A model generated the notes under the pieces. That model did no database searches, had not been told where the DNA came from, and saw only the letters and a program-made list of their open reading frames with translations. Shown piece by piece: positions 1 to 64,000 of a DNA stretch of 64,000 bases. This DNA is from Mesostigma viride (taxonomy: Eukaryota; Streptophyta; Mesostigmatophyceae; Mesostigmatales; Mesostigmataceae). Location: NCBI GenBank assembly GCA_009746045.1, contig RPFO01000535.1, forward strand, positions 7,501 through 71,500, read 5' to 3'. The number at the start of each line of letters is the position of its first letter. Positions within the stretch are counted from its first letter, which is position 1. The position numbers were made by a program, and so were the translations under genes.

Positions 1-145
1 CGCCGTGAACATGTCGCGTTGTACCGTAGAAGATACGAACAAAAAACAAAACACGAAAAAAGAGAGGCGGACCGCATATGACAGGGACGAAAAAAAGTCA
101 GACACACAGCCTGTGTTATCTGGCATGCATAAATACATGTGGTGT

Positions 146-3024
146 GGTGCTGGCATGCGTGGATGGGTGTCATGGGGTGCTGGCATGCATGGATGGGTGT
201 AATGGGGTGCTGGCATGCATGGATGGGTGTAATGGGGTGTTGGCATGCATGGATGGGTGTCATGGGGTGCTGGCATGCATGGATGGGTGTAGTGGGGTGC
301 TGGCATGCATGGATGGGTGTCATGGGGTGCTGGCATGCATGGATGGGTGTCATGGGGTGCTGGCATGCATGGATGGGTGTCATGGGGCGCTGGCATGCAT
401 GGATGGGTGTCATGGGGTGCTGGCATGCATGGATGGGTGTCATGGGGTGCTGGCATGCATGGATGGGTGTAGTGGGGTGCTGGCATGCATGGATGGGTGT
501 CATGGGGCGCTGGCATGCATGGATGGGTGTAGTGGGGTGCTGGCATGCATGGATGGGTGTCATGGGGCGCTGGCATGCATGGATGGGTGTCATGGGGTGC
601 TGGCATGCATGGATGGGTGTCATGGGGTGCTGGCATGCATGGATGGGTGTAGTGGGGTGCTGGCATGCATGGATGGGTGTCATGGGGTGCTGGCATGCAT
701 GGATGGGTGTAGTGGGGTGCTGGCATGCATGGATGGGTGTAGTGGGGTGCTGGCATGCATGGATGGGTGTCATGGGGTGCTGGCATGCATGGATGGGTGT
801 AGTGGGGTGCTGGCATGCATGGATGGGTGTAGTGGGGTGCTGGCATGCATGGATGGGTGTCATGGGGTGCTGGCATGCATGGATGGGTGTAGTGGGGTGC
901 TGGCATGCATGGATGGGTGTAGTGGGGTGCTGGCATGCATGGATGGGTGTATGGGGTGCTGGCATGCATGGATGGGTGTCATGGGGTGCTGGCATGCATG
1001 GATGGGTGTCATGGGGTGCTGGCATGCATGGATGGGTGTATGGGGTGCTGGCATGCATGGATGGGTGTCATGGGGTGCTGGCATGCATGGATGGGTGTCA
1101 TGGGGTGCTGGCATGCATGGATGGGTGTCATGGGGTGCTGGCATGCATGGATGGGTGTCATGGGGTGCTGGCATGCATGGATGGGTGTCATGGGGTGCTG
1201 GCATGCATGGATGGGTGTCATGGGGTGCTGGCATGCATGGATGGGTGTATGGGGTGCTGGCATGCATGGATGGGTGTATGGGGTGCTGGCATGCATGGAT
1301 GGGTGTAGTGGGGTGCTGGCATGCATGGATGGGTGTCATGGGGTGCTGGCATGCATGGATGGGTGTAGTGGGGTGCTGGCATGCATGGATGGGTGTCATG
1401 GGGTGCTGGCATGCATGGATGGGTGTCATGGGGTGCTGGCATGCATGGATGGGTGTAGTCAGGGGTGCTGGCATGCATGGATGGGTGTCATGGGGTGCTG
1501 GCATGCATGGATGGGTGTAGTGGGGTGCTGGCATGCATGGATGGGTGTCATGGGGTGCTGGCATGCATGGATGGGTGTCATGGGGTGCTGGCATGCATGG
1601 ATGGGTGTCATGGGGTGCTGGCATGCATGGATGGGTGTCATGGGGTGCTGGCATGCATGGATGGGTGTCATGGGGTGCTGGCATGCATGGATGGGTGTAG
1701 TGGGGTGCTGGCATGCATGGATGGGTGTCATGGGGCGCTGGCATGCATGGATGGGTGTAGTGGGGTGCTGGCATGCATGGATGGGTGTCATGGGGTGCTG
1801 GCATGCATGGATGGGTGTCATGGGGTGCTGGCATGCATGGATGGGTGTCATGGGGTGCTGGCATGCATGGATGGGTGTAGTGGGGTGCTGGCATGCATGG
1901 ATGGGTGTCATGGGGTGCTGGCATGCATGGATGGGTGTAGTGGGGTGCTGGCATGCATGGATGGGTGTAGTGGGGTGCTGGCATGCATGGATGGGTGTCA
2001 TGGGGTGCTGGCATGCATGGATGGGTGTATGGGGTGCTGGCATGCATGGATGGGTGTATGGGGTGCTGGCATGCATGGATGGGTGTCATGGGGTGCTGGC
2101 ATGCATGGATGGGTGTAGTGGGGTGCTGGCATGCATGGATGGGTGTATGGGGTGCTGGCATGCATGGATGGGTGTCATGGGGTGCTGGCATGCATGGATG
2201 GGTGTCATGGGGTGCTGGCATGCATGGATGGGTGTCATGGGGTGCTGGCATGCATGGATGGGTGTCATGGGGTGCTGGCATGCATGGATGGGTGTAATGG
2301 GGTGCTGGCATGCATGGATGGGTGTCATGGGGTGCTGGCATGCATGGATGGGTGTCATGGGGTGCTGGCATGCATGGATGGGTGTCATGGGGTGCTGGCA
2401 TGCATGGATGGGTGTAGTGGGGTGCTGGCATGCATGGATGGGTGTCATGGGGTGCTGGCATGCATGGATGGGTGTCATGGGGTGCTGGCATGCATGGATG
2501 GGTGTAGTGGGGTGCTGGCATGCATGGATGGGTGTCATGGGGTGCTGGCATGCATGGATGGGTGTAGTGGGGTGCTGGCATGCGTGGATGGGTGTCATGG
2601 GGTGCTGGCATGCATGGATGGGTGTCATGGGGCGCTGGCATGCATGGATGGGTGTCATGGGGCGCTGGCATGCATGGATGGGTGTCATGGGGTGCTGGCA
2701 TGCATGGATGGGTGTCATGGGGTGCTGGCATGCATGGATGGGTGTCATGGGGTGCTGGCATGCATGGATGGGTGTAGTGGGGTGCTGGCATGCATGGATG
2801 GGTGTCATGGGGTGCTGGCATGCATGGATGGGTGTCATGGGGTGCTGGCATGCATGGATGGGTGTCATGGGGTGCTGGCATGCATGGATGGGTGTCATGG
2901 GGTGCTGGCATGCATGGATGGGTGTCATGGGGTGCTGGCATGCATGGATGGGTGTCATGGGGTGCTGGCATGCATGGATGGGTGTCATGGGGTGCTGGCA
3001 TGCATGGATGGGTGTAGTGGGGTG
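146..3024. repeat. 30-bp minisatellite array 1 (about 96 copies)
   Basis: Perfectly phased repeats of about 30 bp with core GGTGCTGGCATGCATGGATG followed by GGTGT and a variable triplet (CAT, AGT or AAT). A few units are 29 bp (the triplet reduced to AT, for example near 950, 1040, 1250, 1275, 2030, 2055 and 2145), and one near 1460 is longer. Rarer variants are GCGC for GTGC and GCGTGG for GCATGG. Several forward and reverse frames stay open because 30 is a multiple of three and the unit lacks stops, giving ten-residue peptide repeats that I do not regard as real proteins. Confidence 0.95.
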
Positions 3025-3295
3025 AACCATGAAAAAAAGCACGCAACACACCACGCGTCGTACCTTTTTATAGATGTTTCTTTTTTTTATTGTCGGGTGC
3101 AAGCGGCGGTGGCGGCGGTGGCGGCAAAACTGAAGCTAGTGACAACGCGCAGATGACGCCGTGAACATGTCGCGTTGTACCGTAGAAGATACGAACAAAA
3201 TGCAAAACACGAAAAAAGAGAGGCGGACCGCATATGACAGGGACGGGTCAGACACACAGCCTGTGTTATCTGGCATGCATGGATACATGTGGTGT

Positions 3296-4890
3296 GGTGC
3301 TGGCATGCGTGGATGGGTGTCATGGGGTGCTGGCATGCATGGATGGGTGTAATGGGGTGCTGGCATGCATGGATGGGTGTAATGGGGTGTTGGCATGCAT
3401 GGATGGGTGTCATGGGGTGCTGGCATGCATGGATGGGTGTAGTGGGGTGCTGGCATGCGTGGATGGGTGTCATGGGGTGCTGGCATGCATGGATGGGTGT
3501 CATGGGGTGCTGGCATGCATGGATGGGTGTCATGGGGCGCTGGCATGCATGGATGGGTGTCATGGGGTGCTGGCATGCATGGATGGGTGTCATGGGGTGC
3601 TGGCATGCATGGATGGGTGTAGTGGGGTGCTGGCATGCATGGATGGGTGTCATGGGGCGCTGGCATGCATGGATGGGTGTAGTGGGGTGCTGGCATGCAT
3701 GGATGGGTGTAGTGGGGTGCTGGCATGCATGGATGGGTGTCATGGGGTGCTGGCATGCATGGATGGGTGTAGTGGGGTGCTGGCATGCATGGATGGGTGT
3801 CATGGGGTGCTGGCATGCATGGATGGGTGTCATGGGGTGCTGGCATGCATGGATGGGTGTCATGGGGTGCTGGCATGCATGGATGGGTGTCATGGGGTGC
3901 TGGCATGCATGGATGGGTGTCATGGGGTGCTGGCATGCATGGATGGGTGTCATGGGGTGCTGGCATGCATGGATGGGTGTCATGGGGTGCTGGCATGCAT
4001 GGATGGGTGTAGTGGGGTGCTGGCATGCATGGATGGGTGTCATGGGGTGCTGGCATGCATGGATGGGTGTAGTGGGGTGCTGGCATGCATGGATGGGTGT
4101 AGTGGGGTGCTGGCATGCATGGATGGGTGTCATGGGGTGCTGGCATGCATGGATGGGTGTAGTGGGGTGCTGGCATGCATGGATGGGTGTCATGGGGTGC
4201 TGGCATGCATGGATGGGTGTCATGGGGTGCTGGCATGCATGGATGGGTGTAGTAGGGTGCTGGCATGCATGGATGGGTGTAATGGGGCGCTGGCATGCAT
4301 GGATGGGTGTCATGGGGTGCTGGCATGCATGGATGGGTGTCATGGGGTGCTGGCATGCATGGATGGGTGTAATGGGGTGCTGGCATGCATGGATGGGTGT
4401 AATGGGGTGCTGGCATGCATGGATGGGTGTAATGGGGCGCTGGCATGCATGGATGGGTGTAATGGGGTGCTGGCATGCATGGATGGGTGTCATGGGGTGC
4501 TGGCATGCATGGATGGGTGTCATGGGGTGCTGGCATGCATGGATGGGTGTCATGGGGTGCTGGCATGCATGGATGGGTGTCATGGGGTGCTGGCATGCAT
4601 GGATGGGTGTAATGGGGTGCTGGCATGCATGGATGGGTGTAGTGGGGTGCTGGCATGCGTGGATGGGTGTCATGGGGTGCTGGCATGCATGGATGGGTGT
4701 CATGGGGTGCTGGCATGCATGGATGGGTGTCATGGGGTGCTGGCATGCATGGATGGGTGTCATGGGGTGCTGGCATGCATGGATGGATGTCATGGGGTGC
4801 TGGCATGCATGGATGGGTGTCATGGGGTGCTGGCATGCGTGGATGGGTGTCATGGGGTGCTGGCATGCATGGATGGGTGTAGTGGGGTGA
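3296..4890. repeat. 30-bp minisatellite array 2 (about 53 copies)
   Basis: Same 30-bp unit as array 1, inside unit 2 of the higher-order repeat. All visible units are full length, without the 29-bp variants of array 1. The order of unit variants in the first dozen copies closely matches the start of array 1, so the two arrays share an ancestor and later changed copy number independently. Confidence 0.95.
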
Positions 4891-6360
4891 ACCATGAAAA
4901 AAAGCACGCAACACACCACGCGTCGTACCTTTTTATAGATGTTTCTTTTTTTTTTATGGGGCCGGCCGGGGGCGGCGGTGGCGGCAAAACTGAAGCTAGT
5001 GACACCGCGCAGATGACGCCGTGAACATGTCGCGTTGTACCGTAGAAGATACGAACAAAAAACAAAACACGAAAAAAGAGAGGCGGACCGCATATGACAG
5101 GGACAAAAAAAAGTCAGACACACAGCCTGTGATATCTGGCATGCATAAATACATGTGGTGTGGTGCCGGCATGCATAAATACATGTGCCAGCAAACCTGA
5201 GCTGCAAGGGAGCGAGAAAACCAAGAAAAAAAGCACGCAACACACCACGCGTCGTACCTTTTATAGATCGATGTTTCTTTTTTTTAATGGGGGCGGCCGG
5301 GGGCGGCGGTGGCGGCAAAAATGAAGCTAGTGACACCGCGCAGATGACGCCGTGAACATGTCGCGTTGTACCGTAGAAGATACGAACAAAAAACAAAACA
5401 CGAAAAAAGAGAGGCGGACCGCATGTGACAGGGAAGAAAAAAAGTCAGACACACAGCCTGTGTTATCTGGCATGCATAAATACATGTGGTGTGGTGCCGG
5501 CATGCAAAAATACATGTGCCAGCAAACCTGAGCTGCAAGGGAGCGAGAAAACCAAGAAAAAAAGCACGCAACACACCACGCGTCGTACCTTTTATAGATA
5601 GATGTTTCTTTTTTTTAATGGGGCCGGCCGGGGGCGGCGGTGGCGGCAAAAATGAAGCTAGTGACACCGCGCAGATGACGCCGTGAACATGTCGCGTTGT
5701 ACCGTAGAAGATACGAACAAAAAACAAAACACGAAAAAAGAGAGGCGGACCGCATATGACAGGGAAGAAAAAAAGTCAGACACACAGCCTGTGTTATCTG
5801 GCATGCATAAATACATGTGCCAGCAAACCTGAGCTGCAAGGGAGCGAGAAAACCAAGAAAAAAAGCACGCAACACACCACGCGTCGTACCTTTTTATAGA
5901 TGTTTCTTATTTTTTATCCTTGTCCTTCGGGGGCAGCGGTGGCGGCAAAAAGAAAACTGATAGCAAACGAGAACCCTGCAACCAAACGAGAACCACCAAA
6001 AAAACCCATTCATTTCCCCGTCAGCGACCGGCACCACGACACCAAAAAAGCGACAAAATTATCTGGCCGATTACGCCAATCATAAAACCACTATCTGTCA
6101 AAAGCATCCATGTACATCCACCGCCATTGCTCACCTCTTTCTTAACCGTGTGTGTCGACAATGGCGTTGCTCAGTTGAATATGGCTGTCGGGTTGCTAAT
6201 ATCGTTGTCACTTTCGGCCGATGTCGCGAATACCCGCCGTTGATGCTCGGGTGCAAGGTGCATCCACGGTGTCGGTCTTCCAGGGAGGCTGGAAAGCGCC
6301 AACGCAGCACCTGCAAATTCAAATTCCCTGGTGCTGGTATGCCGACGCGCAAATGGAATG

Positions 6361-6442
6361 GCGCGGCGCCTAAAAGGCGCCGCGCGCGGGAAAAAAATTG
6401 ACGCGCCAAACGATATGGCGCGGCGCCGGGACGGCGCCGCGC
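6361..6442. repeat. Two GC-rich hairpins with identical stems
   Basis: GCGCGGCGCC (6361-6370) pairs with GGCGCCGCGC (6376-6385) around a TAAAA loop. The same ten-base stem recurs at 6418-6427 and 6433-6442 around a GGGAC loop. More GGCGCC palindromes follow between about 6505 and 6570, including GCGCCATATATGGCGC. Around these sites 5961-7338 holds no gene I can support. It contains a TATATAA-like box near 6667 and an AT-rich stretch at about 6890-7035. Confidence 0.8.
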
Positions 6443-6754
6443 TGAAAAATACTTGCAGTCGCAACTGTGACGTGGCGCTGCAGACCACACGGTAGGGAAT
6501 TCGCAGCGCCATATATGGCGCCACGCCGACTCCTGACGCCGTGTGGCGCCACATGGACGCGGCGCTGCACACAGCTCGAGCCCATTTTTTCACATTCCTG
6601 CTACCTGATTGGACGCCTGGCGGAGGAAGCTTTTCACGGCGCGACGCCGAGGGGCTTCAAAAACGTATATAAGCAGGCAAAATTTCTCCGAAATTTAATG
6701 AACGAGCGCGACGCGGAGACCATGCTAGTGTGCGGAACTGGTGAACCACACCGG

Positions 6755-6843
6755 TACGGGACAGATTCTTGGCTGATCCTCGTAGTACCTCGTGAACACG
6801 TCTAGTAGGCCCGGGTTCAACTCCCGTCGTAACATTTTTTTTT
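6755..6843 (+). other. tRNA-like 3' part with B-box motif and oligo-T
   Basis: GGTTCAACTCC at 6814-6824 matches a Pol III B box (consensus GGTTCGANTCC) within a GGG/CCC T-arm-like hairpin. A run of nine T (6835-6843), a typical Pol III terminator, lies ten bases further on. I could not find a matching 5' acceptor strand or a clean D and anticodon arm, so this is not a complete tRNA. It may be a tRNA relic or a SINE-type Pol III unit. Confidence 0.25.
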
Positions 6844-7329
6844 GGGTTGGTGTGGCAAGCCTATAAAGCAATCCGCAAACCACTACACGGCTGGTAAGAT
6901 TTAATATAATAAGCAACCTAATAGCTATATCAAAAATGTTTATGGGCATGGAAATTTTTAATATGTTGATATTAGACTGCAATGAAACGAATATGCAACC
7001 TGCCCCCCTATGTTTAATACAATTATTATTATTATTTGTGGCATGAATATAATAATTGTGTGAAATACAATGCTATGTGCAATATATTGCTGGTATGCCA
7101 TGCAATTGTAACCAACAGGTGCAAGACCAAAAGGCGTCTTCAGGGCCCACCTGCTGCGAACAAGAGCTATGGCGGCAAGAGGTGCGTGCAGGGTTACGGA
7201 TTTACGGGGTTGTTGACCACCAAATTTGTTGTTACGTGTGTTATGGAAACATTTCAGTCGAATTTCTGGGTTCCAACGGTCGTTAAGGTTATAAAAAGTG
7301 CGTTGGGATTCGGAAATTCACATCCTGGC

Positions 7330-7888
7330 GTGTAAAAAATGCAGGTGTTGGCGAGTTTTCGGCCCGCTTTCAGGGGTCCAACGGCCGTTGGGTGTCTAAA
7401 ATGCATGCGTTAGCGTGTTTCCGGCCCGCTTTCAGGGGCCCAACGGCCGTTGGACGTCGAAAATGCATGTGTTGGCGTGTTTTCGGCCCGCTTTCAGGGG
7501 TCCAACGGCCGTTGGGTGTCGAAAATGCATGTAAAGGGCGTGTTTCAGGCCCACTTTCAGGGGTCCAACGGCCGTTGGGTGTAGAAAATGCATGTGTTGG
7601 CGTGTTTTCGGCCCGCTTTCAGGGGTCCAACGGCCGTTGGGTGTCGAAAATGCATGTGTTGGCGTGTTTCAGGCCCACTTTCAGGGGTCCAACGGCCGTT
7701 GGGTGTCGAAAATGCATGTGTTGGCGTGTTTTCGGCCCGCTTTCAGGGGTCCAACGGCCGTTGGGTGTCGAAAATGCATGTGTTGGCGTGTTTCAGGCCC
7801 ACTTTCGGGGGTCCAACGGCCGTTGGGTGTCGAAAATGCATGTGTTGGCGTGTTTCAGGCGTACTTTCAGGGGTCCAACGGCCGTTGG
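7330..7888. repeat. Nine-copy 62-bp tandem repeat carrying palindrome CCAACGGCCGTTGG
   Basis: The 14-bp palindrome occurs at 7378, 7440, 7502, 7565, 7627, 7689, 7751, 7813 and 7875, so the period is 62 bp with one 63-bp step. Each unit reads through GAAAATGCATGTGTTGGCGT, then TTTCAGGGGTCC, and ends in the palindrome. Units differ by a few substitutions, including an alternation of CGGCCCGC and AGGCCCAC. It ends about 70 bp upstream of the first supported exon of the gene at 7959 and may lie in an upstream intron or the promoter. Confidence 0.95.
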
Positions 7889-7958
7889 GACCTACAAATT
7901 GGGTAATTGTTGGAAAGCAATAATTTGATAAAAAGTCAAAACTTCGTCTGGATTCTGT

Positions 7959-10900
7959 ATGCGCGCGGATGCAGGTGAAGCGCACAACAAAGACCTAAGT
8001 CTCAAGTACGTCGAGATCAAGGGCAACCAACTTGCCCTCGACATGGCCAGCGCAATGGAATACTTGCTGAAGGACAACAATCACAAGACTGAAAACACGA
8101 AAACTGCAGTAGGCTTGAGGGCGCTTGAGCGGCTGCCAGGTGCGGTTGTGAAGGTTATGGGGAAACAGTACCGCCCTGCGCTGAAAAGAAAGGCGTCGGA
8201 GTCCTTCGCTCAGGAGGTTGTCGCTAATATCGTGCAAGGTTTCCAGGAATTGGGCAAGTCGGATGAGCACAGGAACGCGAAGTGCGCTGTGCTGTCAATG
8301 TGCTTGGGAAAGGACGGCATGAACAATCAAGGGCATTGCACTCTCGCGCGGCTGCTTCACGTCACGCCCAAGGATATCCAGACCGCAAGGGGAATGAGGA
8401 TGGGGGGCGACCTTCCCGCCCTGAAGGCGCCCCCTCGTGCTTTACGGTCGGACAAGTTTCCGGAGGAGGTCAAAGACATCGTCGGGAGTTACTGGTTGTC
8501 AGACCTAAACACGAGGGCGTCTCCCAACCATAAGGACGTGGTCAATGAGTTCGAAAGGAAGGGAAACGCCAGGATCCTCATTTCCTCCCAGGGCGGAAGG
8601 TACTATTTGGACTCGCTTGAAACGATTTACAAGCGGTTCTGTTCTGACGCGTCGCCGTACAAGGGAGGTATCGTGACGACTGCGGACGGGACAAGGTACA
8701 AGGTGGGGTACACGAAGTTCGTGGAGTTCATGCCCAAGTGCGTAAAGGGCGTGTGGAAGGACCGGGACTTGTGCGCATGCGAAAAGCACGTCGTCTTCGA
8801 GTCTCTGCTCTCTGCCTTCGCCAAAGGCGTCAAGGAGTTGAAGAGCACGCTGGAGATCGAGGAGAGGGAGGGTATCCCTTCCGTGCCTGACAATGCCCAT
8901 GATTTCGTTCGACGTTTCACCTGCCACAGGGCTGAGAGGGGGGAGGGGGGGCAAGGAGGGGGGAGGACGGGCGGCCCGTTCGTTAACGTCCCAATGAACT
9001 GCTTGGAAGGGACGTGCAACGAGTGTGGGATTTCCGAGTTCATCGTGACGGACCAGATGAAGGGGTGGACAAAGAAGTACACGTGGTTCGACTTCATAAA
9101 GGAGGGCACAGCGCCCCGTGGGACGGTAAGCATGTATATTTGCATCGTTGAATATATATATGTAGACTTTCATACTTCCAACGGCCGTTGGCGTTGGGAA
9201 ATTCCCAGCTGCTGACTTCCATTCTTCGGTCAATCCATGGTGCGCGGGCATGTATATTTGCATCGTTGAATATATATATGTAGACTTTCATACTTCCAAC
9301 GGCCGTTGGCGTTGGGAAATTCCCAGCTGCTGACTTCCATTCTTCGGTCAATCCATGGTGCGCGGGTGTGTTGTGTTGCAGGAGGAGGATGTGGCGCCGC
9401 AAATGAACCTGCAGCAAAAACTCATCAAGTCAACCCTCTCGGAGCTCCATGAACTCATTACGGCGCGCTTCCCGGAATTCGCCATTCACGTCCATACATG
9501 GGCCTGGCAGCACCACGCTTACAAGGAGTGCATTGACGTGATGCCGCTGGGAACGGTGGTGGTCCTGATGGACTACTCGGAGAACTATTCGGACCACCTG
9601 CAGAAACAGTTGCAGGCGCAGTACTGGTACCCAAGTAGTTACGTCCTGATGCCGGTGATCGTGATGTACCGTGATCCCGTATCGCTGGAAATCAAAAGGG
9701 TGAAGCACGATTACATGGGGAAGGACGTACCGAGGAATGCCCAGACCCTGGAGTTCGTGATGAAGAATACCCTTAACGTGCTGAGGGAGGAGGGGGTGGA
9801 GGTGAGGAACTGGATCAGTTGGTCCGACAACTGTAAGGAGCAGTTCCAATCCCGGTATGTGTTGGCGATGGCTGCGGACCTGCTCGAGGCCGACCCCGAC
9901 TTGGAATCATTGGAGTGGAACTACTCGTGTGCAGGACATGGGAAGGGGGAGTCGGACGGGGAGGGGGGACGGTCAAAAGCATCCTCAAAAGAGCGCAGAT
10001 GCAGGAGGACAATCGGAACCTGAATACGGTGGAGGCACTGGTGGCCTACCTGAACCGGGATTGGAGAACCGGCAAAGACTCGAGTCGACCATCGGCACAA
10101 TCGGACGTGGTTCGACGGGCATTTCTTCTCGATAACGTAAGTAAAGACAGTTGCTTTCTGGTGGTCAAGTGCAGTTCTATAATTTGTCTCTGGTTACACT
10201 TTACAGAGGACAGCTTCCTTGATGCAGTTTGAAGTTTCATAAGGCCAACGGCCGTTGGAGCTGGAAAATCGTATAATTGTTGAGTGCCAACGGCCGTTGG
10301 AGTTGAGAAATGTACTTATATAAAGTTTCCAAGGGCCAACGGCCGTTGGAGTTGGGAAATCTTATAATTGTTGAGTGCCAACGGCCGTTGGAGTTGGGAA
10401 ATGTGCTGTGATGTTGTTTCATGGATTTACAATTGCAGATTCTCACGTCCGGTAAGGAGCGAGGCCCGATCCGAGATATCTCCACGGCACACCAGTGGCG
10501 ACTGGACAAAAAGGGCGAGCGGGTCGAGGTGGTAAAGCTCAGGCGTTTTTCATGCTTCAGTTGTGCGGAGTGCCGAGAGGGCAAGTGGACGACATGCCCA
10601 AACGATTGGAGCAGCTCGTCGTGGACTGTAAAACTCCAGGCGAGTAAGTCGCGGAACCCCACGCGATATCCGGGAACCCGCCTGAACCACGTTCAAACGG
10701 CAAGAAACGAGTTGGGGCGTGGTTTGCAGGAGGGGGAGGCCGTCGCAGTCGCATCTGAGAGGGGGCACAAGGACCATGTGCCCGACCACCCGTACTGGTT
10801 GGCGAAAGTTGTTCGAGTCGCCCACCAACTCGACAAGGATGAGTGTTTAAACAAACATACAGGGGGGGGGGCGAGGTTTTTAAGAAAGGCAACTGGGTAA

Positions 10901-11223
10901 TGTACGTAAAATACTTCGAGAGGTGCTCCTCCTCCGGATCGGACGCCCGACGCTTCTTCTGGAACCCAGACGACCGAGAACCCTTAACTGCAATCGTGTG
11001 CTACCTGAGCGTCGCAAAGGTCACGAAGGGCAAGTGGGAAGGACATCCGGACAACACGCGACAGGGCTGGTTCACAATTGCGAAGAAGGTGGACGCCGAA
11101 ATTACGGTACGTCATTCCAAACATTACTGTGTAAAATTGGTGTTTGTATGTCGCATGTGTTTTTTTGTCGACGGTCGTTCACCTTACTAATGTTACATAC
11201 AGGGCAATCAGCCTATACTTTAG
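7959..11223 (+). CDS. Transposase-derived protein (DDE/RNase H-like core), four exons
   Basis: Exons 7959-9125, 9382-10136, 10439-11106 and 11203-11223 are joined by GTAAGC..TTGCAG, GTAAGT..TTGCAG and GTACGT..TACAG introns, all phase 0, encoding about 870 residues. Exon 2 (about residues 390-641) carries the recognisable core: MDYSENY (Asp about 453), then SDNCKEQFQSR (Asp about 538), then HGKGESDGEGG (Asp about 581). This spaced set resembles uncharacterised DDE-like transposase-derived proteins known to me from other eukaryotes. Exon 1 ends with a Cys/His zinc-binding candidate (NCLEGTCNECG). Exon 3 holds a compact C-terminal module (PYWLAKV...GNWVMYVKYFE...FFWNPDD) that could be a Tudor/BAH-like reader. 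Exons 2 and 3 are each one base short of a frame, at G-runs 9963-9968 and 10862-10871. The ATG at 7959 is the first in frame, but upstream exons are possible. Host gene versus old transposon is unresolved. Confidence 0.65.
9126..9381 (+). other. Intron 1, with 118-bp tandem duplication and two palindromes
   Basis: The intron is bounded by ACG|GTAAGC and TTGCAG|GAG and keeps phase 0. It consists almost entirely of two copies of a 118-bp unit (starting at 9130 and 9248), each containing CCAACGGCCGTTGG (9178-9191 and 9296-9309). The duplication therefore lies wholly inside the intron. Confidence 0.85.
10137..10438 (+). other. Intron 2, with four CCAACGGCCGTTGG palindromes
   Basis: Bounded by AAC|GTAAGT and TTGCAG|ATT, phase 0. 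The palindrome is at 10245, 10287, 10336 and 10378. The spacing 42, 49, 42 shows a duplicated pair with a period near 91 bp. Each palindrome is followed by AG(T/C)TG and a short A/T-rich tract. Confidence 0.85.
11107..11202 (+). other. Intron 3 (96 bp) before a six-codon last exon
   Basis: ACG|GTACGT opens and CATACAG|GGC closes the intron, with a CTAAT-type branch-point candidate at about 11186. The last exon encodes Gly-Asn-Gln-Pro-Ile-Leu then TAG at 11221-11223. A further palindrome copy sits 43 bp past the stop, at 11266-11279. The rest of 11224-11428 shows no gene. Confidence 0.6.
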
Positions 11224-11428
11224 CTTGGCTGCATGGCGCATGTCGCATATCTTAATTTCTCAAAGCCAACGGCCGTTGGACTTACGAAACTGGACAAGTG
11301 CCAAGTGCGGATTGGGTACTAAAATGGGCATTCTTGTTGAGGATGACCAGTTGTGTTTATATATTTTTGCATGGTGGCGGATGACTTGGCGTGTTGTTGC
11401 ATTTTTACATACGGGTGTATGGTAGGCC

Positions 11429-11458
11429 TTAAACCCTAAACCCCTACACTCCTAAACC
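11429..11458. repeat. Telomere-like CCCTAAA heptamers
   Basis: Two overlapping AAACCCT/CCCTAAA-type repeats followed by CCCCTACAC and CCTAAACC. This is the C-rich strand of the TTTAGGG repeat typical of plants and many green algae. The tract is too short to be a real telomere. Confidence 0.5.
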
Positions 11459-11464
11459 ATATTT

Positions 11465-13254
11465 ACCCTTATATGTTGGGTGTGTTGTGTGAATGTTGGG
11501 TATGTGTGTTGGGGCGTGTGTGTTGTGTGTGTGTGTTGGGTGCATTCATGAAGGTGCGGGGGCGTGTAGGGTGTGTGCAAAGTGTCTTGTGTGTTGATGT
11601 TGGGTGTGGGGGGGGGGAGGTACATGTGTGTTGTGTGTGTGACTTAGTAGGTGTGTTGTGTGTGTGACTTAGGTGTGTGTGTTGTTTGTGTTGGATATGT
11701 GTTGTGTGTGTGTGTGTTGTGTGTGTGTAGGGTGTCTTGTGTGTTGGTTTCTTGTTTTTAGTAGGTGTTGGGTGTGTGTATGTCGGGTGCAAACATAGTG
11801 TGTGTGTGTGTGTGTTCGGTATGTGTGTTGGGTGTCTTGTGTGTGTGTGTTCGGTATGTGTGTTGAGGCGTGTGTGTGTGCTCTGTGTATGTATGTTGTG
11901 TGTGTGTGTGTTGGGGCGTGTGCGTGTGTGTGTTGTGTGCATGTTAATTGTCATGTATTGGTGTTGAGTGTGAGGGGGGGATGGACGTGTGTGTTGTGTG
12001 TGACTTAGGTGTGTTATGTGTGTGTTGTGTGTGACTTAAGTGTGTAGTGTGTGTGTTGTGTGTGTTGGATGTGTGGTGTGGGTGTGGGTGTGGGTGTGTG
12101 GGTGGGTGGGGGGGGGCCAAGTGTCTTGTGTGTTGGTATTGGGTTTGTGTGGGGGGGTGTACGTGTGTGTTGTGTGTGACTTAGGTGTGTTTTGTGTGTG
12201 TTGTGTGTGATCGACCTAGGTGTGTGTTGCGTGTGTGTGTTGGGTGTACATGTGTTCATAAAGGGTGTGGGTGTGTGTAGGGTGTGTGCAAAGTGTCTTG
12301 TGTGTTGGTGTTGGGTGTGGGGGGGGGGAAAGTACGTGTGTGTTGTGTGTGTGACTTAGGTGTGTTGTGTGTGTGTTGTTTGCATGTTATTGTTGGTGTT
12401 GTGGGGGGGGGGATGTACGTGTACGTGTGTTGTGTGTTGGTGTCTTATTTTTAGGTGTTGGTGTGTGTGTCGTGGGTGCAAACATTGTGTGTGTGTGTGT
12501 GTTGGGTGTGTGTTGGGTGTCTTGTGTGTTTGGTGTTTTTGGTAGGTGTTGTGTGTGCGTGTTTTCGGTATGTGTGTTGGGTGTCTTGTGTGTGTGTGGT
12601 ATGTGTTTGGGTGTTGTTGTGTGTGCAGTGTTGGGGCATGTGTGTGTGTGTGTTGGGGCATGTGTGTGTGTTGTGGCATGTTAATTGTCATGTGTTGGTG
12701 TTGTGTGTGTGGGGGGGGGGGATGTACGTGTGTGTTGTGTGTTACTTAGGTGTGTTATGTGTGTGTTGGGTGTGGGTGTCGTGGGCCGACCGGTGCAAAC
12801 ATTGTGTGTGTGTGTGTGTGTTGGGTGTGTGTTGGGTGTCTTGTGTGTTGGTGTCTTGTTTTTAGTAGGTGTTGTGTGTGCGTGTTTTCGGTATGTGTGT
12901 TGGGTGTCTTTTGTGTGTGTGGTGTGTGTTTGGGTGTTGTTGTGTGTGCAGTGTTGGGGCATGTGTGTGTGTGTTGGGGCATGTGTGTGTGTGTGTTGGG
13001 GCATGTGTGTCAGTGTGTGTGTTGTGGCCTGTTAATTGTCATGTGTTGGTGTTGTGTGTGGGGGGGGCGGGATGTACCTATGTGTTGTGTGTTATAACAA
13101 CTATACTTAGGTGTGTTATGTGTGTGTTGCGTGTGTGTGTTGGGTGTGTGTTGCATGGCTGTCTTGTGTGTTGGTGTCTTGTTTTTAGGTGTTGGTGTGT
13201 GTCTTGGGTGCAAACATAGTGTGTGTGTGTGTTGGGTGTGTTGTTCGTGTGTGT
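11465..13254. repeat. G/T-rich low-complexity domain with about 300-bp internal repeats
   Basis: The plus strand is almost entirely GT microsatellite and degenerate TGTGTTGGGTGT motifs. Landmarks recur about every 300-350 bp: GGTGCAAACAT (11788, 12476, 12792, 13208), GTTAATTGTCATGT (11943, 12680, 13029) and G-runs of seven to ten before GATGTAC. Many short ORFs cross it on both strands, but their composition is dictated by the repeat and none looks like a protein gene. Positions 13255-13372 hold unremarkable AT-rich sequence. Confidence 0.9.
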
Positions 13255-13372
13255 ATGAAAATATAGAAAATTGTTATATTTGACGATAGTCATAGTGTAC
13301 TACTAAAAACTTGTACATACATATGCTGGAATGATTTTCTTTTTACTATTTCATTCACTATTGCTTATTTCT

Positions 13373-15094
13373 TCACACATGTACATGCACGCAAGGGGCG
13401 GCTGCACATACACGTACACACACCGCGCACGCAAGGGGCGGCTGCACACACACGTACATCCACCGCGCACGCAAGGGGCAACTGCACACACACGTACATA
13501 CACCGCGCACGCAAGGGGCGAGTGCGCACACACGTACATACACCGCGCACGCAAGGGGCGGCTGCACACACACGTACACACACCATGCACGCAAGGGCCG
13601 GCTGCACTCACATGTACATACACCATGCACGCAAGGGGCGGCTGCACACACACGTACACACACCATGCACGCAAGGGCCGGCTGCACTCACATGTACATC
13701 CACCGCGCACGCAAGGGCCGGCTGCACACACACGTACATACACCGCGCACGCAAGGGGCAACTGCACACACATGTACATACACCGCGCAACCACGGGGCG
13801 GCTGCACACACACGTACATACACCGCGCACGCAAGGGGCGGCTGCACACATACGTACCTACACCGCGCACGCAAGGGGCGACTGCACACACATGTACATC
13901 CACCGCGCACGCAAGGGCCGGCTGCACACACACGTACACACACCATGCACGCAAGGGCCGGCTGCACACACACGTACATACACCGCGCACGCAAGGGGCG
14001 GCTGCACACACACGTACCTACACCGCGCACGCAAGGGGCGGCTGCACACACACGTACACACACCATGCACGCAAGGAGCGACTTCACGCACAGGTACACA
14101 CACCATGCACGCAAGGTTCGGCTGCACACACATGTACATCCACCGCGCACGCAAGGGGCGAGTGCAAACACATGTACATACACCGCGCACGCAAGGGGCA
14201 ACTGCCCACACATGTACATCCACCGCGCACGCAAGGGCCGGCTGCACTCACATGTACACACACCGCGCACGCAAGGGCCGGCTGCACACACACGTACATA
14301 CACCGCGCACGCAAGGGGCAACTGCACACACACGTACACACCATGCACGCAAGGGGCTGCTGCACACACACTTACACTCACCATGCACGCGAGGGGCGGC
14401 TGCACACACACGTACACACACCGCGCACGCAAGGGACGGCTGCACACACACGTACATACACCGCGCACGCAAGGGGCGGCTGCACTTACATGTACACACA
14501 CCACGCACGCAAGGGGCGGCTGCACACACACGTACATACACCGCGCACGCAAGGACCGGCTCCACTCACATGTACATCCACCGCGCAACCACGGGGCGGC
14601 TGCACACACACGTACATACACCGCGCACGCAAGGGGCTGCTGCACACACACTTACACACAAAATGCACGCTTGGGGCGACGGCACTCACATGTACATACA
14701 CCGCGCACGAAAGGGGTGGCTGCACACACACGTACATCCACCGCGCACGCAAGGGGCGGCTGCACACACACATACATACATGCACCATGCACGCAAGGGG
14801 CGAGTGCACACACATGTACATACACCGCGCACGCAAGGGGCAACTGCCCACACATGGACATACACCGCGCACGCAAGGGGCGGCTGCACACACACGTACC
14901 TACACCGCGCACGCAAGGGGCGAGTGCACACACACGTACACACACCGCGCACGCAAGGGGCTGCTGCACACACACGTACACACACCATGCACGCAATTGC
15001 CGGCATGCACACACACGTACATCCACCGCGCACGCAAGGGGCAACTGCACACACACGTACACACACCGCGCACGCTTGGGGCAGCTGCACTCAC
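13373..15094. repeat. 40-bp minisatellite domain, segment 1
   Basis: About 43 copies of a 40-bp unit built from CCGCGCACGCAAGGGGCGGC and TGCACACACACGTACATACA. Four small regions vary: GCACGCAAGG or GCACGCTTGG; CGGCTGC, CAACTGC, CGAGTGC or CCGGCTGC; ACACACGTAC or ACACATGTAC; and ATACACC, ACACACC, CTACACC or ATCCACC. It stops at the CTCAC target duplication of element A. Confidence 0.97.
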
Positions 15095-15567
15095 AGTTAG
15101 AATGCGGTGGGATATATTGCTTGAGAACACTGAAGGCTTGGAGCAATGAATTGCTTGGTTCATTAGAAAATAGGTTTACCCTTTATCAACGTTCCTCTCA
15201 CCGGCTGCGCCGCCAGTGACCGTTGGGTGCAGACCGTTGGCCCGAGGCCGCACGATGACAGGTAGCTGCCTAGTCACTGCATCGTGCGATCACAAATCAA
15301 TGCACGCTGCAGTACGGTCCCTATCTAGGATACTCTAGTACCGTCCAATGACAGGACACTACGTATACTGGGTACTGACATCTGTCACGTACCTCAGTAC
15401 CCAAAGTACCTATCTAGGGAAACGTATGCGACTCGACTAGCATCCCTATCTGCATAGCCCACGTGGTATTTATATTCACATACCAACGTGGGTTTACAAG
15501 GCTTATTCATACGTTGTATTCACAATGCCTTTGAGACTTAGTCTACAGCAAAGCATGGAGACTAACT
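15095..15567 (-). repeat. 3' LTR of element A
   Basis: This is the 3' LTR in element orientation. Its boundary with internal DNA on the minus strand reads ...AATACTGG|AGTTAG, giving a short polypurine-like end. Strong self-complementary segments lie inside: CGCACGATG with CATCGTGCG, and GGGTACTGA with TCAGTACCC. Confidence 0.93.
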
Positions 15568-15941
15568 CCAGTATTGTTTTATTATTTATTTCTTAATGCA
15601 GGTCTGCACCCCCAACATTATTGTTATTGTTTTTAAGTTGATTAGGGGTACAAAAGAGACATGGCTGGTTGAGCCAGGTTGGTTACAGCTGGCTGTTCTG
15701 GCCAGGTGTTATATTGCACATTAAATAAGGTGTACACAGCTGGCTGGTTTGGCCAGGTACTGAAGCACACATTAAGTAAATGGATACAAAGCTTGTGTCC
15801 TCAAGCTGCAAATGGATACAAATCTGACCTAGCCAGCACTCACACCCCACAACGAATGTGTTGAATTTTATGGCGCCCAGCAGCTATCGCTGTGGTAAGG
15901 GGGTGTGGTGGTTGTGTACTGTGCTATGGCCAGTCATTTAT

Positions 15942-18900
15942 TCAAACACTGACTCTGATATCATAGGGGTTCATGTTCTGAAAGAGGAGCTGGTACTGTT
16001 GGCCAGCAGCATCCCGCAGCTTCGTGAGAGCGTCTGCTGGGTTGTCCTCATCATCCACATGAGTCCAGCTGGAAAAATAGGTGGCCTCCTGTTTGAGGAT
16101 CACCCAATCCAAGTCAGTGTGGACAGCAGCAGAGACAGATTTCTTGGTTAGAAAACTGATCACAGATTGGCTGTCAGTATAGAGATGTGAGATGACATTG
16201 CATGTGCTGCCTGCCTGGGTTTGTAGCCAGGTGAGCATGTGCTGCAGGGAACGAGCATGCAATGCAGCAGACACCACAGCACGACATTCAGCTGAGTTGC
16301 TGCTGCCAGGTTTTCTGCGGTGTAGCCTGCTGTACCAGGAAGTGAGGGACATGTAATCTGACCTGTTGGTGAGAAAAAACAGCCCTGATTCCCGTGCCCC
16401 CATCTGATTGATTGTTCTGCTCTCCATGGAGCTGTCCATGACACATTGGATGTGGATGTCTTCCATCAGATTCAGGCCATGGAGGATGAGGGGGGGACAG
16501 TCATTGACCAACTTCCTGATGTGACTGCATTTGATCTTGACTAGAACATCATGGGTGACCCTGCTGATGACAGCTAAGGGAGCCCCACAGATGGCTGACC
16601 ACCACCCCAGTTTGCCCTGAACAGTGGCACACATATGTAAGGGGAGGTAGTTGTCCTGCAGCAGATCTAGACAATCTTGGATATATTCTGCAGGAGGGGA
16701 GAGAGAGCAGACCCACTGATCTGGCTGCCTATGCAGCTGCAACATGATGCCACAGAACTGGATGGGGGTTGTGCTCAATTCCACCTGTTTGCCAATCTCA
16801 TATGATTCCTGGACCTGCTGAATAAAGGTTTCCACCTCAGCTCTAGGCCCACAAATGAGTTGGTCATCTCCATGCCACACAAAGAACAGCAGTCCAGAGG
16901 GGGTGGGTACAACAAAAAAGCATGGGTCCAGGTCATCATACGTGGCCTTGAGCTTTTTGAATACTTCCTCTGCTGAGTCTCTGAAAATTTTTGGGGCACT
17001 GACAAGCCCTTCCACCCCAATGTTGATGATAAGGTGGGGCTCATCAATATAAGGTTTCCACACAGCTGGGGTGTCTACCACGTACACCTTCCCTTTCCAC
17101 ACAGATTCAGCCTTTTCTGGGTCCCCCCTGAGGAAGGCCCTTTTAATATCAGTGGCTTTGCAGACATAGTCTTGGCCTGCATTGAGGTTGTGGAGGAAGA
17201 GGGAGAGCATGATCCTGAGTGAGGTTTGTTGCAGCCCAGGTGTGTATGTTTCCCCTTTTGGCAGTGTGGAGGTCCCCTTTAATTCTGTGACACATGGTCT
17301 GGCATGGAAGATTGGGGAGCCCACTTTTTGTGGTTTTTGTTTGAGAACAAATTTTAATCTGAGCTTTTTGGCTCCCTCTGGCACGTCCCATGAAGGGGTG
17401 ACAGGCGGTTTGTATTGAGGGTTTTTGGGGTTGGGCAGGACCCATTCCTGCCTGGCTTGGTGGACAATGGCCATCAGCCACTTGGTAAACCCTTTTTGTG
17501 TTTTGCATTCTTGTATGACGTGGGAGATTTGGTGGGGTGAGTGCATGGCTATGTCCCACTTACCCAGCCCAAAGGCTGAGGGATGGAGGAACTGGCTGTG
17601 CACTAACTTGTCCAGATCAGGGATCTCCCCTGGTGCATACTGAGTGTTGACTGCCTTGATGACAGCATCCATACCAGGGACAATACTGGAGAGAGGGATT
17701 TTAAAGTGGTCCAGAGGAACTGCACCCACCCCTGTGACACTGAGCTCATTAGCTGAGATAAGCACCCCAGGATAGGATACAAAAGGTTCCCCCAACAAGG
17801 TGTTACCAGAGTACCCCTCCACCACCTGGAAGGGTGTCTGAATACCAAGTATAGGGAGCATCACTTGTCCCACTACATCCAGTGAGCTTTGGCCTGAGAA
17901 ATCCTGCACCCGTGCCCAAAATGAAGGTGCAATCTCAAGACCAGGGATGGCTTGTGCACTGATCACACTGACCTGTGCCTGAGTGTCTATTGCCAGGGTC
18001 CAGGGGTCCTGACTAGTGCACACAGCTGAGACTTTTGCCAACCCTGCGGCCACAGCAGCTTGTTGCTTATGTGACCTGTGTAATGCTTGCAAGGCGACTG
18101 CCAATCTTGACCTCAGAGCGGGAGGGTTGGCAGACAATTTGGTGCCTTGGGGCTGAGCTAATGCTTCCAACCCAGCTACCTCGTGCCTGGTTAAGCAATC
18201 CCCAGGTTGTGAAGTGGGCCTGGCTTCACTGAGGGTGGAAGGGTTCACAGAGGGTGCTGTGGTGCTGTCAACAGCAGTAATTGGTGGCTCAGAGCTACTG
18301 CTGGGCATGCTGGAGTTGCCAGATAGAAGTAGTGAGTCCATGCTTAAAGACTCTTCCCCAGGCACGTCTGCCATGGGAGAATAATACTTCTTAATTCTAT
18401 GACAGCTCACCCTGTGACGCTTCCCATTGATATTGTGCTTGACCTCCACGGTCTTGCTGTTTTTGGTAAATCCACGGATGGTAACTGGACCTAGCCAAGT
18501 TCCAACCTTACCAAAGCTGTTTTCCTTGTAATAGAGAACTTGATCACCTTTTTGGAATACTGGCCTGGAATGGGTTTTATCTTTTTCTGCCAGTTTTGCT
18601 GAGGTTTGTGCACGTGCAGTGTTGTACAGTGCTATCACCTCTGGGGGATATACACCTGCCTGCAGGCCTGCTGGGATTACTTCACCCCACGTGGCATGCA
18701 AGACAGGTCTCATGTTTAGGGTTGTGCACATTTCATGACACCAGAGTGCCCTGTCACAATAGACCCCTGAAGTAGCATCCTTGGAAGGATTTTTGGCTAG
18801 TAGGGTTTTGACAGATCTGATGGTTCTTTCAATGACCCCCTGACCCTCATGATCTTCCAGCCCAGCAATCTCTATTGCTTCACACCCTTCCAGGTCAGTC

Positions 18901-19556
18901 AGACAAGAAAATTGTTGATCAAGCAAAATTCTGTCAACTGGGTAGAATCTGGGTAAAGCAATCATGAGTGCAACACGTAGCTGCCCTGCAGACATGCCAG
19001 GTAGGGGTTCCATTACTGTGAACCTGGACCATGAGTCTTTTAGGATCAGGTAGGGTTGGACATCTTTGTTGATGTGCATCACATCCCCCACTATCATGCC
19101 CCTATTGGTGGAAGGAGTTGCAGTATGCCATTTTTGAGGTTTGGGGCTATTGAACTGACATTCTTGACAGTGTTGTCTAGCCAGTTTTACTGCATTCCTG
19201 AGTTGTTTTCCCATGCTACTACCCCCCAGCCGTCTGGCCAGTTCCTCAGCCACTGTTTCATGACCCATGGCTAGGTGCAGCTGATGAGCAAGCTCCTTGA
19301 TATCTATGGAGTTGTCAACAGTAGGGGTTAGTGCTTTTATGTAAGGTTCCAGAACAGGGTGTTGGGAGGACAGTAAGGTTGCTGCCTCAAAATCAATTAT
19401 GCCCTGGTTGCCATCCCCAATGGTAATGAGATCATCATCCTCAGAGTACATAAGGTGAGTGAACTCACATTGATTTGGGTAGCGAGGCCTGTTGCAACGG
19501 CTGCCTGGAGGCCCCAGGGGATGACGTGCGTGCCAGCAGCCCGGGCAGAGATCCAC
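15942..19556 (-). CDS. Element A pol: IN-PR-RT-RNase H
   Basis: 1,204 codons from a GTG; the frame is open further upstream through the zinc knuckle. Order by residue: CPGC motif (4-7); integrase HHCC finger (H94, H99, C130, C133); integrase core D158, D213, E243 (29 residues between the last two); C-terminal integrase segment with FQKGDQVLYY (about 334); retropepsin-like domain with DTQ at 524-526 and LLGEPF at 587-592; reverse transcriptase with DIKRAF (D803) and HGDD (D897, D898); RNase H with D1041, E1090 and D1127, ending in NPADALTKL. It has no internal stop. The protease sits between integrase and RT, unlike Copia or Gypsy. Element B pol is its closest relative here. Confidence 0.92.
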   Translation of the reverse strand: MDLCPGCWHARHPLGPPGSRCNRPRYPNQCEFTHLMYSEDDDLITIGDGNQGIIDFEAATLLSSQHPVLEPYIKALTPTVDNSIDIKELAHQLHLAMGHETVAEELARRLGGSSMGKQLRNAVKLARQHCQECQFNSPKPQKWHTATPSTNRGMIVGDVMHINKDVQPYLILKDSWSRFTVMEPLPGMSAGQLRVALMIALPRFYPVDRILLDQQFSCLTDLEGCEAIEIAGLEDHEGQGVIERTIRSVKTLLAKNPSKDATSGVYCDRALWCHEMCTTLNMRPVLHATWGEVIPAGLQAGVYPPEVIALYNTARAQTSAKLAEKDKTHSRPVFQKGDQVLYYKENSFGKVGTWLGPVTIRGFTKNSKTVEVKHNINGKRHRVSCHRIKKYYSPMADVPGEESLSMDSLLLSGNSSMPSSSSEPPITAVDSTTAPSVNPSTLSEARPTSQPGDCLTRHEVAGLEALAQPQGTKLSANPPALRSRLAVALQALHRSHKQQAAVAAGLAKVSAVCTSQDPWTLAIDTQAQVSVISAQAIPGLEIAPSFWARVQDFSGQSSLDVVGQVMLPILGIQTPFQVVEGYSGNTLLGEPFVSYPGVLISANELSVTGVGAVPLDHFKIPLSSIVPGMDAVIKAVNTQYAPGEIPDLDKLVHSQFLHPSAFGLGKWDIAMHSPHQISHVIQECKTQKGFTKWLMAIVHQARQEWVLPNPKNPQYKPPVTPSWDVPEGAKKLRLKFVLKQKPQKVGSPIFHARPCVTELKGTSTLPKGETYTPGLQQTSLRIMLSLFLHNLNAGQDYVCKATDIKRAFLRGDPEKAESVWKGKVYVVDTPAVWKPYIDEPHLIINIGVEGLVSAPKIFRDSAEEVFKKLKATYDDLDPCFFVVPTPSGLLFFVWHGDDQLICGPRAEVETFIQQVQESYEIGKQVELSTTPIQFCGIMLQLHRQPDQWVCSLSPPAEYIQDCLDLLQDNYLPLHMCATVQGKLGWWSAICGAPLAVISRVTHDVLVKIKCSHIRKLVNDCPPLILHGLNLMEDIHIQCVMDSSMESRTINQMGARESGLFFLTNRSDYMSLTSWYSRLHRRKPGSSNSAECRAVVSAALHARSLQHMLTWLQTQAGSTCNVISHLYTDSQSVISFLTKKSVSAAVHTDLDWVILKQEATYFSSWTHVDDEDNPADALTKLRDAAGQQYQLLFQNMNPYDIRVSV

Positions 19557-20862
19557 CCCGTTGGCCAGGGAGTCGTTGTTGGGGCAGTTGTGCCGTGCGT
19601 GCCCTCGTTGGAAGCACCTCAGGCACCTTATGGACCCCCCAGGGTTGCCAGGCTGGTTGTTGTTGTGTTGTTGTTGTTGTTGTTTCCCTGCTGGGACCGG
19701 TTCTGGCCCTGCTGGGACCTGTTGTTGTTGTTGTTTTGGCCCTGTTGGGACCTGTTGTTATTGTTGCCCTGCTGGGACCTGTTGTTGTTGTTGTTGTTGT
19801 TGTTGTTGGGGTTGCCATGCAGGGGCACACGGTGCCACGTGTTGCCACGCCCCTGAGAGCCACTGCCCCCTTGGTGGGAGGACTTGTGGGTCTTGGGTGC
19901 CCCCCCTGGCTGGCCTGCCCCTTGCGTTTGTGGCCTTGGACACCCTGGACCTTGGGGTCCTGGGCCTGGTTGTTGCCAGTACCCAGGGGGTCCACTGCCT
20001 CCTCGATATAGAGCATGGCAGCTCTGAAGTTGTCCCAGAGGGACTTGAGGCCTGTAAGCAGGGTAGCCAGGACAGAAGGTTGCAAATTAGCTTTTGTTAG
20101 CCAGGTGTGGATGAGATACCTTGGTTGGAGCTTGAGAAGCTCAAGGTCTTTCTCAATCATTACCCTGTATGTTTTTGCATCCCCAGAGAGGTTATTCTTG
20201 TTCACCTTATATGCAGCAAGCCAGTTGAAACGTTCTACTGCTTCCATGTGGTTATTGGTAAGCACTAGCTGTTTCAGATCAGTGATAAAGGTAGGCCACT
20301 GTTCAATGGCTGCTTCAGGTGTCAGGGTACGTTCCTGATAGGTTTGAATCAATGCTCTGATTGCAGGAGATGATTGATGGAATGTGGAGGAGGCCCTGAG
20401 AGCCTTAAACTGATGTCTAAGGTTAAGACCTTCCATCCCATACTCCAAAGCAAAAACAAATTGCTTAGCTTGTTCAACAGTGTGACCCTCAGGCAAGCCA
20501 GCAATATTGATTTTGGATTCCTTTTTATGAGGGTTAAACACACCTGTGAGAGGGGGGTTGGCCCTCAAGAAGCTGTCGGTTGCTTGTTGCAGGCGGGTGG
20601 GGTCCAGGTTGATGGTCCCCCGCTCATACCGCGACATCAGGGCGCGCAGGCCCTCGACAGTTTGCAGCTGGTTAGCTGTTAACTGCTGATCTTGCAACGA
20701 GGCCAGCTGGGCCTGGAGAATGGCGAGCTGTTCCAGGACATCCCCGCTCCTTGGGGGGGCCTCAGCAGGCCTGTTGGGTGCCTGTGGCACCTCTGCACCT
20801 CCCCCCAGGGCCTCCTGGGGTCCTGGCCACCCCCCCTGGTTTGGGAGGGGGCCCCAACCCAC
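19465..20862 (-). CDS. Element A gag-like protein
   Basis: The 465-codon frame begins at a GTG, but the real frame is open further upstream in a Pro/Gly-rich stretch. A heptad segment (LEQLAILQAQLASLQDQQ, about 43-60) precedes the capsid-like region (about 95-300), whose GLPEGHT, LRASS.FHQS and AYKVNKN blocks match element B gag. Translation beyond about 19905 in this frame looks spurious. The expected Asn/Gln-rich nucleocapsid lies in the -1 frame after the C7 run 19900-19906. A second -1 step at the C6 run 19635-19640 leads to the zinc knuckle. Homology to B and the position support a gag role. Confidence 0.75.
   Translation of the reverse strand: MGWGPLPNQGGWPGPQEALGGGAEVPQAPNRPAEAPPRSGDVLEQLAILQAQLASLQDQQLTANQLQTVEGLRALMSRYERGTINLDPTRLQQATDSFLRANPPLTGVFNPHKKESKINIAGLPEGHTVEQAKQFVFALEYGMEGLNLRHQFKALRASSTFHQSSPAIRALIQTYQERTLTPEAAIEQWPTFITDLKQLVLTNNHMEAVERFNWLAAYKVNKNNLSGDAKTYRVMIEKDLELLKLQPRYLIHTWLTKANLQPSVLATLLTGLKSLWDNFRAAMLYIEEAVDPLGTGNNQAQDPKVQGVQGHKRKGQASQGGHPRPTSPPTKGAVALRGVATRGTVCPCMATPTTTTTTTTTGPSRATITTGPNRAKTTTTTGPSRARTGPSRETTTTTTQQQPAWQPWGVHKVPEVLPTRARTAQLPQQRLPGQRGGSLPGLLARTSSPGASRQPLQQASLPKSM
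19584..19625 (-). other. Zinc knuckle of element A
   Basis: In the pol frame, just upstream of the listed pol ORF, the minus strand encodes CLRCFQRGHARHNC, a CX2CX4HX4C knuckle of the nucleocapsid type. It is in frame with the integrase that follows and confirms fusion of nucleocapsid and pol. Confidence 0.85.
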
Positions 20863-21025
20863 AGGGCGAACCTGGGGTGGTGGGGGAGGGGGAGGGGGGT
20901 CATGGTGGCCCTGGGGGAGCCCGGGGGTGTCCGGGTAACCCCACTGGGTCCAGCCCCATCGGTGGAGGGGCGGGCAGGGGTGTCTGCCTCTGCTCTCCTC
21001 CTGGCCTCCTCCCGCATGAGACGCT

Positions 21026-22258
21026 TCATCTCCTTGCGTACCTCATGCTCCCGGAGGGCTGCCTGAAAGCAGCCTCATCCTCGGGTATGTCAGGGAGTGG
21101 TTCTCCCATGATCATAGCAGGCCGGACTGGACAGTCCGCCTCTTTGCCCTTCCTCGCGCCCAGGGCCAGCAGTCCCTCCTTGTACTGCAGGGGTTGGGGG
21201 GGAGAGGGTTTCTTGCTGGTGGTTTCCAGCGGGGGGGCTTCTTCAGCTACCACCCCATGTTTGGCCAAGATGGCCTCCGTGACCCTGGCTTGGGTGATGG
21301 AGGACATGGTTTTAAAGTGTGCTGACCGAGCAAGCTCGGCCAGGTCTTGACTGTCCGCATAGTGCATGGGATAGTCAGCATTTTTTAAGAGGTCACGTAA
21401 CCGCTGGGTGGCCTCGCGGTACGCGTCCGCCATCGCCTGGTGGGTAGCCAGGCGACGGGCGGCTTCCTCTTCATATTCTTGCCGCTTAGCGGCGAGCCGA
21501 AAAGCCGCCTCTCGGCGGACCTCTCGGTCCCGCTGCCGCGCTCGGCGTTCTTCATTTGCCACCAGCGCGGCCTGCTCGACCGCCAGGAGCGCTGGGGTAA
21601 GATTGATCTCAGTCTCCCCATCGGGGAGACTGGCAGTGTCGGATACCTCATCGTCGGACATTGGTTGTCCGGCGATGGGTTCCACAGGTTTTCGCACCAC
21701 CCGTGCGAGTTTAATACTCTCCATGTCCTTCTTCTTGCGAAGAAGGGACGCAGAGGGTCGCCCAAACGTTAGCTCAATGTGGTTATGTCCCTGGGCGAAA
21801 GGGACATTAAGGTTTGATGTGGCGGGACGAAAGGTAATCGTCCCGTCCGGTGCCACCGAGGCCGTCTGACGGGGCATACGCTCCCGAAGAGATGGCAACG
21901 TGGGGCCGGACTGTGGAGCCTCAGTGGGGTTTACCACCGAGGTCTCCGCAGCCATGGCCGCGCCAGCCGTGGTTGCGGCTGGGGCGGCCGCCGGAGTCGA
22001 GGGTAAGCCGGTCTCCCCGGGGGGAGCCGTCTCGGCCTCCGGCCTCGCAGGGGAGGGGGGTAGGTCGGTCGGCTTTGCAGCCGCCGTCCCCTCGTCCTGG
22101 CAACCATTGTGAGTCTTTTTGTTCTTTTTCTTTTTCTTGGAAATGGCCGCATCGCCAGCCGGCTTCTTGTTGTTGTCTCTGGGCATCCGCCGATCCTGCC
22201 CATCATCATCCTCGTTGTAGGTAAGCTTCTTAGCGACATTCTTGTTCGTGATAGCCAT
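21026..22258 (-). CDS. Element A ORF1: charged, coiled-coil protein upstream of gag
   Basis: A 410-codon frame starts at ATG 22258 in a good context (ACCATGG), just inside the 5' LTR. It has a Lys/Asp-rich start, an Ala/Pro-rich middle (about residues 60-150) and a long charged helical segment with heptad-like Arg/Glu/Ala pattern (about 220-300: EERRARQRDREVRREAAF). After about 21072 the plausible sequence continues in the -1 frame (...REHEVRKEMKRLMREEARRR) through a Pro-rich tract, then shifts -1 again into gag within about 20870-20960. It is probably the N-terminal part of the gag polyprotein. I know no named family for it. Confidence 0.6.
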   Translation of the reverse strand: MAITNKNVAKKLTYNEDDDGQDRRMPRDNNKKPAGDAAISKKKKKNKKTHNGCQDEGTAAAKPTDLPPSPARPEAETAPPGETGLPSTPAAAPAATTAGAAMAAETSVVNPTEAPQSGPTLPSLRERMPRQTASVAPDGTITFRPATSNLNVPFAQGHNHIELTFGRPSASLLRKKKDMESIKLARVVRKPVEPIAGQPMSDDEVSDTASLPDGETEINLTPALLAVEQAALVANEERRARQRDREVRREAAFRLAAKRQEYEEEAARRLATHQAMADAYREATQRLRDLLKNADYPMHYADSQDLAELARSAHFKTMSSITQARVTEAILAKHGVVAEEAPPLETTSKKPSPPQPLQYKEGLLALGARKGKEADCPVRPAMIMGEPLPDIPEDEAAFRQPSGSMRYARR

Positions 22259-22276
22259 GGTAGCAAATAAAATTCA

Positions 22277-22749
22277 AGTTAGAATGCGGTGGGATATATT
22301 GCTTGAGAACACTGAAGGCTTGGAGCAATGAATTGCTTGGTTCATTAGAAAATAGGTTTACCCTTTATCAACGTTCCTCTCACCGGCTGCGCCGCCAGTG
22401 ACCGTTGGGTGCAGACCGTTGGCCCGAGGCCGCACGATGACAGGTAGCTGCCTAGTCACTGCATCGTGCGATCACAAATCAATGCACGCTGCAGTACGGT
22501 CCCTATCTAGGATACTCTAGTACCGTCCAATGACAGGACACTACGTATACTGGGTACTGACATCTGTCACGTACCTCAGTACCCAAAGTACCTATCTAGG
22601 GAAACGTATGCGACTCGACTAGCATCCCTATCTGCATAGCCCACGTGGTATTTATATTCACATACCAACGTGGGTTTACAAGGCTTATTCATACGTTGTA
22701 TTCACAATGCCTTTGAGACTTAGTCTGCAGCAAAGCATGGAGACTAACT
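22277..22749 (-). repeat. 5' LTR of element A
   Basis: Matches the 3' LTR except one noted substitution. On the minus strand the LTR ends in CTAACT and the next base starts the internal region; the ORF1 ATG follows only 18 nt later. Confidence 0.93.
22649..22656 (-). promoter_or_regulatory. TATA box candidate in 5' LTR of A
   Basis: The minus strand reads TATAAATA, an excellent TATA match, preceded by palindrome-rich LTR sequence. The identical box is at 15467-15474 in the 3' LTR. Transcription would run toward lower coordinates, into ORF1. Confidence 0.5.
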
Positions 22750-25700
22750 CTCACATGTACACACACCGCGCACGCTTGGGGCGGCTGCACACACACGTAC
22801 CTACACCGCGCACGCAAGGGGCGGCTGCACACACACGTACATACACCGCGCACGCAAGGGGCGGCTGCACACATACGTACACACACCGTGCACGCAAGGG
22901 GCGGCTGCACACACACGTACATACACCATGCACGCAAGGGGCTGCACACACACTTACACACACCATGCACGCAAGGGCCGGCATGCACACACACTGGCAT
23001 ACACCGCGCACGCAAGGGGCGGCTGCACACACGTACATACACCGCGCACGCAAGGGGCGAGTGCACACACACGTACACACACCGCGCACGAAAGGGGCGG
23101 CTGCACACACACGTACACACACCATGCATGCAATTGCCGGCATGCACACACACGTACATCCACTGCGCACGCAAGGGGCAACTGCACACACATGTACACA
23201 CGCTCGGGGCGGCTGCACACACACTTACACACACCATGCACGCAAGGGCCGGCATGCACACACACTGGCATACACCGCGCACGCAAGGGGCGGCTGCACC
23301 CACATGTACATACACCATGCACGCAAGGACAAGGATTCACACACACGTACACACACCGCGCACGCAAGGGGCGGCTGCACACAAACGTACACACACCATG
23401 CACGCAATTGCCGGCATGCACACACACGTACATCCACCGCGCACGCAAGGGGCAACTGCACACACATGTACACACGCTTGGGGCGGCTGCACTCACATGT
23501 ACACACACCGCGCACGCAAGGGCCGGCTGCACACACACGTACATACACCGCGCACGCAAGGGGCAACTGCACACACACGTACATCCACCGCGCACGCAAG
23601 GGGCAACTGCACACACATGTACACACACCGCGCACGCTTGGGGCAGCTGCACTCACATGTACACACACCGCGCACGCTTGGGGCGGCTGCACACACATGT
23701 ACATCCACCGCGCACGCAAGGGGCGAGTGCAAACACATGTACATACACCGCGCACGCAAGGGGCAACTGCCCACACATGTACATCCACCGCGCACGCAAG
23801 GGCCGGCTGCACTCAATTGTACATACACCGCCCATGCAAGGGGCGGCTGCACACACACGTACACACACCATGCACGCAAGGGCCGGCATGCACACACAGT
23901 ACACACACCGCGCACGCAAGGGGCGGCTGCACACACACGTACATACACTGCGCACGCAAGGGGCTGCTGCACACACACTTACACTCACCATGCACGCAAG
24001 GGGCGGCTGCACACACACGTACACACACCGCGCACGCAAGGGGCGGCTGCACACACACGTACATACACCGCGCACGCAAGGGGCGGCTGCACTTACATGT
24101 ACACACACCACGCACGCAAGGGGCGGCTGCACACACACGTACATACACCGCGCACGCAAGGACCGGCTCCACTCACATGTACATCCACCGCGCAACCACG
24201 GGGCGGCTGCACACACACGTACATACACCGCGCACGCAAGGGGCTGCTGCACACACACTTACACACAAAATGCACGCTTGGGGCGACGGCACTCACATGT
24301 ACATACACCGCGCACGAAAGGGGTGGCTGCACACACACGTACATCCACCGCGCACGCAAGGGGCGGCTGCACACACACATACATACACCGCGCACGCTTG
24401 GGGCGGCTGCACACACACGTACCTACACCGCGCACGCAAGGGGCGGCTGCACACACACGTACATACACCGCGCACGCAAGGGGCGAGTGCACACACACGT
24501 ACACACACCGCGCACGCAAGGGGCGGCTGCACACACACGTACACACACCATGCACGCAATTGCCGGCATGCACACACACGTACATCCACCGCGCACGCAA
24601 GGGGCAACTGCACACACATGTACACACACCGCGCACGCTTGGGGCAGCTGCACTCACATGTACACACACCGCGCACGCTTGGGGCGGCTGCACACACACG
24701 TACACACACCGCGCACGCTTGGGGCGGCTGCACACACACGTACCTACACCGCGCACGCAAGGGGCGGCTGCACACACACTTACACACAAAATGCACCCTT
24801 GGGGCGACGGCACTCACATGTACACACACCGCGCACGCAAGGGGCGGCTGCACACACACGTACACACACCATGCACGCAATTGCCGGCATGCACACACAC
24901 GTACATCCACCGCGCACGCAAGGGGCAACTGCACACACATGTACACACACCGCGCACGCTTGGGGCAGCTGCACTCACATGTACACACACCGCGCACGCT
25001 TGGGGCGGCTGCACACACACGTACATACACCGCGCACGCAAGGGGCGGCTGCACACATACGTACCTACACCGCGCACGCAAGGGGCGGCTGCACACACAC
25101 GTACATACACCGCGCACGCAAGGACCGGCTCCACTCACATGTACATCCACCGCGCAACCACGGGGCGGCTGCACACACACGTACATACACCGCGCACGCA
25201 AGGGGCTGCTGCACACACACTTACACACAAAATGCACGCTTGGGGCGACGGCACTCACATGTACATACACCGCGCACGAAAGGGGTGGCTGCACACACAC
25301 GTACATCCACCGCGCACGCAAGGGGCGGCTGCACACACACATACATACACCATGCACGCAAGGGGCGAGTGCAAAAACATGTACATACACCGCGCACGCA
25401 AGGGGCAACTGCCCACACATGGACATACACCATGCACGCAAGGGGCGGCTGCACACACATGTACATCCACCGCGCACGCAAGGGGCGAGTGCACACACAC
25501 GTACACACACCGCGCACGCAAGGGGCGGCTGCACACACACGTACACACACCATGCACGCAATTGCCGGCATGCACACACACGTACATCCACCGCGCACGC
25601 AAGGGGCAACTGCACACACATGTACACACACCGCGCACGCTTGGGGCAGCTGCACTCACATGTACACACACCGCGCACGCTTGGGGCGGCTGCACACACA

Positions 25701-28700
25701 CGTACATACACCGCGCACGCTTGGGGCGGCTGCACACACACGTACCTACACCGCGCACGCAAGGGGCGGCTGCACACACACTTACACACAAAATGCACGC
25801 TTGGGGCGACGGCACTCACATGTACACACACCGCGCACGCAAGGGGCGGCTGCACACACACGTACACACACCATGCACGCAATTGCCGGCATGCACACAC
25901 ACGTACATCCACCGCGCACGCAAGGGGCAACTGCACACACATGTACACACACCGCGCACGCTTGGGGCAGCTGCACTCACATGTACATCCACCGCGCACG
26001 CTTGGAGCGGCTGCACACACACGTACATACACCGCGCACGCAAGGGGCGGCTGCACACATACGTACCTACACCGCGCACGCAAGGGGCGGCTGCACACAC
26101 ACGTACATACACCGCGCACGCAAGGACCGGCTCCACTCACATGTACATCCACCGCGCAACCACGGGGCGGCTGCACACACACGTACATACACCGCGCACG
26201 CAAGGGGCTGCTGCACACACACTTACACACAAAATGCACGCTTGGGGCGACGGCACTCACATGTACATACACCGCGCACGAAAGGGGTGGCTGCACACAC
26301 ACGTACATCCACCGCGCACGCAAGGGGCGGCTGCACACACACATACATACACCATGCACGCAAGGGGCGAGTGCAAAAACATGTACATACGCCGCGCACG
26401 CAAGGGGCAACTGCCCACACATGGACATACACCATGCACGCAAGGGGCGGCTGCACACACATGTACATCCACCGCGCACGCAAGGGGCGAGTGCACACAC
26501 ACGTACACACACCGCGCACGCAAGGGGCGGCTGCACACACACGTACACACACCATGCACGCAATTGCCGGCATGCACACACACGTACATCCACCGCGCAC
26601 GCAAGGGGCAACTGCACACACATGTACACACACCGCGCACGCTTGGGGCAGCTGCACTCACATGTACACACACCGCGCACGCTTGGGGCGGCTGCACACA
26701 CACGTACATACACCGCGCACGCAAGGGGCGGCTGCACTTACATGTACACACACCACGCACGCAAGGGGCGGCTGCACACACACGTACATACACCGCGCAC
26801 GCAAGGACCGGCTGCACACACATGTACATCCACCGCGCAACCACGGGGCGGCTGCACACACACGTACATACACCGCGCACGCAAGGGGCTGCTGCACACA
26901 CACTTACACACAAAATGCACGCTTGGGGCGACGGCACTCACATGTACATACACCGCGCACGAAAGGGGTGGCTGCACACACACGTACATCCACCGCGCAC
27001 GCAAGGGGCGGCTGCACACACACATACATACACCATGCACGCAAGGGGCGAGTGCAAAAACATGTACATACACCGCGCACGCAAGGGGCAACTGCCCACA
27101 CATGGACATACACCATGCACGCAAGGGGCGGCTGCACACACATGTACATCCACCGCGCACGCAAGGGCGAGTGCACACACACGTACACACACCGCGCACG
27201 CTTGGGGCGGCTGCACACACACGTACCTACACCGCGCACGCAAGGGGCGGCTGCACACACACGTACATCCACCGCGCACGCAAGGGGCAACTGCACACAC
27301 ATGTACACACACCGCGCACGCTTGGGGCAGCTGCACTCACATGTACACACACCGCGCACGCAAGGGCCGGCTGCACACACACGTACATCCACCGCGCACG
27401 CAAGGGGCAACTGCACACACACGTACATACACCGCGCACGCAAGGGGCGGCTGCACACACACGTACACACACCGCGCACGCAAGGGGCAACTGCACACAC
27501 ATGTACACACACCGCGCACGCTTGGGGCGGCTGCACACACACGTACCTACACCGCGCACGCAAGGGGCGGCTGCACACACACGTACATACACCGCGCACG
27601 CAAGGGGCAACTGCACACACATGTACATACACCGCGCAACCACGGGGCGGCTGCACACACACGTACATACACCGCGCACGCAAGGGGCGGCTGCACACAT
27701 ACGTACCTACACCGCGCACCCAAGGGGCGACTGCACACACATGTACATCCACCGCGCACGCAAGGGCCGGCTGCACACACACGTACACACACCATGCACG
27801 CAAGGGCCGGCTGCACACACACGTACATACACCGCGCACGCTTGGGGCGGCTGCACACACACGTACCTACACCGCGCACGCAAGGGGCGGCTGCACACAT
27901 ACGTATACCTACACCGCGCACGCAAGGGGCGACTGCACACACATGTACATCCACCGCGCACGCAAGGGCCGGCTGCACACACACGTACACACACCATGCA
28001 CGCAAGGGCCGGCTGCACACACACGTACATACACCGCGCACGCTTGGGGCGGCTGCACACACACGTACACACACCGCGCACGCAAGGGGCAGCTGCACAC
28101 ACACGTACATACACCATGCACGCAAGGGGCTGCACACACACTTACACACACCTTGCACGCAAGGGCCGGCATGCACACACACGTACATCCACCGCGCACG
28201 CAAGGGGCGGCTGCACACACACATACATACACCGCGCACGCTTGGGGCGGCTGCACACACACGTACACACACCATGCACGCAAGGGCCGGCTGCACTCAC
28301 ATGTACACACACCATGCACGCAAGGGCCGGCTGCACACACACTTACACACACAATGCACGCTTGGGGCAACGGCACTCACATGTACACACGCTTGGGGCG
28401 GCTGCACTCACATGTACACACACCGCGCACGCAAGGGCCGGCTGCACACACACGTACATACACCGCGCACGCAAGGGGCAACTGCACACACACGTACACA
28501 CACCATGCACGCAAGGGCCGGCTGCACTCACATGTACACACACCATGCACGCAAGGGCCGGCTGCACACACACTTACACACACAATGCACGCTTGGGGCA
28601 ACGGCACTCACATGTACATACACCATGCACGCAAGGGGCGGCTGCACACACACGTACACACACCATGCACGCAAGGAGCGACTTCACGCACAGGTACACT

Positions 28701-31700
28701 CACCATGCACGCAAGGGGCGGCTGCACACACACGTACACACACCGCGCACGCAATTAAGGGACGGCTGCACACACACGTACATACACCGCGCACGCAAGG
28801 GGCAACAGCACTCACATGTACATACACCATGCACGCAAGGGGCGGCTGCACACACACGTACACACACCATGCACGCAAGGAGCGACTTCACGCACAGGTA
28901 CACACACCATGCACGCAAGGTTCGGCTGCACACACATGTGCATCCACCGCGCACGCAAGGGGCGAGTGCAAACACATGTACATACACCATGCACGCAAGG
29001 GGCGGCTGCACACACATGTACATCCACCGCGCACGCAAGGGGCGAGTGCACACACACGTACACACACCGCGCACGCAAGGGGCGGCTGCACACACACGTA
29101 CACACACCATGCACGCAATTGCCGGCATGCACACACACGTACATCCACCGCGCACGCAAGGGGCAACTGCACACACATGTACACACACCGCGCACGCTTG
29201 GGGCAGCTGCACTCACATGTACACACACCGCGCACGCAAGGGCCGGCTGCACACACACGTACACACACCATGCACGCAATTGCCGGCATGCACACACACG
29301 TACACACACCGCGCACGCAAGGGGCGGCTGCACACACACGTACACACACCATGCACGCAATTGCCGGCATGCACACACACGTACGTCCACCGCGCACGCA
29401 AGGGGCAACTGCACACACATGTACACACACCGCGCACGCTTGGGGCAGCTGCACACACACGTACCTACACCGCGCACGCAAGGGCCGGCTGCACACACAC
29501 GTACATACACCGCGCACGCAAGGGGCGGCTGCACACACATGTACCTACACCGCGCACGCAAGGGGCGGCTGCACACACACGTACATCCACCGCGCACGCA
29601 AGGGGCAACTGCACACACATGTACACACACCGCGCACGCTTGGGGCAGCTGCACTCACATGTACACACACCGCACACGCAAGGGCCGGCTGCACACACAC
29701 GTACATCCACCGCGCACGCAAGGGGCAACTGCACACACACGTACATACACCGCGCACGCAAGGGGCGGCTGCACACACACGTACACACACCATGCACGCA
29801 ATTGCCGGCATGCACACACACGTACGTCAACCGCGCACGCAAGGGGCAACTGCACACACATGTACACACACCGCGCACGCTTGGGGCAGCTGCACACACA
29901 CGTACCTACACCGCGCACGCAAGGGGCGGCTGCACACACATGTACACACACCGCTCACGCTTGGGGCGGCTGCACACACATGTACCTACACCGCGCACGC
30001 AAGGGGCGGCTGCACACACACGTACATCCACCGCGCACGCAAGGGGCAACTGCACACACATGTACACACACCGCGCACGCTTGGGGCAGCTGCACTCACA
30101 TGTACACACACCGCACACGCAAGGGCCGGCTGCACACACACGTACATCCACCGCGCACGCAAGGGGCAACTGCACACACACGTACATACACCGCGCACGC
30201 AAGGGGCGGCTGCACACACACGTACACACACCGCGCACGCAAGGGGCAACTGCACACACATGTACACACACCGCGCACGCTTGGGGCGGCTGCACACACA
30301 CGTACCTACACCGCGCACGCAAGGGGCGGCTGCACACACACGTACATCCACCGCGCACGCAAGGGGCAACTGCACACACATGTACACACACCGCGCACGC
30401 TTGGGCAGCTGCACTCACATGTACACACACCGCACACGCAAGGGCCGGCTGCACACACACGTACATCCACCGCGCACGCAAGGGGCAACTGCACACACAC
30501 GTACATACACCGCGCACGCAAGGGGCGGCTGCACACACACGTACATACACCGCGCACGCAAGGGGCAACTGCACACACATGTACATACACCGCGCAACCA
30601 CGGGGCGGCTGCACACACACGTACATACACCGCGCACGCAAGGGCGGCTGCACACATACGTACCTACACCGCGCACGCAAGGGGCGACTGCACACCCATG
30701 TACATCCACCGCGCACGCAAGGGCCGGCTGCACACACACGTACACACACCATGCACGCAAGGGCCGGCTGCACACACACGTACATCCACCGCGCACGCAA
30801 GGGGCGGCTGCACACACACGTACACACACCGCGCACGCAAGGGGCAACTGCACACACATGTACACACACCGCGCACGCTTGGGGCGGCTGCACACACACG
30901 TACCTACACCGCGCACGCAAGGGCCGGCTGCACACACACGTACATACACCGCGCACGCAAGGGGCAACTGCACACACATGTACATACACCGCGCAACCAC
31001 GGGGCGGCTGCACACACACGTACATACACCGCGCACGCTTGGGGCAGCTGCACTCACATGTACACACACCGCGCACGCAAGGGGCGACTGCACACACATG
31101 TACATCCACCGCGCACGCAAGGGCCGGCTGCACACACACGTACACACACCATGCACGCAAGGGCCGGCTGCACACACACGTACATCCACCGCGCACGCAA
31201 GGGCCGGCTGCACACACACGTACATACACCGCGCACGCAAGGGGCAACTGCACACACATGTACACACACCGCGCACGCAAGGGGCAACTGCACACACACG
31301 TACACACACCGCGCACGCTTGGGGCGGCTGCACACACACGTACCTACACCGCGCACGCAAGGGGCGGCTGCACACACACGTACATCCACCGCGCACGCAA
31401 GGGGCAACTGCACACACATGTACACACACCGCGCACGCTTGGGGCAGCTGCACTCACATGTACACACACCGCGCACGCAAGGGGCGGCTGCACACACACG
31501 TACATCCACCGCGCACGCAAGGGGCAACTGCACACACACGTACATCCACCGCGCACGCAAGGGGCGGCTGCACACACACGTACACACACCGCGCACGCAA
31601 GGGGCAACTGCACACACATGTACACACACCGCGCACGCTTGGGGCGGCTGCACACACACGTACCTACACCGCGCACGCAAGGGGCGGCTGCACACACACG

Positions 31701-34700
31701 TACATACACCGCGCACGCAAGGGGCAACTGCACACACACGTACATCCACCGCGCACGCAAGGGGCAACTGCACACACATGTACACACACCGCGCACGCTT
31801 GGGGCGGCTGCACACATACGTACCTACACCGCGCACGCAAGGGGCGGCTGCACACACACGTACATACACCGCGCACGCAAGGGGCAACTGCACACACATG
31901 TACATACACCGCGCACGCAAGGGGCAACTGCACACACATGTACACACACCGCGCACGCAAGGGGCAACTGCACACACACGTACACACACCGCGCACGCTT
32001 GGGGCGGCTGCACACACACGTACCTACACCGCGCACGCAAGGGGCGGCTGCACACACACGTACATCCACCGCGCACGCAAGGGGCAACTGCACACACATG
32101 TACACACACCGCGCACGCTTGGGGCAGCTGCACTCACATGTACACACACCGCGCACGCAAGGGCCGGCTGCACACACACGAAAAACCACCGCGCACGCAA
32201 GGGGCAACTGCACACACACGTAAATCCACCGCGCACGCAAGGGGCGGCTGCACACACACGTACACACACCGCGCACGCAAGGGGCAACTGCACACACATG
32301 TACACACACCGCGCACGCTTGGGGCGGCTGCACACACACGTACCTACACCGCGCACGCAAGGGGCGGCTGCACACACACGTACATACACCGCGCACGCAA
32401 GGGGCAACTGCACACACATGTACATACACCGCGCAACCACGGGGCGGCTGCACACACACGTACATACACCGCGCACGCAAGGGGCAACTGCACACACATG
32501 TACACACACCGCGCACGCTTGGGGCGGCTGCACACACACGTACCTACACCGCGCACGCAAGGGGCGGCTGCACACACACGTACATACACCGCGCACGCAA
32601 GGGGCAACTGCACACACATGTACATACACCGCGCAACCACGGGGCGGCTGCACACACACGTACACACACCGCGCACGCAAGGGGCAGCTGCACACACACG
32701 TACATACACCATGCACGCAAGGGGCTGCACACACACTTACACACACCTTGCACGCAAGGGCCGGCATGCACACACACTGGCATACACCGCGCACGCAAGG
32801 GGCAACTGCACACACGTACATACACCGCGCACGCAAGGGGCGAGTGCACACACACGTACACACACCGCGCACGCAATTAAGGGACGGCTGCACACACACG
32901 TACATACACCGCGCACGCAAGGGGCAACGGCACTCACATGTACATACACCATGCACGCAAGGGGCGGCTGCACACACACGTACACACACCATGCACGCAA
33001 GGAGCGACTTCACGCACAGGTACACACACCATGCACGCAAGGTTCGGCTGCACACACATGTACATCCACCGCGCACGCAAGGGGCGGCTGCACACACATG
33101 TACATACACCATGCACGCAAGGGGCGGCTGCACACACCTGTACATCCACCGCGCACGCAAGGGGCGAGTGCACACACACGTACACACACCGCGCACGCAA
33201 GGGGCGGCTGCACACACACGTACACACACCATGCACGCAATTGCCGGCATGCACACACACGTACATCCACCGCGCACGCAAGGGGCAACTGCACACACAT
33301 GTACACACACCGCGCACGCTTGGGGCAGCTGCACTCACATGTACACACACCGCGCACGCAAGGGCCGGCTGCACACACACGTACATACACCGCGCACGCA
33401 AGGGGCAACTGCACACACATGTACACACACCGCGCACGCAAGGGGCAACTGCACACACACGTACACACACCGCGCACGCTTGGGGCGGCTGCACACACAT
33501 GTACCTACACCGCGCACGCAAGGGGCGGCTGCACACACACGTACATCCACCGCGCACGCAAGGGGCAACTGCACACACATGTACACACACCGCGCACGCT
33601 TGGGGCAGCTGCACACACACGTACACACACCATGCACGCAATTGCCGGCATGCACACACACGTACATCCACCGCGCACGCAAGGGGCGGCTGCACACACA
33701 CGTACACACACCATGCACGCAAGGGGCGGCTGCACACACACGTACACACACCGCGCACGCAAGGGGCAACTGCACACACATGTACACACACCGCGCACGC
33801 TTGGGGCGGCTGCACACACACGTACCTACACCGCGCACGCAAGGGGCAACTGCACACACATGTACACACACCGCGCACGCTTGGGGCGGCTGCACACACA
33901 TGTACCTACACCGCGCACGCAAGGGGCGGCTGCACACACACGTACATCCACCGCGCACGCAAGGGGCAACTGCACACACATGTACACACACCGCGCACGC
34001 TTGGGGCAGCTGCACTCACATGTACACACACCGCACACGCAAGGGCCGGCTGCACACACACGTACATCCACCGCGCACGCAAGGGGCAACTGCACACACA
34101 CGTACATACACCGCGCACGCAAGGGGCGGCTGCACACACACGTACACACACCGCGCACGCAAGGGGCAACTGCACACACATGTACACACACCGCGCACGC
34201 TTGGGGCGGCTGCACACACACGTACCTACACCGCGCACGCAAGGGGCGGCTGCACACACACGTACATCCACCGCGCACGCAAGGGGCAACTGCACACACA
34301 TGTACACACACCGCGCACGCTTGGGGCAGCTGCACTCACATGTACACACACCGCACACGCAAGGGCCGGCTGCACACACACGTACATCCACCGCGCACGC
34401 AAGGGGCAACTGCACACACACGTACATACACCGCGCACGCAAGGGGCGGCTGCACACACACGTACATACACCGCGCACGCAAGGGGCAACTGCACACACA
34501 TGTACATACACCGCGCAACCACGGGGCGGCTGCACACACACGTACATACACCGCGCACGCAAGGGGCGGCTGCACACATACGTACCTACACCGCGCACGC
34601 AAGGGGCGACTGCACACCCATGTACATCCACCGCGCACGCAAGGGCCGGCTGCACACACACGTACACACACCATGCACGCAAGGGCCGGCTGCACACACA

Positions 34701-36145
34701 CGTACATCCACCGCGCACGCAAGGGCGGCTGCACACACACGTACACACACCGCGCACGCAAGGGGCAACTGCACACACATGTACACACACCGCGCACGCT
34801 TGGGGCGGCTGCACACACACGTACCTACACCGCGCACGCAAGGGCCGGCTGCACACACACGTACATACACCGCGCACGCAAGGGGCAACTGCACACACAT
34901 GTACATACACCGCGCAACCACGGGGCGGCTGCACACACACGTACATACACCGCGCACGCTTGGGGCAGCTGCACTCACATGTACACACACCGCGCACGCA
35001 AGGGGCGACTGCACACACATGTACATCCACCGCGCACGCAAGGGCCGGCTGCACACACACGTACACACACCATGCACGCAAGGGCCGGCTGCACACACAC
35101 GTACATCCACCGCGCACGCAAGGGCCGGCTGCACACACACGTACATACACCGCGCACGCAAGGGGCAACTGCACACACATGTACACACACCGCGCACGCA
35201 AGGGGCAACTGCACACACACGTACACACACCGCGCACGCTTGGGGCGGCTGCACACACACGTACCTACACCGCGCACGCAAGGGGCGGCTGCACACACAC
35301 GTACATCCACCGCGCACGCAAGGGGCAACTGCACACACATGTACACACACCGCGCACGCTTGGGGCAGCTGCACTCACATGTACACACACCGCGCACGCA
35401 AGGGGCGGCTGCACACACACGTACATCCACCGCGCACGCAAGGGGCAACTGCACACACACGTACATCCACCGCGCACGCAAGGGGCGGCTGCACACACAC
35501 GTACACACACCGCGCACGCAAGGGGCAACTGCACACACATGTACACACACCGCGCACGCTTGGGGCGGCTGCACACACACGTACCTACACCGCGCACGCA
35601 AGGGGCGGCTGCACACACACGTACATACACCGCGCACGCAAGGGGCAACTGCACACACATGTACATACACCGCGCACGCAAGGGGCAACTGCACACACAT
35701 GTACACACACCGCGCACGCAAGGGGCAACTGCACACACACGTACACACACCGCGCACGCTTGGGGCGGCTGCACACACACGTACCTACACCGCGCACGCA
35801 AGGGGCGGCTGCACACACACGTACATCCACCGCGCACGCAAGGGGCAACTGCACACACATGTACACACACCGCGCACGCTTGGGGCAGCTGCACTCACAT
35901 GTACACACACCGCGCACGCAAGGGCCGGCTGCACACACACGAAAAACCACCGCGCACGCAAGGAGCAACTGCACACACACGTACATCCACCGCGCACGCA
36001 AGGGGCGGCTGCACACACACGTACACACACCGCGCACGCAAGGGGCAACTGCACACACATGTACACACACCGCGCACGCTTGGGGCGGCTGCACACACAC
36101 GTACCTACACCGCGCACGCAAGGGGCGGCTGCACACACACGTACA
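22750..36145. repeat. 40-bp minisatellite domain, segment 2 (13.4 kb)
   Basis: About 335 copies of the 40-bp unit, continuing segment 1 exactly across element A. There is higher-order structure: a block with CGCACGAAAGGGGTGGCTGC recurs at about 24309, 25271, 26276 and 26954, and a roughly 2.2-kb block at about 29980-32230 is repeated at about 33900-35990. No frame on the plus strand meets a stop for thousands of codons, because the unit has few T and no stop triplets. I treat all ORFs here as artefacts. Confidence 0.97.
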
Positions 36146-38164
36146 TCCAATTGCTGCTTTAGTTCCATTGGAGTGAGGGGCTGCCAGAGAAACATGTTTA
36201 TTACAAATGCGTGTTAGGCACACGTCCAAGCCATTAGCTAACCTAAGAATCTGCAGTTTCTAAGCTAACTAGGCCACACAACAGGGGCCGAAACATCATA
36301 CCAGTCATAAGGACCTGGGCCAGTCAAGAGGACCTGGGCTTTGTAACATCCTCATGGCAGCAAGGGTGGGTGGGTGGGAGCTGCAAAGAGGAGTGGTTGT
36401 TGCCCCGCCACAACCCTAAATATCCACCGTCTACCTAGTCGTAGGTGGGGTGGCGGACGCCAGCCCACTGACCAACAGGCCAGTGGCGCCGCGCCGCCCC
36501 CGGTCCACAGGACTGCCCCCGGTCCACAAAACAAATTGGACCCGGTCCGCAGTACCGTCCCCGGTTACCCCCCCCCACATCACCGTACCCCCCCCCCCTA
36601 GTACTGGCTACCAAGTCAGACCTGTCTACTGCGGCCTCCCCTCCCCCTTTGAGACTTCCGCAGGTCATAGATAGAACGAGCGTGAGCTCACAAAATCCAA
36701 TTGCTGCTTTAGTTCCATTGGAGTGAGGGGCTGCCAGAGAAACATGTTTATTACAAATGCGTGTTAGGCACACGTCCAAGCCATTAGCTAACCTAAGAAT
36801 CTGCAGTTTCTAAGCTAACTAGGCCACACAACAGGGGCCGAAACATCATACCAGTCATAAGGACCTGGGCCAGTCAAGAGGACCTGGGCTTTGTAACATC
36901 CCGCACCCACTACCTGGCCACTTGGCCGCAAGCTGTCGTATGGCCCAGACTTCTCGTCGCCCCCCTTGTCCCCTGCCGCTACCAGTGCTTCCATTAAACC
37001 AGGCGGCAATACAAGAGGAGAGCCAATCGTATCCCGGGACCCCCCACTATGGGGGGGGTTCTCACCCATGTGGGCACTGCCCTCGGCAGCCGCCCCTGCG
37101 GGTTCTGTCCGGCGATTCTTTGTACACCTTTCTTCACAGGCATAGCACCCCCGGCACCCCAATGACGCAGCTGCGTCTGGGATCCGCTATCGCCCCGCCC
37201 TAACATCCTTCCCCTTCCCCGCTGTGCACCGCCAGTCCCAACAACTCGTCCCCGCTTAAATTACGCGGCAACGACCCCGCCATTCCGCCCTGGCCGCCGG
37301 CCGCTGTCGCCTCACTTAATACGAAGAAATGTTAGGCTGTTTAGGATGCTGCCCCCCCTGGCGCTGGGGCTGCAGCCCTCCCGCTCCTGCGCTGGCCTGG
37401 GGGCTCGATTCCCCCTTCTTCCCATGCTCGTATAGCGCGCTCATGCACTATTCTTGACGATATTCATTAGCCAGGCCCAGCGCACGTGATCCACAACGAA
37501 ACTTGCCTGGGACGTAATTCCCCTCCGCCTGTAGCTGTTACCACCCGAGCACCACTATTGCCCCGCCTTAGCTGTCCGATCAAGAGTCACTCCCGCGTCT
37601 ATCCAGACCCCTCCCGCGAGCTCGGGGTGGCGAGTACAACGGGCGGGAAAAAGTAAAACAATCTGGCACTGGCAGCTACCGCCCGCACTTCGAATGGCAG
37701 TTTCTTGGGGTGCTGCCGACCCCCGTCGCGCAGCCGTCATAACCTTAAATTATCCAGGCCCCCGAATGATAATTCGGAGGCCGGTAGCTGTGATTTACAT
37801 TCGGCACCGCCATAGCAGTGCACACACGCCGTCAGTGGGCCGTCGACACAGCTGCAAAGAGGAGTGGTTGTTGCCCCGCCACAACCCTAAATATCCACCG
37901 TCTACCTAGTCGTAGGTGGGGTGGCGGACGCCAGCCCACTGACCAACAGGCCAGTGGCGCCGCGCCGCCCCCGGTCCACAGGACTGCCCCGGTCCACAAA
38001 ACAAATTGGACCCGGTCCGCAGTACCGTCCCCGGTTACCCCCCCCCACATCACCGTACCCCCCCCCCTAGTACTGGCTACCAAGTCAGACCTGTCTACTG
38101 CGGCCTCCCCTCCCCCTTTGAGACTTCCGCAGGTCATAGATAGAACGAGCGTGAGCTCACAAAA
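36146..38164 (+). mobile_element. Tandem pair of Helitron-like insertions
   Basis: Two copies of one element lie head to tail inside the 40-bp array: 36146-36695 (550 bp) and 36696-38164 (1,469 bp). Both start TCCAATTGCTGC and end GTGAGCTCACAAAA. They share 206 bp at the left and about 316 bp at the right. Copy 1 has 27 bp where copy 2 has 948 bp, so copy 1 is an internal-deletion derivative. The host reads ...GTACA|TACACC... with nothing duplicated, so insertion is between A and T. An AT target duplication with ends CC...AAA is the alternative. The 5' TC, A|T target, terminal palindrome and tandem arrangement recall Helitrons, but the end is not CTRR. No coding capacity is visible. Confidence 0.6.
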
Positions 38165-40103
38165 TACACCGCGCACGCAAGGGGCAACTGCACACACATG
38201 TACATACACCGCGCAACCACGGGGCGGCTGCACACACACGTACATACACCGCGCACGCAAGGGGCAACTGCACACACATGTACACACACCGCGCACGCTT
38301 GGGGCGGCTGCACACACACGTACCTACACCGCGCACGCAAGGGGCGGCTGCACACACACGTACATACACCGCGCACGCAAGGGGCAACTGCACACACATG
38401 TACATACACCGCGCAACCACGGGGCGGCTGCACACACACGTACACACACCGCGCACGCAAGGGGCAGCTGCACACACACGTACATACACCATGCACGCAA
38501 GGGGCTGCACACACACTTACACACACCTTGCACGCAAGGGCCGGCATGCACACACACTGGCATACACCGCGCACGCAAGGGGCGGCTGCACACACGTACA
38601 TACACCGCGCACGCAAGGGGCGAGTGCACACACACGTACACACACCGCGCACGCAATTAAGGGACGGCTGCACACACACGTACATACACCGCGCACGCAA
38701 GGGGCAACGGCACTCACATGTACATACACCATGCACGCAAGGGGCGGCTGCACACACACGTACACACACCATGCACGCAAGGAGCGACTTCACGCACAGG
38801 TACACACACCATGCACGCAAGGTTCGGCTGCACACACATGTACATCCACCGCGCACGCAAGGGGCGGCTGCACACACATGTACATACACCATGCACGCAA
38901 GGGGCGGCTGCACACACCTGTACATCCACCGCGCACGCAAGGGGCGAGTGCACACACACGTACACACACCGCGCACGCAAGGGGCGGCTGCACACACATG
39001 TACACACACCATGCACGCAAGGGCCGGCATGCACACACAGTATACACACACCGCGCACGCAAGGGGCGGCTGCACACACACGTACATACACTGCGCACGC
39101 AAGGGGCTGCTGCACACACACTTACACTCACCATGCACGCAAGGGGCGGCTGCACACACACGTACATACACCGCGCACGCAAGGGACGGCTGCACACACA
39201 CGTACATACACCGCGCACGCAAGGGGCAACTGCCCGCACATGTACATCCACCGCGCACGCAATTAAGGGACGGCTGCACACACACGTACATACACCGCGC
39301 ACGCAAGGGGCAACGGCACTCACATGTACATACACCATGCACGCAAGGGGCGGCTGCACACACACGTACATACACCGCGCACGCAAGGGGCTGCTGCACA
39401 CACACTTACACACACAATGCACGCAATTAGGGGCGACGGCACTCACATGTACATACTCTTGGGCGGCTGCACTCACATGTACATACACCGCGCATGCAAG
39501 GGGCAACTGCACACACACGTACACACACCATGCACGCAAGGGCCGGCATGCACACACACGTACATACACTGCGCACGCAAGGGGCAACTGCACACACACG
39601 TACACACACCATGCAGGAAAGGGACGGCTGCACTCACATGTACACACACCATGCACGCAAGGGCCGGCTGCACACACACGTACATACACCATGCACGCAA
39701 GGGGCTGCACACACACTTACACACCACCTTGCACGCAAGGGCCGGCATGCACACACACTGGCATACACCGCGCACGCAAGGGGCGGCTGCACACACGTAC
39801 ATACACCGCGCACGCAAGGGGCGAGTGCACACACACGTACACACACCGCGCACGCAATTAAGGGACGGCTGCACACACACGTACATACACCGCGCACGCA
39901 AGGGGCAACGGCACTCACATGTACATCCACCATGCACGCAAGGGGCGGCTGCACACACACGTACACACACCATGCACGCAAGGACAAGGATTCACACACA
40001 TGTACACACACAAAGCACGCAAGGGGCTGCTGCACACACACGTACATACACCGCGCACGCAAGGGGCGGCTGCACTCACATGTACACACACCACGCACGC
40101 AAG
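38165..40103. repeat. 40-bp minisatellite domain, segment 3
   Basis: Continues the array after the Helitron-like insertions. Positions about 38181-38990 follow the same unit order as about 32400-33200, so it contains a segmental copy of segment 2. Unit variants with ATTAAGGGACGG recur at about 38656, 39263 and 39857. It ends at the GCAAG target duplication of element B. Confidence 0.95.
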
Positions 40104-40481
40104 AGTTAGTCTAAGTCTCCCGCCTGTAGCCTAAGTGGACACGTGCCAGCACCGCCGGCGCCCAATTGGGTACTGGGACGGTGCTGGACTAGAGTAGTCG
40201 TGGCATGGACACGTGGCTGTACTCAGTATGTGATGAGCCGGTACCTCAGTACCGGGACTGTAGTTGTCATGTTAGGACTGACTAGATCAGGTTGTAACTG
40301 ATAGGTTAGTCCGTCCAGGATCAGTAAGTTAGTTTAACTTACGCAAAGTCTGGCCAGCCATCGTTGACGGCTGGCCAGCAGTATATGTGCCACATTATCC
40401 TAATGCCAAGGTGTCTCGTCGTTCACGCACACACACGCCATTTGGCAGTGCCCGAGCATTCCAGCTTTGTGTTGCATAACT
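40104..40481 (+). repeat. 5' LTR of element B
   Basis: Contains three strong hairpins: CCAGCACCG with CGGTGCTGG, CGGTAC with GTACCG, and CTGGCCAGCC with GGCTGGCCAG. A TATA-like AGTATATG lies near 40380. The internal region begins TGCATTAAAAAC, not a TGG-type primer site. Confidence 0.93.
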
Positions 40482-40589
40482 TGCATTAAAAACTCCAAAA
40501 ACATACACACAACAAGACGACGAGCGTTCGTCTTTCGCGAACAAAACAACCCATTCCATTTTTCGACCTCCAGTTTTTTTTGAAAAAAA

Positions 40590-42271
40590 ATGTCTAACCC
40601 CAACAGCAACAAGGGTAAGGCTCCAATGCGCCCTAGGAGCCGGTCGAGCTCCCGACGTCCTCATCGTCGGGGACGTCAGACTCGGAGCTTGCCGCCCAGG
40701 CAGAGATTGAGCGGGCGGCGAGGAGCTTTAACCAGTCCATGGAGGCTGATCCGACGACGTCGGACACGTCGTCGTCGGGACACTTGTCCGAGGGTTCGTA
40801 CAGCAGTGCGGTGCTGCGAGTTCCCCTGTATCCGCAGGGGAGGGGGTCCACGCCTGTGGTCAACAGGCCGAGGGGGCCTCCTTACGCCCCGACAGCTGCA
40901 GCGGCGGGGGTTGGACCGTCGGCACCTCCTGCAGAGGAGGAGTCCATGGAGCTGTATGGGCTCCAGCCTGGTTCCTCAGCCGAGGAGCAGGACGACGCAC
41001 GCTCGCGACAGGTGGCTGCGGATGAAGGCCTCGCTAGGGCGATGGCTGAGCGCGAGGAGCGGGAGCTTCGGCGCGCGGACACGCACGCACGTGCTCGCGC
41101 CCAGCAGAGGGCGGATGCTGAGAACGTGCGCCGGGCGTTGTTTCAGAGCAGTGAGCTGGCTTCTGGCGAGGAGCAGTTTGAGGTGATGCGTCGGGGGGAC
41201 CTTGCATGTTTTAAAAGTTTGCGTCGGTCTCGTGAGCCGAAGGTACACCTAGGTGTGCATCAGGAGTCGGAGTTCTCTTTGACAGGTCCGTCGGGGGCAT
41301 CTGCTGAGGACGAGATCCTCATGACCCCAGCCATGACGGCGCGGGAGCGTGAGGCGCAGAAGCGCATGGCGACGTTCATCGCCGACAAGCAGCGTCGGCA
41401 GGCGCGGAGGGCCGCGGCAGAGGCCAAGAAGGAGCGCGAGCATGCGGAGAGGGTGAGGCAAATCGCGCTGACGGAGCGCATCAAGCTCAAAATGTCGATC
41501 ACCCAGGTGCGCCGGGACCGGATGGTCCGCGAACTCAGGGTGTGGAAAAAGGCGCAGGCGATGAAGCTGCAGCATATGGCTGAGCTGGAGGCGCCTGGCA
41601 GGCCGGAGGCGCAGGAACGGTACAGACGCTCGCTGGCAAGGTGGGAAGCCAATGTGGGAAGGATGGAGCAGCGCATCCTGAAGCAGCGACGACGCATGCT
41701 CAAGCATGCACGTAAGTCAGCGGTGAGGGGACCGCTTGGTGAAGCGGTGAGAGTCGAGTTTGGCCTTGGGCCGGATGAGGATGTTTCTGCAAGCCAAATG
41801 TTTTATTATTTGTCGCAGCCTAAGAAGACCATCACCAACCGTGATGGCACTGCCGCACGCACGCGTGTTTACAGGCAGCCTGGTGAAGCCGGACCGTCTA
41901 ACCTGTCCAACAGGGAGGACCTCATTGATCAGCTTCAGCTGGCGCAAGCCATGCTGGAAGCAGATACCCCGCTGTCTCCAGGCGAGCAGGCGACGTTGGC
42001 CGACACGGTGGCCAGGCTAGTGGCATCGCTGAAGCCGGCCAAGCGAAGGGCGCAGGCAGAGGCATGCGCACCCCAGCCAAAGCGGAGGAGGGACGAGGGG
42101 GCGGATGACGGGGAGAGGGGGGAAACCAGGGCGGGGGTGGACATGGCACCCAGGAGTCTGCACCAACACGGCACGCGGGCGGGGAGCGGCAGCAGCAGCA
42201 GCAACAGCAACAGCAGCAGCAGCAGCCACCAACTGCAGGAACGACAACAACCTCCAACATGGCCTTGCTAG
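40590..42271 (+). CDS. Element B ORF1: coiled-coil protein leading into gag
   Basis: ATG 40590 (AAAAAATG context, 108 nt after the LTR) opens a short frame (MSNPNSNKGK). Within about 40631-40640 the coding signal moves to the -1 frame, giving the 510-codon frame usually started at 40739. It is acidic and Ser-rich at first (about 1-100), then a long highly charged helix (about 190-320, rich in Arg/Lys/Glu/Ala with REREAQKRM and KKEREHAERVRQ), then a basic and Gly-rich end. At the G6 run 42117-42122 the frame moves -1 into a poly-Gln tract and on into gag. It corresponds in position and character to ORF1 of A. Function unknown; I infer a structural or RNA-binding role. Confidence 0.6.
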
Positions 42272-43092
42272 GCCCAGGTTTGATCCAAAAAAGAAAGAGG
42301 ACAAGCTAGTGTTTCCGGGTTTGCCAGAGGGCCACACCCAGGACGAAGCTAGGGAGTGGTTGTTTAAGTTGTCACATGCATATGCTAGCGACAATGTCCG
42401 TGATTGGTTTGCCTCTCTACGTGCGTCCACACCCATCCATCAATCTGCCAAGCCTATCCAGCAGTTGGTACAATTGTACCAAAAGCGTGCCAGCAGCGGG
42501 GTAGACGTGGCAGAAAATGTGTTGTGGGCGCAGTTCATGGTTGATCTTAGGGCACTTGTTACCACGGGGGAGCACTTAGAAGTGCTTAAGGGCTTCCAGT
42601 GGATAGAGGCCTATAAGGTCAATAAGCGTGACTATGTGAGTGACAACAAAAAATATGTCATGTACATAGAGGGAGATGAGGAGCTGAAGAAGCTCAATGC
42701 CAAGTACCTAGTACACCTATGGCTACAAAAGGCAGAACTGGACCCCACCACCCTGTCAGTAATCCTGGCAGGTCTAAAGGATAAGTGGGAGGACTTTAGG
42801 AAGGCAATGGCCTATGTGCAGCAATGCCTAGAGCCGTTTGCTGCTGCAGCCAAGGAGGGAAAGGTGAAGCAGGTAAAGGGGGAGGAAGCCTCAGGTACGG
42901 GGCTCTCCAAGAAGCAGATGCAGTCGCTGGTAGCCCAGGTAAAGGCGGTAATGGGGGGGATAAAAACAAAAACAACAAAAGTGGGGGAGGTGGAAACAAG
43001 GGGGGGGAAAGAACAATAACAATAAAAACAGAAAACAAAGTGGGGGAGCTAGCAAGCCAGGGGGTGCTAAGCCAGCAGGGGGGGACAAGAGG
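42123..43092 (+). CDS. Element B gag and nucleocapsid, in three frames
   Basis: A poly-Gln linker (about 42190-42225) precedes the capsid-like domain (about 42275-42950) with GLPEGHT, LRASTPIHQS, IEAYKVNKRD and KYLVHLW blocks shared with A. Its end (KKQMQSLVAQVKAVMG) meets the G7 run 42953-42959. A -1 step there and another at the G8 run 43000-43007 give a Lys/Asn/Gly-rich nucleocapsid that leads straight into the pol frame. Each junction is at a homopolymer or a CCAGG/CCTAGG site. Confidence 0.75.
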
Positions 43093-46000
43093 TTGCCTCA
43101 TGACCCCACCAAGCATTGCACTAGGTGCCTTTGTAAGGGGCACCTAAAAGATGACTGCTGGAAAGGCAAACCCGACTATGGTTCTGACGTTGATGTTTGT
43201 CCTGGATGCTGGAAAACACGTCACCCCATTGCAGCAGGAGCGCGCTGCACGGCACCCAGGCACAACAAGACCACGCCAGGGCGCTACAACCGCGCGGGGG
43301 CGGCAGACCAGGGCGACACCTGTAAGCTACCCTCACCATTTTTCACAAATGGTTTCCTGTTACCTTCTGTCTGCCAAGTGTTGCCTGAGTGTGATGATGT
43401 GGATTGGGAAGTGGCATATGACATGACACTGTCACACATGATGCGTGACCCCACCATAGCTTCCCTTAGTGCAGCAGCAGAAAAGGTAATCACGTATGGT
43501 GCTCTAGCAGAGCAACTGCACAAGGTTATGGGCCATGAGGCTGTGGCTGAAAGGCTAGCCAATAAAATACAAGGCCATGATCTGGAACAGATGTGCAGGC
43601 ACGTACGTAAGCACTGTGAGCAATGTCAGCTATATGCTCCTAAGCCCAGAAAATGGCATGTGGCCACACCACCACTGGCTAGAGGCAAACTGGTTGGGGA
43701 TGTTATACACGTGGTGAAGGACACGGTATACTACCTAGTCATAAAGGATGCCTGGTCAAGGTTTGTGGTAGTGGAGCCCCTGCCTGGGATGGATAAAGAG
43801 CAGCTGCACAGAGCTTTACAGATAGCCTTGGCACGTTTTCACCCCATTGAAAAAGTAATGCTGGATCAGCAGTTTCTCTGCATCCAGGACAGGAATGACC
43901 TGCCCAAGATAGAAGTGTCTGGGGCTCAAGATCATGAACGTCAGGGGTTGGTAGAACGTACCATGAGAGCCATCAGGGATGTGATAAGAAAAATGCCATC
44001 CAGGTTGGCTGACTCTGGTAGCTATGCTGACAGGGCATCTTGGGCAGCAGGGGTGACTACCCAGCTAAACGCCAAACCAATAATGTCCTCACCTTTTGGG
44101 GAAATCACCCCAACTGGCCTTCAGTCAGGCAGCTATGCTTCAGAGGTACACACTCACTACAACACACAAAGGCAGCACTTAGCCAAGTTGCTGGCAAAGA
44201 AAGACAAAAACAATGCCAGGCCTGTGTTTGAAGTGGGGGACCATGTGTTATTTTTCAGAGAGGGTGACAGAGGAAGAGCACACTCTGCCAGATGGCACGG
44301 TCCAGCTGTAGTCACCAAAATTCATGAAGAAGGGACTGCAGTCACTATACAACATGACAGAGAGCGTGTGGTCAGCAAGCATAGACTCAAGCTTTATTAC
44401 CCACCACTGGCAGACGTGTCAGGGGTAGAATTCTTGGACATGGATTCAGAGCAGGAGTCTGGTGGATTGATCTCACCCAATGAATTGGCTAAGGACGTCA
44501 TTGATGCAAGCACTAGCACCACAGTAGAAGCTCCTGTGTTCCTCAGTAGTGCAGCCCCACTACAACCCAATAGTCCACCTGGGCAGGAGGACGGTGCACA
44601 GGGTGAGCAGCAGGTAGCACCTCCCTCACACCTGGAGGAGTCACAAAACAGAGCAGATCCTGTCGTTCCCAGGAAGTCATTTGCTGAGATTCTTAAGGCC
44701 TTGCACAAGGCACACAACACTAAAGCAGTTGTGGCAACAGGTACAGCACAGGTCAATGCTGTAGGGGATGCAGGTCAAGATCCTAGTATTTTGGCTGTAG
44801 ACACCCAAGCACAGGTGAGTATCATCAGTGCAGAAGCTGTATCTGGTCTGAAAATGAAGGCCTCACCATGGGCTAGAGTGTCAGATTTTTCAGGCAAAAC
44901 CAAAATGCAGGTCAAAGGTCAGGTGAGCATTCAAATCTTGGGTATGCCCACTCCATTTCAGGTGGTTGAGGGCTACTCAGGGAATGCCCTGTTAGGGGAA
45001 CCTTTTGTATCTTACCCTGGTGTTGTCATCTCAGCTGGGAGGTTGAGTGTGGCAGGGGTAGGACAGGTGCCTCTAGATCATTTTAAAATCCCTTTGAGCC
45101 AGATTAGCACTGGGTTGGATGCTGCCATCAATGCAGTTAAGCCCAAGTACCTCCCAGGTCAGGAACCGTGTGTGGAGGACCTCATACACTCTCAAAAGCT
45201 ACACCCTTCAGCGTTTGGGCTTGGTAGATGGGATGTTGCATCCATGTCTCCCCTGTCCTATGATGATATTGTACGGGACTGCCAGACGCAGATTGGGTTT
45301 CTTAAGTGGCTTGAGGCTTTTACCAAAGCCAGGGAGGAGTGGGTTGTTCCAGATGCACGTAGTCCCACACACACACCACCTGTGACTCCTCTTGATGCTA
45401 TGCCAGCTGGGGCCAAGAAGCTAAGGTTAAAGTTTGTGTGCAAGCATAAACCTCAGGCTGATGGGGGACCACCCATTTTCCATGCTAGGCCATGTGTTAC
45501 TGAGTTCAGGGGCTCTACAGAGCTGACAGAGGCTGAGCTTTATACTCCTGGTATTCAGCAAACGTCTCTCAAGGTGTTGCTTTCCTTGTTTTTGCATCAG
45601 CTTAATACAGGGAAGGATTATGTGTGTAAAGCCACAGATATCAAAAGAGCCTTTCTAAAGGGGGACCCTGCCATAGCACAGCAGGTCTGGAGAGGTCAGG
45701 TATACGTGGTGAATACTCCTAAGGTGTGGCACAGGGATATTGTTCAACCCTTGTTGAGGCCAAACCTGGGGGTTGAAGGGTTGCAGTCAGCTCCAAAAAT
45801 TTTTAGGCTGTCTGCACAGGAGGTATTCATGAAGCTAGGGGCCACCTATGATGACATTGACCCTTGCCTGTTTGTCATCCCACACCCTGATGGAATGATG
45901 ATGTTTGTCTGGCATGGGGATGATCAGTTAATCTCAGGTCCTAGAGCTGCAGTGGATGCTTTCATAGCTCAGGTGTCTGCCAGTTTTGAGATTGGCAAGC

Positions 46001-46827
46001 AGCTAGAGCTGGGCAAGGAGCCAGTCAAGTTCTGTGGCATGATGCTTGAGTTGCTGCAGCAGCAGGGCAGCTGGGTTTGTTCCATGCAGGCCTCTGCTGA
46101 ATACATTAAGTCTTGTCTGGATGTCCTGCCTGTTCACATCACCCCTGACATGTGCCCTACCATTAGAGGCAAGCTTGGTTGGCTATGTGCTACATGTGCA
46201 CCCCACCTGGCTTTTGTGAGCAGGGTAGATGATGAGGTACTACAGGAGGTAGGAGCACGGGCAATCAAGCAGTTGTTGCATGATGGTCCACCTTTGATGC
46301 TTCACTCACTGGACCTGTTTACTCCCATTCACATCACGTGCATGATGGATAGTTCAATGGAGTCCAGGGTAGTTACCAAGGTTCAAGCCAGAGAGGCTGG
46401 ATTGTTTTTCCTGCATAACCAAGGTGGGAAGAAGTCACTAGTCTCCTGGTTCAGTAGATTGCACAAGAGGAAAGCTGTGAGTAGCAATGTAGCTGAATGC
46501 AGGGCTGTGGTATCTTCTGTCTTGCATGCAAGGTATCTCAATCACTTGCTGGTCTGGCTTCAACACCAGGCTGGTAGCTCTGCAGGAGTGAAAGCACATT
46601 TGCTGACTGACTCTCAATCTATCATCTCTTTCCTTGCCAATCCTTTGGCTGTACACTCGGACCTGGATTGGATTGTGCTAAAACAGGAATGCAAGTACCT
46701 GGAGTCTAAAGCCCACGTCAGGGACAAAGACAATGCTGCAGATGCACTGACCAAGGTGCCACAAGCAGCAGGACCACAATACCAGGTCTTGTATGGGTTG
46801 ATGAACCCTGGTTACAGTCTGAAGTGA
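43093..46827 (+). CDS. Element B pol: zinc knuckle-IN-PR-RT-RNase H
   Basis: 1,244 codons from TTG 43093, with the frame open upstream into nucleocapsid. Residues: zinc knuckle C9-C12-H17-C22 (CX2CX4HX4C); CPGC 36-39; integrase finger H143, H148, C175, C178; integrase core D203, D258, E288; integrase C-terminal VGDHVLFF (about 381); acidic/Ser linker 440-540; retropepsin-like domain with D570-T571-Q572 and LLGEPF 633-638; RT with DIKRAF (D849) and HGDD (D943, D944); RNase H D1086, E1135, D1173, then DNAADALTK. No stop and all catalytic residues are present, so the protein could be active. Integrase before protease is the unusual point, shared with A and C. Confidence 0.93.
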   Translation: MPHDPTKHCTRCLCKGHLKDDCWKGKPDYGSDVDVCPGCWKTRHPIAAGARCTAPRHNKTTPGRYNRAGAADQGDTCKLPSPFFTNGFLLPSVCQVLPECDDVDWEVAYDMTLSHMMRDPTIASLSAAAEKVITYGALAEQLHKVMGHEAVAERLANKIQGHDLEQMCRHVRKHCEQCQLYAPKPRKWHVATPPLARGKLVGDVIHVVKDTVYYLVIKDAWSRFVVVEPLPGMDKEQLHRALQIALARFHPIEKVMLDQQFLCIQDRNDLPKIEVSGAQDHERQGLVERTMRAIRDVIRKMPSRLADSGSYADRASWAAGVTTQLNAKPIMSSPFGEITPTGLQSGSYASEVHTHYNTQRQHLAKLLAKKDKNNARPVFEVGDHVLFFREGDRGRAHSARWHGPAVVTKIHEEGTAVTIQHDRERVVSKHRLKLYYPPLADVSGVEFLDMDSEQESGGLISPNELAKDVIDASTSTTVEAPVFLSSAAPLQPNSPPGQEDGAQGEQQVAPPSHLEESQNRADPVVPRKSFAEILKALHKAHNTKAVVATGTAQVNAVGDAGQDPSILAVDTQAQVSIISAEAVSGLKMKASPWARVSDFSGKTKMQVKGQVSIQILGMPTPFQVVEGYSGNALLGEPFVSYPGVVISAGRLSVAGVGQVPLDHFKIPLSQISTGLDAAINAVKPKYLPGQEPCVEDLIHSQKLHPSAFGLGRWDVASMSPLSYDDIVRDCQTQIGFLKWLEAFTKAREEWVVPDARSPTHTPPVTPLDAMPAGAKKLRLKFVCKHKPQADGGPPIFHARPCVTEFRGSTELTEAELYTPGIQQTSLKVLLSLFLHQLNTGKDYVCKATDIKRAFLKGDPAIAQQVWRGQVYVVNTPKVWHRDIVQPLLRPNLGVEGLQSAPKIFRLSAQEVFMKLGATYDDIDPCLFVIPHPDGMMMFVWHGDDQLISGPRAAVDAFIAQVSASFEIGKQLELGKEPVKFCGMMLELLQQQGSWVCSMQASAEYIKSCLDVLPVHITPDMCPTIRGKLGWLCATCAPHLAFVSRVDDEVLQEVGARAIKQLLHDGPPLMLHSLDLFTPIHITCMMDSSMESRVVTKVQAREAGLFFLHNQGGKKSLVSWFSRLHKRKAVSSNVAECRAVVSSVLHARYLNHLLVWLQHQAGSSAGVKAHLLTDSQSIISFLANPLAVHSDLDWIVLKQECKYLESKAHVRDKDNAADALTKVPQAAGPQYQVLYGLMNPGYSLK

Positions 46828-47210
46828 CTGGCACATTGTACATGTTAGCCCATGACCCCCTGCCTAATACTGCAGCTGAAAGGCTGCAGTGGCAGCTGGG
46901 TAGTTTTCTGACAGTGAGAAGCACTGGTCTAGAAAGTTGGGACATGATGAATGTGTTATTTATTGAATAAAATTTTGTGAGACACTTGTTTGGATGACCA
47001 TGACATGCTGGGGCCTGGAGCACCCATCTCACTCAGTTAAGAAACCATGCTTGAGACATGGGGCCTTTTTAATGCATCTCTTGTACATGTGTGAGGTGAC
47101 CTTTGGGTCCTAGTAGGTTATCTGACAGTTTTTTAAGGCATTGGGAATGGCTGCGTCCATTTGATGGCTATGTGTGTTTCTGTTGAAACCCAAAGAAAAC
47201 TTAAAGTGGG

Positions 47211-47588
47211 AGTTAGTCTAAGTCTCCCGCCTGTAGCCTAAGTGGACACGTGCCAGCACCGCCGGCGCCCAATTGGGTACTGGGACGGTGCTGGACTAGA
47301 GTAGTCGTGGCATGGACACGTGGCTGTACTCAGTATGTGATGAGCCGGTACCTCAGTACCGGGACTGTAGTTGTCATGTTAGGACTGACTAGATCAGGTT
47401 GTAACTGATAGGTTAGTCCGTCCAGGATCAGTAAGTTAGTTTAACTTACGCAAAGTCTGGCCAGCCATCGTTGACGGCTGGCCAGCAGTATATGTGCCAC
47501 ATTATCCTAATGCCAAGGTGTCTCGTCGTTCACGCACACACACGCCATTTGGCAGTGCCCGAGCATTCCAGCTTTGTGTTGCATAACT
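47211..47588 (+). repeat. 3' LTR of element B
   Basis: Identical to the 5' LTR by reading. It is followed directly by GCAAGGGGCGGC of the minisatellite, closing the GCAAG target duplication. Confidence 0.94.
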
Positions 47589-49440
47589 GCAAGGGGCGGC
47601 TGCACACACACGTACATACACTGCGCACGCACGGGGCGACTGCACACACATGTACATAAACCATGCACGCAAGGGGCGGCTGCACACACATGTACATACA
47701 CCGCGCACGCAAGGGGCGAGTGCAAACACATGTACATACACCGCGCACGCAAGGACAAGGATGCACACACATGTACATACACCGCGCACGCAAGGGGCGG
47801 CTGCACACACACGTACATACACCGCGCACGCAAGGGGCGAGTGCGCACACACGTACATACACCGCGCACGCAAGGGGCGGCTGCACACACACGTACATAC
47901 ACCGCGCACGCACGGGGCCAGTGCAAGCACATGTACATACACCATGCACGCAAGGGGCGGCTGCACACACATGTACATACACCGCGCACGCAAGGGGCGA
48001 GTGCAAACACATGTACATACACCGCGCACGCAAGGGGCAACTGCCCGCACATGTACATCCACCGCACACGCAAGGGGCGGCTGCACACACATGTACATAC
48101 ACCGCGCACGCAAGGGGCGGCTGCACACACACGTACATACACCGCGCACGCAAGGGGCGAGTGCGCACACACGTACATACACCGCGCACGCAAGGGGGGC
48201 TGCACACACACGTACATACACCGCGCACGCAAGGGGCCAGTGCAAGCACATGTACATACACCATGCACGCAAGGGCCGGCATGCACAGAAACGTACATAC
48301 ACCGCGCACGCAAGGGGCTGCTGCACACACACGTACACACACCATGCACGCACGGGGCGGCTGCACACACACGTACATCCACTGCGCACGCACGGGGCCG
48401 GCGACTGCACACACATGTACATAAACCATGCACGCAAGGGGCGGCTGCACACACATGTACATCCACCGCGCACGCAAGGGGCGAGTGCAAACACATGTAC
48501 ATACACCGCGCACGCAAGGACAAGGATGCACACACATGTACATACACCGCGCACGCAAGGGGCGGCTGCACACGCACGTACATACACCGCGCACGCAAGG
48601 GGCGGCTGCACACACACGTACATACACCGCGCACGCACGGGGCCAGTGCAAGCACATGTACATACACCATGCACGCAAGGGGCGGCTGCACACACATGTA
48701 CATACACCGCGCACGCAAGGGGCGAGTGCAAACACATGTACATACACCGCGCACGCAAGGGGCAACTGCCCGCACATGTACATCCACCGCGCACGCAAGG
48801 GGCGGCTGCACACACATGTACACACACCATGCACGCAAGGACAAGGATGCACACACATGTACACACACCATGCACGCAAGGGGCGGCTGCACACACACGT
48901 ACACACACCGCGCACGCAAGGGGCGAGTGCAAACACATGTACATACACCATGCACGCAAGGACAAGGATGCACACACATGTACACACACCATGCACGCAA
49001 GGGGCGGCTGCACACACACGTACATACACAATGCACGGTTGGGGCGACGGCACTCACATGTACATACACCATGCACGCAAGGACAAGGATGCACACACAT
49101 GTACATACACCGCGCACGCAAGGGGCGGCTGCACACACACGTACATACACCGCGCACGCAAGGGGCGAGTGCGCACACACGTACATCCACCGCGCACGCA
49201 AGGGGCGGCTGCACACACACGTACATACACCGCGCACGCAATGGGCGAGTGCAAACACATGTACATACACCGCGCACGCAAGGGGCGGCTGCACACACAC
49301 GTACACACACCATGCACGCAAGGGCCGGCATGCACACACACGTACATACACCGCGCACGCAAGGGGCGGCTGCACAGAAACGTACACACACCGCGCACGC
49401 AAGGGCCGGCTGCACACACATGTACATACACCTTGCACGT
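47589..49440. repeat. 40-bp minisatellite domain, segment 4
   Basis: The last 46 or so units, beginning with the second GCAAG of element B's target duplication. A characteristic variant with AAGGACAAGGATGCACACAC occurs repeatedly (about 47755, 48517, 48838, 48958, 49080). Long plus and minus ORFs (650-700 codons) are again repeat artefacts. Confidence 0.95.
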
Positions 49441-49612
49441 ACAACACACAACACACACACACAACAAAAAATTATATACACACACACACGCACACGCACA
49501 CGCACACGCACACGCACACGCACACGCACACGCACACGCACACGCACAACACACACAACACACACAACACACACACGCACACGTGAACAACACACACACA
49601 CAACAATTATAA
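49441..49612. repeat. CA/CG dinucleotide microsatellite
   Basis: (CA)n and (CACACG)n tracts with interspersed AACACACAAC. It forms the right edge of the minisatellite domain and is a nearly pure alternating purine-pyrimidine stretch. Confidence 0.95.
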
Positions 49613-49713
49613 TATTAGTGTAGTATATCAAACAAAATAGTAATAAAGTATTTGCAAGCGTACTTCGTGTGAATTATGTGTAGACGAGAATAGAAGCTAA
49701 ACAAAACTCTAAT

Positions 49714-49781
49714 GGAGAAAGAGGGATTCGAACCCTTGGGAAAGTTACCCCATACATAGCATTCCACTCGGACATTTCTCC
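49714..49781 (-). pseudogene. tRNA-Ser-like pseudogene lacking the anticodon arm
   Basis: On the minus strand the acceptor stem GGAGAAA/TTTCTCC pairs over all seven bases. GGGTTCGAATCCC is a T arm, GGGGTAACTTTCCC resembles a class II variable arm, and TCCGAGTGGA resembles a D arm. The total length is 68 nt, about 19 short of a serine tRNA. What is missing is most of the anticodon arm: GAGTGG runs directly into AATGCTATGTA, which resembles the 3' half of a plastid trnS(GGA) anticodon arm. Best read as a nuclear copy of a plastid-type serine tRNA with an internal deletion. Confidence 0.6.
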
Positions 49782-49840
49782 GAAAAAAAGGTCACGTAAG
49801 CTAAGGGTGGAGAGTTAAGGGTGTAGGTTGTAGGATGTAT

Positions 49841-49873
49841 GGTGTAGGGTGTAGGGTGTAGGGTGTAGGGTGT
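49841..49873. repeat. TGTAGGG heptamer repeat
   Basis: Four to five tandem TGTAGGG units, preceded by degenerate forms (GTTAAGGGTGTAGGTTGTAGG) from 49813. It differs by one base from TTTAGGG. The remainder of 49613-50216 shows no gene, apart from the tRNA pseudogene. Confidence 0.6.
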
Positions 49874-50216
49874 CTTGAGCTTTCTTTTTTGAGATCAATA
49901 GAGTCCCCTTCCATGATCATGTGCGTGATCTGGTTATGATTTTCATCTATGGCGTGTGTGGCCACATCGTGTATTTACAACTTTCTAGCCATGGATAACT
50001 AGGTAACCATAAATTGGTTACCATGATAACTAGGTAAAAACGTGTTGGTTTCAGAATACATGTGATCGCTGCATTGTCATCTACAATGTACAAATCAATC
50101 ACGGATTTCGGGGCTACGGATTTCGGGGCTAAGTTTTTGTGGGTAGAGATTGGCAAGGGTGTCTTTATCTTGCCACTTGGTCACTTGGTGTGCATTACGT
50201 CTGTTCTTGCGTTGGA

Positions 50217-50523
50217 GTCAAAAAACTGTCCGTGTGTGGTGGTGGACTTTTCCTCACGGGCAGTCGCCATATGTCATACAAGCACTTGTTCGGCGTACCA
50301 CTAGCTCATGTATGTCACCATTGTAATTTTGCGTTGTAACAGCATTTCTCGGAGCCAACGGCCGTTGGACTCAAAAAACTGACCGTGTGTGGTGGTGGAC
50401 TTTTCCTCACGGGCAGTCGCCATATGTCATACAAGCACTTGTTCGGCGTACCACTAGCTCGTGGATGTCACCATTGTAATTTTGAGTTGTAACAGCATTT
50501 CTCGGAGCCAACGGCCGTTGGAC
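50217..50523. repeat. 153-bp tandem duplication ending in CCAACGGCCGTTGG
   Basis: Two copies, about 50217-50370 and 50371-50523, nearly identical through CCGTGTGTGGTGGTGGACTT and CTAGCTC(A/G)TG. Each ends GGAGCCAACGGCCGTTGGACT (palindromes at 50355-50368 and 50508-50521). No ORF worth noting. Confidence 0.9.
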
Positions 50524-50565
50524 TTCGAAAAACTGATAGCCTTGTCTGAAGGTGTGTGCGTGAAT

Positions 50566-51209
50566 ATTTAGATGAACGCGGATCAGTGAGTTTCTGGTCT
50601 TCCCAAGATGTGATGAATGGAGCCATGGTTTCAACCAGCGGCTTTTAACCTTTACCACAGTTGCCTCACTACCCTGTGGTCACTAGCCTGAGGCGGCAGC
50701 ACCCACGGACGGTGTTGGGAAAAGACGCTTGGCCACTGCTGTGTCCGAGCCTTTCTAGGTCTCACCATTGCTGCCAGGCCTCGCACGCCTTGGCAGGTCC
50801 GCCACTGTCAATTTCCTTGGTTGCATCAATCCAGGACGTCTGTCCTTCCATGAATGACAGTAACGCTCTGGATTTATCCGTCATGACAAGTACCCGTCCA
50901 TCCCAGGCCTGCAGGACTGCCAGTCCTGAAGTCCTGTGACATTCTTGGTACCATCAACCAATATTGACCACAGTACCTCCTAGTGACAGTCGGTCCTGTG
51001 ACACGTAACTTGTGATGGTTCACCCAACACTGCCACGTGCCCTGTCCCTCACGTGTCCTTAGTCCTGGTACTGCTGTAGCGTCCGGCGGCATTACTTCGG
51101 GACTTGATAACTCTCAAGTTCCTTGTCCAAATGAGGCGTTTAGCACGGCGTTGGAAAGGCCACTTCAAGTATGATATGCTTAGCATATTGCATCACCAAT
51201 ATGCTAACT
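50566..51209 (-). repeat. 3' LTR of element C
   Basis: Minus-strand boundary reads AAGAAAGGGTTGG|AGTTAG, a purine-rich 3' end like those of A and B. The LTR contains paired short motifs such as TATGCTTAGCATAT and AATATTGGTGATGCAATAT. Confidence 0.92.
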
Positions 51210-52171
51210 CCAACCCTTTCTTGTTTTGGAGCTGCAAGCTTCACACCATGACCAACCCATTCCTTGCTGCCTTGTGAAATGGACACCTGGTTACCCTGGA
51301 CTTATAATAAGCCTCATGAGCACCCCTTTTGCCACCTTAATGGTATCCTTCTTAGGGATCTATGGTTCAACCCTGCCATCTGATCATTAACTTGACCTGC
51401 AGGTCATCCCCAACCCTTTCTTTTGCAACTGTACCTTGGCTTGGGCTTAAAGGAGGATATTGAATATTCCTTAGGCAACATATCCTGGATATCTGAATGA
51501 GAGGCCCTGACTACAGGAAACGTATTACAGTGAGTTCCTGGTCTTCCCAGTTATCACTGGCGCCCGTTTCATGGCGCCCGCCCCGAGCGTTCCAGGCATC
51601 ATCCATCCAAATGTTCACCAATGGAAACCACTTCAACACCACTGTGCCACTGCTTGATGGGGAGCCCATGTCATCACTGGGTGTTAAAGCCCAGGAGTCA
51701 TACATACCAGGCTGTGGCTCAACTAGGGAATCGAACCCTACCCCAGAACCCCAGGTTAAACTTAACCTGGTCACATGACAGACAACAAGAGAGATTGGCA
51801 TACAACATGATTATGTTTATTATAGAATATCCACCAAAACCAATGTTGAGTGTTCCCAGTGGACCAGCCTGCACCAGCAAGGCCCAACTGTCAGGTTACA
51901 ACACCATAATATCCAAGGTTGTCACTTATTCACAGCTAAAGAAAACTAAACAAGAGAGATATATACAAACAACCTGGAAGAACTCTCAACATGGCCTGCC
52001 CTGTCATGGCCTAACTGCCCGAGGCCAAAGGCATCCCACTGTGCTAATCCTTTACAGGAAGAGCTTGCTCCTGTTGAGCCTTCTACCTGCTTGGTGACAG
52101 GTAGGCTACCTGTTGCCCTCCCCCCTGGGGACAACAGCACTGGTCAGCCACCAACTGGCAAAGGCTGGACT

Positions 52172-55100
52172 TCAAGTCCCACCAGAAAAGGGGTCCATGA
52201 GCCCTTTGAGCACAGGGTATTGTAGCTCAGCCTTGCTCTCCAGCTTGGTGAGGGCGTCTGCTGGGTTGTCAACACCAGGCACATGTTCAAGATGAGCAAG
52301 GTAAGACATCTCCTTCAGCAACAAATAATCCAGATCCCTGCTCCTGGCGAGCTGTCTGTGCACAAACTGCACCATGCCCATGCTGTCTGTCTTGACCAGT
52401 GTGTGCAGCTGCAAGCTACAGGAAGCTACCTGACAGAGCTGGTAGAATAACTCCCTGAGGTAAAGAGCAGTGTGTAGCCCCTCACATATTGCCCTGCACT
52501 CAGCAATGTCACTGCTGGGCGTCACCCTGTTCTGTAACCTACTGTACCAGCTGACCAGAGAAGTGTGCTCCTGTTGTAGTGTAATGAGTGCTGCTGCCCT
52601 ACCCCTGACATCCGTCACCTTCCTGCTGTCCATGGAACTGTCCACAAAAAGCACCATGTTGAGTGGTTTGTACAAGTCCACAGCTGCCAGTATGAGTGGA
52701 GGTGAGCTCCTGACAGACTCAACCACCTGCTCTGCCCCTACCTCAACCAGCTGAGCATCTGTGAGCCTACTCAGCACCAACAAATCTGGGGCACAAATGC
52801 TAGCTAGCCAAGCCAACATTCCCCTGATTGTGGCACACCTGGCCTGGGTAATGGGCTGCTGGAGGGCATCAATGATCTGCTGAGGATAGTTGTTGCCACC
52901 CTCCATCTTGATAAACCAAGTACCTGCCCTCTTGATCAGCGTGGCCTGCATTCCACAAAACACCATGGGCTCATCCTGCTTCATGTGCTGGACCTTTCCT
53001 AACTCAAACCTCTTCTGGATCTTGGACAGTACTGAATCCACCCACTCAGGAGGCCCTAAAAGGTGCAGGTCATCTCCATGCAGAGATGCAAACACAGGCA
53101 ACCCTTCATGAGTACTCTGGAACAAGCAAGGATCAACTGGAGACACAGTAAAGCCACAGTGAGTTTTCAGAAACTTTTCCAGGCTCTTTCTCCAGATGAT
53201 AGGGCTGGACCTGAGACCCTCCAAACCCTTGAGTATTCTGAGATATTTTGACTTGATCTCTGCTCTCCACACCTTGGGCACTGTTACAAAGAAGGGAGGG
53301 ATATCACGCCACGTCTCCTTGGCCTGCTCCACATCACCTTAAGAAAAGCCCTCTTGAAATCAATCAGCACAGAGCTGTACGCAATGCCCTTGACCAGGAA
53401 AGACAGATATATACACAGAACAATCCTCCAGGTATCATGCAGCATCCCAGGCGTATACAACTCCTCATCTGTCAGCTCCCCCGTGCCATGGTACTCAGTC
53501 ACAACTGGCCTCACATGTGGCACCTGCACACCGTCTATCTCCTTCAGCTTGAGCACAAACAAGAGCCTTAGCAACTGATGCTCCCTGGGCAACTCATCCA
53601 CAGGCTCAGCACAGTTAGACACTATCCAGTCATGCCCACTGGAGACAAACCCTAGAATCCATGCCTTAGCCATCTTGGGGCTTTGCATCAACTCTACCAA
53701 CTGGTGCCAGGAAATAGGACTGTGACCAGCAATCTGGTACTTGTGCACCCCCAAGTCCCGTGGATCTAGGGTGGTTGGGATGATCAACAAGTCCTCAGCA
53801 ATGGGCTCCTTGCCTTCAGGCCCCACACTCTGCTGCCCCTTCACAGCCTTGACTGCCACAGCTAGACCCTTGGAGTAGTGATATCTCTGGAGGGGCAAAC
53901 TGCCATGACCTTCTAGTGCAAGCTCATCTGCTGACAGAGTCACTCCTGGCATGCACAAGAAATTCTGGCCCAAAATGGCAGGCCCCTGGTACCCTTCCAC
54001 CACACAGAACGCAGTGGGGACACCCAGGATAGGCACAGTCACTTCCCCTAGGATCTTCATTGTTACAGTGCCCGTAAAGTCACTCACTGCCCTGCAGCCA
54101 GCCTTATTCACCTTCAGGCCCTGAGCATCCTCCACCCTGATGATAGACACCTCTGAGTTAGTATCCACTTCTAGGGTAGCAGCCCAGCAAGAACCCCATT
54201 CAGTCAACTTAGATACCTTGGGATCCTTGTGCTTGTTGAACATGAGCGACCGGACAATGTCTGCCATGAGTGGCCTCTTGGACCCTGGTGCAGGCCCAGC
54301 CCCCGTTGGCTCCACCACAGGTGATGCAGTTGCCTCCTGCACCTCATCATCATCAGAGGGATAGCCACCTCCCACGTCAGTGACAGGCACATCAACTACC
54401 TGGTCCTTAACCTGGCCCTCCAGCCAACACTGGGGTCCAGGCCCGTCTGCAGGCCAGATTGCATGTGGCTTGCGTTCCTTGACGTTGGCCCAGCTCAACC
54501 TGTAAACATGCCTGGGATTACTCTCCAAGGCCACAAGGCAGGAACGATTGGCATCTTCCACACAGGTCACCACCCCGTTCTGCCACTTGCCCCTCTTGCC
54601 CTGCATTGATGGCTCCTTCCACATTCTGACCTTCAGCCCCACCTGAGGCCTCAGCACATTCCAGCCCCTATCCTTGCGTCTCAACTGAGCAAACACCCTG
54701 TCTGCTTTCCTCAAGCATGCCTGGACCACTTCCTGGGCTAGCATCCAAACTGCAGTGCTACAGGATTGACAGCCACCCCGTCATAATAGTAGTTTATTCT
54801 GAGGTTCAACTGTTCTTCCACCTGCCTGGTCCACACTGCCCTCTCCAAAGCAGATGCTACCAGTGGCACCTTAGGTTCTGCCAGCACTACGGTCTTGACC
54901 TCCCTGATGGATCTCTCCACAGCACCTTGCTGTCCATGGCTCTCCCTGGGCGTGACCAGCAGCTTGCATGGCAGTTGCTCCTGCTGTGACAGTAGGCACT
55001 CAAACTGAATATCAGCCTGTACTGTCTTGTACACCCCAAAGCCTGGTAAGAGAGTCTGCAAGCCCAGCAGCAGGGTATTCCCCTTCATATCTGGCAGAAT

Positions 55101-55706
55101 CTGGAGCAGCCTGTACCTGCTAAATCTGTCCACTGCCACCAAAATGTATAAGCCCCTGATATGCTGGACGTCTACCTGGATGTCCCCCTTCTCCCTGGCA
55201 GGCTCCCTAGCATGGGACCTTGGCTTCTTGGCAGCATTCTCCTTACAAGCACATTGCTCAGCTGCAGCCCTGCATGCTTCCCTCAGTGGCTCATCTCCAA
55301 TCTTCCAACCAAACATCTCAGCCATGGCTGTGTGACCAAAGATATTGTGCAGCCTGCGTCCAGCATCCGTGTAGCTCAGTTGCCTAGCCAGATTACGCAC
55401 CTGGGAAGACGCCTGGACGGGCCCTGCGTGTGAGGACGCAACATCCACCTTCTGCATCTTGGATCCAGAGGACCCAGCAGACCCTCCCAGCAGAGCATCT
55501 AGGCTCCCAGAGCCAACCCTGTCTGGGGACCCTCCACCTGTTGACAGTTGAGGGGATTGTTGTGCTGCAGCATGCATGCAATCTTGTGGAATGAGAACAT
55601 CAGTACACCCCTGGTGCTGATCAGAGGTGGCACCCTGCCCAGATTTATTTACATGTGAAGCTGTGTCCCCACAGGGTGTCTCACTATGTACACGGGACTG
55701 CTTCAC
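52172..55706 (-). CDS. Element C pol: IN-PR-RT-RNase H (two frame breaks)
   Basis: Segment 1 (55706-54738): integrase with RRLHNIFGH finger half, then a degenerate Cys pair (CAC), and catalytic D (DVQH), D (QADIQF) and E (GAVERSIREVK), 31 residues between the last two. Segment 2 (54744-53284): integrase C-terminal domain, then a retropepsin-like domain with DTN (about residues 194-196 of the segment) and ILGQNFL, then RT to DFKRAFLK. Segment 3 (53332-52172): RT with HGDD, and RNase H with DSSMDSR, AECRA, KTDS and NPADALTKL. Both junctions are -1. At 53343 the expected Lys-Gly-Asp is recovered if one G is missing. Closest to A and B, but clearly diverged. Confidence 0.85.
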
Positions 55707-55709
55707 TAG

Positions 55710-57031
55710 TCACTTCTGATCAGACTGCCCCTTCTTCTTGTTTGGGCAATCCCTCTTCCAGTGACCTTCCTTGCCACAAGCAAAACACTTGCTCTTGCCA
55801 GACCCTCCCCCTGGGGCCTTGCTGTCCTGCTTGTTCTGGTTGCCTGAGGCCTGATTGTTATTCTGCCCCTGGCCACCACCCTTACCCTGCTGATGGCTGT
55901 TACGGTTGCCAGACTGGTTCCCCTGATTCTGGTTCCCCTGCTGACCCCTCCACCACCCTGGTTCTGCTCCTTCTGGGCCTGCTTCCTTCTCCTGCTACCA
56001 TACCGTGTCCCAGATGGGGTACGGTTCTTGCCCTGGCTAGCCTGAGACGCTGACCCTCCCTGAGAACTGATACCCTTGCAGGTAGGGACCCGGGTCCTGA
56101 AGTTTAGTATCACACGCTTCAGAGCCCCCCAGGTGCCATCAGTGAGATCACAGAGCTGCCTAGCAGTAGCCCTACCTTCCTCTGACAAGCCCATCTTATC
56201 AAAGAAGTGGTCTGCTGCTGCCCTGACTGTCACACTGAAGCCCTGCTTCTTGCCTGCCTCCACGATCAACTCAAACCTGGCCAGCTCAGCAGCCACCTCA
56301 CCCTTGATCTCAAACTCATCAAATTCTCTCTTCTTTTCCATGGTGAGATTGTGAACCCTGTCAGAAAACTCCTCCTTGATGTCATCCAGGAACTGCAGCC
56401 AAGTGTGCCCCTCTTCAGAGCATGCCTAGCCATGTCATTGACCCTTTCAGACGACCCCTTGTTTGCGGTGGAAGAGTGAAACACCCTGACAATATCCACA
56501 CCTGCTGCGACAGAGCCCACAACTAGCTTCATGTCATCAAGCCATTTATCCAGGTTGTCTTGCTTCAGGGAGGGTTGAGCGCTTTCTGCCCATTCATGAC
56601 TGTCACAGCATCAGAAAATGGACGGGTGCCAGGCAACACACTCCCCACACGCACTGGTGGTGCCTGGGGAGGGTCAATCCTAGCCTCCAAACGCTCGGGC
56701 AACATACCAGACACCCTATCGTGAACAGCAGCTTGCTTTGCAGCACGCACACCTGGGGTGACGATGGCGTCCTCCTCACCAGGCGTTGTGAGCACCACTG
56801 CATCCGTAGGTCGCCTGGCACGCTTGACTTTCTCCGCCTCAGCTTGCCCATCACGCCACCGCTTGTGTGTTCTCCCGGCCTGGGGTCCATCTCTGGGATA
56901 GGTTGCCCAGCTGGCGCCTCCACGCCCCTCTCCTCCATCGCCTCCCCTTCCTCTCTGGCGATGTCCTCCTCTGCCGTTCGCTCCCGTTGCTCCTCGAATG
57001 TCGCCGCACCCCGGCTTGCCCTCCTAGGCAT
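55710..57031 (-). CDS. Element C gag with zinc knuckle, ending at UGA
   Basis: ATG 57031 begins a basic then Glu-rich N-terminus (MPRRASRGAATFEEQRERT). The frame steps -1 at about 56858, 56548, 56410 and 55965, each at or beside a short C/G run. The capsid region includes HTWLQFLDDIKEEFSDRV and ARFELIVEAGKKQGFSVTV. It is followed by a Gln/Asn/Gly-rich nucleocapsid and a CX2CX4HX4C knuckle (CFACGKEGHWKRDC) close to the end. The stop is UGA at 55710-55712, followed by CUAG, and the frame then continues open into integrase. Confidence 0.65.
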
Positions 57032-57099
57032 TATATACAATGGCTGCGACCAACTTTGCAACAAGAAAACAGCAAACTCTCCACCTATCCTCCACCCCC

Positions 57100-58063
57100 T
57101 CAAGCCTCGTTTTCAGACGAAGCTTCTCCTGCAACCGGTGCAGGTGCTGGCTCGTGGAACGGTCCCTCCACCGGATTCAATGGCTGCCCCTGGTCGTCGT
57201 GAGTAGGCACAGGCCTAATAACCACCGGAAGCCTCAAACCATACGCGTAATCACGTATCCAGCGAGAACGCCCCCACCTCAGCAAATGGCCTCACCTAAA
57301 CCAACGTTGTCGTCAATGTGGTAGCGATTAAGCTCGTCCCGCTGCGCCTGCTCACGGCCCTCCTGAGAGCCGTCGCCCTCGTGACGCCTCTGGGCCGGCT
57401 GTACTACCGCCCCTGCTGGCTGATCTACGAAGTCGTAGAAGGCGTCGTCGGCTGAGACCTCTCGACCGCCAACCACGTCGACAGTCAAACTTAGCTGGTT
57501 TAACTCTCGGCGAGAATGTGGAGTATCCCGACTAGTGTAGATGGAGAAGGGATTAAGAGTAATGAAGACACGATCAGCAGCGCCTCTGGTCAACTCTAAG
57601 ACAGAGTGCGCCAGATTCTGGCACTCTGCCACCAACGCCTGCGTACTGCCACGAACGATGGCCTCCCGCCTGTCCCGGGCGACCTGCACCACGTTTGGCA
57701 CGCCGGTGTAGTCGTCCCCAAGGCGGAGATTGGCGACAAGGTCGTTTATCTCTCGGGCACCCCCGAGGCTTATGGCAATTATCTGCAAAAGCAGAGTGAC
57801 CACCTGCTCAAACGCGAATGCGTTTGTGTGGCCAGCCCGCCAAGACGCTGGCAGCCTTCTGATGATTTCCGCGAGGTCCTCGCGAAATCTCAGCAGCTGC
57901 TCGGCTGCTCCTCGGACGTACTCGCCCGGCGCCGACACCGCACGAATATTTCGGCGCACTTCCCCGAGTCCTCGTGCCCTCCTGCGGGTACTGGACTGGA
58001 CGCCGCTACCGTTGCTGCACGCGCAAAGGTGTTTGTCCTAGCTTCAGAGTCCGAATTCGACAT
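57100..58063 (-). CDS. Element C ORF1 (two frame breaks)
   Basis: ATG 58063 starts MSNSDSEARTNTF, similar in style to the start of B ORF1. After about 57980 (a GGAGGG site) the sequence continues in the -1 frame for about 226 codons: mainly helical, with VRGAAEQLLRFREDLAEII and a conserved-looking FYDFVDQPAGAVVQPAQRRH. A second -1 step at about 57286-57292 gives a Pro/Glu-rich tail that stops at about 57100. It precedes a separate gag ATG at 57031. No family recognised; its position and charged character match ORF1 of A and B. Confidence 0.5.
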
Positions 58064-58087
58064 ATCCGTCGACCAGACTGTAATACG

Positions 58088-58731
58088 ATTTAGATGAACG
58101 CGGATCAGTGAGTTTCTGGTCTTCCCAAGATGTGATGAATGGAGCCATGGTTTCAACCAGCGGCTTTTAACCTTTACCACAGTTGCCTCACTACCCTGTG
58201 GTCACTAGCCTGAGGCGGCAGCACCCACGGACGGTGTTGGGAAAAGACGCTTGGCCACTGCTGTGTCCGAGCCTTTCTAGGTCTCACCATTGCTGCCAGG
58301 CCTTGCACGCCTTGGCAGGTCCGCCACTGTCAATTTCCTTGGTTGCATCAATCCAGGACGTCTGTCCTTCCATGAATGACAGTAACGCTCTGGATTTATC
58401 CGTCATGACAAGTACCCGTCCATCCCAGGCCTGCAGGACTGCCAGTCCTGAAGTCCTGTGACATTCTTGGTACCATCAACCAATATTGACCACAGTACCT
58501 CCTAGTGACAGTCGGTCCTGTGACACGTAACTTGTGATGGTTCACCCAACACTGCCACGTGCCCTGTCCCTCACGTGTCCTTAGTCCTGGTACTGCTGTA
58601 GCGTCCGGCGGCATTACTTCGGGACTTGATAACTCTCAAGTTCCTTGTCCAAATGAGGCGTTTAGCACGGCGTTGGAAAGGCCACTTCAGGTATGATATG
58701 CTTAGCATATTGCATCACCAATATGCTAACT
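58088..58731 (-). repeat. 5' LTR of element C
   Basis: Matches the 3' LTR apart from two substitutions. On the minus strand the LTR ends CTAAAT and the internal region begins CGTATTACAGTC. The first ATG is 24 nt further on, at 58063. Confidence 0.92.
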
Positions 58732-58936
58732 TGAATGGCACATGTGCATCGTCGGGGGGAGTTTTCTCAAGAGCCACATGTGGTAGTGTAAGGTGGGCAT
58801 GCTTAGTGCGTACGGGTGGGAGGGACAAGAGGTGCAGAAGTTGACGGCTTTTGACCTTGGGAAATGACACGGCACACATAAGACAACAAAGTGATAATTT
58901 TAATGTCTTTACTGGTGTACTGTCAATTTCTCCGAG

Positions 58937-58950
58937 CCAACGGCCGTTGG
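58937..58950. repeat. Dispersed palindrome CCAACGGCCGTTGG
   Basis: Full context GAGCCAACGGCCGTTGGACT, matching the copies at 50355, 50508 and 11266. Derived copies lie at 59193-59204 (CAACGGCCGTTG) and 60252-60265 (one mismatch). The rest of 58737-60550 has no supported gene. It includes a 67-bp duplicated motif (CCGTACTTGCCAACTG at 59511 and 59578). Confidence 0.9.
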
Positions 58951-60549
58951 ACTCTCGAAACTCTCCTGTCTACAAAGTGTGTGCGTGCGATGGCACTTGT
59001 TCCATGTGCCGGGGGGGGGTGAGAAATTTGTCGTTCATTAATTTGTGCCTCGTCGGGGTGGGCATGCATGAATTTGTGCCTCGTCGGGGTGGACATGCAT
59101 GAAAGCATTTTCATTGGTACTCGGGGTTCAATATTTTTGTCTTGCTGTTGAAACGTCGACGTGCTCTTCTCCTGCTCTTTTTTTTTCCTACTCAACGGCC
59201 GTTGGTGCTTTTAAACTTGCCCAGCGTTATGACTAGGATGCCCTTCTTTACTGCTAGCCACCGCCCCTTGTGTACAATGCTAGAATTAGGCCGGGGTAAT
59301 GGTACACGTCCACCGCGTCCCCAGTGCAAGGTTCGTGAATGCGCTGGTTCGTAAAAAATTCGGCACTTGGAAGGTTCGAACACCTGACCCCACTTTCGTT
59401 ATTTCAACATGCCCTGAACGAAAAAGCTGCGTAAAGGATACATTAACCGTTCCCTGTTATTCTTGATTATATTATTGCGATATCATGGACGTACACACGC
59501 GGTTGGTGGTCCGTACTTGCCAACTGCACTTGCAAACTGACTGACTGACTGCCTCCGTTACGCACTTGCGTGTGTTTCCGTACTTGCCAACTGAACTTGC
59601 AAACTGACTGAATGACTGCCTCCGTTACGACTAACAAGTGAACGACGAGTGAGCTACTAAAGTTTTGTTCAGTTCATTGTGTCTATATGTATGTACATAG
59701 CCGTTTCTTCAAAACCGTTGCGTGGATACCTTGATTCTGGGTTCGCTGATACTTGTTTCCCATTTTAAATCTCCCGTCCATAATTGGATACATGTAATGT
59801 AGGAGGATACCCACTTGCCCGAAATCCGCGTAACGGGTGATTAGTACTGCTGTAAGCGGAACCACAGACAAATCTGTCTAACGGGCTAACATTATTGTCC
59901 TTCATGTACTGGTTTTTGCACGCAGGACGCCATTCGCAACACCGCCTGACGGAGTCGGATGGACCGGACGTGCGTGAGGCTGCTGTTCACAGTCGTGAAG
60001 TTGGCAGACATTAATATCAACACGGTCACGAGAATTCGTCCAGAGAATAATTGATGCTTGTGACGTGCTCGACGGCTGCGATGACCGAGATGATGCGTGT
60101 AGTGCACAGCGTCCGAGACGTCGCGACACCCGTGGCTGTCCTGTTGATGCGAACGCACGGTGACGAGACGGAGCCCATTATATAGGTGGATTACAAGTTA
60201 GAACGGCCCTCGCGGTTGCACTGTTTAATCGCGAACGTGGATTTTGCGGAGCCGACGGCCGTTGGGGATTGGAAATCTGATGATATCGGGGCTGCGCACG
60301 ACATCGAGGAACTGGGGATCGACGTAGGTCTACAGGCTCACTTGTCCGTCAACATGTATGGCCTCGCTTGACTGTCATCATCTTGACATGTACATAACTA
60401 GTTCATATACCATGCATTTGACACTGCCTGCACGTGGATTTTCCAGACATACATTGAGGGTAATTATAACTCGAAAGCACTACGTACGATTGAGACGTCC
60501 GGTCGTAGAGCAGATGCACTGGAGCTTTCTGATCTTCCAATTGATGGGT

Positions 60550-60754
60550 CTGTAATTATGTAAGATATTCAGATATCGCGATGACTCGAGCATCGATGCA
60601 TGGAATGTAATAATGTATTTCATTCAATTATACATCCAATTTAACTCCGCAATTGAGGGGCACACATGTCCATCAGCCCGAGACAACATTTCCCAAGTAA
60701 TTTTCGATTAGTGATTTAGTGTGGGCCTTCCCGGTTGTTACATATCTCCCCCTC
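60550..60754 (-). mobile_element. Possible LTR and polypurine-tract junction
   Basis: On the minus strand GAGGGGGAGATA (about 60743-60754) is followed by TGTAACAACC, the classic arrangement of a polypurine tract followed by a TG-starting LTR. Read on the plus strand the putative LTR would end ...GGTTGTTACA at 60742 and might start at TGTAATTATG near 60550. No second LTR is in the window, so this is tentative. If real it belongs to a different family from A, B and C. Confidence 0.3.
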
Positions 60755-61194
60755 AAGACAGGAACTCCCAGTTCCTAGAAGCCAAGAAGAATAAAACAAC
60801 AACCTCCACAAAACAACACAACAATAAACAGGAAGTCCACCACCTCTTGGGACAAGCAAGTGGGTTTTTACATCCCCAAAGGGCCTCCTATCTCAGTATC
60901 ATCTGATCATGTCAACCCTGAATAAGACAAATTCACCCACAGATGAAATGTCATCAAGTGACTAACACACAGGCAACCATGCCTGGATAATACAACTGCA
61001 AAGCTACCATGAACTCAGAACTGTCATTGCTGGAAATCTGGACTGGACATCAGAACTGGTCGCCTCCATTCTGGATCCCCACCTCACTCCACAGCCCATC
61101 TCCAACCATCCTGGAACCCTTCACAGAGTGAACCAATCCCCCTTCTTCATATCCTTCCCCCTCGTTCCAAACACTGGTGTCCATCTTCCCAGTA

Positions 61195-62934
61195 AAAGTC
61201 CTAAATTTAGGACCAAGTGGAATTAAAAAATATATATGCAAACATTAAAATTTGACCCTGGCATTCGTGCCCATGACAGATAACACACTTTTTTAGTTTC
61301 TATCAAAAACCTGGGGTCAAATAATTACATTTAGTGCATGAATGGGCCCTGCCACCTGCCAGACCTCAAAGCGCGAATTTGGCCAAAATGTGGGTTTTAG
61401 GACCATTAGGACCAATTATTGTCAACGCATGACCATGCTATCCACACGGTCCCTTGAGCATCTTACAAGCGCTAGGGGACCCTACGAGGCCTTGGGATGG
61501 CGGGGCAGCGTATAACAAGGCCATACCCTGCTGTGGCTGCCTCTATACATACGCGTGATTAACGGTGTCACAGATGGTGCAGGTAATGCAATATAGGGTT
61601 GCATGGTTGCTGAGGTTGCCCGGCTTGAACATGGCCCACCCCTTGCGGTAAACTTTCTCTAAGCATATGCCAAACCTTCTTTGACATCACGGACATGCTG
61701 GCCACCACCCAGCGATGAAAAAACATTGCATTTGCATTGCAACTAACACATGAATGCAGCCAAATCAAGTTACAAAACAACGTTGTGCTAACATGCAACG
61801 CTTTGTGAGCGAATTCAGGGTGCATGTAACACGTAAACCATACTGTATATACTGTCTGAGAACACCCTGAACGACTGCAGGCCATAGGACCATGGTTTAT
61901 AACTAACACATGAGTAAAACTGCTCTTACGCATGTGTGTTTTAGCTGCAGCGGACGACGAAGATAGAGACGTAAAAAATTGTATGACGTAAATCAACTAT
62001 GTGTGACAGTTATGTGCACAGAGAGCGTTCCCTCTTTTTAGGCATAGCTGGCTGACTCAAAACACCACGACAGCGTTGCCAGTTACACTCATGATCTAGG
62101 ACAACCCGGCACTTACCTGCTACTTACGTCGCCTCATTCCAGATGGTTGCAAAAAAGTCGCTGAAATCCGCAGCGAGGTCAGCTTTCCGAGAGCTGAGCG
62201 CACCAAAGCTGGCCAACCGGTTCGACAATGATATAAACCACGCTTGTGCTGCGTTCTAGGTCCAAGAAATACCGAAAGTGAAGACCTATAAGGTGCGCTC
62301 GCTGCCCAGCCTGAACGTCCCTAAAACATGGTCGACAATGGAAATCGGGCAAGAATATCACGGCCCAGGCGCTCCCATGTCAAATACTCCGTTTCTAAAC
62401 TCCAGACTATAATAAAAATCGTCCACAAAAATTTCCTGGCTTGATTCGCACCACCATTGCTAATACACTAACATGTTTGTGCCAAAATCGACCCTCCGCG
62501 AGCAGGCGATCTGCGACCCATTTGTGTTGTGCCGCTGTGATACAGCGCTACACATAAAAACTTGCGCAGAAGATATTCACAGCCTTTAAGCATAACTAAC
62601 AACCTTTCGTTTTTGCTACTGGGCGCCCGAAATGATAAACGCACGTGAAAACGCCGGCCACGATTGTCAGGTCGCCATATCCACCTCACTTCATTCCCGC
62701 ACCCACTTTTTCGCTCCAAAATCGGTTATATTTTTGGTCGAGGTACCTACTTTCCCGCCATTATACCCGGTACCCGGGTACGGAATCCGGGTACCATGTG
62801 CCGGTACCACGGGTCGGGTACATCATGCCGGGTACGGTCCACATGGGGTACGGTCCATATAGTGACCCCCCCCCCGGTACCTCGGTTATAGTGACCACTA
62901 GGACGATTTAGGACAAAGTCCTAAATTTAGGACC
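61195..62934. repeat. 1.7-kb segment between 20-bp direct repeats
   Basis: AAAGTCCTAAATTTAGGACC occurs at 61195-61214 and 62915-62934, and contains the 16-bp palindrome GTCCTAAATTTAGGAC. The interval has no long ORF. Near its right end is a cluster of GGGTAC/GGTACC motifs (62757-62880) and a C10 run. The right copy supplies the stop codon of the ORF at 62927-63988. The left copy reads into a 53-codon minus-strand stretch (to 61050) with coding-like composition. It may be an insertion with a long target duplication. Also, 60755-61194 holds no gene except that stretch. Confidence 0.45.
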
Positions 62935-63988
62935 GTGGGAGGCTTAACACTGGGAAATGCTCCACCATGGACACCAGATCTGGCCAGTTCCTGCTGACCT
63001 GAATATCCAAGCAGGTCTCAGCAGCCTTGCCCAACTCAGCTGAAAACCTACTGCACTGGGCAGGGTAGGACAGAGTGACCACAGCCTGTCGGAGGGGATC
63101 GAAGACCCAGCCACTGGCAGTCTTATGGCGACATAGCCAGCTGCTATAGGCCCACCACAGCTGTAGAAAGGCCTTGATAGGCCCCCACCTGGCGCCCAAG
63201 ATGGGTACCAGCACCCTCAAAGGTGTGAGCCTGGCCCTCAGCTCGTTAGGGAACTTTGGTAACTGCAGCCCCACAAAGACTGTGCTGTCCTTGTGTGGAA
63301 AACAAGACATCACAGAGCAGTTGGACGACGGAGTAAGGTCAAACTCTCCCTGCTTGACAGCCTGCTCAAGTAGCTCAGTGTAGGTCTGGGAATATCCAAC
63401 TGGCTTGAGCCCTGCAAAGGCGAGTCTCAGGTCACTGGGCAGAGCCTCCATCAAGTCCTGGCCCTCCACCGGCCTCATGTCAAACGAAGGCCACGGGTAC
63501 ACTGCAAAGACGGTGTGCATAATGTAAGCCACCATAGGTGACCCAATCTCACAGAGACTGGGGGGCAGACAGTCAAGGGCCAACTCTACCATACCCTCAG
63601 GTACTAGTTCACCCTCCTCCACCACTGTCTGATCCAATGCCTGCATGGCTGTGTACAAGGATTTACACCACTCGCACTGTCCAGGAGCACAATTACGGTG
63701 GTCCAAGAACTGCTCCACCTGTCTGGTTGGGACAGCTGACCTGGGCAAGTGTACCACCACCTTAGGGGGTGGAGGAGCCTCCGTAGGAGAGGGGACTGAG
63801 ACCACCGGGGTGGGGATAGCCCCCTGAGCTACTGGAGCCTCAGAAAGTGCAGGCACAGCAGAACCCACAGTTGGAATGTGCCCAGCCCTCAAGTGTTCTG
63901 CCATCTGAGTAACCAGACCCTCCACATTAATCAACCTGGTTATCAAGGCCCCGTGACGCTGCTCGTGCCGTTGCTGATCATGTACCAT
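62927..63988 (-). CDS. Unrecognised 353-codon ORF at the right edge
   Basis: A minus-strand frame starts at ATG 63988 and stays open to the edge upstream of it, so the true start may lie outside the window. A Pro/Val/Thr-rich part (about 40-85) is followed by a compact domain with CAPGQCEWC (about 100-108), LCEIGSPMVAYIMHTVF and a long hydrophobic/Trp-containing part (VLVPILGARWGPIKAFLQLWWAY). It ends at a TAA inside the 62915 palindrome, so it is probably truncated. No catalytic motif was recognised. Its location next to a possible LTR junction suggests a retrotransposon gag or accessory protein, which I cannot show. Confidence 0.4.
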   Translation of the reverse strand: MVHDQQRHEQRHGALITRLINVEGLVTQMAEHLRAGHIPTVGSAVPALSEAPVAQGAIPTPVVSVPSPTEAPPPPKVVVHLPRSAVPTRQVEQFLDHRNCAPGQCEWCKSLYTAMQALDQTVVEEGELVPEGMVELALDCLPPSLCEIGSPMVAYIMHTVFAVYPWPSFDMRPVEGQDLMEALPSDLRLAFAGLKPVGYSQTYTELLEQAVKQGEFDLTPSSNCSVMSCFPHKDSTVFVGLQLPKFPNELRARLTPLRVLVPILGARWGPIKAFLQLWWAYSSWLCRHKTASGWVFDPLRQAVVTLSYPAQCSRFSAELGKAAETCLDIQVSRNWPDLVSMVEHFPVLSLPRS

Positions 63989-64000
63989 GTACGCTGGAAC

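Follow-up and report, generated by a model that had tools for sequence, protein, structure and literature searches.

Three LTR insertions, designated A, B, and C, are located in the window, the 64-kb stretch of Mesostigma viride DNA analyzed here (Table 1). Each carries the LTR pair and the 4- to 6-bp TSD by which such insertions are recognized; the TSD is a perfect 5-bp repeat in all three and differs between them. The two LTRs of an element agree at 472 of 473 (A), 378 of 378 (B), and 642 of 644 (C) positions, suggesting that the elements were inserted recently. The LTR ends are AGTTAG...AACT or AAAT and not TG...CA, which is typical for most LTR elements and is not strictly defining. When a PBS start (TGG) was sought, the bases adjoining the 5′ LTR were found to be TGA, TGC, and CGT in the three elements. 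Self-priming was not indicated, since the LTR matched the next 30 nt no better than shuffled sequences did (as good in 270, 254, and 143 of 300). Tandem repeats are abundant in the window.

The elements are well diverged. The pol products of A and B are 54% identical, C pol pieces are 29 to 36% identical to A, and domain-by-domain identity to B spans 31 to 63% across the families. In both A and B, the passage from ORF1 to gag and from gag to pol proceeds by +1 and +1 steps; the steps differ in C, whose pol is spread over three frames, with a stop separating the zinc knuckle from integrase. We claim no slippery site: the heptamers common to the gag/pol overlaps of A and B are ACA/CAA-type repeats.

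Table 1. Coordinates of the three elements and of their reading frames and domains (window positions).
Element	Feature	Position	Strand	Details
A	Whole element	15095..22749	(-)	LTRs 22277-22749 and 15095-15567; TSD GTGAG at 22750-22754 and 15090-15094
A	ORF1, stop to stop	21026..22273	(-)	410-aa ORF from ATG without Pfam match
A	gag-like ORF	19465..21042	(-)	+1 versus ORF1; called by position and by-eye similarity to B
A	pol ORF, stop to stop	15942..19757	(-)	+1 versus gag
A	Zinc knuckle CX2CX4HX4C	19584..19625	(-)	zf-CCHC_3, E 0.0004, below cut-off
A	Integrase	18351..19307	(-)	HH 19260-19280, CC 19155-19169, D 19074-19088, D 18909-18923, E 18825-18839, WLGP tail 18483-18497; alone without Pfam match, 47% identical to B
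A	Retropepsin-like domain	17637..18125	(-)	DTQA 17976-17987, LLGEPF 17781-17798; alone without Pfam match, 63% identical to B
A	RT-RNase H	15945..17492	(-)	DIKRAFL 17130-17150, HGDD 16863-16874, RNase H motifs 16020-16439
B	Whole element	40104..47588	(+)	LTRs 40104-40481 and 47211-47588, identical; TSD GCAAG at 40099-40103 and 47589-47593
B	ORF1, stop to stop	40637..42271	(+)	510-aa ORF from ATG without Pfam match
B	gag-like ORF	42033..43019	(+)	+1 versus ORF1
B	pol ORF, stop to stop	42964..46827	(+)	Unbroken; +1 versus gag
B	Zinc knuckle	43117..43158	(+)	Motif alone, without Pfam match
B	Integrase and SH3-like tail	43474..44436	(+)	HH 43516-43536, CC 43615-43629, D 43696-43710, D 43861-43875, E 43945-43959, WHGP 44293-44307
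B	Retropepsin-like domain	44650..45150	(+)	DTQA 44800-44811, LLGEPF 44989-45006
B	RT-RNase H	45295..46824	(+)	DIKRAFL 45637-45657, HGDD 45913-45924, RNase H motifs 46345-46755
C	Whole element	50566..58731	(-)	LTRs 58088-58731 and 50566-51209; TSD ATTCA at 58732-58736 and 50561-50565
C	Zinc-knuckle ORF	55710..55994	(-)	CCHC 55746-55787, zf-CCHC above cut-off; stop directly before integrase frame
C	Integrase core part	54738..55709	(-)	HH 55332-55352, D 55161-55175, D 55002-55016, E 54912-54926
C	Frame with integrase tail, retropepsin-like domain, and RT start	53284..54780	(-)	WQNGV 54571-54585, DTNS 54154-54165, ILGQNF 53959-53976, DFKRAFL 53341-53361
C	Frame with remaining RT and RNase H	52172..53338	(-)	HGDD 53069-53080

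Integrase precedes the retropepsin-like domain in all three elements

Downstream of the CCHC knuckle, A, B, and C each encode integrase first, then a retropepsin-like domain, and finally RT and RNase H. The underlying motif series (zinc knuckle; HH..CC; D,D,E; DTQ or DTN...[LI]LG; D[IF]KRAFL; HGDD; RNase H) is the same in each, so that the common order proposed in the sequence-only reading agrees with the motif positions in three of three elements. That reading also held that no aspartic protease motif lies between the knuckle and integrase. To look for an upstream protease, all three sense frames of A, B, and C were scanned for D[ST]G, E[ST]G, and DT[QN] motifs. Only 3 of the 11 matches had an ILG-type motif downstream, and these three are the domain after integrase, which bears the claim out; the same scan of A to C revealed no D[ST]G-plus-ILG signature upstream of integrase. 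Nor did Pfam give a match to a protease in the ORF1 or gag of either A or B.

The identity of the integrase is solid by fold: the structure predicted for B matches retroviral integrases (Foldseek 3.8e-9), and the HHCC finger and the D,D,E core with its RNase H fold are those of retroviral and LTR integrases. In the profile check, Pfam rve matched B at E 6e-6 and C at E 0.0015, both below the cut-off, but not A alone. In NCBIfam, integrase hit the IS481 transposase, at E 1e-5 for the C piece and 0.022 for the B piece. The finger of C reads CxC. The second D and the E are 29 to 31 residues apart in A to C, compared to the usual 35. The integrase tail is predicted to form a five-strand SH3-like barrel; it has no profile match and carries WxGP in A and B. 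In this GPx-like motif, V or A occupies the third position, and the sequence in C is WQNG.

The domain that follows integrase is likely, but not proven, to be a retropepsin-like protease. The B piece gave three Pfam matches below the cut-off, all to aspartic-protease families (E 0.003, 0.0052, and 0.065); the A and C pieces alone gave none in Pfam, and none of the protease pieces had a match in NCBIfam. A and C align with B over this domain with 63 and 41% identity. The structure prediction proposed earlier placed retropepsins at the top of the fold lists for B, albeit from a weak model (pLDDT 49). Pfam, Foldseek, and VIA agree on the fold class of the B domain, with each score being weak. The active-site triplet is DTQ in A and B and DTN in C instead of D[ST]G, whose glycine is near-invariant among retropepsins. 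The C-terminal motif reads LLG (A and B) or ILG (C) and not LLS as in Copia. The subthreshold matches and fold lists favor the earlier claim that a retropepsin lies after integrase, with the unusual triplet and the quality of the model as caveats.

RT and RNase H are of Copia type

Judged by sequence, the RT–RNase H of A to C is Copia-type, with a colinear profile match to Copia proteins (hhalign 97.5%). The polymerase profiles found were RVT_2, which scored 24.2 bits in A, 31.3 in B, and 20.6 in C (cut-off, 31.6), and a weak RVT_3 match in C; a Mesostigma relative, P0005, exceeds the RVT_2 cut-off (48 bits). We built an RT tree from A to C, two further Mesostigma proteins, and six Copia-type rows, with references from Copia only. 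The five Mesostigma sequences group opposite the six Copia-type rows with 100/100 support. The inner branch joining the two sides amounts to ~3.2 changes per site (1.46 + 1.77 around the midpoint root), a length that calls for a long-branch warning. The polymerase box is HGDD in A to C and YVDD in all six Copia rows. The separate lineage suggested by the sequence-only reading stands as a group opposite these rows, but, given its Copia-type RT–RNase H, not as one independent of Copia.

Searching IMG/VR revealed no pattern match for B or for a typed Copia RT pattern, and none of the 32 pattern matches of an A-B profile was confirmed. Among the best ~8000 candidates of a full-length protein search, B had one match, spanning 10% of B, and the A-B profile (words from the first 500 residues) had none at E<=10. 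The PDB contained nothing relevant to the elements' proteins by sequence, and PHROGs gave weak unnamed matches alone. Searches of open-licence PMC papers did not bring up the IN-PR-RT-RH order.

Discussion

The best reading of these results is that A to C represent a new, deep, Copia-related lineage that may be a mosaic. Very probably, they are three families of one deep LTR lineage that has a Copia-type RT–RNase H and a pol in which integrase comes first, followed by retropepsin, RT, and RNase H. Their mode of transposition is most likely the usual one. In such an element, Gag would package the element RNA, and the second and third ORFs would be reached via the +1 shifts common to A and B, which may be programmed. 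The polyprotein would then be cut, with the protease-like domain presumably working as the Gag-Pol protease despite having DTQ or DTN for DTG; this domain may be freed from between integrase and RT or kept joined to RT. RT–RNase H would make the cDNA, which integrase would insert into a 5-bp staggered cut in host DNA.

The order is common to three families, each represented by an insertion with LTRs and a TSD of its own, which makes an assembly error or a chance rearrangement within one region very unlikely. The window's tandem repeats and the broken frames of C would fit such an error, but the order is found in three families, 31 to 63% identical to B by domain, on two strands, and within three LTR pairs flanked by different TSDs; we give the error almost no weight. 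The earlier argument from three diverged copies holds to this extent, but the copies do not count as independent events, as the order is best read as a single ancestral change inherited by A, B, and C. A retropepsin fold without catalysis after integrase, with Gag-Pol being cut by a host or partner-element protease or left uncut, would be in line with the DTQ and DTN triplets, given the near-invariant glycine, and with the absence of a second protease signature from A to C in the motif scan. Yet the DTQAQVS stretch is identical between A and B, a rough estimate of constraint puts conservation of the domain close to that of RT, and the near-identical LTRs imply that the copies moved recently, so we consider lost catalysis unlikely. 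Since every profile and fold score is weak individually, the region might instead be no retropepsin at all, leaving a lineage without a recognizable protease and the order integrase, unknown domain, RT, RNase H. This is quite improbable, as three methods give one fold class and DT... is followed by [LI]LG ~63 residues later in three of three elements.

How a retropepsin-like domain came to lie after integrase can be viewed in two ways, neither held more than tentatively. An ordinary Copia element may have had its own protease shifted from before to after integrase, a conceivable origin that agrees with the Copia-type RT–RNase H, requires the simplest change (relocation of one short segment), and gains from a plant Copia protein, P0010, which likewise has an SH3-like domain (PF25597) after integrase. 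The accessible text of a 2009 survey (PMC2774666) speaks against it: there, Copia proteases carry LLS with few exceptions, as opposed to LLG or ILG here, and Copia integrases are without the GPY/F module, as opposed to the tail predicted here, an SH3-like barrel in which A and B carry WxGP. A comparison of the integrase with a Copia integrase stub (hhalign probability 0.2%) points the same way, being a weak test as the stub spans little of the integrase. As neither the tail of the integrase nor the motif of the protease looks like Copia, the lineage may instead be a mosaic. We tentatively entertain a superfamily-level mosaic in this early-diverging streptophyte alga, in which the RT–RNase H is that of Copia, the integrase has a GPY/F-like tail, the protease is of the ILG type, and the domains run IN-PR-RT-RH, with a protease site lacking the DTG glycine, an HGDD box, and LTR ends other than TG...CA.

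With Ty1/Copia, the lineage shares RVT_2 RT and RNase H and the 5-bp TSD. It differs in order (PR-IN-RT-RH there, IN-PR-RT-RH in all three elements), in the protease motif and polymerase box described above, in the tail of the integrase, predicted to be SH3-like and bearing a GPx-like motif in two elements (A and B), and in the LTR ends. The PR-RT-RH-IN order of Ty3/Gypsy is likewise different. Gmr1-like Ty3/Gypsy elements also have integrase upstream of RT; according to the accessible parts of PMC3587641 and PMC2774666, however, it lies downstream of protease and is accompanied by a Gypsy RT, whereas in A to C integrase precedes protease and RT is Copia-type. The predicted five-strand barrel tail, with WLGP in A and WHGP in B, resembles GPY/F integrases of Ty3/Gypsy, Bel/Pao, and retroviruses as portrayed in the available sections of PMC2774666 and PMC12440569, but the A to C integrase is not at the pol end, its motif has V or A in third place, C has WQNG, and the D-to-E spacing is short, as noted above. 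Troyka retrotransposons are also a deep LTR lineage with ends other than TG...CA; in the available text of PMC12440569, their ends are CG...CG, their TSDs are 3 bp long, and their domain order is that of Gypsy/Bel, in contrast to the ends, 5-bp TSDs, and order found here.

Integrase position is a textbook character separating LTR superfamilies. The accessible part of the 2009 survey lists five states of this position (PMC2774666); integrase between gag and protease is not among them, and the order of A to C falls outside. The combination of this order with protease and integrase traits that look foreign to Copia, in a deep lineage related to it, is relevant to whether LTR elements arise by module swapping. 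Annotation may miss the lineage, since its active sites (DTQ or DTN, HGDD) score under standard profile cut-offs. The near-identical LTRs suggest that the copies are young enough for functional testing.

Domain order and coding layout

The motifs of A, B, and C followed a single order in all three elements: zinc knuckle, HH finger, CC pair, D, D, E, and integrase tail, then the protease-like domain with DTQ (A and B) or DTN (C) in place of DTG and with [LI]LG, followed by RT motif A, HGDD, and RNase H. The sequence-only reading had placed integrase ahead of a retropepsin-like domain, RT, and RNase H; motif positions bear this out in three of three elements, and the claim was right and understated. 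In Pfam scans, A matched a zinc knuckle and RVT_2; B matched rve, RVT_2, and, downstream of integrase, aspartic-protease families; and C matched a zinc knuckle, rve, and RVT_2. All these matches except the C zinc knuckle fell under the curated cut-offs. When searched alone in Pfam, A matched neither rve nor a protease family, and C matched no protease family. The A integrase and the A and C protease-like domains were assigned through alignment to B, with identities of 63% (A) and 41% (C) for the protease-like piece and 47% (A) and 31% (C) for integrase. A bacterial IS481 transposase profile fitted the C integrase piece (54741-55412) better than Pfam rve did (25.2 bits and E 1e-5 against 19.2 bits and E 0.0015).

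A and B each contain three open reading frames (ORFs): ORF1, a gag-like ORF in frame +1 relative to ORF1, and pol in frame +1 relative to the gag-like ORF. Pfam scans yielded no match for ORF1 and no convincing match for the gag-like ORF in either element. The coding sequence of C (gag, zinc knuckle, and pol) is distributed among several frames. One stop codon (55710-55712) splits the zinc-knuckle and integrase ORFs, which share a frame; it may be read through or may be a mutation. Two further frame changes lie within pol. Given LTRs that are 99.7% identical, C may be a young copy that has broken, or else assembly errors may be responsible.

LTRs and insertion

Each element carries nearly identical LTRs (472/473 positions in A, 378/378 in B, and 642/644, or 99.7%, in C) and perfect 5-bp flanking duplications (GTGAG, GCAAG, and ATTCA, respectively). 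Therefore, A, B, and C are separate, recent insertions of integrase type. Their LTRs lack TG...CA ends, starting with AGTTAG in all three and ending with CTAACT (A), ATAACT (B), or CTAAAT (C); by eye, they align poorly with one another except at these starts and ends.

Features of the window
Feature	Position	Strand	Details
Element A	15095-22749	-	LTR pair and TSD
Element B	40104-47588	+	LTR pair and TSD
Element C	50566-58731	-	LTR pair and TSD
40-bp tandem arrays	about 13300-15200, 22700-36200, 38170-40100, 47500-49600		
Second tandem array	about 1-5000		long repetitive ORFs on both strands
Short element	36145-38168		two pieces, head-to-tail
Non-repeat ORF	7959-9215		418 aa; no match in Pfam scan
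Non-repeat ORF	62927-64000		357 aa

Relatives of the RT-RNase H region

A search with a profile built from the RT-RNase H pieces of A, B, and C, in which 8000 candidates were scored, matched 26 proteins at E <= 10: 2 encoded by the window, 2 from Mesostigma viride (87%, P0004, and 36% identical to B), and 22 others. PF07727 was present in all 22, which include 18 named Tanacetum and 1 Helianthus; 13 of the 22 matched the profile at E <= 0.001. Against five Copia proteins (four from Tanacetum), the profile aligned with 97.5% probability over 415 colinear columns. In an 11-row tree, A, B, C, and the Mesostigma viride proteins P0004 and P0005 formed one group (100/100) facing six Copia rows, three of the latter from named plants. 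The two sides of the midpoint root measured 1.46 and 1.77 changes per site; this root is arbitrary, and the tree carries a long-branch warning. The polymerase box read HGDD in all four group rows covering it and YVDD in six of six Copia rows.

The close relatives from outside the window are proteins of Mesostigma viride, a streptophyte alga, and the window itself probably comes from this species or a near strain. One of them, P0001 (gene model Mv24228), is 84% identical to B across 10% of pol, in the RNase H region, and the rest looks unrelated; this piece is probably a retrotransposon fragment absorbed into the gene annotation. In the Mesostigma genome paper PMC6947507, LTR retroelements make up the largest class of repeats (27.9%); "Copia" and "Gypsy" are absent from its main text and from that of the second genome paper, PMC7027972.

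Placement and mechanism

PMC2774666 distinguishes five states for the placement of integrase: it can follow protease, as in Gmr1 and all known Copia; follow RNase H; be truncated and reversed, as in REM1; be lost; or sit upstream of gag, as in PVCV. None of these puts integrase between gag and protease, the arrangement of A, B, and C. According to the same source, LLS is the protease motif of Copia, apart from a few exceptions, and the GPY/F module is missing from Copia integrases. In contrast, the protease-like domains studied here have LLG or ILG, and the integrase tail is predicted to be SH3-like, reading WLGP in A and WHGP in B. Since plant Copia likewise carries an SH3-like domain downstream of integrase (PF25597 in the plant Copia protein P0010), the tail is not by itself proof of an origin outside Copia. 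As described in PMC12440569, non-TG...CA LTR ends can be characteristic of a lineage for which separate superfamily status has been proposed. Because domain order, protease motif, and LTR ends depart from Copia, while RT-RNase H agrees with it, the elements are best classified as a Copia-related lineage that is new, deep, and possibly mosaic, and not as members of Copia as now defined.

The elements most likely move by ordinary LTR retrotransposition, using a polyprotein whose domains come in a different order; the protease would have to be freed from between integrase and RT or be kept joined to RT. The central puzzle is how a putative protease lacking the DTG glycine would work; the chief rival explanation is that the domain is a dead protease.

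Surroundings of the elements

The 40-bp repeat (family D1) occupies 391 register positions, and its arrays are open in several frames, producing spurious ORFs as long as 4489 aa. Since the sequence flanking A and B matches these arrays, both elements seem to have inserted there. In the short element, the first piece is shortened internally; 36145-36351 and 36695-36901 are 100% identical, 36379-36699 and 37850-38168 are 99% identical, and TACA was seen by eye at both flanks.
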